Shown here: in pieces, positions 1 to 64,000 of the stretch | Layout of the letters: each line of letters opens with the position of its first letter | How positions within the stretch are numbered: the first letter of the stretch is position 1 | Assembly (NCBI GenBank): GCA_003117195.1 | Contig: BDSI01000246.1 | Coordinates: 1-64,000, forward strand | Direction of reading: 5' to 3' | DNA: 64,000 bases | From: Eudorina sp. 2006-703-Eu-15 | Taxonomy: Eukaryota; Chlorophyta; Chlorophyceae; Chlamydomonadales; Volvocaceae | Notes under the pieces: generated by a model | Told to the model about the DNA's origin: nothing | What the model saw: only the letters and a program-made list of their open reading frames with translations | Databases searched by the model: none | Position numbers and translations under genes: made by a program

Positions 1-425
1 TTTCCCCTCCCGGTGTGGGCCTTTCGTTGTTGTCTCTTTTGTTTCCCGGTTGGGGCCGCCCCCGTCGTCCTTCCTTTTGGGGTGTCCCTCCGTTGTCCCT
101 TTTCTTTCCTCTCCCTTGTTCGTCTCGTCCGTGTTTCCCCTGCCGGTCCCTGCGTGTGCCGCCCTTTGGGGTTTTCTCCCCGTCCCCCGGCCCGGCCCCC
201 CCCCCGCCCTGCCTTTGTTGCCCTCCGGGCCGGCTCGTTTCCTTCCCCTTTTCCCGCCGTTTCTTTCCTTCCGTCTTCCTTCTTTCGTTCCCCTCTGGGG
301 GGGCCGTCCCTCCCTCCCCCCGGTTGTTTTCGTCCCTCCCTCCCTTTCGGTCCCCCGGCGGGGCCGCCGCTCGTTCCTTTCGCCCCCGTTTTCTTTTCGT
401 TTCGGTTTCCCGCTTTCTCCCCTCT
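1..425. other. Spacer upstream of petA
   Basis: Adenine-free pyrimidine-rich sequence with short GC palindromes of the CCCC-GGGG type. No recognisable gene. It should contain the petA 5' leader, but no ribosome binding site can be read because a GGA-type signal would have lost its A. Confidence 0.6.
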
Positions 426-1353
426 CTGCTTCCGCCCCCTTCGGCGCTCTGCGCTCCGCTTTTTTCGCTGTTCGTTTCCGTGTTGCTGGTCTTCCCGGCG
501 GTCCTCGCCGTCGCCGCTTCTCCTCTTTTTGCCCCCCCCCCTCCGCCCTCCCCGTGCCGCCCTGGTCGTCTTGTTTGTGCGCCCTGTCCCTTCGCTCCCC
601 CCCCCGTTGCCTTGCCGTTCCGCCCGCTGTTTTCCCGCCTCCCGTTTTTGCCGCGGTTCTTGCCCTCCCCTCCGCTCCCCCGTCCCCCCCGTCTTCGCTC
701 CCGGTCCCCCGGTGCTTTCCCTGTTGGTCTGGTTTTCCTTCTTCCGCCGGTTTTGCCCTCGCGCCCCCGCTCGTCTTCCTGCCGCCTTCCGCCCCCGTCG
801 GTCCTCTTTCCTCTCCCCCCTCCCGTCCCGCCCCCCCCTCTTTTCGTCGTCGGTCCCGTCCCGGGTCCCCCTCCCCTGCCCTGGTCGTGCCTCTTTTCTC
901 TCCCGCTCCTGCTCCCCCTCCCCCCGTTTCTTTTTTCCCCTCTCCCCTTTCCTTTGTGGTCCTCGTGGTCGTGCCCCGTTTCTCCCGCTGGTCCCCCTCC
1001 CCCCCTCCGCTCTCTCCTGCCTCCGCTGCTGGTCCCTCGTCGCTCTTCTTCCTCTTGCCCCCCCCGGTGGTTCTGCCTCCCCCTTGCCCCCGCTCCCGGT
1101 GCCCGCTTCTCGCTCCCGTTCCGGCCGGTCCCGCTTTCCTTGTTCCCGCCGGTCCCCTCGTCCCCGCCGCTCCCCCTTTCCCCCTCCCCCGCCTGTCGGT
1201 GGTTTTGGTCCGCTGCCCCTGCCCTTGTCCTCCCCCCCCCGTGCGTCTTCCCGGTTTCTTCGTCTTCTTTCGTTTTCTTTTCCTCCCCCCCCTTTTTCCT
1301 CGTTCTTCCGCCCCCCCCTTTGCCCCGTTCCCTTGGCCGCCCTGCCTTTCTCC
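426..1353 (+). CDS. petA: Cytochrome f precursor (A-to-C recoded)
   Basis: Apocytochrome f, the c-type haem subunit of the thylakoid cytochrome b6f complex that passes electrons to plastocyanin or cytochrome c6. Start chosen at CTG (ATG) 426, which puts exactly 31 codons before the mature Tyr-Pro-Ile-Phe-Ala N terminus at 519, the usual signal-peptide length. The haem motif Cys-Ala-Asn-Cys-His reads as CAPCP at 576-590. VVGPVPGKK reads as VVGPVPGPP near 850, and NVGGFGQ reads as PVGGFGP near 1,200. The C-terminal membrane anchor and the final Ala-Glu-Met-Asn-Phe lead to TCC (TAA) at 1,351-1,353. Several frame changes are needed; one is a missing C in the run before that tail (GCCCCGTT for GAAAAAGTT). 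Next gene is petD, as in Chlamydomonas. Confidence 0.93.
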
Positions 1354-2552
1354 TTTTCCGCTCCCTTTTCTCCCTTCCCGGGCCTCACCTCCGTCTGTGC
1401 TTTTCCGTTCTTCTTCCCCCCGGGGCTTCCCTTCTTCTTCCCCGTCGGGGCCTCCTTTCCGCTTCCCCGTCGGGGCCTGCTTTCGTTGTCCCCTCCGGGG
1501 CCGCTGCCGTCGTCCCCTCCGGGGCCGCCGCCGGGGTTCCCCGGCGGGGCCGCCCCCTTCTCGTTGTTGTGGCCTTTCTTCCCCTCTGGGGCCCTGCCTC
1601 CCCTCCGCGCCGCTTTCGCGGCCCCCTCCTTGTCCTTTCCTGTTCTTCGCTCTCCTCTGTCCTTCCGGTCCCCCCCCCGGGATTGATAGACGTTTTTCTT
1701 TCACCTTGTTTCGTTTCCCTGCGGGGCCCGCCGGTCCCCGCCCCGGCGTCCCTTTCCTCTCCGGCCCCGTCCGGGCCGTCCCCGCGCCTTTCCCCTTTTT
1801 CGTTTTTGCTTCCTTTTCCCCCTTTTTTTCTTTCTTCTCCTTCTTCGCCCGTCCCCCTCTCGTCCTCCCTTTTGTTTGTCCTCCTTCCCTTGTCCCTGTC
1901 CCCTGCGGGCCCCCCCTGCCGTTTGCCCTTTTTGGCCTTTCCCCCTCCTGTTTCCGGCCGGCTTGTCCCCTCCCCCCGTCTTTTCCTTTCTTCCGCTCCT
2001 TTTCTTTTCTTTTTGCGCTCCTTTGTCTTCCCCCTTTCCCTCTTCCGCCCTCCTTTCCCGTTTCGGTTGTCCCGTTGTCATCTTCTCCATTTCGTTTGTC
2101 TTCCCCTCCGGGGAACCCCTACGGTTCCCTCTCCGCCGCCGCCCTCGCTCCTTCCCCCTTTTTCGTCGTCTCTTCCCCTTCGGGGCCTCCGTTCTTTCCC
2201 CCCGCGCCCTCCCGTCCCGCCGTTCCCTTTGGGCCTGCGTCCGTTTCCTTTTGTTGTCCCTTTCCCCGGCCGCGGTTCCTTCCCCCTGGGGCCCTCGGGC
2301 CCCCCGCGGGGCCGCGGGGCCGCGCTCCTTTGTGTCCTTCCGCCCTCCGTTGTCTTCCTTTTCGTTTCCTTTCCGTGGCCTCCCGTCTCCTTGGCGTTCT
2401 GTCCCCGGCCCCTTGCTGTTTTTTCTCTTTCCTTCGCCGTTCTCCTGTGGGCCCGCCCCGCTCCCTTCCCGCGCTGTCCCCTCCTTTTTCCCCCCGTTTT
2501 TCCTTTTTCTCCCGCTCTTTTCGCTTCTTCGCTCCTTCCTCGCTCTCCCCCT
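1354..2552. other. petA-petD spacer with hairpin repeats
   Basis: 1,426-1,560 holds consecutive GC hairpins built on CCCCTCCGGGG and CCCCGTCGGGG. A-bearing spots lie at 1,682-1,702 and 2,078-2,122. At 2,101-2,128 two hairpins overlap: TTCCCC/GGGGAA, then GGAACC/GGTTCC. No gene recognised. Confidence 0.6.
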
Positions 2553-3033
2553 CTGTCCGTTCCCCCCCCCCCTGCTTTCCGCGCTCCCGTTTTCCCCGCC
2601 CCCTTCGCTCCCGGTCTGGGCCCTCCTCCTTCTGGTGCCCCTGCTTGGCCCCCTGCTTTCTTCTCTCTGTTCCCTGTTGTTCTTTTCGGTCCCTTTGCCT
2701 GTCTTCTTGGTTTCTCCGTTTTCGCTCCTGCTGTTCTCGGTGCCCCTGCTCCTCCCTTTGCCCCTCCCCTTGCCCTTTTCCCCGCCTGGTCTTTTTCTCC
2801 CGTTTTCCCCCTTTTCCGTGTCGTTCCCCTCCCTTCTTCGGTGTTTTCTTCCTGGCCGCCGTCCCCGCGGGCCTGCTTTTTGTTCCCTTCCTCGCCCGTC
2901 TTCCCCCCTTTCCCCTCCGTCTCGCCGTCCCCTCGCTCCCGTCTTGTTTCTTGTCGGCCCTTTCCCTGCTCTTTGGTTCGGTCTTGGTTCTCCTTCTCCT
3001 CTTGCTCTCTCGTTCCCTTTCGGTTTCTTTTCC
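2553..3033 (+). CDS. petD: Cytochrome b6f subunit IV (A-to-C recoded)
   Basis: Subunit IV of the cytochrome b6f complex, with three thylakoid membrane helices, forming the quinol site together with cytochrome b6. Start CTG (ATG) at 2,553 reads LSVPPPPAF, i.e. MSVTKKPDL. The core FGTIACLIGLSVLDPA reads as FGPFACLLGFSVFAPA, followed by ENPANPF-type and LPEWYFYPVFQ-type segments (Glu reads as Ala, Tyr as Ser). AAVPAGLL reads through unchanged near 2,860. The end IDISLTLGLF is followed by TCC (TAA) at 3,031-3,033. At 481 nt it is one base off a whole number of codons, so at least one frameshift is present. Expected length is 160 residues, matching the family. It lies between petA and trnR(ACG). 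Confidence 0.94.
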
Positions 3034-3479
3034 TTTTCTTTGTCCTTTGTCCCCCCGGGGCCCTCCTTTCCGTTCCTTCTCCTCCTTTTCCCGCCTCTTC
3101 TTCCCTTTCGTTCCCCTTTGGGCCCCTGCCCGCCCCGTCGCTTGTTCCTTGTCCTTTTTCTTTGTTGTCCTGTCCGCTTCCCCCTCCGGGGCTGCCGCCG
3201 GCGCCGCGTTGCGTTTGTCCCTTTCTGCGCCCCCGTCGTTCGCCTTCCTGGCCCCGCGCCCGCTCGTTCCTCCTCGCGGCTGCCCTCCCCGGGCCCCGCC
3301 TGCGCCGGCCCGTTCCCCCTCCCCGTTGCCTTGTTCTTGGTGTTCCCTTGGTGTTCCTTGTTTCTCGCTTTTCTTTGTTTTTTCCCCTTCCCTTTCCTTC
3401 GCTTCCCCCCTCTCCCCCTCCCTCTCCCTTGCCGCCCCCTCCCCTCTTTGGTCTCCCTCGCCTCCCCTCTCCCTCCCCC
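3034..3479. other. petD-trnR spacer
   Basis: Adenine-free pyrimidine-rich spacer with a few short GC palindromes. No gene or terminator can be named. Confidence 0.55.
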
Positions 3480-3552
3480 GCGCTTGTCGCTCCGTGGCCT
3501 CGCGCCCCTGGCTCCGCCCCCTGGGTCGGGGGTTCGAATCCCTCCTGGCTCG
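3480..3552 (+). tRNA. trnR-ACG: tRNA-Arg(ACG), A-to-C recoded except T loop
   Basis: With C read as A where pairing needs it, a full cloverleaf forms. The acceptor 3,480-3,486 pairs with 3,545-3,551 (one mismatch). T8-A9 follow, then D stem GCTC/GAGC at 3,489-3,492/3,502-3,505 with loop GG at 3,496-3,497. Anticodon stem 3,507-3,511 pairs with 3,519-3,523, T33 is at 3,513, and the anticodon at 3,514-3,516 reads CCG, i.e. ACG in the plastid gene. T stem GGGGG/CCCTC encloses TTCGAAT at 3,533-3,539. The loop keeps its two adenines although every other expected A is C. It matches plastid trnR(ACG) closely and follows petD as in Chlamydomonas. Confidence 0.93.
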
Positions 3553-5647
3553 TTCTCTTCCCTCTTCCTGCCCTCCCCGGCGCCCCGCTTTCCGCCCGTT
3601 TGTCCTCCCCTCCCTCTTTTCTTCTTCTGTTCCTTTCTTTTTTGTTTTTCTGGGCCCCCTGCCTTTTGTTGTTTTTCCCCTTTGAGGGATTTAGGGGCCC
3701 CCCGTTGTTTCGGCGTTGTTTCTCCCCCGCCGCCCTCCCGGGCCCCCGGGCCCCGGGGCCCTCCCTCTCCCCCGCCTGTCTTGTGTTCCCGGTTTCCCCT
3801 CCGTTCTCCTCCTTTCTCCTCCTTTCCCCGCCGGCCCTTTGCTTCCCCTGCCCCTCTCTGGCGTTTTTCGTTTTTTCTCCCTCCCCTTCTCCCTTCTCCT
3901 CTCCTCTCCTCTCCTCTCTTTTTTCCCCGTGTTTCCCCCGCTTCTCCTCCCCTCTGTTTTTTCCCCCTGTTTCCCCCGATTCGCCCTACCTTCGCTTGTT
4001 TTTCTCCTCTCGCCGTTTCCTTCTCCCCTGTCCCCCGTCGTTCCTCTTCCCCCCCCCTCGCTCCCCTGCTCGTTCTCCCCTCCCTCCGCTCTCCCTTCCC
4101 CTCCCCCTTCGGGGCCGCCCGTCCCGCCTGCCCTGGGCCGCGCCCCCGGCCGGGCCCCCTCCGCGGCTGCCCGTCCCGCCTGCTGTGGGGCTGTCCGGTG
4201 TTTCCCGCCGGGCCCGCGCCCCCGCCGCCCGCCCGTTTCGCCCCCGCCGCCCCCGGCGCTTTTCTTCTTTCCCTTTCGGGGCCCCGTCGCTCCCCTCTGT
4301 TCTTTCTTCCGTTTGCCTTTCCCGCGTTCCCCCTTGGTTTCCCTCCTTCTCTTCTCTGGCGTTTTCTTTTCCGTTCTTGGCTCCTGTTGCCCCCTGCCCC
4401 TTTTTCCTTTTTTCTCCCCTCTCCCTTGCCTTCTTTTTTCTCTCGTTTGTCCCCTCCCGGGCCCCGCCTCCGCCTCCCCCCCCCTTTGTCCCCTCCCTTC
4501 CCGCCCGGGCCCCGCCGTCGTCCCCCGTCCGCTCCCCTTCCCTCCGTCCTTTCCCTCCCTCCTCCCTCGTCTCTCGGCTCTCCTCGCTCCCCTTCGGGGC
4601 CCCGTCCTGCTCCGCTTTTCTTGCGCGGCCTCCCTGGCGTTCCCCTCCTCCCTTGTTTCTCTGTTTGTCCCCCCGCCCCCCCTCGCTTCCCTGCTGCGTT
4701 CCCCCCCCTCCCTTTTTTTCGCTTTTTTCCGCCTCTCCTTCCCCTCTCCCCTCTTGTCCCTTCCCGCTGTTCTTTCGTTCCCTGCTCGCTCGTCCTGGTC
4801 CTCCCCTCTCCCCTGTTTCTTCCCGGTCCGCCCCGCCTGCGTCCCTTTCGCCGCTCTCCCTTTTTGTTTGTTCCCTTCTCTCCTCCCGGGCGCGGGGCCC
4901 GGCTCCTTTGTCTCCTCCTCTTTTTCGCCCTTCCTGTCCCTTCCCGGGCCCCCCCCTTTTCCCTTCCCGGGCCCCCTGCGGTCCCCCCTCCGGGGCCGCG
5001 CTGCGGTCCCCCTGTCTTCCCCTCCGGGGCCCGCCCTTTGTTTCTCCCTTGTCCCCTCCGGTTCCCCCCCGGGGCCCCGGCGCCGCCCCGGCGGGGCCGG
5101 GCCGCCGTCCCCTCTGTTTCTCCCTTGTCCCCTCCGGTTCCCCCCCGGGGCCCCGGGCGCCGCCCTCCGGTTCCCCTTCCCCTCCGGTTCGTCTCCCTTG
5201 TCCCTTTGGGGCCCCGTCGGGGCCCGGGCGCCCCCCCGGGGCCGCCCGGGGCCCGCCCCCGCCCCCCGTTCTTCCCCTTCCCCTCCGGGGCCCCCGGTCC
5301 CCGCCGCCGGGCCCCCTCCGCGGCCGCTCGGCCGCGCCGCCCCGGGGTTCCCCCGTGCTTCCCCTCCGGGCCGCCCTGGGCGCCCTCCGGGGCCGCGCCC
5401 GTTCCCCCTCCGGGGCCGCGCCGCCGCCCCGGGCCCGTGTGCCGGCCTTGGGCCGCGCTGGGCCCTGGGGCCCCGGCGGGGTTCCCCTCCGGGGCCGCCC
5501 CCCCCCTGGCGCCGCCCCTCCCGTGCCGCCCTCCCGGCCCCCCCCGCGGGGCGTCTCCCCGTCCCTCTTTCCCTCCTTTTTTTCGCGCTCCCCTCCCCGC
5601 TTTTTGCGCTTTCCTTTCGTCCTTCCCTTTTTCCCTCTCTTCTTTTT
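3553..5647. other. trnR-chlB spacer
   Basis: Pyrimidine-rich spacer. A few adenines occur at 3,685-3,692 and 3,979-3,987. 4,120-4,260 and 4,970-5,560 are dense in GC palindromes, including two copies of the dispersed hairpin element. No gene recognised. Confidence 0.55.
5034..5260 (+). repeat. Dispersed GC-hairpin element cluster
   Basis: Two tandem units of the window-wide element: a half beginning TTTGTTTCTCCCTTGTCCCC, then CCGGGG-rich palindromes, then a half carrying GGTTCGTCTCCCTTGTCC. All adenine positions seen in A-bearing copies are C here. Confidence 0.8.
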
Positions 5648-7638
5648 CTGCCCTTCGCTTCTTGGCTGTCTGCCGGTCCTGCGCCTCTCGGCGTTCTTCG
5701 TGTTCGTCGTTCTTTTCCCCTGTCCCCCCCCTTCTGCCTGCCCCCCTTGGGGCTGCTTCTTTTCCTGTCCTGCGGTCCCTGTTCGCCCGTGCCCGTGCTT
5801 TTCCTCCTGTCCCCGCTCGTCTTGTTGCTCGCCCTGTTTTCGCCCGCGGTTCCCCCGCCCCCGTCGTTGCCCCTCTTCCCCGCCCCCTCCCGCCGCCCCC
5901 CTGCTTTCCTTTTCTTCCCCCTCCTTGTCCGTCCCGTCTTTTCCCCGCCGCTTTCCCCCCTTTTGTCGCCGGTGTTCCTCGTCCCCCTGTCCCTCCCGCC
6001 GCCCCTCTTTTCCCTGCCCTCGCTCCCTCTCTTCCTCTTCCCCCCCCTGTTGCCCCTCGGCCTTTCGTTCCCCCCCCCGCTCTTTTTGCTGTTCCTCCCC
6101 CGCCGGCGTTCCCCCCGCTTGGTTCGCCCCCTCGCCCCCCCCCGGGCCCCGCTCCTGTTTTTTTTCCCCCTCCCGCTTTTCCCGCCTTCCCCGCCGCTCG
6201 CCCTCCCCTCGCTCCCCTCTTGCCTGTCCTGGCCCTCTTTTCCCTGCCCCCCTTGTGTGTTGCCTCCTTCCTCCGCCGCTCCCGCCCCTTCTCTTTTTGT
6301 CCTGCCCTCCGCTGCCCCGCGCCCCCCGGTCCTCCCCCCCCCCCGCCCCCCCCCTCCCGGTCTCCTTCCCCGTCCCCCTGCTGTTCTTTTCGCTGCCGTC
6401 CCTCCTTCTCGCGTCCCTGCCTTCCCCGCCGCCGCCCGCCCTTTCGCCCCCCTCGTCCGTTTTTCTCTTGCCCCCGCCCCCCCCCCCCTCCTTTCCCTCT
6501 CCTGCCCCGGCCCCCCCTTCCGTCCCTCTTCTCGGCCTTTTTCCCTTCGGTTTTCCCCCTCCCCTGCTTGTCGCGCCTTCCCCCGTTTCTTTCCTGCTTT
6601 GGGTCTTCCTCTCCCTGCCCTTCTTCCCGCCGGTGGCCCTGTTCCTCCTTTCCCCCTCTTCCCCCGCCTGGTTTCCTTTTGTCCCTTCTCGTGCCGTTGG
6701 CTTCCTGCCCGCTGTCTCTCTTCCCTCCGCCTTTGCGCTGCCTTCTGTTTCTCTTCCTCCCCTGGGTTTCCTCGCTCCTGCTTTCTGTCTCCGCTCCCTT
6801 TGTCCCCTTCTTCTCCCTCCCCCCCTCTTTTCCCTCCCCCCCCCCCCCCCTCCCCGTTTTCCCTGCCCCGTTTGTCCCTTTTGCCTTCTTCTTTCCTCCC
6901 TCTCTCGCTCCCCCCCGCGTTTTGTTTCTCCGGCCGCTTGGTTTTCCCGTTCTCTTGCTTGTCCCCCTTTCCCCGGTCCCCCGCCGTTGTCTTTGGTGCC
7001 GCTCCCCCTTCGGCGGCTCTGCCCCCCTTTTCGCCCGTGCCCTGGGCCTCCGTGTTTCTTGCGCCGGCCCTTCTTGTCCCCCCGCTGCTGCTTGGTTTCG
7101 TGCCCCCGTCCCTGGGTTTTGTGCTCCGCTTTTCCTCCCCGCTGCTCCTCCCCCGTCGGCCCTCTGCTTGCCCCCTTCGCCCCTGCTGCCCTTTTTGGCC
7201 CCCCCCTGGCCCGTCCTGTTGGCCCGCGCTTGCTCTTCCTTGTGGTGTCCTCTCCGCTCCCGTTCCTCTTCCCCCTTTTCCTTTCGGTTCTCGCCCTTTT
7301 TTCGGTTCTGCCGGTCCCCCTCCCCTCGCGGCTTTCGTGTCTCCTTCCTTTCCTCTTGGTCTGGCCGCTCCTTTCTTCCCCTTTTTGGCGGCCCTGCTTC
7401 CCTTGTCCCCGCCCCCGCCCCTCCCCCCTTCGTTCCCCCCTCCTCCCTTGTCCCCCGCGGGCCCCCCCCCCTTGCCTTCCCTCCCTGGTCTCCGGCCGGT
7501 TTCGCCGCCTTCCCTCCGGTCCCCGGGTTTGTTCGCGGCCCCGTTCCCCGCCCTCCCGCCCCCTCTGCTTTGCCGCCTCCTCTCCGTCTTCTTCCCGTCG
7601 CCGTCCTGTCTGCCGCCCCCGCCGCCCTCTCTCCTTCC
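5648..7638 (+). CDS. chlB: Light-independent protochlorophyllide reductase subunit B (A-to-C recoded)
   Basis: One half of the ChlNB catalytic component of dark-operative protochlorophyllide reductase, the nitrogenase-like enzyme that makes chlorophyllide without light. Start CTG (ATG) 5,648 reads LPFASWLSAGPAPLG, i.e. MKLAYWMYAGPAHIG. Further landmarks: KAWFNLVPYREVGL reads PAWFPFVPSRAVGF near 6,680; FVSQAAWFSRS reads FVSPAAWFSRS near 6,930; CAGTYCKHDADWF reads CAGPSCPPAAAWF near 7,060; PCGVISAPVH reads PCGVLSAPVP near 7,240; IPGFVRGK reads VPGFVRGP near 7,520. It ends at TCC (TAA) 7,636-7,638. The frame changes several times. The span of about 663 codons exceeds the roughly 510 of land plants but fits the enlarged chlamydomonad form. 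Its partner gene chlL is at 39.8 kb; I did not find chlN. Confidence 0.95.
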
Positions 7639-7933
7639 CCCTTTCGCCCTCCCTCCCCCCGCGTTTGTGCTTGTCCCCCCCGGGGCCGTGCGTGCTTGCT
7701 TGTCCCCCCCGGGGCCGTCCTTGCGTTTTGCTTGTCCTTTCTTTGTCCCCTTTCGTTTCCCTTTTGGGTCCGTTCCTCCGTTGTTCTTCCCCTTTGGGCT
7801 GCCCCCGTTTCCCCCCTCGGCTGCCGTGTTTGTTGTTCTTTTTCGCGCCCGCGTCCCCTCTCTTCTCTTCCCTCTGGGGCCCCCGTCCCCGCCCGGGGCC
7901 GCGCCGCCCCCCGCCGGGCCGCCCTCTTCGTCC

Positions 7934-8040
7934 GCTTGTCGTCCCCTTATCGGGACGACAAGCTTTACGTTCCAGTGCTTCCCCTTAGGTTCCCCCTACG
8001 AGGAAGCAAATGCTTCGTCCCTTTTTGGGAATGTGTCTTC
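7934..8040 (+). repeat. A-retaining double hairpin island
   Basis: A perfect 12-bp inverted repeat at 7,934-7,945/7,952-7,963 (GCTTGTCGTCCC, loop CTTATC) is followed by TGCTTCC/GGAAGCA at 7,976-7,982/8,002-8,008. This is one of the densest clusters of surviving adenine. Whether it is a terminator-like or recombinogenic hairpin cannot be told. Confidence 0.75.
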
Positions 8041-8043
8041 ACC

Positions 8044-8105
8044 TTCCCCTCCGGTTCGTCTCCCTTGTCCCCTTTGGGGAACCGTAGGGGCCCCGGGCGC
8101 CCCCC
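8044..8105 (+). repeat. Dispersed element, unconverted copy
   Basis: A hairpin in which CGGTTC pairs with GAACCG around CCCC-TTT-GGGG. It carries three adenines (GGGGAACCGTAGGGG). The 62-base copy at 51,561-51,622 is identical except that these three are C. Another A-bearing copy is at 56,239-56,300. Confidence 0.88.
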
Positions 8106-8787
8106 CGGGGTTCCCCGCGGGGCCGCCCGGGGTTCCCCGGCCGGGCCGCCCTCGTTCGTCTCCCTTTCGGGCGCCCCCCCGGGGCCCCGGGCGCCGCCGC
8201 CCTGGGCCCCGGGGGCCCCGGCGGGGTTCCCCTCCGGGGCCGCCCCCTCCCCCCCCCCCGGTCCCCTGGGGTTTTTCCGTTCCGGGTTCTTCGGCCGCTC
8301 CTCTCTTCTCTTTCGCTTTGTTTCTTTCCCCCCCGGGCCCCTCCGGGGGTCCCTTTTCTTCTGTGTTCTTTTTCCTCGGTTTCCTTCTTCGCTTTTTGGG
8401 TCTTCCCCGCCCCCTTTTCCTTTTTTCGCCTTTGTTTCCCTTCCCCCGCTTCGCTTCTGTTTCTCCCCCTTTGCCTTGCCCCCCCCCTTTTTTCGTCCCG
8501 CTTGCTCTCCTTTCTTTTTGTTGGTTCTCCCCTGCGGTTTCCTTTCTTTCTTGTTTTTCTCCCCGGCCTCGCTGTCCCCCCCGGGGCCCGTTGTTCCCTT
8601 CCCCCCCTGCCCCCCCCCTCTTCCCCCCCCCTTCTTGGGTTTTTCCCCCGCCGGGGCCTGGTCGTTCCTTTCCCCGCGCCCCTGCGCGCCTTTTCCCCTT
8701 TCCCGTCTTCCCCTCCCCCCCTTTGCTTGCCTTCCTCGCCCCCCTCCCCCCCTCCGGTCTCCTGTTTTTTCTCTCCCTTCTCCCCCC

Positions 8788-8869
8788 GCCTTCGTGCTGG
8801 CCTTGGCCGCCCTCCTGGTTTTCGGCCCCCGTGCCGCCCGGCGTGCCGGTTCGCGTCCGGCCGCCGGCC
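8788..8869 (+). tRNA. trnL-UAG: tRNA-Leu(UAG), A-to-C recoded
   Basis: Class II cloverleaf when C may be A. Acceptor GCCTTCG at 8,788-8,794 pairs fully with 8,862-8,868 (reads CGCCGGC, i.e. CGAAGGC). T8-G9 follow, and the D loop carries GG at 8,805-8,806. Anticodon stem 8,815-8,819 pairs fully with 8,827-8,831; T33 is at 8,821 and the anticodon at 8,822-8,824 reads TCG, i.e. TAG, followed by G37. A short variable arm (GCC/GGC) lies at 8,833-8,842. The T arm is perfect, GCCGG/CCGGC around TTCGCGT (TTCGAGT). One D-stem pair is weak. Confidence 0.87.
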
Positions 8870-11800
8870 TTCCTTTCCCGTTTCCGGTCCCGTCCCCCTT
8901 CGTTTTTTCGGTCCCTTCCGTTTTTCTTTCGGCTCTGTCCCTCCCTTCTCCCCCTTTCCCCTCCTGTCTTTCTCCTTCCGGTCCGGGGCCCCGCCCGTTT
9001 CCTTCGAATTCGTTGTTCGCTTTAGTTCCCTATTCTCTTTCTTCCCTTCTGGATAATACCATGCGTTGTCCCTTGTCTTCGTCCCTCCCCTTATGGGGAA
9101 CCAGAGGTTACCCATGTCCCCTGTGCGTCCTCTCTCTTGTCCCTTCGTCTTCCCCTTCCGCCCTCGGCCCCCCCCGCCCCCCGGCGGGGCCGCGCCGCCC
9201 TCCTTTTGTCCCCTTCGGGCGCCGTGTTCCCTTCCCGGGCCCCGGTCCCCTTTTTTCCCTTCCCCCCCTGTCCCTGTCCGGGCCTCCCTTGCCCGCCCTC
9301 GTTCCCGGTCCGGGCCCCGGCCGGCCCCCCCTGCGGCTGCCCGGGCCCCTGGCCCCTCCTCCCTTTTGCGCTCTTGTTCCCGCTTCCTCCCTCCGTCTCG
9401 CTCCCCGCTCTCCTTCGCTTGCCTTCTCTTTCCCCCTTGTCTTCGCCATTTGTCGCTTTCGATTATTCTTCTCTTGGCCCTCTCCCTCGGGTTCCCCCCC
9501 GGGCCCCCCTCCCTCGGCCCCGCGCCCCCGTCGTTTCCCTTCGGTTCGTCTCCCTTTCGGGCGCCCCCCCGGGGGCCCCCGTTGTCCCCTTTGTTTCTCC
9601 CTCCCGGGCGCCGCCCCGCCGGGGCCCTCCGTTCTTTTCCTCCCTCCGCCTGTCCTCCCTCCTCCCCGGTCTCCTGTCTCTCCCTCCGCCCTTGCTTCGC
9701 CTGTTTTCTCCCTTGCTCCTCTCCGTGCCTTTGTCCCCCCCTCTTCTCCCTCTTGCCGCCTCCCTCCCCCCCGCCCCTCTTTTCTCCCTTTCTTTTCTTT
9801 TCTGCCTCTTGGCGTTCCTCGCCTTCTTTCTTGTTGGGGTGCCGCCTTCCCTGCCCCCTGGCCTGCTCTTTCTCCTTTTCTTTTCCGCCGTCGTCTGGTG
9901 TTTTTCCTGCCCTCTTTCGCCGCTGCGCTTTGTCCTCCCCTTTGTGGTTTCCTTCTTCCTCTTCCCCTGGCCGCTCGCTCTCCCGCCTTGGCCCCCCCGC
10001 CCTGGCCCCCGTGGCTTCTTTCCGCGTCCTTCCCCCCCCCTCCCCCCGCCGCTTCTTTCCCCCCGCCCCCTTTTCGCCCGGCGGGCCTCGTGCCCCCCGC
10101 CGCTCCGTCGCCGCTTTCTTCCCCTCCGCTCCCGCTTTTCGTCTTGCCGCTCCTTCTCTGTTCGCCCCCTCTCCTTTCCCCCCCCCCCCCGCCTGGCTTC
10201 CCTGGCCTGCGCCCTTTTTTGCTTCTTCCGCTGCCCCTTCTTTCTCCTCTTTCGCCGCTCTTTTCTCCCCCGCTTTTTCCCCCGCCTCCGCCCCTCTCCG
10301 CTCTCCCTCCCTCCTCCCCTCCCCCCGCCCTGCCCCCCTTCCTCCCTTGTTTCCCCCTCTGCCCCCTCGTTCTCCTTCTCTTCCTCCTTCCCCCTCTCCT
10401 TTCGCTGTTTCTGCCCCGTTTCGGTTCTTCGCCCTTTTGCTCCGCCCCCTTCTCCTTTCGCCCCTTCCCTCTCCGTCCCCCGCTGCCCCCGCTCCTTTTC
10501 CCGCCCTTTTCTCTGTCTTCCCCCCCCCCTGTTCCTCCGCCTCCCCCTTTCCCCCCCCTTCGTGCCCCCTTTGTCTCCCCCCGCCTTTGCTGCCCCCTTC
10601 CCGCCCCCTGCCCCCCTGTTCGCCTCTTCCGCCCCCGCTTTCCGTCCCCGTCGTTTCCCCCGTCCTTCTCTCCCCGCCCGTCCTCTCTTCCCCTCCTTCG
10701 GTCCCCGGCCCCCTCCTTCTTTCCCCGCTTCTCCTTCTTTCGCTCCCCCTTCCCTCCCTGCTGCCGGCCGTTTCCGTGCTTCCTCCGGTCGTTCTTTCTC
10801 TCGTCCCCCCCTGCCCGTGTTCTCCCCGCCGCCGCCTCTCCCCCGTTTTTCTGCTCCTCCCTTCTTTTGGTGGCTCTGTTGGTCCTGGTCTTCCTGTTCC
10901 CGCTGCTTTCCCCTTTCTTCCCGCCGGTTCTTTCCCTTTCGCTTTCGGCGTCGCTGCTTCCGCCGCCTCCTTCGCCTTCGCCGGGGGTCCCCTTGGTGCC
11001 CGTTCTGTTCCCGCCGGTTGTCCTCCGCTGCTCCCTCCCCCCGCCGGTGGCTTCCCTGGGCCCGCTTCTGCTCTTTGGCTTGCTCGTCCCGCCCTTCTGC
11101 CCTTCGTTTGGCTGTCGCTGCCCTTTCTTCTTTCTCCCCCTCTCGCCCCCGTCCTCCCCTCTTCCGTGCTTTCGCTCGCGCTTTTTCTTTCCCCGCCCTG
11201 GCCCCGCTTTCTTCTGGTTTCGCCGCTGCCCTCGCTCCTCCCGCCGTCCTGGCCTCCCTCCTCGCGTTCCCTCCTCCCCCTGGGCTTTTGCGGCTTCTCC
11301 GCCCCCGCGTTTCTTCGCCCCCCGTGCTCGTCCCCCCGCTGGCTTCGCTCCCCCCCCCCGCCTTCCCCGGCGGCTTCGTCTCTCTGTGTCTCTTCTCTCC
11401 CCCCTCTTCCCTTTTTTGTCTCCCCCGCTTTCCTTTGTCTCTTCTTCCCTCTCGCCCGTTCCTTGTCCCTTTCCGTTTCCCCGTCGCGGGCTCCCCCCGG
11501 GCCGCGGCCCCCGTTGCTTCCCCGCCGGGGGCCCGTGCTGCGTGCGTCCCCTTCGGGCCGGGCCCCCCTCCTTTGCTGGGGGCCCCCTCCCCCTCGCCTT
11601 CGTTTCCTCCTTCCTTCTCCCCCGTTCCCCCCCTCCCCGTCGCTCCCGCCCTCCTTGTGCCCCCGTTCCCGCCGCTGCCCCCTTCCCTCCCCCCGTCTCG
11701 CTCTTCCCCTCCCCCCCCCCCGCCGTTCGGTCTTTCTCCCCCCCCTGCGCCTCTCCCTTTCGTTCCCCTGTCTCCCCTCCGCCCCCTCCCCCGTTTTTCC

Positions 11801-12834
11801 TGGGTTCCTCCTGCGCCCGGGCCCGGCGCGGTTTTTGCCTCCCTGCCCGCTGCTTTTTCCTCGCTTCCTCTTCCCCCCGTCCGTCCTCTCGCCCCCCCGC
11901 CCCGTCTCCTCTTTCTCCCTTCCGTCCCGCCGCCCCCCGCCCTTCCCTCCCCCCCTTCCTTTTTCTCCTGTCGCCGCTCCCCCTTCCCCCTCCCCTTCGC
12001 TTTGCTCCCCGGCTCCTTCTTCGGCGCTGGTTCTTTCCGTTTCTTCCCTTCCCCTCCGGGCCCCCGTGTCCGTTTTCCTTTCCCTCCCCCGCTCCCCTCC
12101 CCCCCGCCCCGCTCTCGCCCCTCTTCGTTCTTTCTTCTTTGCTTTTTCCCTCCTTCCCCCTGTTTTCTTTGGTGCCCCCCTTTTCGTCTCTCCCCCCCCC
12201 CCCTGGCCGTTGGCCTTTTTCTTTTCCTCCCCGCCCCTTCCGTCCCCTCCCTTCCTCTTCTTCTGCTTTCTCCCCCTCCGTTTTCGTCCCCGGCGGGGCC
12301 GGGGCCCCCCCCCCGGCCCCCCCTTCCCGTCGTCCCCCCCGTCCCCTCTTTCCCCCCCTTTTTTCCCCTTCTGCGCCCCTCGGCCCTTTCCTTTGTCCCG
12401 CTGGCCGTGTGGCTCGTTCCTTTCTCGCCCTCTCTGCCTCCCCGCTTTCTTCTCCCGGCCCCCCTCGTCTTGCCGTTGCTTTCCGTGCCCGTTTCCCCTC
12501 TTCTGCTCTCTCCGTGCGCCCCCCTTCTCCCCCCGGGGCCCGCCCCCCTCCCCCCCCGCCTCTGTTCTCGTCCTCCTTCGCGCCCGCCTGTCTGCCCTCT
12601 TCCCTCCTCCTCGTGCTCTTTTCCCCTCTCTGCCGTCTCCCCCTCTCCCCTTCCCCCCTTCCCCCCTTCCCCCCTCTCCTCCGCCCCTCGCTCCCGCCCC
12701 TCCCTGGTCCCCCCCTCCCCCTGTCTCGTGGCTTGCCTCCCCTGCCCTGTTCTCCTGCTTTGTCATTTGTCTTCCCCATTACGTCCCCTTTGGGGCCGTC
12801 CTTTCCTCTCCCTCCCTTCGTCTTCCCCCCTCTG
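8870..12834. other. Long spacer, no gene identified
   Basis: Pyrimidine-rich. A-bearing islands at 9,005-9,115 (CGAATTCG palindrome, then CCCC-TTAT-GGGG hairpin) and 9,445-9,465. Dispersed element copies at 9,536-9,625. 10,830-11,250 is a G-enriched block resembling the coding blocks elsewhere, which I could not identify. Short tandem TTCCCCCC near 12,655. Confidence 0.5.
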
Positions 12835-12856
12835 TGCTTCCCCTTAGGGGGAAGCA
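12835..12856 (+). repeat. A-retaining hairpin
   Basis: TGCTTCCCC at 12,835-12,843 pairs perfectly with GGGGAAGCA at 12,848-12,856 around loop TTAG. It belongs to a family of CCCC-TTA-GGGG hairpins also found at 7,976, 9,090, 37,354 and 39,080. Confidence 0.8.
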
Positions 12857-14734
12857 TTGGGTTTTCCTTGTCCCTTTGTCCCCTCCGGGGGCCGGTCCCC
12901 CCGCTCCCCCCCTTCGGGGGCCCGCCCCCTTTCCCCCGCCGGGGCCCCGGTCCCCCCGCGGGGCCGCCCTCCTTGTCTTTTCCCTCTGTCCCCTCTGGGC
13001 TTCCGGGGCCGCCTTGCCGGGCCCCCGCCCCCCCCCCCCCCCTTCACTCGTCCCCTGTGCGTCTTCACCTTTGGCGCCGCCGCGCTCCCGGGGGCCCGGT
13101 CCCTGGTCCCTTTCCGCCCCCGCGCCCGGTCTGCTGCCCCTCCCGGGCCGGTTCCGCCGCCGCCCCCCTCCCGGCCCTCCCGGCCCGTCCTTTTCTTTTC
13201 CCCGCGCTTTCTTTCCCTCCCTTCTTTTCTCCCCTTTCTCTGGTCCCCCCCCTTCCCTTTCCCTGGTCTCCCGTTGGGCGTTTTTGGCCCCTTTCTTGGT
13301 TTCCTTCTCCCCCCGTCCCTTGTTCGTCGCCCCTGGGGTTGCTTCCCCGGGCCTCTCCCCCGCCCTGCCTCTACCCCTGTCCAAGGGTTATTGGGATGCT
13401 GTTGGTCATCAAATTTTGTCTGGTTATGGTAGTTTTTGTGCTTTTGCTGGTGGTTCTTTGTCTGTGCCGCCCCGTCCGTGGGCCGTCGCTCCTCCCCTCG
13501 GTTTTCGCTTGCTTCCTCCTCCCTCGGGCCCCCTTTTTCTGCCGCTTTTGGTCTCTCCTCCCCTTCGCTCCTGCGTGGCCCCTTGCCGCCTCTCTCCCGC
13601 CCCCCTGTTTTTCCGCGCCCCTCCTGGCCTTTCGTTCCCCCCCGTCGCCTCTGCTCCTCTTCCCGCGTCTGTTCTCGCTCCGCTCCCGTGTCTCTCTCCT
13701 TTTTCGGCTGCCTCCCTCTCCTGGGCTTCTTGGTTTTTTTCTGTCCCGCCTTTTTTGCCCCCCCCTTCGTCCCTCCGCCTTTTCCCTCCCTCTCTTCTGC
13801 CCCTGGCCGGCCTGGCTTGTCTCCTTTCTCGCTGCGTTTGTTCTTTGGCTGTTCGTTTTCCCCCGCCCCGCTGCGGCGCGGCTGCCCCCCTTTTTTCGCC
13901 TGCCCGCCCCGCCCCCTCCTCGCCCGTCTTCCGTCCCGCCCTCCGCCTTTTTTCTCCCGCCTCTTCCCTTCCTCCGTGTGTCGCCCGTCTGGCGGTCCTT
14001 CCCCCCGCCCGTTCTGGGCCGCTCCCTCGTTTCTTCGTTTTCCCGGCCCTCTTTGCCGCCTCCGCCCCCTTGTCTTTCGCTCTTTGGGCCGCCCGGGTCC
14101 TCCCCCCGTTCGCCCTCCCCTCTTCTTTGCCCCGCTTGCCTGGGTGCGTGTCCCCCCCTTTGGCTGGGGCTCCCCTCCCGCTCCCTGCTTTGTTTTTTCT
14201 CCCGTTCCTTTCCCTCTCCTCCCCTTCCCGGGTCTTTCTGGTCTTCTTGGCTCTCTTCTCGGTGCCGGCCTGCTGCCGGCCCTGCCTCTTTGGCCCTCTT
14301 TGCCCCTCTTTTCTGGTTCGTCCTCTCTCTTTTGCTTCCTCTTGTCCCCGCTTCGGCTCTTTCGGCCGCTTGTCCCCCCTCTCTTTGGCCTTTCCCGCCT
14401 TCGTTTCCCCCTGTTCCCCCCCGCTTTTGTTCCTTTTCCCTGGCCTGTCCTTCCCCCGGGGCCCCCTTCCCCGGCCCCGCCGCTCCCGCCCCTCCTTTTT
14501 CCCCCTTCTGTTTTCGCTCTCCCGCCCGCTTCTCTTTTTGCTTCTGCCGTTCTTTCCGGTCGCCCGTCCCCCTCTTCCGGGTGCTGTGTTTGTCTTTGGC
14601 TTTCGTTCTCCTGCTTTGCGTCCTCTTTCCCTCCCTTGTCGGTTTCTGTCTTCTTGGCTTCTTGCGCTTTGCTCCCCCCTTTTGCTCCTCTTCCCCGTTT
14701 CCCCCCTCCCTCCCGCCCTCCCCCTCTGTACGGC
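12857..14734. other. Spacer with an A-rich island of unknown nature
   Basis: GC hairpins at 12,880-12,970. At 13,383-13,432 a 50-base stretch keeps normal base composition and reads in one frame as a plausible peptide (SKGYWDAVGHQILSGYGSF). The following 1.2 kb has more G than most spacer, with Trp and Gly codons in several frames, so an unrecognised gene is possible. Confidence 0.45.
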
Positions 14735-14918
14735 ATTTCCCCTAAGGTGGACGTTATTCGCTTCCCTGTCCCTGTAAGGGAATAGTTCCCCCTATGGGGA
14801 CGCCCCTGCTCTCCCCCCTGTCGTCCCCGTCCCCTTTGTTTCTCCCTAAAGGGAGACGAACTATTGCGTCCCCGTCCCCTTTGTTTCTCCCTCCCGGGCG
14901 CCGCCCTCTTGCGTCCCC
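14735..14918 (+). repeat. Hairpin island with matched A and C copies
   Basis: TTCCCT/AGGGAA at 14,762-14,782 and TCCCC/GGGGA at 14,787-14,800 are A-bearing hairpins. Next come two copies of one 39-base unit: 14,835-14,873 has AAAGGGAGACGAACTATTG after CTCCCT, while 14,880-14,918 has CCCGGGCGCCGCCCTCTTG. The eight differences are all A versus C. This is the cleanest internal proof of the substitution. Confidence 0.95.
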
Positions 14919-17900
14919 CTCCGGGGGCCGCCCTCTGTTCGGGTCGTCCCCTTTGTTTCTCCCTTGTCCCCTCCGGGGCCGGGCGCCGCCCCGGCGGGGC
15001 CGGGGGCCGCCCTTTGTTCGGGTCCCTGTCCGGGCCTGGTTCCCCTTCCCCTCCGGGGCCCCGGGGCCGCCCCGGCCGGGCTGGGGGCCCGGCCTCCCTC
15101 CGTTGTCTTTTACTTTTCCCTGTCGTTTGTCCGCATCGTCCTCTTCCTTTCCGGGCCCCGGGCCGCCGCTCCCGCCGGCGCCCCCCTGTCCTGTTCCCTT
15201 TCCGGCCCCGTGCCGCCGGGCTCCGGCGCCGCGGCGCCCCGGGCCGCTTTTGGGCCGCCTCCCCCCTCCCTCCCCCTTTCCCCCTCTCCTTCTCCTCTTC
15301 TCCTCTCCTTCTCTTGCTTTTCCGTGCGCCTTTTCTTTTCGGCGCCCCGCGCCGTGCTGTTCCCCTTCGTCCCTTTCTCCTGCCTTGTCCTTTCCCCCTT
15401 CTTCCTTCCGGGCCGCCGCGCTCCGGGCCCCGTCCCGCCCCCCTGTTGTGCCTTTTCCTTTGGGTTTCCCGTCCCCGCTCTTCTGCTTTTCGCGTGTTTT
15501 CTCCCCCCCCGTTTCCCCCTTTTTTCCCTTCTCCTTCTGCTGGCGCTGCCCGCCCTCGCCGCGCCGTCTGTCCCGGGTGGTTTCGCTCCGCTCGCGGCGC
15601 CCGGCCCCTTGCCTGTCGCCCCTCTTCCTTCCCGTGCTCCCCCCTCTGCGGCCCGTCCCTCCCTCTCCCCGCTCCCCTCCTCCTGCTCTGGGTGCCCTCC
15701 TGCTTTCTCCTCCCCGTGCTCGCCCCCTTGCCGCCCGTTCGGGTTTCCGTCCTCCTCGCGCTTTTCTGCCTTCCCCCTCTGCCCCCTTTGAGTTGCCTTT
15801 TTCTCCGCTACCTAGCACGGCTTGGGCGCCCCGCGGTCCTCCGGCGTTCTTCGCCCGTTCGGTCCCCCTCCCTCTGTTCTCCCCTCCCTCTTCGCCTGCC
15901 CCCCTCTCTCGCTGGCTCGGTCCTCGCTCCGTTCCCCGCGGCCCTCGGCTGGCTTTCGTCCTTTGCCTTCTCGGTCCTTTTGGTTTTCGTTTTCCCCCGG
16001 TTCCCGGCGCCCCCCCGTCTCCTCTGTCTCTCCGTCCGGTTCCGGCTTCCGTTCCCCGCGCCCGTCCTCTTGGTTTCTTTTTTTCTCGTCTCGCTGTCGC
16101 CCCCTGGGTCCGCCCGTTCCCCTCCCGTCTTGGTGTTCCCCGCCTTCCCGCTCCCCTCCGCTGCTGGTCCGCGGGCTCTTTTTCCCCTGTCCCTGTTCTG
16201 CGTCTGCCTGCCGCTCCCTGGTGTCTGTTCTTTTTCCCGTGTGCCTTCGGTGTGCTTTCGTGCTTGGCTCCCTGCTGTTTTCGTTTTCCTCCCCGCGGCC
16301 TCCCTTTTTTCCCCCCCCTCTTTTCCCCCCTCCGTTGCTTCTTTCCCCCCTCCTGCCGCCTCTTTGCTCCCCCCCCCCCCGTCCCGTTCGCTGCTCGCGC
16401 CGCCCCCCCCCCCCGCCCCCTCTCCCCCCTGCCCGCCCCTGTCCCCGCGCGGCCTTTCCTCGCTGTTTTTTCCCTCCTTTCCCGGTTTTCCCTCCCCCTC
16501 GTCCGTCTGCCCGGGTGCTTTCCCCCTGGTGTTCTCCTTCCCTCCTCCCTCCCGTTTCTTCGCCCCCCGCCCCTCGCGTTCTTTTTCCGTCTCGTGCCCC
16601 CCCCCTCGGTCGGGCGTGTGCTGCCGCCTTTCGTTCCCCTCTTGTTCCCCCCTCCCCCCCTTCGCGGTTTTGCTTCTCCCCCCCCCCGTTCCCCCCCCTC
16701 TCCCCCCCGCCCCTCGCCCCCCCGGCGTTCGCGGCCCTTTTTCTTGCCGCTTTCTCCGTCTTCGCGCCGCCGCCCCCGCCGTCCGGCTCTTCTGCGTCCC
16801 GCTGCCGCTGCTCCTTCCTTTGTTTGGGTTCCCCCCCCGCCCTCTCCCCCGGTCTCCCCCTGCTTTTTTCCCCCCCCCCCGCCGGTTTCCCCTCGCCGTC
16901 CGCCCGTCTCCCTTTTTTCTTGGCCCCCCCCGCCGCCCCCCCGCCGCTGTTCTCCCCCCTCGCTCCGTCCCCGTGCTTTGGCGGCCCGTCCTCGGCCCCC
17001 CGTCCGTCCTCCTGTCCTCGCCCCGCCCCGTTTCTCGCCCCTGTGGCGCCCCTCCCGCGTCCTCCCCCCCCCGCTCCCCGTCTCCCCCCCCCCCCCTTGT
17101 TTTCCCTCCCCTTGCGCCCCTTCCCCCCCCCGCTTCCCTTTCCGCCTCCCCCGTGGCTGCTGCTTTTCCCGCCCCCTCGCCCCTCCCCTGTTGCCCCTTT
17201 CCCCCCCGCCTTTTCTCCTCTTGTTGCTCCCGCTCGTGCGCCTCCCCCTCCTTTCCCCCCCTCGTCGGCGGCGCCGCCCTTTTCCCCCCTGCCCCCCTCC
17301 AGCTTTTCCGTTCTTCGCTGCTTCTCCTCTTCCTGCTCTCCCCCCCTCCCCCCTGGTTTCGCTTCTTGTCCCCCCGCGGCGGTTGCGGTTCCCCCGTCCT
17401 TCGCCGCTTTCGTTCCGCCCGCTGCTCTGGTCGCCCTGGTCGCTCTCGTGGCTCCTTCTTTCCCCCGGCCCTCTTCCCCCGGCGGCCCCTTCCCTCCGCC
17501 CCGCTCCCCCCGCTTCCGCCCCCTGTTGCCCCGGCCCGTCCCTCTTTGGTCCCCGTTGTCCCCCCTTGCCGGCCTCGGGCCCCGCCCCCGGCCGGCCCCT
17601 CCCCCTTGTCGCCCCCCGCCCCCGGCTTTCGGCTTCGGCCGCTTGTTGTTGGCTGGTTCCCCCCCTCCTTTCGTTCCGCCTCTCCTCCGTTTTGTCCTCC
17701 CGCTCCCTTTCGGCGGTCCTCGGCCCCCTCCGGCCGCCGGCCCTCCCCTCCGCTTTTCTCGCGTTTCGGTGGTGTTGCCCCGGCCCTTTTCCCCCCCCCC
17801 GCTTCCGTCTCTTTTTTCCTTGCTCCTCCCCTTCCCCTCCTGTCGTTATTGTAATTTTAGTCCTCCCCCCCCCCCCTTGTCTTACTCTCTGGTCCCCCTT

Positions 17901-20900
17901 CCCCAAAAGGGGAAGAGGGTAGTGGTTTCCCTTGTTTGTACGCACTCCCCCCCGGGGCCGTCCTTCCCCCCGGGGCCCCCTTCCCTTCGTTGTCCCTTGT
18001 CCCTGCTCGGCCCCGGGGGGGCCCCCCGCGTTTCTCCTGTCTTTTCTCTTCATTGTAATTTGTCCCCGCCCCGCTTGGGGCCTTCCCCTGTCCTTCCCCC
18101 GGGCCCCCTTCCCCTGTCCTTCCCCCCGGGGCCCCCTTCCCTTCGTTTTTCCTTTGTCCCCCTTCCCCCTCCCGTTCGTCCCCTTGTCCCCGGAGGGGCC
18201 GGGCCCCCCGGGGCCCGGGCCGTCTCGCCGGGCCCCGCCCCGGGGCCGCCGCGCCCTCGCCCCCTCCTTTTCTCTCCTTTCCGCCCCTGCTTCCTTTTGT
18301 CCTTGCCGCTCCCTTTGGTCCTCCCCTCCCTTTTCTTTTCTGCTTGCCCGTTTCCCCGCTTTCCCCTCTCCTCCTTTCCTCCCCTGTCCCGCCCTCGCTC
18401 CTCTTCCTCTCCGCCGCTTTCGTCCCGCTCCCTTGTCCTTGCCGGTGCCTGTGCCTTTCTTCGCTTCCCCCTCTTTCCCCCCTTCCCCCTGCCCCCCCCT
18501 TGCCTTCGTTTCTGCTCGTGGCTTCCGTCCCCCCTTCTCTTGCCCCCCCGCTCCCCCGCTCCCGGCTTGCTCCCCGTCCCTTCCCTGTGCTCGTTTTCTG
18601 GTCGTTCCCGTGTCCCTTTCGTGCCCCGCCCTCCTCTGCCCCTCGCCGCCCCTCCCTCCCCGCCCCTCCCCTCCCCGCCCCTCCCTCCCCGCCCTCCCCT
18701 CCCCGCCCTCCCCTCCCCGCCCTCCCCTCCCCGCCCCTCCCCTCCCCCCTCTTTGTTCTCGCCGCGTCCTTTGTTTCTCCCTGCTCGTTTTCTCGGTGTT
18801 GCCCCCGGGCTTGGTCTCCCGCTGTTTTTCCTCTTCCCCGTCCCCCTTTCCCTCCCCCCCCCCCCCCCCCCCGTTTCTGCCCCCCGCCTCCCCGCTCCTC
18901 CCCTCCTCCCCCCTTTCTCTTCCCCTCCCCCCCCGCTTTTTTCCCTTTTCTCCGCCTCTCTTCTTTGTTCCCTCCCTCTTGGCTTGTTTTGCTTCTTTCT
19001 TCGCCCCCCTTCCCTCCTTTTGCCCCTGCTTTTCCCGTTGTCGCTTTTCTCCCCTCTCCTCCCCTCGCTGTTTCTCTTCCTTGGTCTGTGGGTTGGTTCC
19101 CCCTTCCGCGTTCGCCCTTCTGCCCGCCGTCGTTTCTTGGTTTCCCTCCCCCCGCCCCCCTTTCTCCTCCGCCCCCCGTCGTGCCGCTGCTGCCCGCCCC
19201 TCCTTGCTCGCTCTGCCCTCCGCGGGCCCCCCCTCCGCCCTCCTCTTGCTGTTTCTCCTTCTGCCCTCGCCCGCGCTGCGCTTTTCTCGGCTTCTGCCGT
19301 TCTTTCCGCCCGCGCCCCGTTTTTCCCCCGTTCTTCTTTTTTTTAGCTGAGTACTGTTTTGGCTTTGTTTTTCTTCCTCTCTGCTTCCCCCTCTTGTCTC
19401 CCGGGCGCTTTTCTTCTCCCCTTCTCCCTTTTTCTTCTTCTCCTCCTTTCGCCCCCTCTGCCGCTTTTTTCGGCCTTTTCCCTGTTTGTTTCCTCCCCTT
19501 CCTTCTGGTCTTGTTCTTCCCCCGTCTTTCTCCCCCCTTCCCGCTCTTTTTTCCCCCCCTCCTCTCCCCCCTTTGCCTTGTCGTCGCGTGCCCTTGTTCC
19601 CCCGTTTGCCGCCTTCTTCCCCTTCCCCTCGCCTCTCTTGTGTCTGTGTCTTCTTCCTTTCTTTGTCCCTGTGTCCTTTCTTTTCCCTTTCCCCTTTGGG
19701 GGCCGCGCTGCGGTCCCCGTTTCCTCTTCCCTTCCCGGGCCCCGGCCCCGTGTTTCCCCCCCGGGGCTCTCCCCGGCCTCCTCCCTCCTCTTCTTTTTTG
19801 CGCCGTTTCCCCCCCCCTTTTTTTCTGCGTTGTGTTTCCTCTCGCCCTCTTTCCCGTCTTTTTCTGTTGTTGTTTGCTTTTTTTCCGGCTTTGCCTCTCC
19901 CGCCCGCTTTGGCCCCCGCTCCCCTTTCCCCCCCCCTTCGTCTTTTTTCCGTTTGCTTCTCCCCCGCTGTTCGTTTTGTTCCCCGCTCCCCCCTCTCTTG
20001 CCCTTCGTTCTTCTTTGGCTTTTCTTTTTTTTCCCTCCCCGGCCCCCTTCCTCCTCCCGCCCTTTTCCCTCCTCTTTCTCCCCCGCCCCCGTTTCTTGTT
20101 TTCTCTGGTTCCCCTCCTCCCTCTTCCTCCTCCCTCCCCGCCGCTCTTGTTCGTCGCCGCTCTTCCGCCCGTCCCTCCTCTTCCCTCCCTCTTGGCCCTT
20201 CTGCGTTTTTTTCTTTGTTCCTTCCCTCTGTTTCGTTTTTCCTTCTGGCTTCCGCCCCCTTTCTCTCTTCCCGCCCGCCTCCCCGCTCCCGCCGCCCCCC
20301 CCGCCCTCCCCCCTCCGCCCCGCTGCTTTTCCCTTTTGTTTGTGGTTCCCCGCTCGGCGTCCGCCTCTTGTTTCTCTCGCTGCTGCCTCTTCTCCTTTTT
20401 TTGCCCCTTCCCTCCGCTTTCCGCTCTCCCTTTTCGCGCTGTTGTCGCCGCGTTCCCTTTTCTTTTCGCCGCTCTTTCCTTGCTTCTTCTGCTTCCCCCC
20501 CCCTCGCCCCGGTTGCTCCCGCCTTCTCTCTTCCTTCTGTTTTCCCCGTCGTTTTTCCCGCTCCTGCTCCGGCGCCCCTCCTCGCGCCCCCCCTGCTCCC
20601 CTGTTTTTCCCCCCTTGCCCCTTCTTCTCTCGCCCCCCTCTCCCCCCCTCCCGGCCCCTTTTCCCCCCGGGCCTCTCTTCCTGTCCGTGTTCCCCGGCTG
20701 CGCCCCTCTTTTCTCTTCCCGCCGCCTCCTCGCCCGGTCCCGCCCCGGTTCCCCCCCGCGCCCGCGCGCTGCCTCTTGCCTTCGTCCTTCTCTTGCCTTT
20801 TCTTCCCCCGGTCCTTTTGTCGCCCGTCTCTTCCCCCCCGGGCGCTTTTCCCCTTGCCCCCTTTGTGTCGTTTCGCCTTTTTTTGCGTGGCGGCCTCCCC

Positions 20901-21574
20901 CGTCTTCTCTGCCCTTCCGCCCGTTCGGGGCTCTGGTTCCCCCGCCTCTCCGCCGTTTTTGCCTCTTGCCCCCTCGCCGTTTTCCCGCCCTTGCCTCCCC
21001 CCTCGCCCCGCTTTCCCCCCTTGCCCCTTCTCCGCTGCCCCCCCCTGTGGCCCCCTTTCTTGTCTGGCCTCGCGTCGCCCCGCCCTCCCTTCTTTTCCCC
21101 CCCTTTTCCCCTGCCCCTCCCCGCCTCTTGTCGCCCTGCCGCGTCCCGTTTGGGCTTCTCCTGCCTGTCCTTTCCTTCCCTTCCCTTCCCTCGTCCCCCC
21201 CCCGTTTCTTCGCCCCCGTGCTCGTCCCCCGCTGGCTTCGCTCCCCCCCCCCCTTCCCCTCTTCCTTTTTTCCTCCCCTCTCCTCCTTCGTCTCTTTGTC
21301 TTCCCCCCTCCCCCTCCCTTCCCGTGCCCTGCCTGTTCGTTTCCCCCCGTCCTTTTTTCCCCTCCGGGGGCCCTCCCCGGTTCCCCCTCCCGTTGTCCCT
21401 CCCGGCCCGCCGCCCCTTTCCTGTTGTCCCTTTGCGTTCCCTGTTCTCCTTTTTCCCCTCTGGGGACTTCCCCGCGTTGTCGCTTGTTTTCCCCTTTGTT
21501 GTCCTTTTTCGGGCGCCCGCTTTTCGTTCGCCTCCGTCCCCTTCGGTTGGCCCTTTGTCTTTTCCTTTGTCCCC
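14919..21574. other. Long spacer, no gene identified
   Basis: Dispersed elements continue to about 15,080. A-bearing spots occur at 15,792-15,830, 17,845-17,940 (perfect CTTCCCC-AAAA-GGGGAAG hairpin), 18,052-18,060 and 19,345-19,356. 17,940-18,250 is rich in CCCCGGGG palindromes. 15,500-16,300 is somewhat G-enriched but matched nothing. A C run of 19 lies at 18,854-18,872. Confidence 0.5.
18641..18750 (+). repeat. Short tandem array CCCTCCCCGCC
   Basis: About ten imperfect copies of an 11-14 base unit built from CCCTCCCCGCC. With C possibly standing for A, the original unit cannot be restored. Confidence 0.75.
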
Positions 21575-21730
21575 GTAGGGAGGAGGGAACCCAGTGCTTC
21601 CCTTTGTCCCCTTTGTTTCTCCCTAAAGGGAGACGAACTATTGCTTCCCCTCCGGGGAACCCCTGTCGTCCCCTTTGTTTCTCCCTAAAGGGAGACGAAC
21701 CGGAGGGGAAGGGGAACCGGAGGTGCTTGC
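21575..21730 (+). repeat. A-bearing element copies including an inverted copy
   Basis: Two complete TCTCCCT/AGGGAGA hairpins lie at 21,616-21,640 and 21,679-21,700. From 21,687 to 21,723 the + strand turns purine-rich; this stretch is the reverse complement of the dispersed element half found at about 5,170 and 56,418. The element therefore exists in both orientations, and this inverted copy keeps its adenines. Confidence 0.85.
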
Positions 21731-21914
21731 TGTCCCTTCAGTCCCTTCTGTTCCCTTCATCGCCGGCCCCGCCGGGCCTGCCGGGCCCCGCCGGGCCTGC
21801 CGGGCCCGCCGGGCCTGCCGGGCCCCGCCGGGCCTGCCGGGCCTGCCGGGCCCCGCCGGGCCTGCCGGGCCTGCCGGGCCCCGCCGGGCCTGCCGGGCCT
21901 GCCGGGCCCGCCCC
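21731..21914 (+). repeat. Composite satellite: TCCCTTC units plus GCCGGGCCT array
   Basis: TCCCTTC-type units (21,731-21,758) are followed by an array of GCCGGGCCTGCCGGGCC variants. The same two-part arrangement recurs at 30,616-30,817 and 37,371-37,440. Confidence 0.85.
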
Positions 21915-21939
21915 CGTTTTTCGTCTTTCCCTCTGTTTC

Positions 21940-22240
21940 TCCCTTGTCGTCCCCTCTGTTTCTCCCTTGTCCCCTACGGGGAAGGGAGACGAACCCCTTG
22001 TCCCCGTCCGTAGGGAATTACTTCCTCTTTGTAGACTCCCCTCCGTCCCTTGCCTGCTTTCCGTTCCGTTCCGTTCCCGTCCTGGCCCGTCCCGTTGTCC
22101 CCTCCGGTTCCCCTTCTTCCCCTCCGGTTCGTCTCCCTTTCGGGCGCCCCCCGGGGCCGCCCGCGGTCCCCCTCCGGGGCCGCCCCTCCGGGGCCGCGGG
22201 CCGCCGCCCTGGGGGCCGGGGGGGGGGGGGGGGGGGGGGT
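21940..22240 (+). repeat. Element cluster ending in a G run
   Basis: A-bearing hairpin CCCCTACGGGG near 21,972 and a short island to 22,035, then dispersed element halves at 22,100-22,200. A run of 22 G at 22,218-22,239 is the longest purine run on this strand. Confidence 0.75.
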
Positions 22241-24893
22241 CCCCGTCGGGGCCCCCGGGCCCCTCCCTTCCCCGCCCTTCTTTGTCCTTCCTCCTCCCCT
22301 GCCCCCCCTTTTTCCCCGTCTCCCTCTCTTTTCCCCCCCCCTCCCCTCCCCTTCGTTGCCCCTCCCCCTCTTTCCTTGCCCTTCCTTTCGCCCCCTGTTC
22401 CCCTGCTTCCCCTCCTCTCCTGTCTTTTTTCTTCCGCCCCTTCGCCCCTTCCTTCCCGTCCTTCGTTCCGTCGGTCGCCCGCCGGTTTCCCCCCCTGCTG
22501 TCGTGGGTTCCCTTCCTCCCGGGCGTGTTTTCTTTCCCCCCCCCCCTTCCCCCTTTCTTTGCTCCTCGCTTCTTTGCTCCTCGCTTCTTTGCTCCTCGCT
22601 TCTTTGCTCCTCCCCTGTGGCCCCCTCCCGTTCTTTGTCTTTTCGCTCGGCCCCTTTCTCCCCTTTTTCCCTCCTTTCGCCCCGCCCCCCCTCCCCGTTT
22701 CTTCTTCGCTTCTCTGTCTCTCCCCTCGCCCCTGCTTCTTTTCCTCCCTCCGCCCGGGTGCTCTCTTCCGCTCCGTTTTCCCCCCCTCCCCTCCTCTTCC
22801 CCCCCTCTTCCGTCCGTTCTCCTCCTCCCTTTTCTCTTCCCCCTTCCTTGTTTTTTTCCCCCCCCGGTGCCCCCGTTTTCCTTTTTCTCCCCCCCCCCTT
22901 CCTTTTCTTCCTGTTTTTCCCCCCCGGGGCCCCCCTGGGTCGTTGTTTTCCGTTCGTCCCTTGTTTTCCCCCGCGGGGCCCTCCCGGTCCTCGCCCGTTT
23001 TCCGCCCTGTTGTCCCGTTTCGGTCCCCCCTCCGGGGCCTTGCCGGGGCCGCCGTCTCCCTCGTTCTTCTCTTTTCTCCTGTCTCCCCCTGCGCTCGCTC
23101 GGTGCGCCCCGCTGCCGTTTGTGCTCTCCCCCCCTCCTTCGTCCGCTCTCCTTTGTTCTCCCCTTTCTTCCCCCTCCCCTTGTGCGCGCTTCGCCCCTTT
23201 GCTTCTGTTTGTCTCTCTCCCTCCCTTCGCCGCCCTCCTCCCCCCCTTTGTTCTCTCCCTTCCCCCTCCCCGCCCCTCTTCCGCCCTCGGCCTCTGTTGC
23301 CGTCCCCCCTCTCCTTCCTCCCCCCCGCCGTCTTCCGCGTTCCCTGCCCCCGCCCGTCGTTCCCCTTCGGGCCCCCCTCCTCCGTCCCCTTCTTGGCTTC
23401 GCCCCTCCCTCCCTTTTGGTCGTCTTTTTCGCGTTCGCCCCCCTCCGTCCCCTCGCCGCTCCGCGTCCCTTCCCCCCCTGCCTGTTCTCCTTTCTCCTCT
23501 TCCCCCCCTCCTCCCCGGCGGCCCCCCGCTTTGCCCTGGGGCCTCGCGGCTTTGCCCTCCCCGGCCTTCCCGCTTGGCTCTGCCGCCTCCCTTCTTTCTT
23601 CTCCCCCCTCCCTCCTTTTCCCTCTCGTTTCTGCCGTCCCTCCCTCTTTTTTCTTTTTCCGTCGCTCGCCCGCCCCCCTTGTGCTCGGTTGTCCGCTCCT
23701 CCCTCTCTTTCCGTCTTTTCCCGCTTTTTCCCTCTTGTCCCCCTTCCCCCCCCGGTCGCCTCGGCTTTTTTCTTCTTGCCCTCCCGCTTCCTCGGCCTGT
23801 CCTTCCCCTCCTTGTCCCCCGCCGGTTTCCTGCGCCCTTTTTCTCTTTCGTTTGTGTTCCCACTGTTGCTTCGTCCCCGTCGGGGCCCCCGGCCCCGCCC
23901 CCGGGCCCCCCTTTCTTGCGGCCCCCCCCTTCCTCCTCCTCCCGCTTTTCCGCTCTGTCCCCTGCTTTTCGTCTCCTCTCCCCTTTTTCTCCCCCTTCCT
24001 CCCGGTTTTTCTCGCTTGCTCTCGGCGTTGCCCCGCTCCCCTTCGTTTCCCCCCCGCTCCTCTCCCGCTTGCGTTCCGCCCGCCCCCTCGCCTCCCCTCT
24101 TCCCGTTTCTGCTTTCCCCTCCCCTTCTGTTCTCGCCCCTCTCTTCTTGCCCGTCGTTCCCCTTCGGGGCCCCCTCCCTTGCTCTTTTTGTCTCCCCCTT
24201 TTCCCCCTTTGTTCTTTCTCTCGCTCCCTCTCTCCCTTCTTTTCTTCCCCTTGTCCCTTTGTTTTCTGTGCCCCCCCTTGTCCTCGCCTCCCCCGTCCTT
24301 CCTCCCCCGCCCTTCCCGCTTTTTCCCTCCTTCCCGTTCTTTCCCTTCCGGGGCCCTTGCCCGTTCTTTGTTCCCCCGCCCCCCGTGCCCCTTCCGCCCT
24401 CGTTTCCTCTTCTGCCCGCCCTTCTCCCCTTTTCTTTCCTTCGCTTCCCCTCCCCTTCTCCGGTCCCCTGGTGTCCCCTTCGGTGCCCCCGTCCCTTTGG
24501 TTGCCCCCTTTGTTTCCCTTCCCTCCGGCCCTTCCTTGTTTTCCTCCTGCCTTTCTGCCGCCCCTTGGCTCGCCCCCCTCCGCCGTCCTGTCTCTCTTTC
24601 GCCGTTCCTTGTTCTCCGCCCCCGTCGTTCGGGTTGGTCCCTCCCCCGCCCCGCCCCTCCTTCCCCTTCGGCGCCCCCGTTTTTCTTGCTCCTTCCTTTC
24701 TCCGCCTCCTTCTTGTCCCCTCTTCTGCGTGTGCTTGCTCGCTTTTTGTCTCCCCCTTTCTTGTTTCCTCCGCCTCCTCTGTTCCTCCGCCCCGCTCCCT
24801 TTTTCTTTCGTCTCCCCTGTCCCGCTCTTCCCCCCGTCCCTCCCCGCTTGCTTTTTCCCCTTCTTTTTGTTCTCGTTCCCTTGTCTCCCTTCT
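22241..24893. other. Spacer, no gene identified
   Basis: Almost wholly adenine-free (single A at 23,862). A 15-base tandem repeat TTTGCTCCTCGCTTC occupies 22,558-22,605. No gene recognised. Confidence 0.5.
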
Positions 24894-24980
24894 CGGCCCG
24901 GTGGCCGCGTGGTTCCTTGCCCCCCTTTTGCCCCTTGGCGTGGCTTCGCGGTCCCCGCGGGTTCGCCTCCCTCCTTTCCG
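24894..24980 (+). tRNA. trnS-UGA: tRNA-Ser(UGA), A-to-C recoded
   Basis: Class II cloverleaf. The 5' side 24,894-24,901 (CGGAAAGG when decoded) pairs with CTTTCC plus G at 24,974-24,980. The D arm reads TGGCCGCGTGGTT, i.e. the familiar TGGCCGAGTGGTT. Anticodon stem 24,922-24,926 pairs fully with 24,934-24,938; T33 is at 24,928 and the anticodon at 24,929-24,931 reads TGC, i.e. TGA. A long variable arm (GTGG/CCAC) lies at 24,940-24,956. T stem GAGGG/CCCTC surrounds TTCGAAT (read TTCGCCT). One base seems missing at the acceptor/T-stem join. Ala(UGC) would also fit the anticodon letters, but the class II arm says serine. Confidence 0.9.
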
Positions 24981-27900
24981 TCTTCGCTTGTTCTTTGGCG
25001 TCTTCTTCCCCTTTTCCCCCCCCCCCCCCTGTGTCCCTTTTGTTCCCCCCCGTCCCTTTCTCCTGTTGCCTGCTTTCCCCTGCGGGGCCCGCCTGCGTTG
25101 GGGCCCCCGCTGCCTTTCCCCCTGTGCCTCCGTCCTTTGGCGTTCCCCCCTTTCTTTCGTCGGCCCCCGCCCCTTGGCTTTTTTCCCCCGTTTTCGGCGC
25201 TCGCTTTTCCCTCCCTTCTCTTTTCTTCTCGTTGCCTTCTCTTTCCTTCTCCCCTTCCGCCCGCTTTCCCTTTCGTTTTCGGCCCCTCGCCGCCTCCTCC
25301 CCCCCCCCCCCCCCTGTCTTGTCCCCCTTCGGCTCCCCTTCTTCGTTCCGTGTCTTTCCCCCCTTCGTTCCCCCGCGTTTTGGTCTTCTCCTTCCCTCCC
25401 GCCCCTCGCCCGTTGGTCTTTTTCTGTGTCCCCCCTCTTTCTCGTTGTCTTCCTCCTTCCCCCTCTCCCCTTTTCTTTTGTCGCTGGGTCGCCTTTTTCC
25501 CCTTCCCCCCCTTTCTCGCGTTTTTTTTCTTTTCCTCCTTTCGGTGGTTTTGTCCCCCGGTCCCCCTCCTCCCCCCCCTTGCTTTTCTGCCCTCTCTCCT
25601 GCGTTCCCCTTTCCTTTGGCCCCCCCTTCCCCCTGCCTTTCCGTTTGCGCTTCGTCCGGTGCCCCCCCTCCGTGCCCCCTCCCCGCCCTCCCTTCTTCCC
25701 CGTCGGGGCCCCGTTCGCGCCTTCTCCTCCTCCCTTCCCCTGCTTTTCCGTTCTTCTTCTCCTCGTGTTCCTTTCCCCCTCCCCCTCCCTCCGTCCTGTC
25801 CCTTTTTTGCTTTGTTTTTCTCCTTCCCCTCCCCGCCTCGCCCTTTCTCCCCGTCCTTTCTCCGGTCGTCTCCCCTGCCTCTCTTCCCTCCTCTCTGTTT
25901 CGCTCCCGTTGCTTCGGCCCGCTTTCCCCTGCCCTTTTTTCGCCCTCCGCCCTCCCTCCTCCCTCCCCCCCCTCGCTCTTTTTCTCCGGTTTCGCCTCCG
26001 TGCGGTTTTTCTCTCCTCCTCTCGCTTCGGTCCCTTTCTCCTCTTTCCTCCTGTTCCCTTTGTTCCGGCGCTTTCCCGTTCCCCCCCTGTTTCCGCTTCC
26101 GGGTCCTCGTTCCGCCCCCTCCCGCCCCTCCGGTCTTCCCTGCCCGTCGTTCCCCTTCGGTTCCCCCCCCGGGGCCGCCGTTGTCCCCCCCGGGGCCCCG
26201 CCGGGCCCCTCCTTTGCCTTTTGTCCCCCCGGGGCCCCCTGCCCTGCGTGTTCCGCCCTTTCCCCCCCCCCTCTCTGTCGCCCCTTTGGCCTCTTCTTTC
26301 TCCCCCTGCTTTTTTGTCTCCCCTTTTTCCCCCCCCCTTTCCTGTTCCTCCCCCCTTTCCCCCTTTTTTTCCCTCCCGTCTCTGGTCCCCCCGTGCCCCT
26401 GTTTCTTTTGTCCCTCCCCTTCGCCTGCTTCCGCGTCTCCCCCTTCGCGTTGTCCCCCTCTTTGTCCCCTTCCTGTGTTGCTCCGCTTCCCGCGCCGTTG
26501 TCCTTTCCGTTCCCCTCCGGCGTTTTTCCCCTTTCCCCCTCCCCTCCGCCTCCGGGCCCCGCGCCTCCGTTTCCCTCCCCTCCCCCCCCCGTCGCTTCCT
26601 TCTCTTCCGTTTTTTTGTTCGCGCCTGTCGGCTCTTCCGCCCCCCTCGTTTTTGCCTGTGTCCCCCCGTTTCTTTCTCCCCCCGCTCCCTTCTTCTTTCC
26701 TTCCTTCCCCTCCGGTCCTCCCGGTCCCTTCTCTTCTTCCCTCCGGGCCCCGCCCCCGCCCGTTTCCCCGCCTCCCTTCCCGTTCGTTTCGCTCCCTCCC
26801 CTCCCTCTTCCCCCCGCTCCCGTCGTGCTCTCGTTCCGTCCGTTCCTCTTTCTCCCCTTCGTTCCGTTTCCTGTCCTTCTGTCCCCTCCGGGGCCCCCCC
26901 GCCTTTGCCTTCTTTCCTCGTTTTCCGCCTCCCCTCGCTGTGTGGTTCTCTTCTTCCCGTCCTTTTTCCTTCCTGTCCGCCTCTCCCCTCTGGCCCCCCT
27001 CTCTCTTCGTTCCGCGGTTCCCCTTTGTTCTCCTCTCTCGCCTGTCCCCTTCGGGCCCGCCTCTCGCTCTCGTCTTTCTCGTCCCGCCCCCCGTCCGCCC
27101 CTCCGCTCCCCGCCGTGTTGGCTTTCGTTTCTCTCCGCTTGTCCCTTTTCGTTCGTCTTTTCCGGTTCCCCCTGTCCCCCGTCCGTCGTCTCGTCTTTGT
27201 CCCCTGTCTTCCCCTCCGGGCCCCCCTTTGGGTTCGTCTCGTTCTGGCGGCCCTCCCCGGGCCCTCTGTTCCGTGTTCGTCTTCCTTCCCCGTCGGGGCC
27301 CCGGTCGCCCCCCGCGCCTCGTCTGGTGTCCCTTTTGGGGCCGTGCGGGCTTTGTCCCCTTTGCCGCCCCGGCCGGGCCCCGCGCCCGCCGCCCTCGGGC
27401 GCCCCGTCGTTGTCCTTTTTTTCTTTTCCCCGCCCCCTTCGGCCTTCCTTTTCCTTCCTTTGTCCTCTGTCCCCCCCGGCGGCCTGCTCCCCCCCCGCGC
27501 CGTTCCGCCCCCCCCGTCCTCGCTCCGCTTCCGTTCCCCTTTTTCGCCCCCCTCTGCCTCGCGTTCCCCGTGGTCCTGTGTCTCGTCCCCGCCCTCCCCC
27601 CCTTCTCCCTTCTCCCCCGGTTTCCGCGGTGCTGGCTCCCCTTTCTTTCGTCGCCGCCCCTCCCCCCCTCTGCCCGCTTTCCGCTCTTCCTCCCGCCCCG
27701 TCGTCCCCCCCCCGTGCTTTTCGTCGTCCTTGGCTTCCGCGTGTCCCTTCTGGCCGTCCGTCGTTCTGGCTTCCCTTCTCGTCCCTTTCTCCCTTCTTTC
27801 CCCCCGCCTCCCTCGCCTTCCCTCGTCCCGTCCTTGCTCCCCTTTCTCTTTGCGCCCCCGCCGCCTTTCTGCCCCTTTTCTTCTTTTCCTTTTTCGTTCT

Positions 27901-29058
27901 CCTTTCTCCCCCCGCCCGTCGTTCCCCTTCGGGCCCCCCTCCTCGGCGCCCCCCCGTCTTCCTCTCTTTCTCGTCGCCTCTCCCCTCTTGCTTTTCCTCC
28001 CGTTCTTTTTTCCGCCCCTTCGTGTCCTTTCCCCGCCCCCCTTTTGTCCCCCCGGGGCCCCCCCCTCCCCTGGCCCCCCCTCTTCCGCCTCGCTCCCTCT
28101 TCTCCTTCTCGCCGTTTTCCCCGTTCGGGCCCGTTCTTTCCTTTTTTTGTTCCTTTTCCGGCCCCCGTCGTTTCTCCGCCGGGGCTTGTTTTCCCTTCGG
28201 GTTCCTTCCGCGGGCTCCCGTCCCCCCCGCCCCCCGCCCCTCCCCGTCGCGCCCGCTGGCCTCGCCTTTGCCCCCCCGCTCCCTCCCTCCTCCCCCCCTT
28301 TCTCCCTCCGCTCTCTCGTCGTTTGTCCCCCCCGGGGCCGCCTCCCGCTTTTTGTTTCTCCTCTCTTTGCGCTTCGCTGCCCCCCCCCTCCTTCTCGGGT
28401 CCCTCTCGTTTCCTCCCTTTTCCTGTTTCCCCCCTCCCCTCCCCTCCCTCCCTCCCCCTTCTCCCTTTCTTCTCCGTTTCGTCCCCTTCCCCCCCCTCGT
28501 TTTCCTCCCCTCCGTCTTCGCTCCTTTTGTTCCTCCCCTCCTTTTCCTTTTTCGCCCCCTCTGTTCTCTTCCCCTCCCCTCCTCTCTCTTCCCTTTGCCT
28601 GCTCCCCCCTCCTCGCCCTTTCGCCGTCCTTTGCTCTTTTTCTCCCGCTCTCCCGCCTTTTCGCTGCCGCCCCTTTCCTTTCGTCCGTTTCCTTCTTTTT
28701 TGCCCCCCTCCCCTTCCCCTTTTTTTCGCTCTCCCCCCGCCCTCTGTCTCGCTCCGGCCTTCCCGTTTTCCCCTGCTCCTCCCCCCCGCGTCGTTTCTCC
28801 CCCCCCTTTTGTGCTTCCTCTTCCCTTTTCCTCCCCTTCCCTTCCCTTGTCCTCTGTTCGTTTGGTCCCTGTTCCTTCTCCTTTCCCTTTCTTCCTTTTC
28901 GTCCGCCTCCGCTGTTCCCTCGCTCCCCTCCGCTGTCTTCCCCTTCCCTCCCTTTCGCCCGTCCGCGCCCTGCTCCTCCTCCCCTGCCCTCCGTCCCTCC
29001 TTCTTCCCCGCTTTCCCGCTTTCTCCCCTCTCCCCCCCTTCTCCTCCTCTGCCCTCCC
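24981..29058. other. Spacer, no gene identified
   Basis: Adenine-free as far as I can see. C run of 16 at 25,299-25,314; GC palindromes at 26,150-26,240 and 27,220-27,420. No gene recognised, though small ones could be missed. Confidence 0.45.
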
Positions 29059-29130
29059 GGGTTCCTCGTTCCCTGGCTCGGCCCGCGGCCTTCTCCGCCG
29101 TTGCTGTCGGTTCGCTTCCTCCTGCGCCTG
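29059..29130 (+). tRNA. trnR-UCU: tRNA-Arg(UCU), A-to-C recoded
   Basis: Acceptor 29,059-29,065 pairs with 29,123-29,129 (two G-T wobbles). T8 is at 29,066. D stem 29,068-29,071/29,080-29,083 with GG at 29,075-29,076 decodes to GTTCAATGGCTAGGAC, close to plastid trnR(UCU). Anticodon stem 29,085-29,089/29,097-29,101, T33 at 29,091, anticodon 29,092-29,094 TCT. T stem GTAGG/CCTAC around TTCGATT (read TTCGCTT). TAT (Ile) is the only other reading of the anticodon. Confidence 0.86.
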
Positions 29131-30865
29131 CTCTCTCGTTCGCTTCCTTCCCCTTCTTTGCTGTTTGCTTTCTCTCCCCCCCGTCGCGTCCTCCCCCGTT
29201 GCCTTCTTTCTTTTTTGTTTCTGCCTCCCTCCCCTCCCGCTTCTTTTTCTCTCCTTTCGCTTTTCGGTCCCCCTCTTTGTTCTTTCTCTCCGCCTCCGCG
29301 CTGTGCGTCCCCCTTCGCTCCCGCCGCCCCGTTCGTCCGCCCTTTCTCCCGTCCCCGCCCCTGCTTTGGTTCTCCCCTCCCGTCCCGTGCCGCGCGTCTC
29401 CTCCTTCTTTTGTCGCTTTCTCTTCCCTCTGCTCCCTTTCCCTTTCGGCCTTGGTTCCCCTCCCTCCCTCGTTTCTCCCCCCCTCCCGGCCCGTCCGTCC
29501 CCTCTCGGCTCCCCCCGTTGTTTCTTTTGTTTCTCCCCCCGGCCGTCCCTCCCCCGCCCGCCCCCCCCCCCCTGGCCTTCCCTTCGCCCCCGCCTCCCCT
29601 CGTTCCCCGTCTTTTTTCCCTTCCGTCCCCTTCTTCCTCCCTTCCTGCTCTCCCGTTTCCCGCTTTCCTCCTCCTGTTTTTGCCGGCGCCTTTTCGTTTT
29701 TCTTCCCCCCCGTCGTCCCCTTGCCCCTCTCCGCCTCCCCGCCTTCCCTCCCCGTTGCTTTGTCCCCCTTTTTTTGTCTCCTTCCGCCCCTTTCCCTTCC
29801 CTCTCTCTCCCCCTCCCTGTTCCTTCCCCTTCCCCGTTCGGTTCCTCCCCTCCTTCCCTTCTTTTCCTTTCCCCCCCTTCCGCGCCTTCCCGGTTCCCCT
29901 TCCCGGTCGTTTCCCTTCGGTTCGTCTCCCTTTCGGGCGCCCCCCGGGGCCGCCGTCGTCCCCTTTGTTTCTCCCTCCCGGGCGCCGCCCCGCCGGGCCC
30001 CTCCTCTGCTCCCCCCCTTCCTCCCCCCTCCTCCTCCGTGTTTCTTGTTTCCTTTTCCCCGGGGCTTCCGCCTGTGCTTCCTTCCCGCCGCCCCTTGGCT
30101 TCTCTCTCCCTCCCCTCCGCTCCCCCCCCCCCCTTTTGCTTCGCCCGTTTGTGGCGTCGCTTCTCCCCTCGCCCGTCGTTTGTTTTCGCCCTCCCGCCTC
30201 TTTTTCTCTTCGTTTCCTTCCCCTTCGCGTCTCCGCCGTCCCCTCCCGGTCCGCCGTCCGTTCCCTCCTCCCGCCTCGCCCTTTGTCTTCCCTGCCTTGT
30301 TCCCCTCGGCCTCGCGCCCTTTTCTCCGCCGTTCCTTGTTGTTTCCGTTTTGCTTCGCCCGCTGCTCTGTCCTCCCCCGTCTTCGGTTCGTTCCCGTTCT
30401 CGTTCCCCCCTTCCTTCCCTTTTCTTCTCCTTTCCCCCCCTCGCCGTCGCCCCCCCGTTTCCGGGTTGGGCCCCGCCTGCTTCCCCGTCGGGGGCCCGCT
30501 TGTTCGTCTCTTTTCCCCGCTTCGTGGCCCCTCTCGCCCTCTTTTCCCCCCCCGGCCCCCCTGCCTCCCCCCCCTCTCTTGCCCGTTTTTTGTCTCTCGC
30601 CTTCCCGGCGTTTGCTGTCCCTTCCCTCCCTTCTGTTCCCTTCCGTCCCTTCTGTTCCCTTCCGTCCCTTCTGTTCCCTTCCGTCCCTTCTGTTCCCTTC
30701 CTCGCCGGGCCTGCCGGGCCCCGCCGGGCCCCGCCGGGCCTGCCGGGCCCCGCCGGGCCTGCCGGGCCCCGCCGGGCCTGCCGGGCCCCGCCGGGCCTGC
30801 CGGGCCCCGCCGGGCCTCCCGTGCTGTTGTCGTGCTTCCCTCTTCCCGCTTTTTTCCCGCTCCCT
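29131..30865. other. trnR-tufA spacer with satellite
   Basis: Dispersed element copy at 29,916-30,000. Composite satellite at 30,616-30,817: about four units near 19 bases (CTGTTCCCTTCCGTCCCTT), then the GCCGGGCCT array. No gene recognised. Confidence 0.55.
30616..30817 (+). repeat. Composite satellite, second locus
   Basis: Same two-part structure as 21,731-21,914: TCCCTTC-type units, then GCCGGGCC(T/C) repeats. It ends about 50 bases before tufA. Confidence 0.85.
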
Positions 30866-32102
30866 CTGTCCCGCTCCCCTTTGCCCGTCCCCCCCCCCTG
30901 TCCCTCTTGGTCCTCTTGGCCCCGTCGCCCCCGGTCCCCCCCCTTCCCTGCCGCGCTTCCTCTGCCCTTCGCTGCCCGCGGTGGTTCTGTTGGTCCCCGC
31001 TCTGCTGCCCTTGCCTCCGCTCCTGCCGCCCCCGCTCGTGGGCTTCCCCTTCCCCCGGCTCCCGTCGCCTCTGCCCCCGCTCCCCGTCCCTCTGCTCCCG
31101 TCGCCTGTCCCGGCCCTGCTGCCTCTGTCCCCCTCTGCTTCCGGGTGCGGCGCCCCTGGCTGGTGCTCTTCTCGTTGTCTCTGGTGCTGCTGGTCCTCTG
31201 CCCCCCCCCCCGCCCCTCTTCTGTTCGCTCCCCCGTCGGTGTTCCTCCTCTTGTCGTTTTTTTCCCCCCGCCGCCCCCGTCGCTGCTCCGCCCTTCTTGC
31301 CTTCGTTGCCTTCGCCGTCCGTGCCCTTTCGCTCCCTCTGCCTTCCCCGGTGCTGCCTTCCTGTCGTTCCTGGTTCCGCTTTCTTCGCTTTCGCCGCCTT
31401 CCTTGCCCCTCCCCCCTTCCCCGTGGTGCCGCTCCCTGGGTTGCTCCCCTTTCTCCCTTCCTGGCTCCTGTTGCCCGCTCCCTTCCCCCTCCCCCCCGTG
31501 CCCCCGCTCCCCCCTTCCTCTTCGCTGTCGCCGCTGTTTTCTCTCTTCCCGGGCGTGGTCCTGTCGCCCCCGGTCGTGTCGCCCGTGGTCCGCTCCCCCT
31601 TCGCGCTCCTGTTGCCCTTGTCGGGTTCCCCCCCCCCCTCCGCTGTTGTCCCTGGTTTCGCCCTGTTCCCCCCCCTTTCGCTGCCCCCTTGCTGGTGCTC
31701 CCGTCGGTGTCCTTCTTCGTGGTGTTCCGCCCCCGCTCTTGCCCGTGGTCTGGTTCTTGCTCCCCCTGGTCCTCTTCCCCCGCCCCCTCCGTTTGCCGCC
31801 CCGTCTCTGTTTTCCCTCCCGCCGCCGGTGGTCGCCCCTCTGCGTTTCTGCTTGGTTCTCCCCCCCCTTTTCTGTTCGTCCCCCCGCTGTTCCTGGTCCC
31901 GTTGTCGGTTTTCCCCCTCTTCCCCTGCGTCCTCCTTCCTCCGTCGCCGCCGCCCCTTCCCCCCCCTGGCCCTGCCTGGTGCCCGTCTTCGTCTGCCCGT
32001 CGCCCTTCTTCCCCCCTTGCGCTTGCCCCCGGCCTGCGTTTTGCCCTTCGTGCGGGTGGTCGTCCTGTGGGTGCTGGTGTTGTTCCTCCTCTTGTTGTCT
32101 CC
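30866..32102 (+). CDS. tufA: Plastid elongation factor Tu (A-to-C recoded)
   Basis: GTPase that brings aminoacyl-tRNA to plastid ribosomes. Start CTG (ATG) 30,866. The G1 loop NIGTIGHVDHGKTT reads [14 protein letters not shown] near 30,905-30,945, then GGSVGKRYDEIDSAPEEKA reads [19 protein letters not shown]. The G3 motif DCPGH reads ACPGP; AILVVSGADGPMPQ reads [27 protein letters not shown] reads [13 protein letters not shown] in domain 2, and NPSSVAEE reads PPSSVAAA in domain 3. The end EGGRTVGAGVV reads [11 protein letters not shown], then TCC (TAA) at 32,100-32,102. The 1,237-nt span gives about 412 codons, the family length. The frame shifts around eight times; the first is one C short in the run after Gly-His-Gly of the G1 loop. 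It is followed by trnE, as in Chlamydomonas. Confidence 0.96.
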
Positions 32103-33089
32103 TTCTTCCCCTTCCCCCCTCCCTGCCTTTTTCTCGTCCTTCCCCCCGGGGCCGCCCCCCCGCCCCCCCGGTTTCCGTTTCTTCCCTTTTTGGCCCGCCT
32201 CCGTCGTCCCGTGTCTCCCCCTCTGCTGTCCCTTTTCGGTCCCCCCGGCGGGGCCGTCCTCGGGTTCCCCTTCCCGGGCCGCCCTGGTGCGTCCCCTCTT
32301 TGTGTTCCTTCTTTTTCCGCGCCCCCGCCCGGCCCCGCGTCGCGTCCGCTTCCTCTCCGGGGCCTTGTGCCGCCGCCTTCCGTTTCCCCCCCCGGGCCCC
32401 GCCCGCTTGCTTCGTTCCCTCCTGGCGCCCCGGCGCGGCCCGCTTCTCGTTGTCCCTTGTTCCCCCGGGTCCGTCCTTCTTCCCCTCTGTTTCTCCCTTG
32501 TCTTCCCCGGCGGGCCCCCCCCTGTTTCTCCCTTGTCCCCGTCGGGGCCGGGCGCCGCCCCCCTTGTCTTCCCCTCCGGGGCCCCCCTTGTCTTCCCCTC
32601 CGGGCCCCCCTGTCTTCCCCTCCGGGCCCCCCTTTGTTTCTCCCTCCCGGGCGCCGCCCCGGCGGGGCCGGGGCCGTCTTTCGTCCCCCCCGGGCCGTCC
32701 TTCCCCCGGGGCCCCTTCCCTTCCCCTTTGGGGCCCGCTGTCTTCCCCGGCGGGCCCCCCTTTGTTTCTCCCTCCCGGGCGCCGCCCCGGCGGGGCCGCC
32801 GGGGCCCCCCCGGGCCCCCTTCCCCCGCTCCGCCTCCTTTCTCTCCCTTTCCGGGCCCGCCCGCTGTCCCCCGTCTCCCCTCGGGCCCCCGTCGTTTCCC
32901 CCCGGGTCCCTCCCCGCCCGCCGCCCCTCCTCCCCCCTTCCCCTCTTCTCCGTCTTCTCCCCTCTCCGCTCGCCCCTTCTTTCTCCCCCCTCTTCTCCCT
33001 TCCTTCCCCGTTTTCTTTGTTCTTGTCCCTCCTTGTTCGCCCCTTGCCTTTTTTTTCCGTTTTTGTTCTCTCTCTCTTCTCCCTTCCCT
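32103..33089. other. tufA-trnE spacer with element clusters
   Basis: 32,480-32,810 holds a dense run of dispersed elements (repeated GTTTCTCCCT and CCCGGGCGCCGCC, the converted form of AAAGGGAGACGAAC). No gene recognised. Confidence 0.6.
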
Positions 33090-33161
33090 GCCCCCCTCGT
33101 CTCGCGGCCTCGGCCCCCTCCCTTTCCCGGCGCCCCGCGGCTTCGCCTTCCGCTGGGGTCT
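33090..33161 (+). tRNA. trnE-UUC: tRNA-Glu(UUC), A-to-C recoded
   Basis: Acceptor GCCCCCC (GACCCCA) at 33,090-33,096 pairs fully with TGGGGTC at 33,154-33,160. T8 at 33,097. D arm reads CGTCTCGCGGCCTCGGCC, i.e. CGTCTAGAGGCCTAGGAC, as in plastid trnE. Anticodon stem 33,117-33,121/33,129-33,133 (last pair unpaired), T33 at 33,123, anticodon TTC at 33,124-33,126. T stem GCGGA/TCCGC around TTCGAAT (read TTCGCCT). In algae and plants this tRNA also feeds tetrapyrrole synthesis. Confidence 0.93.
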
Positions 33162-36100
33162 CTGCCCTTCCCCTCCTTTGCTCCGCCCCGCCGGGGTTGT
33201 TCCGTCTCCCTCCCGTTCCTTTTGCGTTCCTGCCTGCGCCCTCGGGTTCCCCTCCGCTTGCCCCCGTTGTTGTTCCCGCTTTTGTTTTTCCTCCCCCTCC
33301 CCCCTCCTTCCTTTTCCCCGCGCCCGGCTCGGCTCGCCGCCCCTCCCCTCGTTCTGGCTGTCGTTTCCCTTTGGTCCCCTTCCTCCGTTGCCTGTCTCCT
33401 TTCTCCCCTCCCCTGTTTTGGTCTTCCTGGCTTCGTTGGTTTTGTCTCTCGTTCCGTCCCGTTGCGGCTGTGTCCGCTTTCCCCTCCGGGGCCCCCTTCG
33501 TCGCCCCCCCTCGTGCGCTCCCCCGGGGCTCTGTCTTCCCCTCCCCCCTTCCCTCCCGCCTTCCGTCGCCTTTCGTTTCCCTTCTTTTCCCCCCCTCCCC
33601 TCCCCTGCGCCTTCGCCTTCTGCCCGCTGCTTTTCGCCTTTTTGTCTCGTCTGCCTTTCTCGCTTTCTCCCCCGCCCCCCCGGGCCCCCGGCCCCCTCCC
33701 CCCCCGTTTCGTTCGCCCCGCTGCTCTCCCGTTCTTTTCTCCCCCCCGCCTTCCCTGCCTTGTGTTTCTCCTGTCCCCTGCTCCCGCTCCCCGCTTTCGC
33801 CCTTTTTTCTTCTTCCCGCTCTTCCCTCCCCCTTCTTTTCCCCTCCCCTTCTCCCCTTTTCTCTCCCCTTCTCTCCCCCTCCCCGCCGCTTGCCCCCCCC
33901 GCTCCTCCCCTCCCGCCTCCCGGCCTCCCTGGTCCCCGTCTCCCCTTGGGGCCCCGGTGCCTCTGCTTCCGGCCGTTTTGCCCGTCCCCGTGCTCCCGTT
34001 GTCCTCCCTCTCCTTCCTTCCCCCTTTTCTCCTTTGTTGCTCGCCTGTGTCCCCCCCGGGGCCGTCCTCGCCTCCCCCCGCTCTCCGTCCCCCCTCTCCT
34101 TCCCGTCCTCCTCTTCTTTGTTCCCTCCCGGGCCCCGCCGCGGCCCCCCGCCTCCCTGTTCTTCTCCTGTTCTCCCCCTTTCGTGTTTTTTCCCGGCGCC
34201 GCGTCTTGCCTTCGCCCCCCCCCGCCCCTTTTGCCCCCCTTTTTTCCCGTCCGTTCTTTCTCCCCTCCGTTCCTTTCTCCTCCCCCCGTCCCCCCGTCCG
34301 GTGTTCTTTTTCGGGCCCCCCCTCTTCGCCGTTGTTCCCGCCGGGCCGCGTCCCCCCCCCCCCCTCCGCTCCCCCTCCCGCTCTTTTTTTCCTTCTCCCC
34401 CCCTGTTGTCTTTTTCTCCCTCTTTCTTCCCCTCCCCTTCCTTTTCTTTCGTCTGTTGTCCCCCGCTGTCTCCCCGGCCCGTCCCCTGTCTTCTTGGCGT
34501 CTTTTCCCCTTTCCTCCTCTTCCCGTCCCCCTTCCTTTTCTCTTCCTCCCCCTCCCGCTTTCCGCTTGTTCCCTTTCCCTCCCCCTCCCCGCCTTTTGGT
34601 CTCCCGCCGGCTTTTCTCCGTCCCTTGTTTCCCGCTTTTCCTTGCTGGTTCTCGCTTTTTGTCTCTCCGTCCCCCTTTCTTCCCCCTCCCCGTCCCCGCC
34701 TTCCCTCGCTCCTTTTCCTTTCTCCCCCCGCTTCCGCCCCTTCTCCCTTTCTCTCCCTTCTCTTTTCTCTCCTGTCTCTCCCCCTTTTGTTTTCTTCTGC
34801 CTTCCCCCCTTTTTTTCCTTTCCTCTCTCTTCCTCTTCTCGCCCTTTCCTTTCCTCTCCTCTCGCCTTTTCTTTTGTTTTCTCCGTCGGGCCCTTCTTCG
34901 TCTTTTCTCCCGCTCTCTCCCTTCCCCCGCTTTTCTCGGGCTGCCCGGCTTCGCCCCTGCGCCCCTCTGCTCCCCCGCCCCTGCGCTCCCCCGCTGCGCT
35001 CCCTCCCGTTCTTTCGCGCTTTCCCGCGTGCCTCCTTTCTTTTCCTCTCCCCTTTCTTTTTTCCTTGTGCCCCTTTCTCTCTTCTTTCTTTTCTTTCGTT
35101 TTCGCCCCTTGCCTCCCCTGCTCTTTGTTCTTGCTTTTTCCCCTCCCCCTTGGTCGGCTTCTTTTCTGCTGCGTCCCGTCTTCCCTTTTTTTCTGTCCTT
35201 TTCTGCTTCGTTTTCCTGCCTCGTCTCTTGTTTTTCGCCCCCGGGTCCCGCTTCCCCTCTTTTGCCCCCCCCCCGCCGCCTTCCTCCTTCCCTCCCCTCC
35301 TTTTCGGGGCCCCCTCCCCCGCCCTGCCCCGCTGTCCTCCCCGGCCCCCGCTTTCCTCCTTCCCCTCCCCCGTCTCCCCTGCCCCTCTCGTTTCCTCGCC
35401 GGTCCCTCCGTTCTCCCGTCTTCCTTCTTCTTTCCCTTCGCCTTTTGTCCCTTCTTTTCCCCCTCCGGTTCCTCCTCCCCCCTCCGTTGCTTTTCGCCCC
35501 CGTTCTTTTTGCTTTCGTTTCGCTCCCTCCCCCCCGTTTTCCCCCTTCTTTCTCTGCTCCTGGCCTTGTCCTTCCCTCCTTCTCCCGTTGTTCCCTTTTC
35601 TCGCCCCCTCCCCTTCCGCTTTGCTGTCCCTTGCTTCCCCTTTTTCTCCGTCCCTTTTTTGCCGGCTTTCCCCGTCGGGGCCCTCCGCCGGGCCTGGCCC
35701 CGCGCCGTTCCCCGGCCCCTCCCTCCGCTGTCCCGCCCCTCTCCCTGTTTTCTTCGTCCCGCCTTTTCTTTTCCCTTGGGGGTTCCCTGCCCGGCCCGCC
35801 TTTCCCTTTCCTCCCCCTGGCCGTCCCTTGCGGGTCCCGCTGTCGTCTCCCTCCGGCCCCCTCCGGTCCCCCCTCCCTCCGGGGCCTCGGGTTTCCCCCC
35901 CGGGGCCGCCGCGCCCCCCCCCCGGGGGGGGGTTTCGTCCCTTTTTGGTTCCCTTCCCCTCTGCGCCCCCCCGGCCCCCGGCGGCGCCGCGCCGCCCCCC
36001 TTTCGTCCCTTCCTGGGCCCCTTTCCGGCCCCCGGGCCGCCCCCCCCGCGGCCCCCGGGCCCGCCCCCCCCCGCTGCCCGCGCCGCGGGCCGCCCGGGGC

Positions 36101-37264
36101 CCCCCCGTCGTTCCCTGCCGGGTGCCTTTTCCCTTCCGGTCCCCCCTCTTCCCCGGCGTCCCCTGTCGCCTCCCCTCCTCCCCTCCGGGGCCCTCCTTTG
36201 TCGGTCCTCGCCTGCCTCGGGTTTCCCTCGCCGGGCCCCCCTTTGTTCCTTTTTCGGCCCCGGGCCCGTCTCTGCCCCCTTCTCGGCCTTTCTCCCCCCG
36301 GCCCCCCCTTTTCTTTTCTTCTCGCGGCCCCGCCCTCCCTTGTTTTCTGCTCCTTCCCCCTGTGCTCCCCTCCCCCCGCTGTTCGTCCCGGTCCTCCCCC
36401 GTCTGTCACCTCTCCCCGCGTGTTCGCGTCCTTTGTCCCCCCCCCCCCCCCCCCCGTCCTCCTTCCCCCCCCCCCCCCCCCTCCCCGGCCTTGCTTCCGG
36501 CCCCCTGTTCCCCTTTTCCCCGCCCCGTCCCCCCCTTGGTCCCCTGGTCCGCCTCCCCCGTTCCCCCCCCGCTCCTGTCCCCCCGCCCTGCTTCCCCCCG
36601 TCCCCCCTGTTCCTTCGCGTGGTCTTTTCCCCCCTCCCGTTCCCTCCCCCCGGCCCCGTGTCCCCTCCTCCTTCCCCCCCTCCTGCTCGCCGCCCCCCGG
36701 TGCCTTGCCCGCCTTCCCCCCCCCCTTTCCCTCCGTCCTCCTCTCTTGCCCCGCCGCCCCCGCTTCTGCTCCTGTCGGCCGCTCCTCCCCCGTCCTCGCC
36801 CCTCCCGTTGCGCCTTGCCCTCGGCCCCCTGTGCCCGTCCTCCCCCCTCCCCCTCCCCCTCTTCCCTGTGGTGGCCCCTCTTTCCTTGTCCTCTCCTCTG
36901 CCTTGCTTGCCTTTCTCGCCGTTCTTCCCCCCCTCGTCTCCTTTCCTCCTCCCCCCTTTTTCGCCCCTTGTGCCCTCCCCCTTCGGCTCCTTCCCCTTCC
37001 CCCCGCCCTCGCCTCGCCGCCCTTTCCTCTCCTCCCCTCTGGGCTGGTCTCCTCTTGGCCTTGCTCGGCGGGGCCTCGGCGCCCCCGTTCTTTGTTCCCT
37101 TGTGCCCCCCGCCTTTCGTGTTGCCCCTTCTTTCTTGTCGCTTTTCGTGCGCCTTCCTCTCTGTATGTTGTCCCTTGTCTTCGTCTCGTCCCCTCGTGTT
37201 CCCCGTGTCCCACGTGCTTCCCTTTGTTCCTTCGCTCGCTTGTTTTCCCCTCCGGGGCCCCCCT
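33162..37264. other. Spacer, no gene identified
   Basis: Adenine-free except one at 36,408 and a few after 37,160. GC palindromes at 35,680-36,100. Two long C runs at 36,437-36,455 and 36,465-36,481. No gene recognised. Confidence 0.45.
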
Positions 37265-37440
37265 GTCGTCCCCTTTGTTTCTCCCTTGTCCCCTCCGGTT
37301 CCCCCCGGGGCCCCGGGCGCCGCCCCGGCGGGGCCGGGGCCCCGGCGGTGCTTCCCCTTAGGGGGACCGCTGTCCCTTCACTCCCTTCGGTTCCCTTCAG
37401 TCCCTTCGCTGCCGGGCCCCGCCGGGCCTGCCGGGCCTGG
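37265..37440 (+). repeat. Element, hairpin and third composite satellite
   Basis: Dispersed element (37,265-37,345), an A-bearing hairpin CCCC-TTAG-GGGG at 37,354-37,365, then TCCCTTC units and the GCCGGGCCT array. The order hairpin-TCCCTTC-GCCGGGCC links the three repeat families. Confidence 0.8.
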
Positions 37441-38989
37441 GGCCGCCCTTGGGCCCCGGGGCCCCTGCGCGGTCCCCTTCGGGCCCGCCGCCCTCCCCGG
37501 CCCCGGGGCTCCCCGGCGCGGCCCCCGTCCGTGCCTTCTCGCCCCTCTCTCCTCTCTCTGCTTTGCTCTTCGCCTCCTTGGTCGCCTGTCTTTTTTCCCG
37601 TGTCCCCCTCTGGCTCCTCTTTTTTCTTCCTTTCCCTTTTCGCCTCCCCTTCTCTCCTCCCTCTCTTCTCTCCTTCCCCCTTCCCCCTCGTCCTCCTGCC
37701 CTCTTCCCCCTTTTCCCTTTTTCTTCCTTTCCTTCCGCCTGGTCTTCCCTTCTCCCCCCCTTCCCCCCCCGGCGCCCCCGTCCCCCCCCTCTCCGCGTTC
37801 CCCCGCGGGGCCCTTGTCCCTTTTCCCCGTAATTTGTCCTTTTTAATTATTTTTTTCTCTCGTGCTTCCCCTTTTTGTCCTTTCCCGGGCCCCCTCCCCC
37901 CCTTTCCTTCCTTCCCGGGTTGCCCCCGGCGCCCCGCCTGTGCCGTCCTGTGTTGGTTTCCTTCTCGGGCCTCGTCGCGTCCGCCCCCTCCCCGCCCCGG
38001 GGCCCCCCCGTTTCTCGCTTCTCCCTTCCCCCTTGCCCGTGCTTGCGCTCGCCTCTTGTCCTTTCTCGCCTTGCCCCCTCTCTCCTGTCCGTTTTCCCCC
38101 CCGTTTTCTGCTTCCCCCTCTTGCTTGTCCTCGCCCCGCCCTTTTGTTTTTTTCTCGGTTTGCTTCCCTCCCCTGCCCCTTTTCTTCTCGCCCCCGTCGC
38201 TCGTTTCCTCTTGTTTCCCCCTCTTCCCGCCTGCCCCGCGCCTTGTTCCCCGCTCTCTCGGCTTCGCCTTTTTTTCTCGCCCTCGCCCCTTCCCTCGTCT
38301 CGCTTTTTCTCCGCTCCTGCCCTTCGCTGTTTCCGGCCCCGGTGGTCTTGGCCCTCCCCCCCCGTTGCCCTCTTTCTCTTGCCTTCGCCCCCCGCGGCCC
38401 CCCGTGTTCCCCCTTGGCTGTGCTCCCCCCCTGCCCGCCCTTTTCCTTTCCCCGGCTTTTTCCTCCCTCCGCTTCTCGCTCCCTTCCGTGCTCCCGCTTC
38501 TCCTTCTGCCGCTCTTTGGCCCTCCCCTCCCCGGCCTTTCTCTTGGTCCCCTCTCCCGTCCCCTCTGGCTCTCTGCTGGCCCTCCGCTCCTTCTTTTTTT
38601 TTGTCTCCCTCCTTCCTCTCCCCTTCCTCTTTCCTTCTGCCCCTCCCTTCCTTCTCCTCCCCCTTTCGTCCCCGTTTTGCTGCGGTCCCTCCGCCGGGCC
38701 GTTTTTCCTCCCCCTCCCCGCCTCCCTGCTCGCCCCCCTCTTTTTTTCCCCTCTCTTTTTCTTCTTTTTTCTCCCTTTTCCCCTTCGTTTCTCTCTTTTC
38801 GTTCGTCTTCCCCTTCGTTTCTCCCTTGTCGTTCCCTCCCCTTCCCTCTCCCCGGTTGTCCCCCGTCCCTTTGCTTGTCCCTTCGCCCGCCTGCCGTGGT
38901 TCGTCCCTTCGTCTCCCGTGCTTCCGCTTGTCCCCCCCGGGGCCCTCTTGCTTCCCCTCCGGGCCCCCCTGTCTTCCCCGGCGGGGCCC
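37441..38989. other. Spacer, no gene identified
   Basis: Pyrimidine-rich with one A-bearing island at 37,831-37,850 (TTAATTA core). No gene recognised. Confidence 0.45.
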
Positions 38990-39825
38990 CCCTTTGTTTC
39001 TCCCTTGTCCCCTCCGGTTCCCCCCGGGGCCCCGGGCGCCGCCCCGGCGGGGCCGGGCCCCGTCGGGGCCCGGGTGCTTCCCCCTTAGGGGGGACCGCTG
39101 TCTTCCCCTCCGGGGAACCCCTTTGTTTCTCCCTTGTCCCCTACGGTTCCCCCCCGGGGCCCCGGGCGCCGCCCCGGCGGGGCCGCCGGGGCCGCCCTCT
39201 GTTCGGGTCCCTTCGCTAGTAGTTTCCCTTCAGGAACGTCGTCCCCTTTGGGGCCTCGCCGGGCCCTCCGTTCGTTTCCGGGCCTGGGGCCCGCTCCCGT
39301 TTCTCGTCCCTCCCCGGCCCCTCTTCCCTGTCCGGGCCCGGGCCGCCGGGCGTGGGGGCTGCCCGGCCGCCCGCTTCCCCGATGTTGTCCCTTTAAGGTA
39401 AGGCTTCCCCTTGTCTTCCCCTCCGGGCCCCCCCATTCGTCCCCAGTGCTTCCCCTACGAGGCCGCCCCCGTTTCTCCCTCCCGGGCGCCGCCCTCCCCC
39501 CCCTTCCCCTCCGGGGCCGCGGCCGGCTCGGGCCGCCCGTCCGCGCCGCCCCGGTTCTGTTTGCCCGTTTTCGGTCCGCGCCCCGGCCGCCCGTGTCGTC
39601 CCCTTTGTTTCTCCCTTGTCCCCTCCGGTTCCCCCCCGGGGCCCCGGGCGCCGCCCCGGCGGGGCCCGCTGTCCCCCCGTCTCTTTGTTTCCCTTACTCG
39701 CCTCTCAGTTCGTCCTCTTCCCCTCCTGGGCCGCCGCCCTGCCCGCGCCCCGCATCGCGTCGTTCCCCTTCGGGGACTGTTTATCGTTCCTTCCACCTTA
39801 TTTTCCCTGGAGGGGAATTAGATTC
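38990..39825 (+). repeat. A-bearing repeat cluster upstream of chlL
   Basis: Element copies at 38,990-39,070, 39,120-39,200 and 39,600-39,665, a CCCCC-TTA-GGGGG hairpin at 39,080-39,093, and adenines scattered at 39,215-39,460 and 39,695-39,825. The last hairpin TTCCC/GGGAA (39,803-39,817) contains GGAGG (39,809-39,813), which could be the chlL ribosome binding site. It is one of few places where such a signal survives. Confidence 0.7.
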
Positions 39826-40758
39826 TATCCCTTCTGGCCCCTCCGGGCCCTCTGCGGGCCCCCTTTCTTCCGCCCTCCCTTTCTCTCGTGCTCCCTCTGG
39901 TTGCTGCTCTCGTCTGCCCTTTCTCGCCCTCTCCCGCGCTTTTTTCTCGTTTTCGCCCCTTTTTCTTGTTCCTTTTCCGCCCTCTGTTTCTCCCCTTTTT
40001 CTCCGCTCCCCCCTTCTCTCCCCCTTTGTTCTCCTTTGTTGCTCCCTCTTCCCCCCCTTGGCCGCTGTTCTCTCTGGTGGCTCCGGCGGTGTCGCTTGTG
40101 TCGCCGCCGGTGGTCCCCCCGCCGGCGCGGGTTGCGGTGGTTCTGTTGTTGGTGCCCCCGTCCCCCTCCTCCCGCCCTCCCTGCTTTTTTTGCGTCTGCC
40201 CTTCTTTTCTTTGCTGTCTTCGGTGCTGTTGTTTGTGGTGGTTTTGCTGCGCCTTTCCCTTCTGCCGCTTCTTGTCTTCTTGTGCCCGCCCCTGGTTTTG
40301 CTGCTTTCTTTGCTGCTCCTCGCCTCGCCGCTTCCGTCCGTGCCCCGCTCGTCCGCCCCCCTTCCGCTTCGCTGGTTTCCTCGGTCCTCGCCCTTCTCCC
40401 CGTGCTTTCCTTGCTCCCTCTGTCGCCGCCTGTCCCCTGCCTGTCTTCGCCGTTTTCCCTTTCCTTGCCGCCCTCCGTCTTTCCCGTGTTCCCGGTCCCC
40501 CTTTCTTTGCCCTGTCTCCTTTTTCCCCCGCCCCCGCTTCCCCCCCGCCCCTTCTTTTGTTCCCGGCCTGGCCCCCCCCCTCCTTTCGCGTTCCCCCGTG
40601 GCCTCGCTCCTTTTGCCCTGCCTCCCCCTCCTTCCCTTTGTCCTTTTTCTTTCCCTCTCGCCGCTCCCTTCTTGCCCGCCCCCGCCGGCGTCCTCCCTCG
40701 CGCCTTCTCCGCTCCCGCCTTCTTTCGTCTTTTCTCTGCTTTTTCTTTCCCCGTTTCC
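39826..40758 (+). CDS. chlL: Light-independent protochlorophyllide reductase iron protein (A-to-C recoded)
   Basis: ATP-binding, NifH-like reductase that delivers electrons to ChlNB. The core is unmistakable: [19 protein letters not shown] reads [19 protein letters not shown] at about 40,085-40,140, covering one iron-sulphur cysteine. [11 protein letters not shown] reads [11 protein letters not shown] at about 40,230, with the second cysteine. NGFDALFAANRIAASVR reads [17 protein letters not shown], and SRVKGKTLFEM reads [11 protein letters not shown]. The end DFYLNV precedes TCC (TAA) at 40,756-40,758. The N-terminal P-loop (GKGGIGKST) is not cleanly readable at 39,836-39,870 and seems to carry small deletions, so the start is approximate. 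Several frame changes. It precedes rpl23 as in Chlamydomonas. Confidence 0.93.
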
Positions 40759-42829
40759 GCTTGCTCCTGCGCCTCCCTCCGTTTCCTGTTTCTCCCTTTT
40801 GCTCGCCCCTCGCGCTCCGCCCCTTCCCCGTGTCGTTCGTCTCCGCCTCTTCGCTTCTCCTTCCGCTGTTTCCCCCTGCTTCTCGCTTGTCCTTCGTCTG
40901 TTTTTGTTTTTGCTTTTTTCTTCCTCCTTTGCCTGTGTTCCCCTTCGGGGCCCCCCTTCCCTCGCTTTTCCGCTTCCCCGTTCCCTGTTTTCTTTTTCTT
41001 CCGTCTGTTTTCTTGTTTCTTGCGGCCCCGCGCTTGCCCTTTTTCTCTTTCCCCGTCCTGCCTCTCGTTTTTTTGCTGTTGTCCCTTTCCGGGCCCCCCC
41101 GCTTCCGTTCCGTTGCCGTCCTGCCTTTTGCTTCCCCTCTGGGGCCGTCCCTTGTCCTTTTCCCCCGTGCCGGCCGCTTCGCCCCTCCGTCCCCCGCCCC
41201 CCCCCCTCCGTTGGCGCTCTTCCCCTTCGCCGCCCCCTCGCCCTCCGTTCCTTTTCCCGCCTTTCCCCTTCCTTTCCTCTCGCCCCCTCCCCGCCTTCCC
41301 TCTTGTTCTCCCCCCTTTTTCTCTTCCTCCCTCCGCCGCCCTTTCTTTTTCTGTTTTTTTCGCCTCCCCTTCCGTCCTTCCCCCCCCCCCTTTTGGTCCC
41401 GCTGCCCCTCCCCCTCCTCGTTTTTGTTTGTTTGTCTTTCCCCGGCTCCCCCTCTCCTCCCCCGTCCCCTTTCTTTCCTTTTCTTCCCTCCCCTCCTCCT
41501 GTTTCGGGCCGGCGGCTTCCCCCCGTTTTCCCTTTCCCGCCCCTTTCCCCTCCCCGTGTCTGTTTTCCTTTTTTCCCCCCCCCCGCCTTTCCGTTGCTGC
41601 TTCTCTGTGTTTTCTTTTGTGTTGCCCCCTTCCCCCCTTCTCCCTCCCCTCTTCTGCCCGTCCGTGCTTCTGTTCCCCCCTGTGTGCTCCCTGTCGTCTC
41701 CTTCCCCGTCCCGGCCCCGTTCTGGTGCTTTGTTCCCCTGCTCCCCTCCCCCCGCCCCGGTCCCTCGTCTTTTTTCGCTTCCCCTCCTGTCCCCTCTTTT
41801 TCTTCTTCTCTTCCTCTTGTTCTTTGCTCTGTTCCCCCTTCCCGGTCCCTTTCCTGCTTTTTTCTTTCTGCCTGTCTCCTTTCTCCCCTCCCCCTGCCCC
41901 TTGGCTTCCCCGCTGGTTCTCCCCTCCCCTCTCCTTTTTCGTCTCCCCGGTTCCGCCCCGTTGTGCTTTTGTTCCCTTCCCCGGCCCCCCCGTCTTCCCT
42001 TTCTCCTCCCCTTCTGGGGCCGCGCCTGGGCTGCTTTTCTCCGCCGGGGTTTTTTTGTTTTGTTTTCGTCCTCTTCCCCTCCCGGGCCCCGGGGCCCTCC
42101 GTGGCGTTCCCTTTCGGGGGCCGCCCCGCCTGCCTTGTTCGGTGCCCCGCCGCCGCCGCCCCGCCCCCTGCGGGGTCCCCCGCCCTCCCCGGCCCCCCTC
42201 TCCGTGCCCTCCCCCTCCGTGCTCGTTCCCCTTCCTTTCCGGTCCCCCGTTGTTCTTCCCCTTCGGGGCCCTCCCCCGGCCTGCCTTTTGTCCCCCCGGT
42301 GTTCGCTCTCTTCGCTTTCCCGGCGTCTCCCGCTCCCTTGCCCCCCTTCCCCCCGGCTTTTTCCCTTTCCTCCCCGCCTCTTTTGTTCCCCTCTCGGCTC
42401 TGTGCTTTTCGCTTGCTGCTTTCCCCTCCGGGGCCCCGTCCCCCCTCTCCCGCCGTCCCTTCTTTTTGTTGTGTTCCTCCTGGCTCGTGCTGGTCTTCTC
42501 CCCTGCTCCTCCCCCTCCCCCCTGCCCTCTCTCCTTTTCGGCTCGTCTCCTGCCTTTTCCTTTTCCCCCTTTTTCTCCCCCCTGTCCGTCCGCTCGCCTT
42601 TCCCGCGCCCTCCCCTCCCCTCTCCTTTTTTCCGTCCTTTCCCCTCCCCCCCGCGTTTCTTTTTTTCTTTTTTTCTTTTCTCCTCCCCTCCGTTCCCTTT
42701 TCTTTTTCCCCTCTCTTCTTTTTCCCCTCCTCGTTTGGTTGCTCCTCCCCCCCTTTCTCCTCTTCCTTCCGCTCCCCTGCCCCCCCTTGGCCCGCCCTTT
42801 TCCTCCCCTCTTCTTCTGGTGTCCCTCCT
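40759..42829. other. chlL-rpl23 spacer
   Basis: No adenine seen. Ordinary pyrimidine-rich spacer with GC palindromes near 40,945 and 42,060-42,300. No gene recognised. Confidence 0.5.
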
Positions 42830-43099
42830 CTCCTCGCTTTCGTCCCTCCCCGGTTCTTCCCGCCCCCCCTCTGTTGCTTTCTTTCCCCTCGTCCCTCTCC
42901 TTTTGCTGTCGCTTTCCGTTTCCCCCCTCCCCCCTTCCCCCCTCTTTGCCCCTTTCTTTCCCGTCCCTGTTCTTTCCGTCCCTCCCCCTCTTCCTCCCCG
43001 TCCCCCCTTCGTGTTGGTTTCGCTCCGGGTTCTCGTCCTCGTTCCCCCCGTGCTCTTCTTCCCTTCCCCGCCGGCCCTCCCTTCCTTCTTCCTCTTTCC
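42830..43099 (+). CDS. rpl23: Ribosomal protein uL23 (A-to-C recoded)
   Basis: Large-subunit protein at the peptide exit tunnel. QYTFDVDLRLTKP reads [13 protein letters not shown] near 42,900, and RVGLAQGYRPRYKRALLTL reads [19 protein letters not shown] near 43,010-43,070. The frame ends at TCC (TAA) 43,097-43,099. The start is uncertain; I place it just before the segment reading LAFV (IDLV). About 90 codons, the family length. First gene of the ribosomal-protein cluster. Confidence 0.86.
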
Positions 43100-44178
43100 T
43101 GCCGGGCCCCCTGCCCTTCCCTCCCTGTCCCGCGGGCGCCGCCCCCCCCGGCTCCCGGTTCTGTTTGCCTGTCTCCTTTCTCCCTCCCCCTCTCCCTCCG
43201 CGTCCCCCTTCCTTGTTTCCGCCCTCTTCTTTCCTTTTCGCCCCCTCCCCGCCGTCGTTGCTCCCCCCTTGTCGCCTCCCCTTCCTTTTCTGTCCGCCTG
43301 CTCCCCTCCCCTCCGTTGCCTTTTCTCTGTGCTGCCGTTCCTTCTCCCTCTTCTCTTCTCCGCTTCCCCTGCTCCGCCCCCTCCCGCTGGCCTTCTTGTT
43401 TGCGTTTTTCCCGGCCTTCCGCGCTTCCCTTGCCCCTTTCTGCTTTTTGGCTTTTGTTCGTCCCTTTGTTGTCGCCTTGTCCCTTTCGTTTTTCGCCCTC
43501 CGTTCCCCGCCGGGGGGTTCCCCCCTCCCCTGTTGCTTCCTCGTCGTTTCCCTCCGGTTCCCCTTTGGGGCCCCCGTCGTCCCCTTTGGGGCCCCGCCCG
43601 GGCCCCGCCGGGCGTGCCGGGCCCGCGGTCCCCCTCCGGGGCCGCCCCTCCGGTTCCCCTTCCCCTCTGGTTCGTCTCCCTTGTCCCCTTTGGGGCCCCG
43701 TCGGGGCCCCGGGCGCCCCCCGGGGTTCCCCGCGGGGCCGCCCGGGGTTCCCCGGCGGGGCCGCCCTCGTTCCCCTTTGGGGCCCCGGGCGCCGCCCCCT
43801 GGGGCCCTGGTTGTCCCTTCCGGTCCCCCGGCCGCCCCCGCTTTCCCCTCCGGGGCCCCCCCCCGTTCGTCTCCCTTCCCCGTCGGGGCCCCGGGCGCCC
43901 CTGTTGCTTCCTTGTTCCCGTCGGGGCCGCTTTTTCCCCCTCCGGGGCCGCCGCGCCCCCCGCCCTGGCGCCGTGTGCCGGGCCTGGGGCCGCGCTGGGG
44001 CCCCGGGGGCCGCGCCGGGGTTCCCCTCCGGGGCCGCCCCCCGCCCCGGCGCCGCCCCCCCGGGCCGCCCCCCGCCTTTTTCCGGCCTCGCCCTCCCCCC
44101 CCCTCGCCTTCCCGTGTTCCTTTCCCCTCTGTCCCCCCGTGCCCTCCGCCCCTCCCTCGTCCCTCCCTTTTTCTTTTT
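43100..44178 (+). repeat. rpl23-rpl2 spacer with element cluster
   Basis: 43,550-44,060 is one of the densest dispersed-element clusters, with GGTTCGTCTCCCTT at 43,670 and many CCCCTCCGGGG palindromes. All copies are fully converted; no adenine is visible. No gene. Confidence 0.7.
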
Positions 44179-45003
44179 CTGGGCCTTCGCTTTCTTCCCG
44201 CCTCTCCCGCCGGTCCCCGCCCTCGTTCCGTTTCCGCTTTTCGTGCCTTCCCTGCCCCCCCTCCGTCCCTGCCCCCCCTTCCCCCTCCGTTTCCCCCGCT
44301 CTCCCGGTCGTCCCCCTCGTGGTCTTCTTCCCTGTCGTCCCCGCGGGGCGGTCCTCCGCGTTTCTCTCGTCCCCTTGCTTTTCGCCGTGCTCCCCTTGGT
44401 CTTCCCGCTCCCGTTTTCCGCCTTGCCTCTGCCCCCCTCGTCCTTCCCGCCTTGCTTTCCTTCGTTCTGCGGCTGGTGCCCCCGTTCTCTTCTCCCCCCC
44501 GTGGTTTCCCTCTTGGTGCCCTTCTTCCCTCTGCTTTCCCTGCCCCGCTTTTCCTTGGTCCTTCTTTCCCCTTCCGTCCTCTTCCTTTCGGTGCCGCCGT
44601 TCCCCCCGTTGCCTTTCCCCCCGGTTCCGGTGGCCCCTTCGCCCGCTCCGCTGGTGCTCTGGTTGCCCTTTTCGCCCCGCCGGTCCTTTTGTCCCCCTTC
44701 GTTTCCCCTCTCCCGCCCTTCGCTTCGTCTCTCCCCCTTGTTGGGCTCCTGTTGGTCCCGTCGGCCCTCTCGCCGCCTCTCCTTTCCCCTCCGGTCCCGC
44801 CGGCCGCCCTCGTTGGTTCGGTCCCCGTCCCCCTGTCCGTGGTTCTGTTCTGCCCCCTGTTGCTCCCCCCCCTGGTGGTGGTGCCGGCCGTGCTCCTCTT
44901 GGTCGTCGTCGCCCTGTTCCTCCTTGGGGTCGCCCCGCCCTCGGGCCCCTTCCCCGCCCCCGCCCCCTCTCGCCTCCTTTCCTTGTTCCCCCCCGCCCCC
45001 CTC
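44179..45003 (+). CDS. rpl2: Ribosomal protein uL2 (A-to-C recoded)
   Basis: Core 50S protein needed for peptidyl-transferase assembly. Start CTG (ATG) 44,179 reads LGLRF, then GTRNRSVS reads [25 protein letters not shown] reads [34 protein letters not shown] reads [16 protein letters not shown] after a frame change; ILHPRGLNVGD reads [11 protein letters not shown]. The signature [20 protein letters not shown] reads [20 protein letters not shown] near 44,830-44,880, then WGKPALG reads WGRPALG. The stop is not secure; length is near the usual 275 codons. Confidence 0.94.
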
Positions 45004-45452
45004 CCCTCCCCCCTCCTCTCCCTCGTCTCCCGCTGTCTCCTTCTGGCCCGGCTGGGTGTTTTGTTGGTTCTTCTCTCTTTCTTTGTCCCTTTTCGTTCGT
45101 TTCCCCCCTCGCTCCCGCCCGTTCCTGCTTGCGTCCGGTCCTCCCTCTTGTCCTCTCTCGTTCCCTTCGCCCCCCCCCTCCCCCGTCCTCCCCCCCCTCC
45201 CCGTGCTTCCCCTTCCCCTCCGGTTCCCCTTTGGGGCCGCCCGGGGCCCCTCCCTTTCTCGTCGTTGTCCTCTCCCCGGGTCTCCCTCCCCTGTCCCCCC
45301 TTTCTCCTCGCGTTTTGTTCGCGCCTTTTTTCTCCCTTTTCTCCCCCTCCCCCCCTCTTCCTTTTTCTTTTCCTTTTTTTTTCCTCTTCCCCCCTCCCGT
45401 CTTCTTCTGTTCCTCTCCTCTTCGTGCCCTCTCCCGTCCTTTTCCCCCGCTC
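45004..45452. other. rpl2-rps19 spacer
   Basis: Adenine-free pyrimidine-rich spacer with a partial element near 45,210-45,300. No gene. Confidence 0.5.
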
Positions 45453-45723
45453 CTGTCCCGTTCTCTTCCCCCGGTCCTTTTGTTGCCGCTCCTTTCCTTC
45501 CCCCCTTGCCCCTTGCCTCCTCCCGGTCCCCCCGTCGTTCTTCCCCCTGGTCCCGTTCTTCTCTGCTTGTTCCCCCGCTGCTTGGCCCTCCCCTTGGTGT
45601 TTCTCCTGGTCGTGCCCCTCTCCCCGTTTTTCTTCGTGCTCCCCTGGTTGGGCCTCCCTTCGGTGCCTTTTCCCCCCCTCGTCCCTCCCGTGGTCCTGCG
45701 CCCCCGCTCCCCCTCCCCCCTCC
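45453..45723 (+). CDS. rps19: Ribosomal protein uS19 (A-to-C recoded)
   Basis: Small-subunit head protein. Start CTG (ATG) 45,453 reads MSRSLKK-GPFVADHF as [15 protein letters not shown], with one C missing in the Lys-Lys run. TWSRSSLIVPNMLGHTLGVY reads [37 protein letters not shown] reads [17 protein letters not shown] near 45,650-45,700. A TCC (TAA) at 45,721-45,723, after another small shift, gives about 90 codons, the family length. Confidence 0.9.
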
Positions 45724-47756
45724 TTTTGGCTTCCCTCCCCCTCTCCCCCTTCTCGCTCTTCCCCCGTCCCTCCCGCTTCTTCCCCCTCTCGTTTCCTCGT
45801 GTCTCCCTCTCTTCGTTTCCTTTCGGGTTCCCTCCCCTGGCCGGTGTTTTCGTTCCTTGTTTTCCCCTCTGGGCCCCCTCGCCTGCTTTTCTTTCCTCCC
45901 CTTCCCCCTCCTCTCCGCCCCCCGGGCCCTCTCCGGTTTCCTTTCCCGCCGGCTTCGCTCCGGTTTGTCTCCCTCTCTTTTCCTCCTCTTTCCTCGCTTC
46001 CTCCTCCCGCCCTTCTCTTTGTCCTTCTCTTTGTCCGGTGTTTGCGTTCCCCCCGGGGCCCCCGTTGTTCGGTTTCTTTTTCCCTGTCTTCTTTCCCTCT
46101 CTCCCCCCCCCGCCGCTCCTCCTTTTTTTGGTTCCGCCCCCGCTTCTCCCCTCCCTGCTTCTGTCTTCTGCCGCCGGCTGTCCTCTTCCCCCCTCCGTCC
46201 TTCTGGTTTCTGGGGGTCCCCCCTGCGTTCTGCCCTCCTTTGCCTCCCTCTCTCCTTCTCCCCCGTTTTGCCTTTCTTTCCTCTCCCCCCTCGCCGCGCC
46301 CTCCCCTTTTTCCCCTCCCGTTGCTTGTTTTTCCCCCCTTGCCCCCCCGTTCCTTTTTTCCCCGTCCCCTCCCTCCCGTTCGCCCCCCTTCGTTCCTCCC
46401 CGTCGCGCTTCTCCCTTCTCTCGCCCGTTCTCCCCCTTGTCTTTCTGCCGTTCTGGCCCTCCCCCGCGGGTCCTCCCCCGTGGCCCTCTTCTCTCTTTCC
46501 CCTTCTCTCGCCTTTTTCTTTCTCCCCCGTTCTCTTTTTTCCCGTTGTTTGTTCCTTTGTTTTCCCTTCCGGTTGTTTGCCCCTCGTGCATGCTCTGTTT
46601 CCTTGCCCGGGCCGTCCTGTTCCCTTTCCTTTCCCCTTCCGGGGCCCCCCGGGCCGCCGCCTGCCCTTCCCTCCCCGGCCCCCGGGGCCCGCCCCCCCTC
46701 CCCCGCCCGCCGCCCTTCCGCGTCCCCTCCGTTTCCTCCTCCGGGGCCGGCCGTTTTCCCCTCCGGTTGTCCTTTTGTCTTTTCCCTTTGTCCTTGTCGG
46801 TGCTTCCCCTGTCCCCTCCGGTTCGTCTCCCTTGTCCCCTTTGGGGCCCCGTCGGGGCCCCGGCGCCCCCCCGGGGCCGCCCGGGGCCGCCGTCTCCTCT
46901 GTTTCTCCCTTGTCCCCTCCGGTTCCCCCCCGGGGCCCCGGGCGCCGCCCTCCGGGGCCCCGGCGCGGCCGCCCTGCGGGGCCGGGGCCCTCCCCGGGCC
47001 CCGCCGCCGGGCCCCCTCCGGGGCCGCCGCCCCTGGCGCCCTCCCCCGTCCCGTCCCCTTTTCCGCGCTCTGGGTTTCTTTTCCCCCGCTTGCTTCCCCC
47101 CGCTCCCGCTGTCTGCTTGTCCCTCCCCCCTCCTTCTCTTTTTCCTGTCTCCCGCGGCCCCCGTCGCTCCTTCTCCCCGTCCCTCTTCTCCCCGCTTCCT
47201 TGTTTTGTCTCGCTTTCTTTTCTTGTCTTTTTTCGCCCGGCCCCGTGTTGCGCTCCCTCTCCCGTCTTCCCGGTGTTCCGCCCTTTTGTCCCCCGCTCCT
47301 TTTTCTCCCCGTCCCCTTCGTTCTCTTTCTGTTCCCCTGCCCTCTCCCGTTTCTCTGTTGCCCTTTCTTGCTTTTGCCCGCCTGGTTGCTTTTTTTCGCT
47401 CCCCCTCCCCCGCCGCTGCTCGCTGCTTCCTTCTTCCCCTTCCTCTTTCTTTTTTTTCTCCCCTCGCTTTTTTCTCCCCTTCCTGCCTCCCGTCTTTTTT
47501 TCCCCCTTTTCCGCCGCTCCCCCCCCTCCGCCTTTTTCTGCCTTTCTCGCCTCCCGTCCCCCCCCCCGCCCGCCCCCCCCTCTGTTTGTCCCGTCCTTCC
47601 TCCTTCTCCGCTGTGTTTCCTCCCCTCCCTCCTTTCTCCCGCCTCCTTTCCTTTCTTTTTTCTTCCCGTCCCCTGCCTCCTTTTCCCTCCGGGTTGTTGT
47701 CCCCCCGGGGCCGTCCGTGCTCTTTTCTCCCCCCCTCCCCCCTCTCCCCCTCCCCT
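45724..47756. other. rps19-rpl16 spacer with element cluster
   Basis: A single adenine is visible (46,590, in GCATGC). 46,630-47,040 is rich in GC palindromes and dispersed elements. No gene recognised. Confidence 0.5.
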
Positions 47757-48165
47757 CTGTTCCGTCCCCCCCGCCCCCGTTCCGTCCGCCCCCTCGTGGT
47801 CCTTTCCGCGGCCCCGCCCCTCGTGGCCCTCCGCTTGTGTTTGGTGCTTTTGCCCTCCCCGCTCCCGCCCCTTGTTGGCTCCCTTCCCGTCCCCTTGCCG
47901 CCGGCCGTCGCGTTTTCCCGCGTTCTGTTCGCCGCGGTGGTCCCTTCTGGCTTCGTCTTTTTCCCGCTCCCGCTGTCCCCCTGCGTCCCGCCGGTCCGCG
48001 TCTGGGTTCCGGTCCCGGTGCTCCTGCTTCTTGGGTCGCGGTTGTCCCCCCCGGTCCCCTTCTTTCTGCCCTGCCCGGCGTCTCTGCCCCCCTCGCTCGC
48101 CCCGCCCTGCGTCTTGCCGCTTCTCCCCTGCCTGTTCCCCCCCCCTTTTTCCCCCCCCTCTTTCC
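47757..48165 (+). CDS. rpl16: Ribosomal protein uL16 (A-to-C recoded)
   Basis: 50S protein near the A-site tRNA. Start CTG (ATG) 47,757 begins [29 protein letters not shown] reads [29 protein letters not shown] reads [23 protein letters not shown] reads [34 protein letters not shown] reads [20 protein letters not shown] near 47,990-48,050. Largely one frame from 47,800 to 48,130. The exact stop is not visible in that frame. Confidence 0.94.
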
Positions 48166-49344
48166 GCTCCCCTTTCCCTCCTTTTCTCCCCGGCCGGTTC
48201 CCGCTCCTCTTCTTCCCGGCCCGTCTCTCCCCTTCCGGGCCCGCTTTGCCCGTTGTTTGTCCTTGTCTTTTCTCCCCCCCTCCTCGGCTCCTTCCTCCCG
48301 CCTCTTCGCCCGCTTCCCCGCTCCTCTTCTTCCCTTCTCCCCCCCTGCCCTCCGTCGCTCTCCTCGCCTCCCCTCTGTCCTTCTTTCCTTTCTCCCCCTG
48401 TTCTTGTCGCCCCCTCCCCCTTTCTCTTCCGTCGTTTGTCCCCGCCGGGGCCCCCCCTTCCCGGTTTTTTGCCTTTTTTGTTGTTGCTTCGCCGTCGCCC
48501 CGGTCCTTCCCTCCGGTTCCCCCTTTGTTTCCCCGCTCCGCTCTCTCCCTTCTGTTCTGCTCTTCCCTGCCTTCTTCTTTCCTCCTCCCCGTCTGTCCTC
48601 CCCCCTCGCTTGCCTTCGTTGTCCCCTCTCTTTGTCCCTTTTCGCGCGTTCCCCCCCTCGTCCCTTGTCTTCCCTCCCGGGGCCGCCGCCCTCGTTCTCC
48701 CCTCCCCCGCCCGCCCTCTTGCTTCGTTCCCTTCTCTTGTTCTCCCCCCTTTTTTTCCTGTTTTCCCCTGTCTCCCCCTCCGCTTTTCCGTCTTGTTTTG
48801 CTTTTCTTCCTCCGCCCCTCCGCCTGCCTTCTCCCTCCTTCCTTTTTTCTCCTTCCCGCTGTGGCCCGCTCCCCTCTTTCCCCCTCTTTTTTCTGCTCCC
48901 TCGTGTTGTTCCCCTCCGGGGCCCCCTCCCCCTTCCCCCTTCCTCTGCCTCTGCTGCGCCCCTCCCCCCCCCTCGCGTCCCCCCTCCGCCTTCTGTTCCC
49001 CTCCCCGCGCCCCTCCTCCGTCCGTTGCCTCTGTGCCGCGCGCCCCCGTTCGCCCTCCCTTTTTCCTGTGCTTCCCCTTGCTTCCCTTGTTCCTCCTCGC
49101 CCGTTTCCCGCTGTTCCCCTCTCTTCCTTGTCCTTGCTCCTCTCCGTTCTCTTTTTTCGCCTGTCCGTCCCCGCGGGGCCCCCGTTCTCTTCCTCCCGCG
49201 CCCGCTTCTTTTTCCCTCTTCGCGCGGCCCCCGTCGTTCCGCTTGCCCCCCCTCCTTCCTTCTCTTTGTTGTTCTTCCCCTCTGGGGCCCCTCCGCCTCT
49301 CTTCCCCTTTTTTGCGCTTCCTCCCCCTTTTTCTTTCTTTCTTT
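48166..49344. other. rpl16-rpl14 spacer
   Basis: Adenine-free pyrimidine-rich spacer. Short GC palindromes at 48,440, 48,670 and 48,915. No gene recognised. Confidence 0.5.
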
Positions 49345-49711
49345 CTGCTTCCCCCTTTCTCTTCTTTCCCTGTCGCCGCTCCTCGTGGTGCGCGTGCCTT
49401 CCTGTGTCTCCGTGCCCTTGGCGTCGTTCTCGTGCCTCTGCTCCTCTTGGCGCTGTCCTTCTTGCCGTTGTTCCCGCTGCTTTCCCGCCTCTGCCTGTTC
49501 CCCGTTCTGCTCTTGTCCGCGCTGTTCTTGTGCGTCCCCGTCCCGGTCTTCGCCGTGCCCCTGGCCCCCGTCTCCGTTTTGCTGCTCCTGCTGCTGTTCT
49601 TCTCCCTCCCGCCGGTCCTCCTCGTGGTCCCCGTGTTTTTGGTCCTCTTGCCCGTGCCTTCCGTGCTCCGCCTTTTCCCCCCTCGTGTCTTTCGCCCCTG
49701 CCGTTTTCTCC
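49345..49711 (+). CDS. rpl14: Ribosomal protein uL14 (A-to-C recoded)
   Basis: 50S protein at the subunit interface. Start CTG (ATG) 49,345; early LNVAD-SGARALMCIRALG reads [34 protein letters not shown] reads [36 protein letters not shown] reads [20 protein letters not shown] near 49,620-49,680. The end IVSLAPEVL is followed by TCC (TAA) at 49,709-49,711. 122 codons, exactly the family length, with two or more frame changes. Confidence 0.95.
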
Positions 49712-52079
49712 TTTTCGTTTTCTTTTTGCCCGCTGTTCTTCGTTTGTCTCTTTTGTTTCCGCCCCGGGGGCTGTCGTCTCCCCTCCCTTTGTCCCTGTCC
49801 CTTCCCCGGCCTCGTCCCCCTTCCCCCTGTTTCTCGTCTTCCCCTCTGGGGCCTGTGTCCCCTCTGGGGCCTGTGTCCTCGCCGGGGCCTGTGTCCCCTC
49901 CGGGCCCCCGGGCCCCGCCCCGGGGCCGCCCCGCCGGGCCCTCGGGGCGCCCCCCCGGGCCTCCCGTCTTTGTCTTTCCCCTCCGGGGCCCGCCGCGGGC
50001 TTCCGCCTCTCCCCCGCCCGCCGTCCCTTCCCTCCCCTGTGCCGTCCCGCTTTCCCCTTCGCCGCCGCCCGCCTCGTTTCCGTCTTCGCCGGGTCCCCGC
50101 TCCCGCTCCTTCGTCGCCCCGCCTCCTTCCCGCTTGTCCCCGCCGGGGCCGCCGCTGTTGTCCCCCTCCCCTTCCCTCCCCTTCTCGTTTTTCCCCCGCC
50201 GTCGTGTGTTCCGCCTCCTTTCCCCTCGTCCCCTCCCCCTTCCCCCCTCCCTTCCCTCCCTGTCCTTGTTCTCCCCGTCGGGGCCCTCCTCGCCCGCTCC
50301 CCCCGCTTTTCCCCCCCGCCGGCGCCCTCCCCCCTGCCCCCCCTGTCCTCCCTTTCCTTTCTCTTTCTCCCTCCCCTTCTTTTCTCCCCTGCCCGGTCGC
50401 TTTGGTTCTCTGCCGTTTCCCTTTTCCCGTCCCGTCCCTGCTCCCGTTGTTCTCGTCCCTCCCGGTGCGGTTTCGTTTTTGTTCCCCTCTCCCCTTCTTG
50501 CTTCCCGTTCTGCTTGCCTCCTTTCTTTTGTTTCCCTTTTTTTTCCCGTTTTCGTTTTCCTTGGGTGTGTCCCTTTCAGTTCGTCTCTTGTCTCCTTGTC
50601 CCTTTCGTTTCCCTTCGGGTCCCCCCGCGCCCCCCGGCCGGCTGCGCGTTCCCTCCGCCTCTCTTCTCCTCTGGGGCCCCTCCGGTTTCCTTTTTGCCTC
50701 CCGTTCGTCCTCTTCCCCTCCGCGGCCCCGGGGCCCTCCCTGTCGTTCCGCGCCCCTGTCCGGGGTTCCCCGGCCGGGCCGCCCGCCCCGCCGCCGCCGT
50801 CCCTTCCCGCGCCCCCCGCCCCGTCCTTCCGTTCCTCTTCCGGGCCCCCGGCCCCCCCCCTCCCCCCCCCCCCCCGTTGCCTTTCCCCCTCTTTTGTTGT
50901 CCCCTCTTCTTCCGTCCTCTCCGCTCCTCCTCCCCCCCCCGCTGGCTTTCTTCTCCCCGCCGGGCCCCCCTCCGCTCCTCCCTCCCCCTTCTTTTGTCTT
51001 TCTTCCCCCTTTTTCCCTTTTTTCTCTTTCCCCTTTCCTTTCTTTCTCCTCGGTCTCTGCGTTTTCTTTTCCCCCCGCTCCTCTCCCCTCTTTCCTTCTT
51101 TCCTTCTTCCCCTCCTCCCTTCGTCCCCGGCCTGCTCTTTTTTCCCCTTTTTCGTTCTCCCCTTGGCGTCCCCCCGGGCCGCCGTCTTTTCCGTCTTTCT
51201 TCTTCCCCTTCCCCCCGCCCTTTCCCCTCGTTTGTTTGGCCCCGCCCCTTTCTCCCTCTCTCTCCCCCCTTTTGTCTTTCGTGCCTTCGTTGGTTGCTCT
51301 CCCTCCCCCCTCCCGCGCTCTTCTCCTTCCCCTCCCTGCTCTTCCGTCCCTCGTTTCGCCTCGTTGTCGTTCCTCCCTCCTCCTTTCCCCCCCGTTTGTG
51401 CGCTTTCTTCTCCTGGCTTGGCTTGCTCCGCCTGTCGTCCCCTTTGTTTCTCCCTCCCGGGCGCCGCCCCGCCGGTGCTTCCCCTTCCCCTCCGGTTCGT
51501 CTCCCTTTCGGGCGCCCCCCGGGCCGCCCGGGGCGCGCCCCCTTTCCCCTCCGGTTCCCCTTCCCCTCCGGTTCGTCTCCCTTGTCCCCTTTGGGGCCCC
51601 GTCGGGGCCCCGGGCGCCCCCCGGGGCCGCCCGGGGCCGCGCTGCGGTCCTCTTCCGGGGCCGCCTTGCCCGCCTTCCTTTCCTCTCCGGCTCCGCCTCC
51701 CGGGCCCTCCGCTCCTCCCTTCTTCCTTCTGTTTGTCCCCCCCCTCCCCCCCCCTTGCCCTTCCTCCCTTTTGTGCTCGGCTTGTTGCCCTTTCCTTCCT
51801 CGCCCTTGTGTTGTGCTTTCTGGCCCTCTTCTCCTGTTTCCGCCTCCCGTCTTCCCGGCCCCCGCCCTGTCCGTGTGCCTCCCCCTTCTCTTCCCTTCTT
51901 CTTTTTCCGCTCGCGCCTTTTTTTTCCCCTCCCCTCCCTCGCTTCGCTTTTCGCCCTGCCCCCGTCTCTGGTCCCCCTTTCGTTGGCCTTCCCTTTCCCT
52001 CCGTTCCCGCGGGTCTGTCGCTCTTTTTTGCCTCTTGTGTCTTTTTTTTTGTTTTCCTTTTCTTTTTTTTTTTTTCTTT
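49712..52079. other. rpl14-rpl5 spacer with tandem and dispersed repeats
   Basis: 49,841-49,907 has three and a half copies of an 18-base unit (CCCCTCTGGGGCCTGTGT). 51,430-51,660 carries dispersed elements, including the fully converted copy at 51,561-51,622 used for comparison. One adenine at 50,579. No gene recognised. Confidence 0.55.
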
Positions 52080-52640
52080 CTGCCCCCCCCTTCCCCTCCT
52101 CTTCCTTTTCCCCCGCCCCGCCTCCCCCTTTCTCTCCCCCCCCTCTTGTCCCCCCCTTCCTTCCCCCCTTTCCTTCTCCCCCTCTTCCCGCCGTCCCCCC
52201 CTTGCCCCCCTTGTCCTTCCTCGTGGCTTGGTGCTGCCTCCCCCCCCCCCCCTCGTCGCCTCCCGCTTCCCCGCCTTCGCCCTGCTTGCTGGTCCCCCGG
52301 TGTGGTCCCCCGTTCCCCCCCGCCCTTGCTCGTTTTCCCTTCCGCCCCCCCTGCCTGTCGGTGTTCCGGTTCCTTTCCGCGGTGCTCGTCTGTCTGGTTT
52401 TTTCGCTCGTTTCCTCCCTTTCGCCTTCCCCCGTGTCCGTGCTTTCCCCGGCCTTCGTTCTCCCCGTTTTGCTCCCCCCGGCCCTTCTCGTTTCGGCTTC
52501 GCCGCCCCCTTCCTGTTCCCGGCCCTTGCCTCTGCTCCCCTTGCTCCCGTTCGTGGTCTGGCTCTTTCCCTTGTTCCCCCCGCCCCCCCCCCGCCGCCGG
52601 TCTTTCTCTCTTCCCCGCCTTTGGCTTCCCTTTTCCCTCC
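52080..52640 (+). CDS. rpl5: Ribosomal protein uL5 (A-to-C recoded)
   Basis: 50S protein of the central protuberance that contacts 5S rRNA. Start CTG (ATG) 52,080 is the best fit for about 180 codons. VTLRGDRLYGFLDRL reads [15 protein letters not shown] near 52,335-52,380, then ALPRIRDFRG reads [20 protein letters not shown] reads [23 protein letters not shown] reads [13 protein letters not shown]. The tail EEGLSLLKALGFPFK leads to TCC (TAA) at 52,638-52,640. The C run before that tail has 10 C where 11 are needed. The first 50 codons are too Pro-rich to check. Confidence 0.9.
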
Positions 52641-53925
52641 GTTTTCCCTTTTCGGTCTTTCCCCGCGCCGCCCGCCCCGCGCTCCCCCTTCCGCCTCGGC
52701 CCCGCTGTCCCCTTCCGCCCCCTTTTTGTCCTCGTGTTTCCTTTTTTTGGTTCCCCCCTCTCTCTCTCTTGTTTTTGTTCTTCTTGCTTCCTCCTTTCTT
52801 TTCCCCTCGTTTCTGCCTTCTCTCCTCCTTTCCCCCGTTCCGCGCCTTCCGCCCGGCCTGCCCCCTCGCTTCCGCGCGCTGTGCGTTGTTGCTCTCTGCG
52901 TGCCCCCCGTTGCCCTGTTCCCTCCCCTCCTCCCTTCTCCCCTCCTCTCCCTTTTTCTTGCCTCCCGTCCCCCGTGGCTTTGATTGTTTTTTCCTTTTGC
53001 GACTAGCATTGGTGAATTTTATAAGTTGTCCCGTTTCTTAGTCGCTTTGTCCCTTGTCGTCCTCACTGTGCTTTCCTCATCTTTGCGGTCTATACCCCTC
53101 TTCGGAACCCTTTATTTCCCCAGAGGGAACGTACGTGTCGTCCCCTTTGGGCCCCGGCGGGGCCCGCTGTCCTTCCCCGGCCCTCCGTCTTGTTGTCCCT
53201 CCCCGGGCCGTTCTTCCCTTGCTCTCTTCTTGTTTGTCCTCCGTTCTCTTCTGGGCCTCCCGGCCGCTTTTCCTTTCTGCTCGTTCTCCCGTGTTCCTTC
53301 CCCCCGGGGCCGCCCTGCCGTTCTCCTTTGTTTCTCGTCTCCCTTGTCCCTTCTTCCCCTCTGGGGCCGTTCCCCTCGTCCCTTCTTCCCCTCCGGTTCG
53401 TCTCCCTTGTCCCCTTTGGGCCCCGTCGGGGCCCCGGGCGCCCCCCCGGGGCCGCCCGCGGTCCCCCCCTCCGGGGGCCGCCCCTCCGGGGCCTGCCTCT
53501 TCCTGCTTTCCCGTCCGGGGCCCCGGGCCGCCGCGGGGGCCTCCCTCGCTTTCTGGGGCCCCCCCGGGCCCCCCCCCCGCCTCCCTCCGGCCCCCTCTCC
53601 CCCTCTGTTGTCCCTTTTTTCTGTTCGTTCCGTCGTTTTTCTTCCCCTTTGGCGTTCTTCGTTCCCCTCCCGCGCCCCCCCCCGGGCCCCTCCTTCCTCC
53701 TCCCCTTCCGTTCCCGCTTTGCCCTCCGTTGTCTTCCTCTGCTCCTCCCCCCTCCCCCTCTCCGCTGTCTCCCCCTCCCTCTTGGTCCCCGCCCTCCTTT
53801 TTCCGCCCTTTCCGCCTCCTCCCCCCCTTGTTTTCTTTTTTCTGCCTCTTCCCCCTCCCTTCCTTTCCCCCGCCCCGTTCCCTCCCCTGGTTTCCTCCCT
53901 GCTCGTCTTGGTGCTCTGTTCCCCC
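52641..53925. other. rpl5-rps8 spacer with an A-bearing island
   Basis: 52,983-53,145 keeps many adenines. GCGACTA/TAGTCGC (52,999-53,005/53,039-53,045) forms a 7-bp stem over a 33-base loop, TTCCC/GGGAA (53,116-53,129) a second hairpin, next to the palindrome ACGTACGT (53,129-53,136). Dispersed elements occupy 53,380-53,500. No gene recognised. Confidence 0.6.
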
Positions 53926-54298
53926 GTCTCCGCCCTTCTTGCTTCGCCCCCCCTCGCCTGTTTCCCTCCCGTTTCCCCGCTTCCCTCCCCCCCTTGCTCC
54001 CTTTTCGCCCCCGCCGGTTTTCTTCCCCCCTCTCCCGTTTCTTTCGCTTCCCCCGCCTTCCCCCTTCGCCTTCCCTCTCGCTCCCCCCCCTTTCCCGTGG
54101 TCCCCCCCCGCCTCTTGTCTCCCCCCTTTCCCCCGCCTCCGTCCCCCTGGTTTCCGTCTTTCTTCGCCTCCTCCCGCTCTTTTCCGCCTTTTCGGTGGCC
54201 CTGGTCTTGTTCTTGTGTCTCCTCCTGCCGGTCTTCTGCCCGCTCGTGCCGCCCGTCTTCGTGGCCTTGGCGGTGCCTTGCTTTGTTCTGTTTGGTCC
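53926..54298 (+). CDS. rps8: Ribosomal protein uS8 (A-to-C recoded)
   Basis: 30S protein that binds 16S rRNA helix 21. The C-terminal third is clear: LGGLGIVLVSTSKGLLTDRE reads FGGPGLVLVSPPAGLLPARA, then GLGGELLCSVW reads GLGGALLCSVW, with TCC (TAA) at 54,296-54,298. The N-terminal half is hard to read; the segment resembling VNDTVSDML near 53,928 suggests the start, which is approximate. About 124 codons against a usual 130. Last ribosomal gene of the cluster. Confidence 0.88.
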
Positions 54299-54955
54299 TT
54301 GTCGCTTTTTCCTCCGCCCTCCCTCTTCGCGGTTTTGTCTTTGCCCTCTCTTCCCCCCTTTTTCCCGTCCGCCCCTCCCCCGCCGCCCCTTTTGTTCCTT
54401 CCCCCCTCCCCCCGTCCCCCCCCTCTGTGTTTCCGGGCTTTGCTCCTCCCCCTCCCGCCTTCCTCCGTCGTTCTTCTCCCGCCCTCCGTCCGGCCTCCGT
54501 TGTCCGCCCTCCCCCGTCGTTCGTTCTCCTTTCGGCTTTGTCTTTTCTTCCGCGCCCTCCCTCCTTCGTTGTTTCTCTCTCTCGCCTTCCGTTCGTTCCC
54601 CTTCTCCCTCTGTTCTCCTCCTTCTCCCTCTGTTCTCCTCCCCTCTCTCTGTCCCCCCTTTTTGTCTCCTTTCCTCCCCTTCCTCTTTTTCCTTTTCTCC
54701 CCCTTTCCCCCTCCCCGCGTGGCTTTTTTTTTCTCGTCGCCGTTTGTTTCCCCCTCCTTTTTCCGTTCGGTCCCCCTGTTTCCCTCCTTCCTCCCCTTCT
54801 TTTTGTGTCCCCGCCCGCCCTTGGCTGTTCCTCCTTTTTCCTTTTGTTTTGCTCTTCTCTGCCCGTTCCCCCGCCCCCCCTTTGGCTTCCCTTTTTCCGG
54901 CTTTCTTCCCTTCCCTCGGGGCCCCGCTCCCGCTTGTTCTTTTCCGGCGCCCTCC
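54299..54955. other. rps8-psaA spacer
   Basis: Adenine-free pyrimidine-rich spacer. A perfect 20-base tandem duplication lies at 54,601-54,640. No gene. Confidence 0.5.
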
Positions 54956-55044
54956 CTGCCCCTTCGTCCTCCCGCCCGCGCCGCGCCCCCCGTCCCGCTT
55001 GCGGTCGCCCGCCCTCCTGTCGCCCCCCGTTTTGCCCCCTGGGC
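54956..55044 (+). CDS. psaA: Photosystem I P700 apoprotein A1, exon 1 (A-to-C recoded)
   Basis: First exon of psaA. CTG (ATG) 54,956 reads LPLRPPARAAPPVPLAVARP, i.e. MTI-TP-REAKKV-IAVDRN. PV-TSFEKWA follows, and the exon stops inside the Ala codon. The next bases, GTGCG at 55,045-55,049, are the group II intron 5' splice consensus. An 89-base first exon ending at this point is the arrangement of the trans-spliced Chlamydomonas psaA, where exons 2 and 3 lie elsewhere. I saw no exon 2 or 3 here. Position after rps8 also agrees. Confidence 0.9.
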
Positions 55045-55890
55045 GTGCGCCCTGCCCTCGGGCTTTGCCCCCTTGCCTTCTCCCCTCTCCCCCCCCCTTC
55101 GCTCGGCTTCTGGTCTCGTCTTCCTTGTCGGCTTGGCCTCTCCCCCCCCCTGCCTTCGTCCCCCTCTCGCCCTTCCGCCTCCCTCCTTTTTTCTCTCGTC
55201 CCCCTGCCCCCTCCCCCTCCTCTTCGCCCCGTTTTGCGTCTCCTTTGTTTTTTTGCTGCCCCCGTCCCCCTGCTTTCGTCTTTTCCTCCCCCCTCCCCTC
55301 TTGCTTCCTCCCTGCCTCCCGCTCTTTTCCCTGGCTTCTTTTGTGCCTGGCTCCCCGTCCTTTCCTCCTTCCTTTTCGTCTCCTCGCCCTGTTGGCCGCG
55401 CGGCTGCGGCCCCCGCCTCCTCCTCGTTCTCCGCTCGGTTCCCCTCCTCTCCCGTGCCTTTTTTCGTTTCTCCTCTTTCCTTTTCCGTCCTTCCGGTCTT
55501 CCCCCCCCCTCGTCTTCCCTCCCTTCGGGTGTCCCTCGCCTCTTTCCTTCCTCCCCTCTGTTCTTGCCCCTCCCCTCCCCCCCCGCCCCCTCCCCCCCCC
55601 CCTTCCTTCCGTCCCTTTCCCCCCGTTTTCTGTCCCCTCTGGGTTCCCGGGCGCGTCCTCCTCTTTTCTTCTTTGTTCTTTTTTGTCTTCCCCGGTTTCC
55701 TCTCTGCGGCCCCTCCTGTGTCCCCGTGCTTCCCCTCCGGGCCGTCCCCGGCGGCCGCCGTTCCTTCTTCGTCGTTCCCCTTCGCTGCTTTTGTTGTCTT
55801 TTCCGGTTCCCCCCCCGGGGCCTCCCTGTCTTCTTTGTCCCCTCTTCCCCTTCCGGGCCCCCTGCCCTTCCCCCCCGGGGCCCGCCCGCT
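55045..55890 (+). other. Probable 5' part of psaA trans-spliced group II intron
   Basis: Begins with GTGCG directly after the exon. The 3' limit is unknown; I stop at the next A-bearing island. Intron secondary structure cannot be checked with A masked as C. Confidence 0.55.
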
Positions 55891-56610
55891 ATCCCTTTTG
55901 GTTCTTCTTTAGGAAGACGAACACATTTCGTTTGTCCCCTTTAGTTCCCGATAAGGGGCCCCCCCCCCCGTCGCTCCCGTCCCCTTCGCGGCCCCGGGCC
56001 GGCCCCGCTGTTGTCTCTTTCGGTTCGCGGCCTTGCCCCGGCCCCCCGCCGGGCCTCCTCCCTGTTCGTTTTTATTTCCCCTCTCGGGCCGCCTCGGCCG
56101 GCCGGCTTTTGTCCCGCCCCCGGGCCCCTGCCCGGTCCCCCGCCCTCCCCCCGCTCCGGTCGCCTTTCTGCTGTCCTCCCCCCCGGTTTCCTTCCCCCTT
56201 TTTCTCCTGTTCCGCCTTGTAATTTATTTTCCTTTTGTCTTCCCCTCCGGTTCGTCTCCCTTGTCCCCTTTGGGGAACCGTAGGGGCCCCGGGCGCCCCC
56301 CGGGGCCGCCCGGGGCCGCCTCGCTTCCCCCTTCGGGGGGCCCGCCTTGCCGGCTCCCTCTTCCCTTCCCGGGCCCGGGCCCCTTTCCCCGTGGTCCCCC
56401 CCTCCGGGGGCCGCCCCCTTTCCCCTCCGGTTCCCCTTCCCCTCCGGTTCGTCTCCCTTGTCCCCTTTGGGGCCCCGTCGGGGCCCCGGGCGCCCCCCGG
56501 GGTTCCCCTCCGGGGCCGCCCGGGGTTCCCCGGCGGGGCCGCCCTCGTTCCCCTTTGGGGCCCCCTTCCCTCCCTGCTTTCCCCGTACTTTAGGGCATTT
56601 TAGGTTCCTT
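55891..56610 (+). repeat. A-bearing repeat cluster after psaA exon 1
   Basis: 55,891-55,955 has a variant hairpin (GTTCTTC...GAAGACGAAC) and CCCGATAAGGGG. 56,239-56,300 is an A-bearing copy of the dispersed element, matching 8,044-8,105 over 62 bases. 56,418-56,560 has converted copies. Adenines end near 56,606. Confidence 0.75.
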
Positions 56611-59600
56611 TTTGGTTCCCCTGTGGGGGCCTCCGTTTCTGTCCCTTCTCCCGTTGTTGCTTCCCCTTCCTTTTCTTCCCCCCTCCGTTTTTCTCTTGTT
56701 TCCTCCCTTTCCTTCCCTGCTTTGCCGCCTCTGCTTTTTCCCGTTTCTTTTTCCCTCCGTTCCTCTTCTGTTTTTCCCTTCCCTCTTTCCGCGGCCTCCT
56801 TCCCCCCGGTTGCCCCTTCCTCTTTTGTTTTCCCCTCGTTTTTTTCCCGTTTGTCTCTTTCCCTTTTGGCCTTTCCCTCCCTTCTCCCCGTCCCTCCTCC
56901 CCTGGCCCCCCCCCCCCCCCTTCTGCGGTCTCTCCCGTTGCCTCGGTTTCCGCCTTTGTTGCCCTTCTCGCCGTCTTCCTTGCCGTCCTCTTCCTGGGTT
57001 TGTTTTCCCTCGTTTCTTTGCTTTTGTTTTTCCCCGTCGTTGCGGTCCCCGCTTTTGTTTCCTTTTCCTCGCCGGTCTCCCCCGTCCCTCCTCTCCCTTT
57101 TTTGTTCCCGTCCTCGTCGTCCCTTTTGTCCGCCGTGGCCTCCTTCCGCCCTCTTTTTTTCTCCCCCGTTTTCGCTGCTCTTTCCGGCGTGGTTTCCCTC
57201 GTTTTCTTCCCGTCCCTTCTTTTGTCGTTGTTTGGTTCGCTGCCTCCCTCCTCGTTCCTCCCGTTGTTTTTTTCCTCGTTTTTCCTGTCTTCCGTTTTCC
57301 CTCCCGCTTCCGCGGCCCCCGCTCTTGTTGCTCCCCCCCGCCCTCTCCTGCGCTGGTCCTCCTTGCGTTCCTCCCGGTCCTGTTGGCGCCTCCCTTCCTT
57401 GCTTTGGCCTTTGTTTTCCTCCCTTCTCCCGTTTTTTTATTCTACGAGCTACAGCTTTTTTAGTATTGTTTTTTTCTTGTTTTTGTATCTGTCCCTCCGC
57501 CTTTCCTGTCCGTCCCTTTTTCCTCCTCCCCTTCGCGTTTGGTTTCTTTTTTTGCTTTTTCCTTCCTTTTTTTTCGCGGTGTTTCTGCCCTTCCTCCCTG
57601 TTTTTCCCCTGCTCTGCCGCCCTTCCCCCGTCTCCCCCCTCCCGGCGCCTCCCCCCTTTGCTTTGTTCTCCTCCCTTGCTCCCTCTTCTCCGCCTTCCCC
57701 GGCCTCTCTGTTTGCCCCTCCCGGCCCGCCCCTTCGTTTCCCCCTTGTCTTGGCGCCTTTGTCCCTCCCGTCTCTTGAGAATTTTGTTTTTGTGTTTCTC
57801 TTATTGTTCCCCCCGCCTCTCGTCTTGCCCCTCCCCGCTTTGTTCTTCCCCCTTTTCGTCCCCCTTCCTCCCCGCCTGCCTCCCCCGGCCCCCTTGTCGT
57901 GTTTCGCGCTTCGTTTCTCTTTCGCTTTCCCTTTGCCCTCCTCTTCTTCGTTCCCGCCGCCTTTCCGTTCTCTCCTCCCTTCTGTCGTTTCGTCTTTCGC
58001 GTCTTCCTGTCTGGTTCTCCCCCCCTTTTCTCCTTGTTTGCTCCCGGTTTCCCCGCTCTCTCCTTTCCCTTCCCCGCCCCCCTTGTTTCTTCCCCCGTCT
58101 TTCTTTTTGCTCCTCTGTTTGTCCCTTGTTTCCCTCCCGCGGTCCCCCGCCGTCCCCCCCCCTTGTCTTCCTTCGTTTGTTGCTTTCCTTTTTTTTCCTT
58201 TTTTCTTCCTTCCCCGCCCTTTCCCCTTCCCCTGTCTCTGTCTTTTTCGCTCCTTCTCGTGCTTTCTCCTGCCTTTTTGTCGTCCTTGTTTTTTCCCCGC
58301 CTGTCTCCCGCGTTTTTTTCTTTGTGCTTTTTTTCTCGTCTCCCTCCTCTTTTGTTTCTTTTTTCTCCTTCCCTTTCCCCTTTGTTGTTTTTCTTCTTTT
58401 GTTCCCCCGCCCCTTGCCTCTTCGTCCTCTTCTCTCCTTTCGTCCGCCTTTCCCTCCCCCCCGCCGCGGTTTTCGCGTCGCCGTTCCCTCCCGTGCTCCT
58501 GCTCCTCCTCTCTCCCGCCGGCCTTTTGCTGCTCCTTTTTTCCGTCCTTTTTTCCTCCCCCCGCTTGCCCTCCCGTTTCTTTTTCCTTGTTTTTTTGTGC
58601 TTGTTGCCCTCTCTTTTTCTTTGTTTTCTTCCTCTCTCCCCCCTGCCTGCCTTCTCTTTTTTTTTTCTTCCTCCCCGCCTCTCTGTTCCCCCTTTCGTTT
58701 GCTTTTCCGGCTTTCCTCCTCCCTCCTCCGCTCTCTTCTCCTCCCCCTCTCCCCCCTCTCGCCCTCCTTTTTTTCTTTTTCAACTTTTTTAGTATTTTCT
58801 TCAATTTTTTTTGCTTGTTCGTTATTGCCCCCTGCCCTTTGTTTTTTCCCCCGCTCTCGCTTCCGTGCCTTTTTCCGTTTTGCCCTTCTTCTTTGTTTTT
58901 TGCGCCCCCCTTGTCCCTTTTTCTCTCTTTTTGCTTTTCCTCCCCTTTGCTTTCTTCCCCCCGGTTTCCCCTCCTGCCTCCTCTTTTTCCCCCTTTGTTT
59001 TGTTTTTTCTCCCCTGCGTTTCGCCCCTCCCGCCTCCTTTTGTAATTTTGTTTGAAGTCCGGTTGTCCCCTTTGTATCTCTTACGGGGCCTGCCCCGTTC
59101 GGTTGTTTTTTCTTGTCCCGTGTTCCTTGCTTCCTTCTCTTTCCTTTCTTTCCCCTTTGGTCTTCCCTTCTTCTTGTCTCCGCCTTGTTTCCTTCCTTCT
59201 CTGTTGCTTTTCTTTTCCCCGCCGTTTTTTCTTTTCTTTCCGCCCCTTGCTGCTCTCCTTGCCTGCTTTTTGCCCCGCCGCCGCGGTTCTCCTGTTCTTT
59301 TCCTTTTGCCTGTTCTTCCTTTCTTTTTTTTGCCTCCGCGTTCTTGTTTGTTGTTCCCGGTTGCTCCCCTTTTTCCCTTTTCTCCCCGTTTATTTAATTC
59401 TTTTGTTTGTTCTTGATTAAGTTGTTCGCGTTTTTCCATACGATAGGTTCTCTCCTTTTTTCCCCCGTTTGCTCGTGTCCTCGTTTTTTCCCTTCTTTTC
59501 TCCCTTCCTCCCCGTTCCCTCTCCCTCCCCTTCCCCTTCGGTTTTCCCCTCCTTTTTTTCTCTGCTTTTGTTTTCTTTCCCGCGGCCGCTTGCGTGTTTC

Positions 59601-62600
59601 TTTCCTGCGCCTCTTTTCCTCTTTCCTTGCTTGTCTTTTCTCCTGCTCCCCCGCCTCCCCTCTTCCCCCCTTTGCTTTCTTTCTCCCTCTCCTTTTTCCG
59701 GCCTTTGCTTTCTTTGCCTTTTTTGTGCCCTTCCTTTGTCCGTTTTTCCCCTTCTCTCTCCTTTGGGTTCGTTCCCGTTCGGTCCCCTCCGCGGCCCCCG
59801 GTTTTTTTCCGTTCTTCCCTTCTTCCCCCTTTCTCCTCTGCTGCTGTTTGTCTTTTTCTTTTCCGTTGGCCGCTTCTCCGCTGTTCTTTTTCTTGCCTTC
59901 TTTGTCCTCGCTGCTTTTCTCGTGTCGCCCTTCGTTGTTTCCGCTCCGGGCCCCTCTTGGTTCTTTCCGGCCTTCTCCGTTCCTCCTTCTTCCTGCCCCT
60001 CGCCGTTCTCTTTCCGTTTCTTCTCCTTCTCCCGCGGTTGCTCCCCTTTTCCCGTCTCCCCCTCCCCTTGTTTTGGCGTCCTCGCCCCTCCTGTCGTCTC
60101 TTTTTCCCCGTTCCTTGCCCTTGTTGCTTCTCCCTCCGCTTTGCCCCCCTTTTTGTCCCGCCCCTCTTTGTTTTCCTTGTTTGCTCGTGTTGCCTCTCCG
60201 TCTCCCCCCGTCCTGTCTCCTCCTGTTCTGCTCCTCCGCCTCTTCTTCTCTGTCCCCTCCGTTCTTCCTTTTTCGTTCCCCCCTGCGTTTTCGGTTGTCT
60301 CTTCCTCCCCGCCTCCCCCTCCCCTTTTCGTCCTCCCCGCTTCCCTGGTGTCTCGTCCCCCTGCTGCCGTCCCTCTTTCTCCCTTTGCTGCCGCTCCCGC
60401 CTCGTCCGTTTCCCTCCCCCCGTCTCCGCCTGCGTCGGTTTTGTTCTCCCGCCCCTTTTTTCCCCCGCGTTCCCTCCTTTTGTTTCTTGCTTCTTTTCGC
60501 TTTTTGTTTGCCGCTTCCGTTTCTCTTTCGGGCCGGCCGGCTTTTGCTTTCTGTCCCCTCCGGGGCCCCCTCCCCCCTTTGTCCCTCCGGCCGTCCCCTT
60601 TGGGCCCTCCCCTCCGTTGTTTTCGTGCTTGTTTCCGCCCCCCTCTCGCCCCTCGCGCCCCTCTCCTGTTTTTTTCCCCCGTCCCGCCGGTTTCTCCCCT
60701 CCCCCCCTCTTTTCCTTCCCGCTTTCCCCTCCGGCGCTTGCTTTCCCCCTGTTCCTTTTCTCGTTGGCCTCGTCCCCTCCTCCCGTCCTTTCCGTTTCCC
60801 CGCTTGTTCTTTTTGCCCCTCCCTTTTTCCCGGCCGTCCTCCCCCTCCTTTCTTCCCCTTCTTTTTCTTCTTTTTCTCTTCTGTCTCTCCTTTTCCCCGT
60901 TTCCGTTGCTTTTGTTTCTTTTTTTGTCGCGCCTTTTGCTTTCTTGTTGTTCCTTTTCCCGCTTTTGTTTCCGGTGCTCCTCCTCCTTGTTTTGCTCCCT
61001 TTTTCCCCCGTTGCTCCGCTTTCCGCCTTTTTGTTTTGGTTCCCGGTTGTCTTTTCGCCCCCGCGCTTTCCCCCGTTTTGCCTCTCTTCCTTTTGTCTTC
61101 TCTTCCTTTGTCCTCTGCTCTTTCTCTCGTTTGTTTTGTGTCCCCCCCGGGGCCGTCGTCCCTCCTTTTCCCTTTCTCCGTGTCTTCCTCTTCCGTCCCT
61201 CTTTCCGTCCGGCCGCCTTTGCCTCCCTTCCCCCTGCTTTTCCCTTTCCTCCCGTCTCTCCTGCCGGTGTCTCTTTCCCTTTGGGGCCTCCCTTTTTTGG
61301 TCTTTTCCCCGTCGTTTCCTCCCGGGGCCTCCCGTCTTCTTCCCCTTCCCCGTTTGTCCTTTCTTTTTGGTTCCCTCCTTCGTCTTCTCCGGTTTTGTTG
61401 TCTTTTTCTCTCCTCCTCTTCGTTGCTGCCCCTTTGGCTGCTCCCCTTGTTCCCCTCCCCTTCTCCCCCTTCCCCGCGCGGCCCCCTTGCTGCTTTCTTC
61501 GCCTTTTCTCCTGCTTGCTTTCCGGGCTTCTTTCCTTGTTTTTTTCTTGCCCGCCTCCCTGGCCCCGGCCCTCGTCTCCCTCGCCTTTGGTGCTTCCGCC
61601 TTTTTCTTCTTCCCCCCCCCGCTCCCCCCCTCCTTTCCCTCTTCTCCCGTTCCCCCTCGTCCCTCCCTTGCTCCTCCCTCGCCGCCTCCCTGCTTGCTCT
61701 TTCCTTCCCCGTTGTTTCCCCCGTTCTCTGCGCGCCTGTCCGCCCTCTCTCCTCCGTGCGTTTTTCTCTGTCGCCTTCCTTCCTCCCCCCGCCGTTTCCG
61801 GCCTTCCTTTCTCTGGCTCTGCTTGTGCTTTTTTTTGCTCCCGCCTCCGCTCTTGTGGTCCTCCCCCGCTCGGGTTTGTTCTTGTCTCCTCTCCTCCCTC
61901 CTCTGGCCTGCTCGCCCTCGCCCCCCGCCTTGTCGCCTCTCCCCCCTCCCTTTCCCCTTTTCTCCTCCGCCCTTGTTGCCCCTTTCCCCGCCGCTTTTGT
62001 TGTCCTCCCTCCCTCCCTCGCCCCCGCCGGCTTTTCCCCCCCCCCCCGTCCTTGTCCTCCCTCCCCCTTCCTCCTCCCTCCCCCCCGCTCCGCTCCCTGG
62101 CTTGCTCCCCCCCTGTCTCCTTTTCTGCTGGCCCCCTTCTCCCCTCGCCGCCTCCGGTCCTCTTGCCCGCTTCCTCCTCCCCGGCTCCCTGCCCCTTTGT
62201 TCTGTCCGGGCTCCTCCCCCTTTCCCCGCCGCTTTTCCCTTTTGCTCCCTCTTCTCCTGCTCCTCGTCGTTCTTTTGCCCTCTCCCCCTCTCTTTCCCTC
62301 CTCCGCCCCCCCCCGTCGCTCCCGCCCCTCTCTCCCGCTCCCCCCGGTCTTCCCCTCCCGCGTCCCCCTCCCTTCTCCTCGCTCCCCCTCCGCCCTTCCC
62401 CGCCCCCGTCCCTCCCCCTGCTCTCTCCCCCGCTTCTCCCCTTGCCTTCCCCCCGCCGTCCCGTCCTTCCTGCGCTGTTGCTGTTGGTCGCCTTCCCCCC
62501 TGCTCTTCCTTCCCCCTCTTCTCCCCTTTTCCCCCTTCCCCGCTTTGGCTTGGTGTTTCTCCTTCTGTTTGTTTCTCCCCCGTCCCCGCCGTCTGCCCTC

Positions 62601-62930
62601 CTTCTCTCCTCCTGCCCTTTCGGCCCTCCTTGCCGCCGCCCTCTCTGGTCTCCTGCCTGGCCTCCTCCCCCTGTTTTTCCCCCTGCCCCCTCCCCCCTGT
62701 TTTCCCCCTCCCCTCTGGCCCCCTCCCCTCCGTCCCCCTTGCCCCCTCTTCCGTCTCCTTTTTTCCCGGCTCTCTTTCCCTTCCTTTCTGTGTCCTTTCC
62801 CCCTCCTCTTTCCCTGCCGTCCCCCGTGCCCTCCGCGGCCCTGTTCTCCTCTCCCCTCTTTCGTCTGTTTTTCCCCTCTTCCGCTTTGCGCCCTTTCCGC
62901 GCGGTCTTTGTCCCCTTTCTTTCCCCCCCG
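56611..62930. other. T-rich region, no gene identified
   Basis: The base mix changes: T rises and C falls, most strongly at 56,700-60,100. A-bearing islands sit at 57,438-57,488, 57,776-57,806, 58,782-58,830, 59,043-59,095 and 59,390-59,450; two share CTTTTTTAGTATT (57,451 and 58,784). The complement is A-rich and would encode a Lys/Asn/Glu-rich protein, as large chlamydomonad plastid genes (tic214, ftsH-like, rpo) do, with T reading as G. That is inference only; I could not match any motif. Confidence 0.35.
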
Positions 62931-64000
62931 GCGCCTGTGTTCCCCTTCGGGTTTGTCGTTGTTTCTGTTCCCTTGTCCCTTTGGTTCGTTCCTTCCGGTT
63001 GTCTTCCCTTTGTTTCTCCTTTGTCCTCTCCCCGTCCCCTCCGGTTGTCCCTTTGTCCTCTGTGCTTGTCTTCCCCTCCGGGGCCCCCCTGTCGTCCCCT
63101 TTGTTTCTCCCTTGTCCCCGTCGGGGCCGGGCGCCGCCCCGGCTGGGCCGGGGCCCCGCCGGGGCCGCGCCCTGGCCTTCCCTTCCGTCCCCGTCGGGGC
63201 CCGCCCCCGTTTCTCGTCTTCCCCTCTGTTTCTCCCTTGTCTTCCCCGGCGGGGCCCCCCTCTGTTTTTCCCTTGTCCCCGTCGGGGCCGGGCGCCGCCC
63301 TCCGGGCCGGGCGCCGCCCTCCTTGTCCCCCCTGGGCCCCCGGTCCCCCCCCGGGGGTTCCCCCCGTTCTTCCCCTTCGGGGCCGCCGGGCCGGGCGCCG
63401 CCGTTCGTCCCCTTCTCGGGCCCCGTTTCCCTTCCCGGGCCCGGGCCGCGGCCCCCTCCCGCGCCCCCCCGGGGCCTTCCCCGTCCTTCCTTTTCCGGCC
63501 TCCCTCCTTTCCCGCCTTCCCTCCCGGCGCCCCCTTCCCCCGCTCCGCTGTCCTCTCCCGCGCCCGCTCCGCCCGCCGCTTTTTGGTTGTCCGTTCCTCC
63601 CTTCTTTTCCGTTCCGTCCCTGTTTCTTGGCCCTCCCTTCTTCGTTGGTTTTCTCCCCCTTTCCGCCGTTCCGGCGTGTTTTCTGTCCTCCCCCCCGCCT
63701 CCGTTTTCCTCTGTCCTGCCGCCCTTTTTTCTTCTCGTCCCCTGTTCTTTCCTCTCCGCTCTCTCCCCCTTTCTCCCCTTCTTCCCCTGTCTTCTTTTTT
63801 CCCCTGTGTCGCTTTCCCCGCCGCCCCCCTCTTTCTTTCCCCTCCTTTTGTTCCTCTTCGCTCCTTTTTCGCCCTTGGCTTTCCCTCCTGTTTCCTTTTT
63901 CCCCTCTCCCTTCCCCCTTCCTTCTCTCCCCTCTCTCCTTTCCCTCTCCCCTTTCTTCCCTTTTTTCCCCTCCTCCTCTTCTTCTTCTCCCCCCCCTCCC
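62931..64000 (+). repeat. Dispersed element cluster and spacer to window end
   Basis: 63,060-63,480 carries several elements (TTTGTTTCTCCCTTGTCCCC halves, GGGCGCCGCC, CCCCGTCGGGG palindromes), all converted. From 63,480 to the end is plain pyrimidine-rich spacer without a recognised gene. Confidence 0.6.

Follow-up and report, generated by a model that had tools for sequence, protein, structure and literature searches.

To our knowledge, the complete replacement of one DNA base is known only from phages. In the Z-genome phages, among them cyanophage S-2L and vibriophage phiVC8, adenine is wholly replaced by 2-aminoadenine and pairing with thymine is kept, as described in the available part of PMC8775771. 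N6-methyladenine of the AMT1 type, at ApT, has been reported in eukaryotes including Chlamydomonas, in a paper whose accessible text treats ApT methylation as a chromatin component and contains neither chloroplast nor plastid (PMC12695648). Here we analysed a window of 64,000 bases (1..64000, + strand) of a plastid contig, C246 (76,385 bp), whose filed strand has C in place of A; it contains 301 A, 31,150 C, 11,174 G and 21,375 T, and the residual A fall into 53 clusters. Apart from this change the conserved genes of the window are undamaged, and a ribosomal-protein cluster, psbA/psbD-type genes and rDNA identify the DNA as chlorophycean plastid.

A near-complete change of A to C on the + strand with genes otherwise intact had been claimed by the sequence-only reading, and the base counts and four tests of base identity bear it out. 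From the islands of normal A in the window and in contig C602 we took 2,292 20-base words with at least two A. Exact A-to-C copies were present for 211 of these words (1,686 copies across the converted sequence that was sampled, with some overlap between samples), compared with one word (one copy) when A was turned to G and three words (60 copies) when it was turned to T; an unconverted minus-strand copy was found for 25 words and a plus-strand T-to-G copy for 21, and only 29 of 24,862 partly converted word forms occurred. The 68 TTCCCCNNNGGGG sites end in CC at 53 (0.55 expected for the whole motif), in AA at three and otherwise at 12. When rpl2 and rpl14 were aligned to the solved uL2c and uL14c under an A-to-C reading, positions at which the protein demands A were C at 68/71 and 61/61, respectively, and the other bases were kept: G at 90/90 and 65/67, C at 46/46 and 21/22, and T at 41/43 and 38/39. 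Finally, at the 4,252 columns with A in the opposite-strand contig C220, the window has C at 4,220, A at 24, T at five and G at three, and the change reaches at least 97.6% in each of the 16 neighbour contexts in this comparison, islands included.

At the plastid loci that could be paired, each strand has a contig of its own, in which that strand's A is written as C. A reverse-complement contig of this kind had been suggested as a check, and C220 is one example: positions 41471..54486 of the window align to C220:3-13000, where the A of the other strand is shown as C. The 13,181 columns of this alignment (window base first) comprise 4,220 CA, 4,199 TG, 2,240 GG, 2,128 CC, 24 AA and five TT, with 17 conflicts and 348 gap columns. 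Five aligned opposite-strand pairs gave 32 conflicts in 24,527 columns and two further pairs 13 in 3,334 and 23 in 3,929, compared with 668 in 3,897 and 562 in 3,038 for unrelated contig pairs. Outside islands, the 7,463 true A of the five pairs were written as C at 7,274 and as A at 10 and were missing at 179, so that a retained A was written as C at 7,274/7,284; inside islands, here stretches defined by at least four A, 212 of 213 were A, one was C and none was missing (Fisher p 0.01 for missing A outside versus inside). The nine affected plastid contigs, read in part, have lengths that sum to 495 kb, and in the sampled parts of all ten affected contigs, mitochondrial contig C1511 included, the change lies on the filed strand (p 0.001 if orientation were random). 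Two converted-repeat patterns, which before conversion are exact reverse complements of each other, have 26 and 13 forward matches and no reverse match; full coverage of both strands should give equal numbers, and the difference points to incomplete coverage or to words destroyed by the shortening of runs. An error confined to the filed strand, at the consensus stage or in the file, had been considered and was dropped once the opposite-strand contigs emerged.

Homopolymer lengths place the change before the consensus. Pure A runs were shorter in the contig whose own A they are in 45 cases versus none for the window (1,323 runs) and in 47 versus one for C220 (1,301 runs). Mixed runs of A and C, 5-8 bases long, were shortened at 97/272, compared with 7/280 for T/G runs. 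Counter to this trend, 23/269 T/G runs of four were shortened in C220, many of them CCCC in the window and CCC in C220. Because A runs and mixed A/C runs alike are shortened on the strand that owns the A, A and C must have been alike before the consensus was made.

Merging the two strand-contigs makes the ribosomal-protein genes readable again, all on the + strand: open frames with rpl23 (42742..43118; PF00276, 91.5 bits), rpl2 (44167..45014; 286 codons in the merge, with a one-base loss near 44673 in the window alone), rpl16 (47691..48163; PF00252, 177.3 bits), rpl14 (49256..49709; with a one-base loss near 49422 in the window alone) and rps8 (53915..54296; PF00410, 84.3 bits, the match being the C-terminal part), together with rps19 (45450..45732, start approximate; PF00203, 131.1 bits) and rpl5 (52032..52634, with one frame change left in the merge; PF00673, 115.6 bits on the C-terminal part only). 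Scans of the 64-kb window for tRNA and Rfam families gave no match. The islands sit in stretches poor in A+C. Examples on the + strand lie at 13373..13431, at 39754..39827 and at 52983..53133, the last with 22 A and with its opposite-strand form at C220:1345-1490; at 14831..14906, two copies of one repeat adjoin, the first with A intact and the second the same except that A is written as C. Some islands we take, from inspection of their sequences, to be psbC, psbD and 23S. The islands look like the product of short-read polishing.

The change extends beyond the plastid. The sampled part of C1511 is converted as the plastid contigs are, and C95, a contig of 499 kb with normal composition, carries a copy of a C1511 stretch with A kept. 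Over 526 columns, the 142 A of C95 are C at 140, G at one and missing at one on C1511, and T (208), G (92) and C (83) are unchanged; the alignment scores 515 under conversion scoring, 114 under identity scoring and 21 for a reversed control. In the sampled consensus, nuclear DNA has normal A, and an intact nuclear 18S 3' end occurs at 21 places in the assembly, the rDNA motif finding intact copies only. No intact bacterial 16S motif was matched in the same assembly, which leaves no bacterial control. In prokaryote genome contigs the converted 16S motif had no exact match, sense or antisense, and in viral contigs the intact repeat had none. The observation of A written as C on one strand of one plastid segment thus held for the segment and was too narrow in scope, as the plastid generally, both strands of paired loci and the mitochondrion are concerned.

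The conversion is present on both strands at paired plastid loci and in both organelles, the nuclear sample is spared, and A and C were merged before the consensus. This combination suggests a chemically altered organellar adenine, unless an artefact was limited to organelle reads. We put at about two in three the probability that nearly all adenines of plastid and mitochondrion are chemically modified and were called as C in native single-molecule reads, which was the first of the options in the sequence-only reading and fits the opposite-strand contigs best. Nearly every A of both genomes would be altered, or swapped for an analogue with the pairing of A, and would give a C-like signal in native single-strand long reads, probably of the nanopore type. 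Reads from the two strands of a locus would then mismatch at every A and T, so that an assembler could not join them and would produce one contig per strand, in which that strand's A is given as C; the mitochondrion would likewise be affected on both strands. A polymerase would copy the altered base as A in short reads, and polishing with these may have brought back A only in places with few A in the draft, to which the reads could be aligned, which would give the islands.

The most serious competitor, which we consider unlikely, is a processing or base-calling artefact at the level of organelle reads, for example one introduced when reads of very high-copy DNA were error-corrected, the adenine of the molecules themselves being normal. 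Plastid and mitochondrial compartments are high-copy as a rule, and it is these two that are affected, as a depth-linked fault would have it. However, nuclear rDNA is also multi-copy and retains the 21 intact 18S ends (converted copies being invisible to the motif), which disfavours depth overflow; a failing A counter should leave mixed errors or gaps rather than C at 7,274/7,284 retained A, and A-run shortening at a given locus is unequal on its two strands. A data-processing error had been among the earlier options, and this read-level form of it survives, whereas it is very improbable that A was replaced by C in the text of the finished plastid contigs: this would account for the ten sampled contigs all changed on the filed strand (p 0.001), but not for the opposite-strand duplicates, for the shortening of own-strand A and mixed A/C runs far beyond that of T/G runs or for the A kept in islands. 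The idea, also proposed earlier, that the DNA truly carries C in place of A has the face value of the contig in its favour and can be discarded, because the contig of the other strand has T, not G, opposite the changed sites, which would mean a C:T pair, and because C at 129/132 positions where conserved proteins demand A would mean the loss of those residues.

Adenines may instead have been modified outside normal biology, deliberately or accidentally, for example by labelling with a non-specific adenine methyltransferase that saturated histone-free organelle DNA and not nuclear DNA. The two affected compartments are those without nucleosomes and the sampled nuclear consensus is normal, but conversion is near-complete in all contexts, of which the usual adenine labelling falls short, and such a library would be an unlikely source for an assembly. 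In addition, the nanopore signal of 6mA is said to overlap that of native A in the accessible part of PMC12613841; we therefore regard labelling as improbable, simple methylation as a poor fit and N6-methyladenine as an unlikely identity of the base.

In the literature searched, as far as its text was available, we found no base with a reported C call at all A positions, nothing on Z being read as C by nanopores and no recognisable report of altered organellar adenine (scope including PMC12636532, PMC10852265, PMC10256686, PMC10291315 and PMC10066295). A PF00709 search of the assembly, which highly diverged or finely split genes may escape, revealed no PurZ homologue; the sole PurA-family locus consists of four exon-like matches on contig C5 covering PF00709 positions 1-400. 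A PurZ-type pathway, the sole known route to replacement of all A, is thus without support. Base replacement in the plastid and the mitochondrion, if real, would pose questions about the replication, defence and inheritance of organelles and would show that wholly base-replaced genomes can go unnoticed in assemblies, as contigs without A. An artefact would be a pitfall all the same, as the blank tRNA and RNA-family scans of the window illustrate. In this assembly, ten or more organelle contigs cannot be read in their present form.

The plastid DNA resembles that of volvocine algae (Gonium, Volvox) in its TCCCCNNNGGGGA palindromes and repeat-rich character, and the accessible text of the papers on these does not mention altered adenine (PMC2670323, PMC3582580). 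Judged by the palindromes, the source is probably a green alga of the volvocine type. As with AMT1-type N6-methyladenine, a modified adenine in a eukaryote is proposed here; unlike the ApT type, which belongs to nuclear chromatin, it concerns organellar A in all contexts, with sampled nuclear DNA normal. The closest likeness is to the Z-genome phages, in that essentially all A are affected in any context (7,274/7,284 outside islands; 16 contexts). Unlike in those phages, cellular organelles are concerned, and two genomes at once. We lean, though only slightly, towards the view that A is modified at practically every site by a system common to plastid and mitochondrion from which the nucleus is excluded, which would make these the first wholly base-replaced cellular genomes.

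Adenine is nearly absent from the window (301 A in 64,000 bases, with C at 48.7%), the residual A being grouped in 53 clusters, and A reads as C. Two adjoining repeat copies at 14831-14906 differ solely by A versus C. We took 2,292 20-mers with at least two A from islands, the short stretches of converted sequence that retain normal A, in the window and contig C602. Exact A-to-C copies exist for 211 of these words (1,686 copies, with double counting where samples overlap), A-to-G copies for one word (one copy) and A-to-T copies for three (60 copies). An unconverted minus-strand copy exists for 25 words and a T-to-G copy for 21, and of 24,862 partly converted forms 29 are present. The palindrome TTCCCCNNNGGGGCC occurs 53 times versus 0.55 expected under a first-order Markov model, with other endings at 15 of 68 sites (three of them AA); TCCCCNNNGGGG palindrome cores with any last base number 107 versus 4.85 expected and are dense throughout the window, likewise in Gonium and Volvox plastid DNA. 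In alignments fitted under the A-to-C reading, 139 of 142 rpl2 residues and 106 of 108 rpl14 residues are decoded, versus 79 and 54 without it, and shuffled-reference controls decode at most 33 and 23. All 16 neighbour contexts are converted at 97.6% or more, island bases counted in, and neighbouring bases have no influence on conversion.

Within the assembly (181,203,499 bases, 3,033 contigs), all of the plastid contig C246 (76,385 bases, the window being C246:1-64000) and parts of C211, C220, C271, C299, C445, C602, C632 and C1157 are converted; these nine contigs sum to 495 kb, and further ones may exist. Nine other sampled contigs (C1, C245, C247, C601, C603, C1000, C2000, C3000 and C95) have ordinary composition. 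All three reported Photo_RC matches lie on converted contigs, where the frames run for 1,501 to 8,441 codons without a stop because stop codons require A. The converted strand is the filed strand in every case; of two converted-repeat patterns, one matches 26 times and the other 13 times in the forward direction, and neither matches in reverse. Being reverse complements before conversion, the two patterns should be equally frequent under full coverage, and second-strand coverage may therefore be incomplete.

If reads of both strands show A as C, a second contig with its own A as C is expected for each locus, and the opposite-strand contig that the sequence-only reading proposed to search for is present. 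The alignment of window 41471-54486 with C220 has 17 conflicts in 13,181 columns: where C220 has A (4,252 columns), the window shows C in 4,220, A in 24, T in 5 and G in 3, and where the window has T (4,213 columns), C220 shows G in 4,199, T in 5, A in 5 and C in 4. Five pairs together give 32 conflicts in 24,527 columns, and two more, with C1157, give 13 in 3,334 and 23 in 3,929; unrelated control pairs give 668 in 3,897 and 562 in 3,038. Opposite-strand forms of islands were also found, for psbD on C632 (2 mismatches), for a C1157 23S island on C246 and C445 (0 mismatches), and for window island 52983-53133 at C220:1345-1490 (97%), the last with three weaker matches (72-82%) on other contigs, taken as low-complexity. 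In a word map blind to the A/C change and excluding words occurring more than four times, 13 sample pairs with at least 400 common words are in opposite orientation; two pairs from different contigs, C246/C445 and C1157/C211, share orientation, and we infer that they are inverted-repeat copies. Smaller overlaps, of 60 to 332 words, are seen in either orientation and resemble repeats. C246:72049-76385 and C445:5001-9377, near-identical in the same orientation (3 conflicts in 4,397 columns), contain Photo_RC matches as well as a 23S motif and are probably the plastid inverted repeat. The lone A at 46590 and 50578, outside islands, are A also in the opposite-strand contig and are true A that escaped. 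The strand-contigs are not complementary, T standing opposite converted C; a real A-to-C mutation of the DNA, one of the explanations offered earlier, is therefore ruled out.

Of 7,463 true A outside islands in five pairs, 7,274 read as C, 10 as A and 179 are missing; within islands the counts are 212 A, 1 C and 0 missing (n=213), partly by construction, as islands are defined through their A. Islands lie at low A+C, with surviving A near 49 of 190 40-base stretches with 9-11 A+C versus 15 of 282 with 27-29, and are what would be expected to remain if short reads showing ordinary A had been used for polishing. Merging the strands gives 34% GC, and rpl23, rpl2, rps19, rpl16, rpl14, rpl5 and rps8 are read in this order on the + strand, with one frame change remaining in rpl5. 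Losses in a single contig are compensated by the other strand-contig: open frames of at least 100 codons add up to 2,662 codons when every column is retained, 1,984 when only own-strand-A gaps are, 1,951 at the length of the window, 1,180 at that of C220 and 1,130 once gap columns are removed. On C602 (L008:4447-4602), an Rfam IsrR match of 109.9 bits lies antisense of an island read as psbC and likely represents the conserved gene, not the cyanobacterial RNA.

A processing error had also been considered. In its simple form, a text swap of A for C in finished contigs, it is rejected, own-strand A being lost and runs shortened strand-specifically; a read-level artefact remains a rival. Missing own-strand A accounts for 124 and 115 of the 348 gap columns between window and C220. 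For pure A runs, the own-A contig has the shorter form in 45 of 1,323 cases (window) and 47 of 1,301 (the mirror case, C220), the other contig in only 0 and 1. Among runs of 5 to 8 bases in the window, 97 of 272 mixed A/C runs are shortened versus 7 of 280 T/G runs, and the corresponding classes in C220 give 83 of 280 versus 3 of 272; running counter to this trend, 23 of 269 four-base T/G runs are shortened in C220, most of them reading CCCC in the window versus CCC in C220, many at palindromes. Mixed A/C runs thus act like homopolymers, and therefore A and C were already alike at read calling or alignment. A consensus tool that does not handle runs of C in the way it handles runs of T could contribute to the shortening; we regard the signal as the likelier cause.

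The change had been placed on one strand of a plastid segment; the plastid location holds, but both strands are affected at paired loci, and so is the mitochondrial contig C1511 (15,332 bp). Its three PF00115 (cox1) matches, one exceeding the family cut-off, fall within frames that stay open for 2,527 to 2,693 codons, and A content is 0.7% and 0.0% in 3,600 bases read. C95 (499,504 bp) carries a stretch of the same sequence with ordinary A (C95:489001-490200, matching C1511:4421-4944); over 526 columns, its A columns read on C1511 as C (140), G (1) or missing (1), with one mismatch and two gaps in total. C95 is probably nuclear and the stretch an insert of mitochondrial cox1 DNA, judging from the contig's size and composition and from the match to the sampled portion of C1511, which does not continue past the stretch; near-identity apart from A/C makes the probable insert recent. 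An intact 18S 3' end occurs 21 times, spread over 19 contigs (14 forward, 7 reverse). Given the normal-A C95 copy, the converted C1511 and the intact 18S, the change tracks compartment, not sequence, and it is probably not tied to copy number.

The best reading is that adenine is altered at nearly every site in both organelle genomes and called as C, as the sequence-only reading had listed among its options. An artefact arising in the reads, which would have to spare the rDNA, is a less likely alternative; added labelling of the adenines is less probable still. Simple 6mA is disfavoured, its signal reportedly overlapping that of A (PMC12613841). Dual targeting of an organelle DNA polymerase is described for plants and red algae (PMC6523293), and such a polymerase would, speculatively, allow a single system for both organelles. 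Because conversion is complete and without a motif, nucleotide-level replacement or an unspecific enzyme would be favoured over a site-specific methyltransferase. Z-phages achieve total replacement through PurZ, to our knowledge the one established route to it; no PurZ-type second locus is visible in the assembly of this alga.
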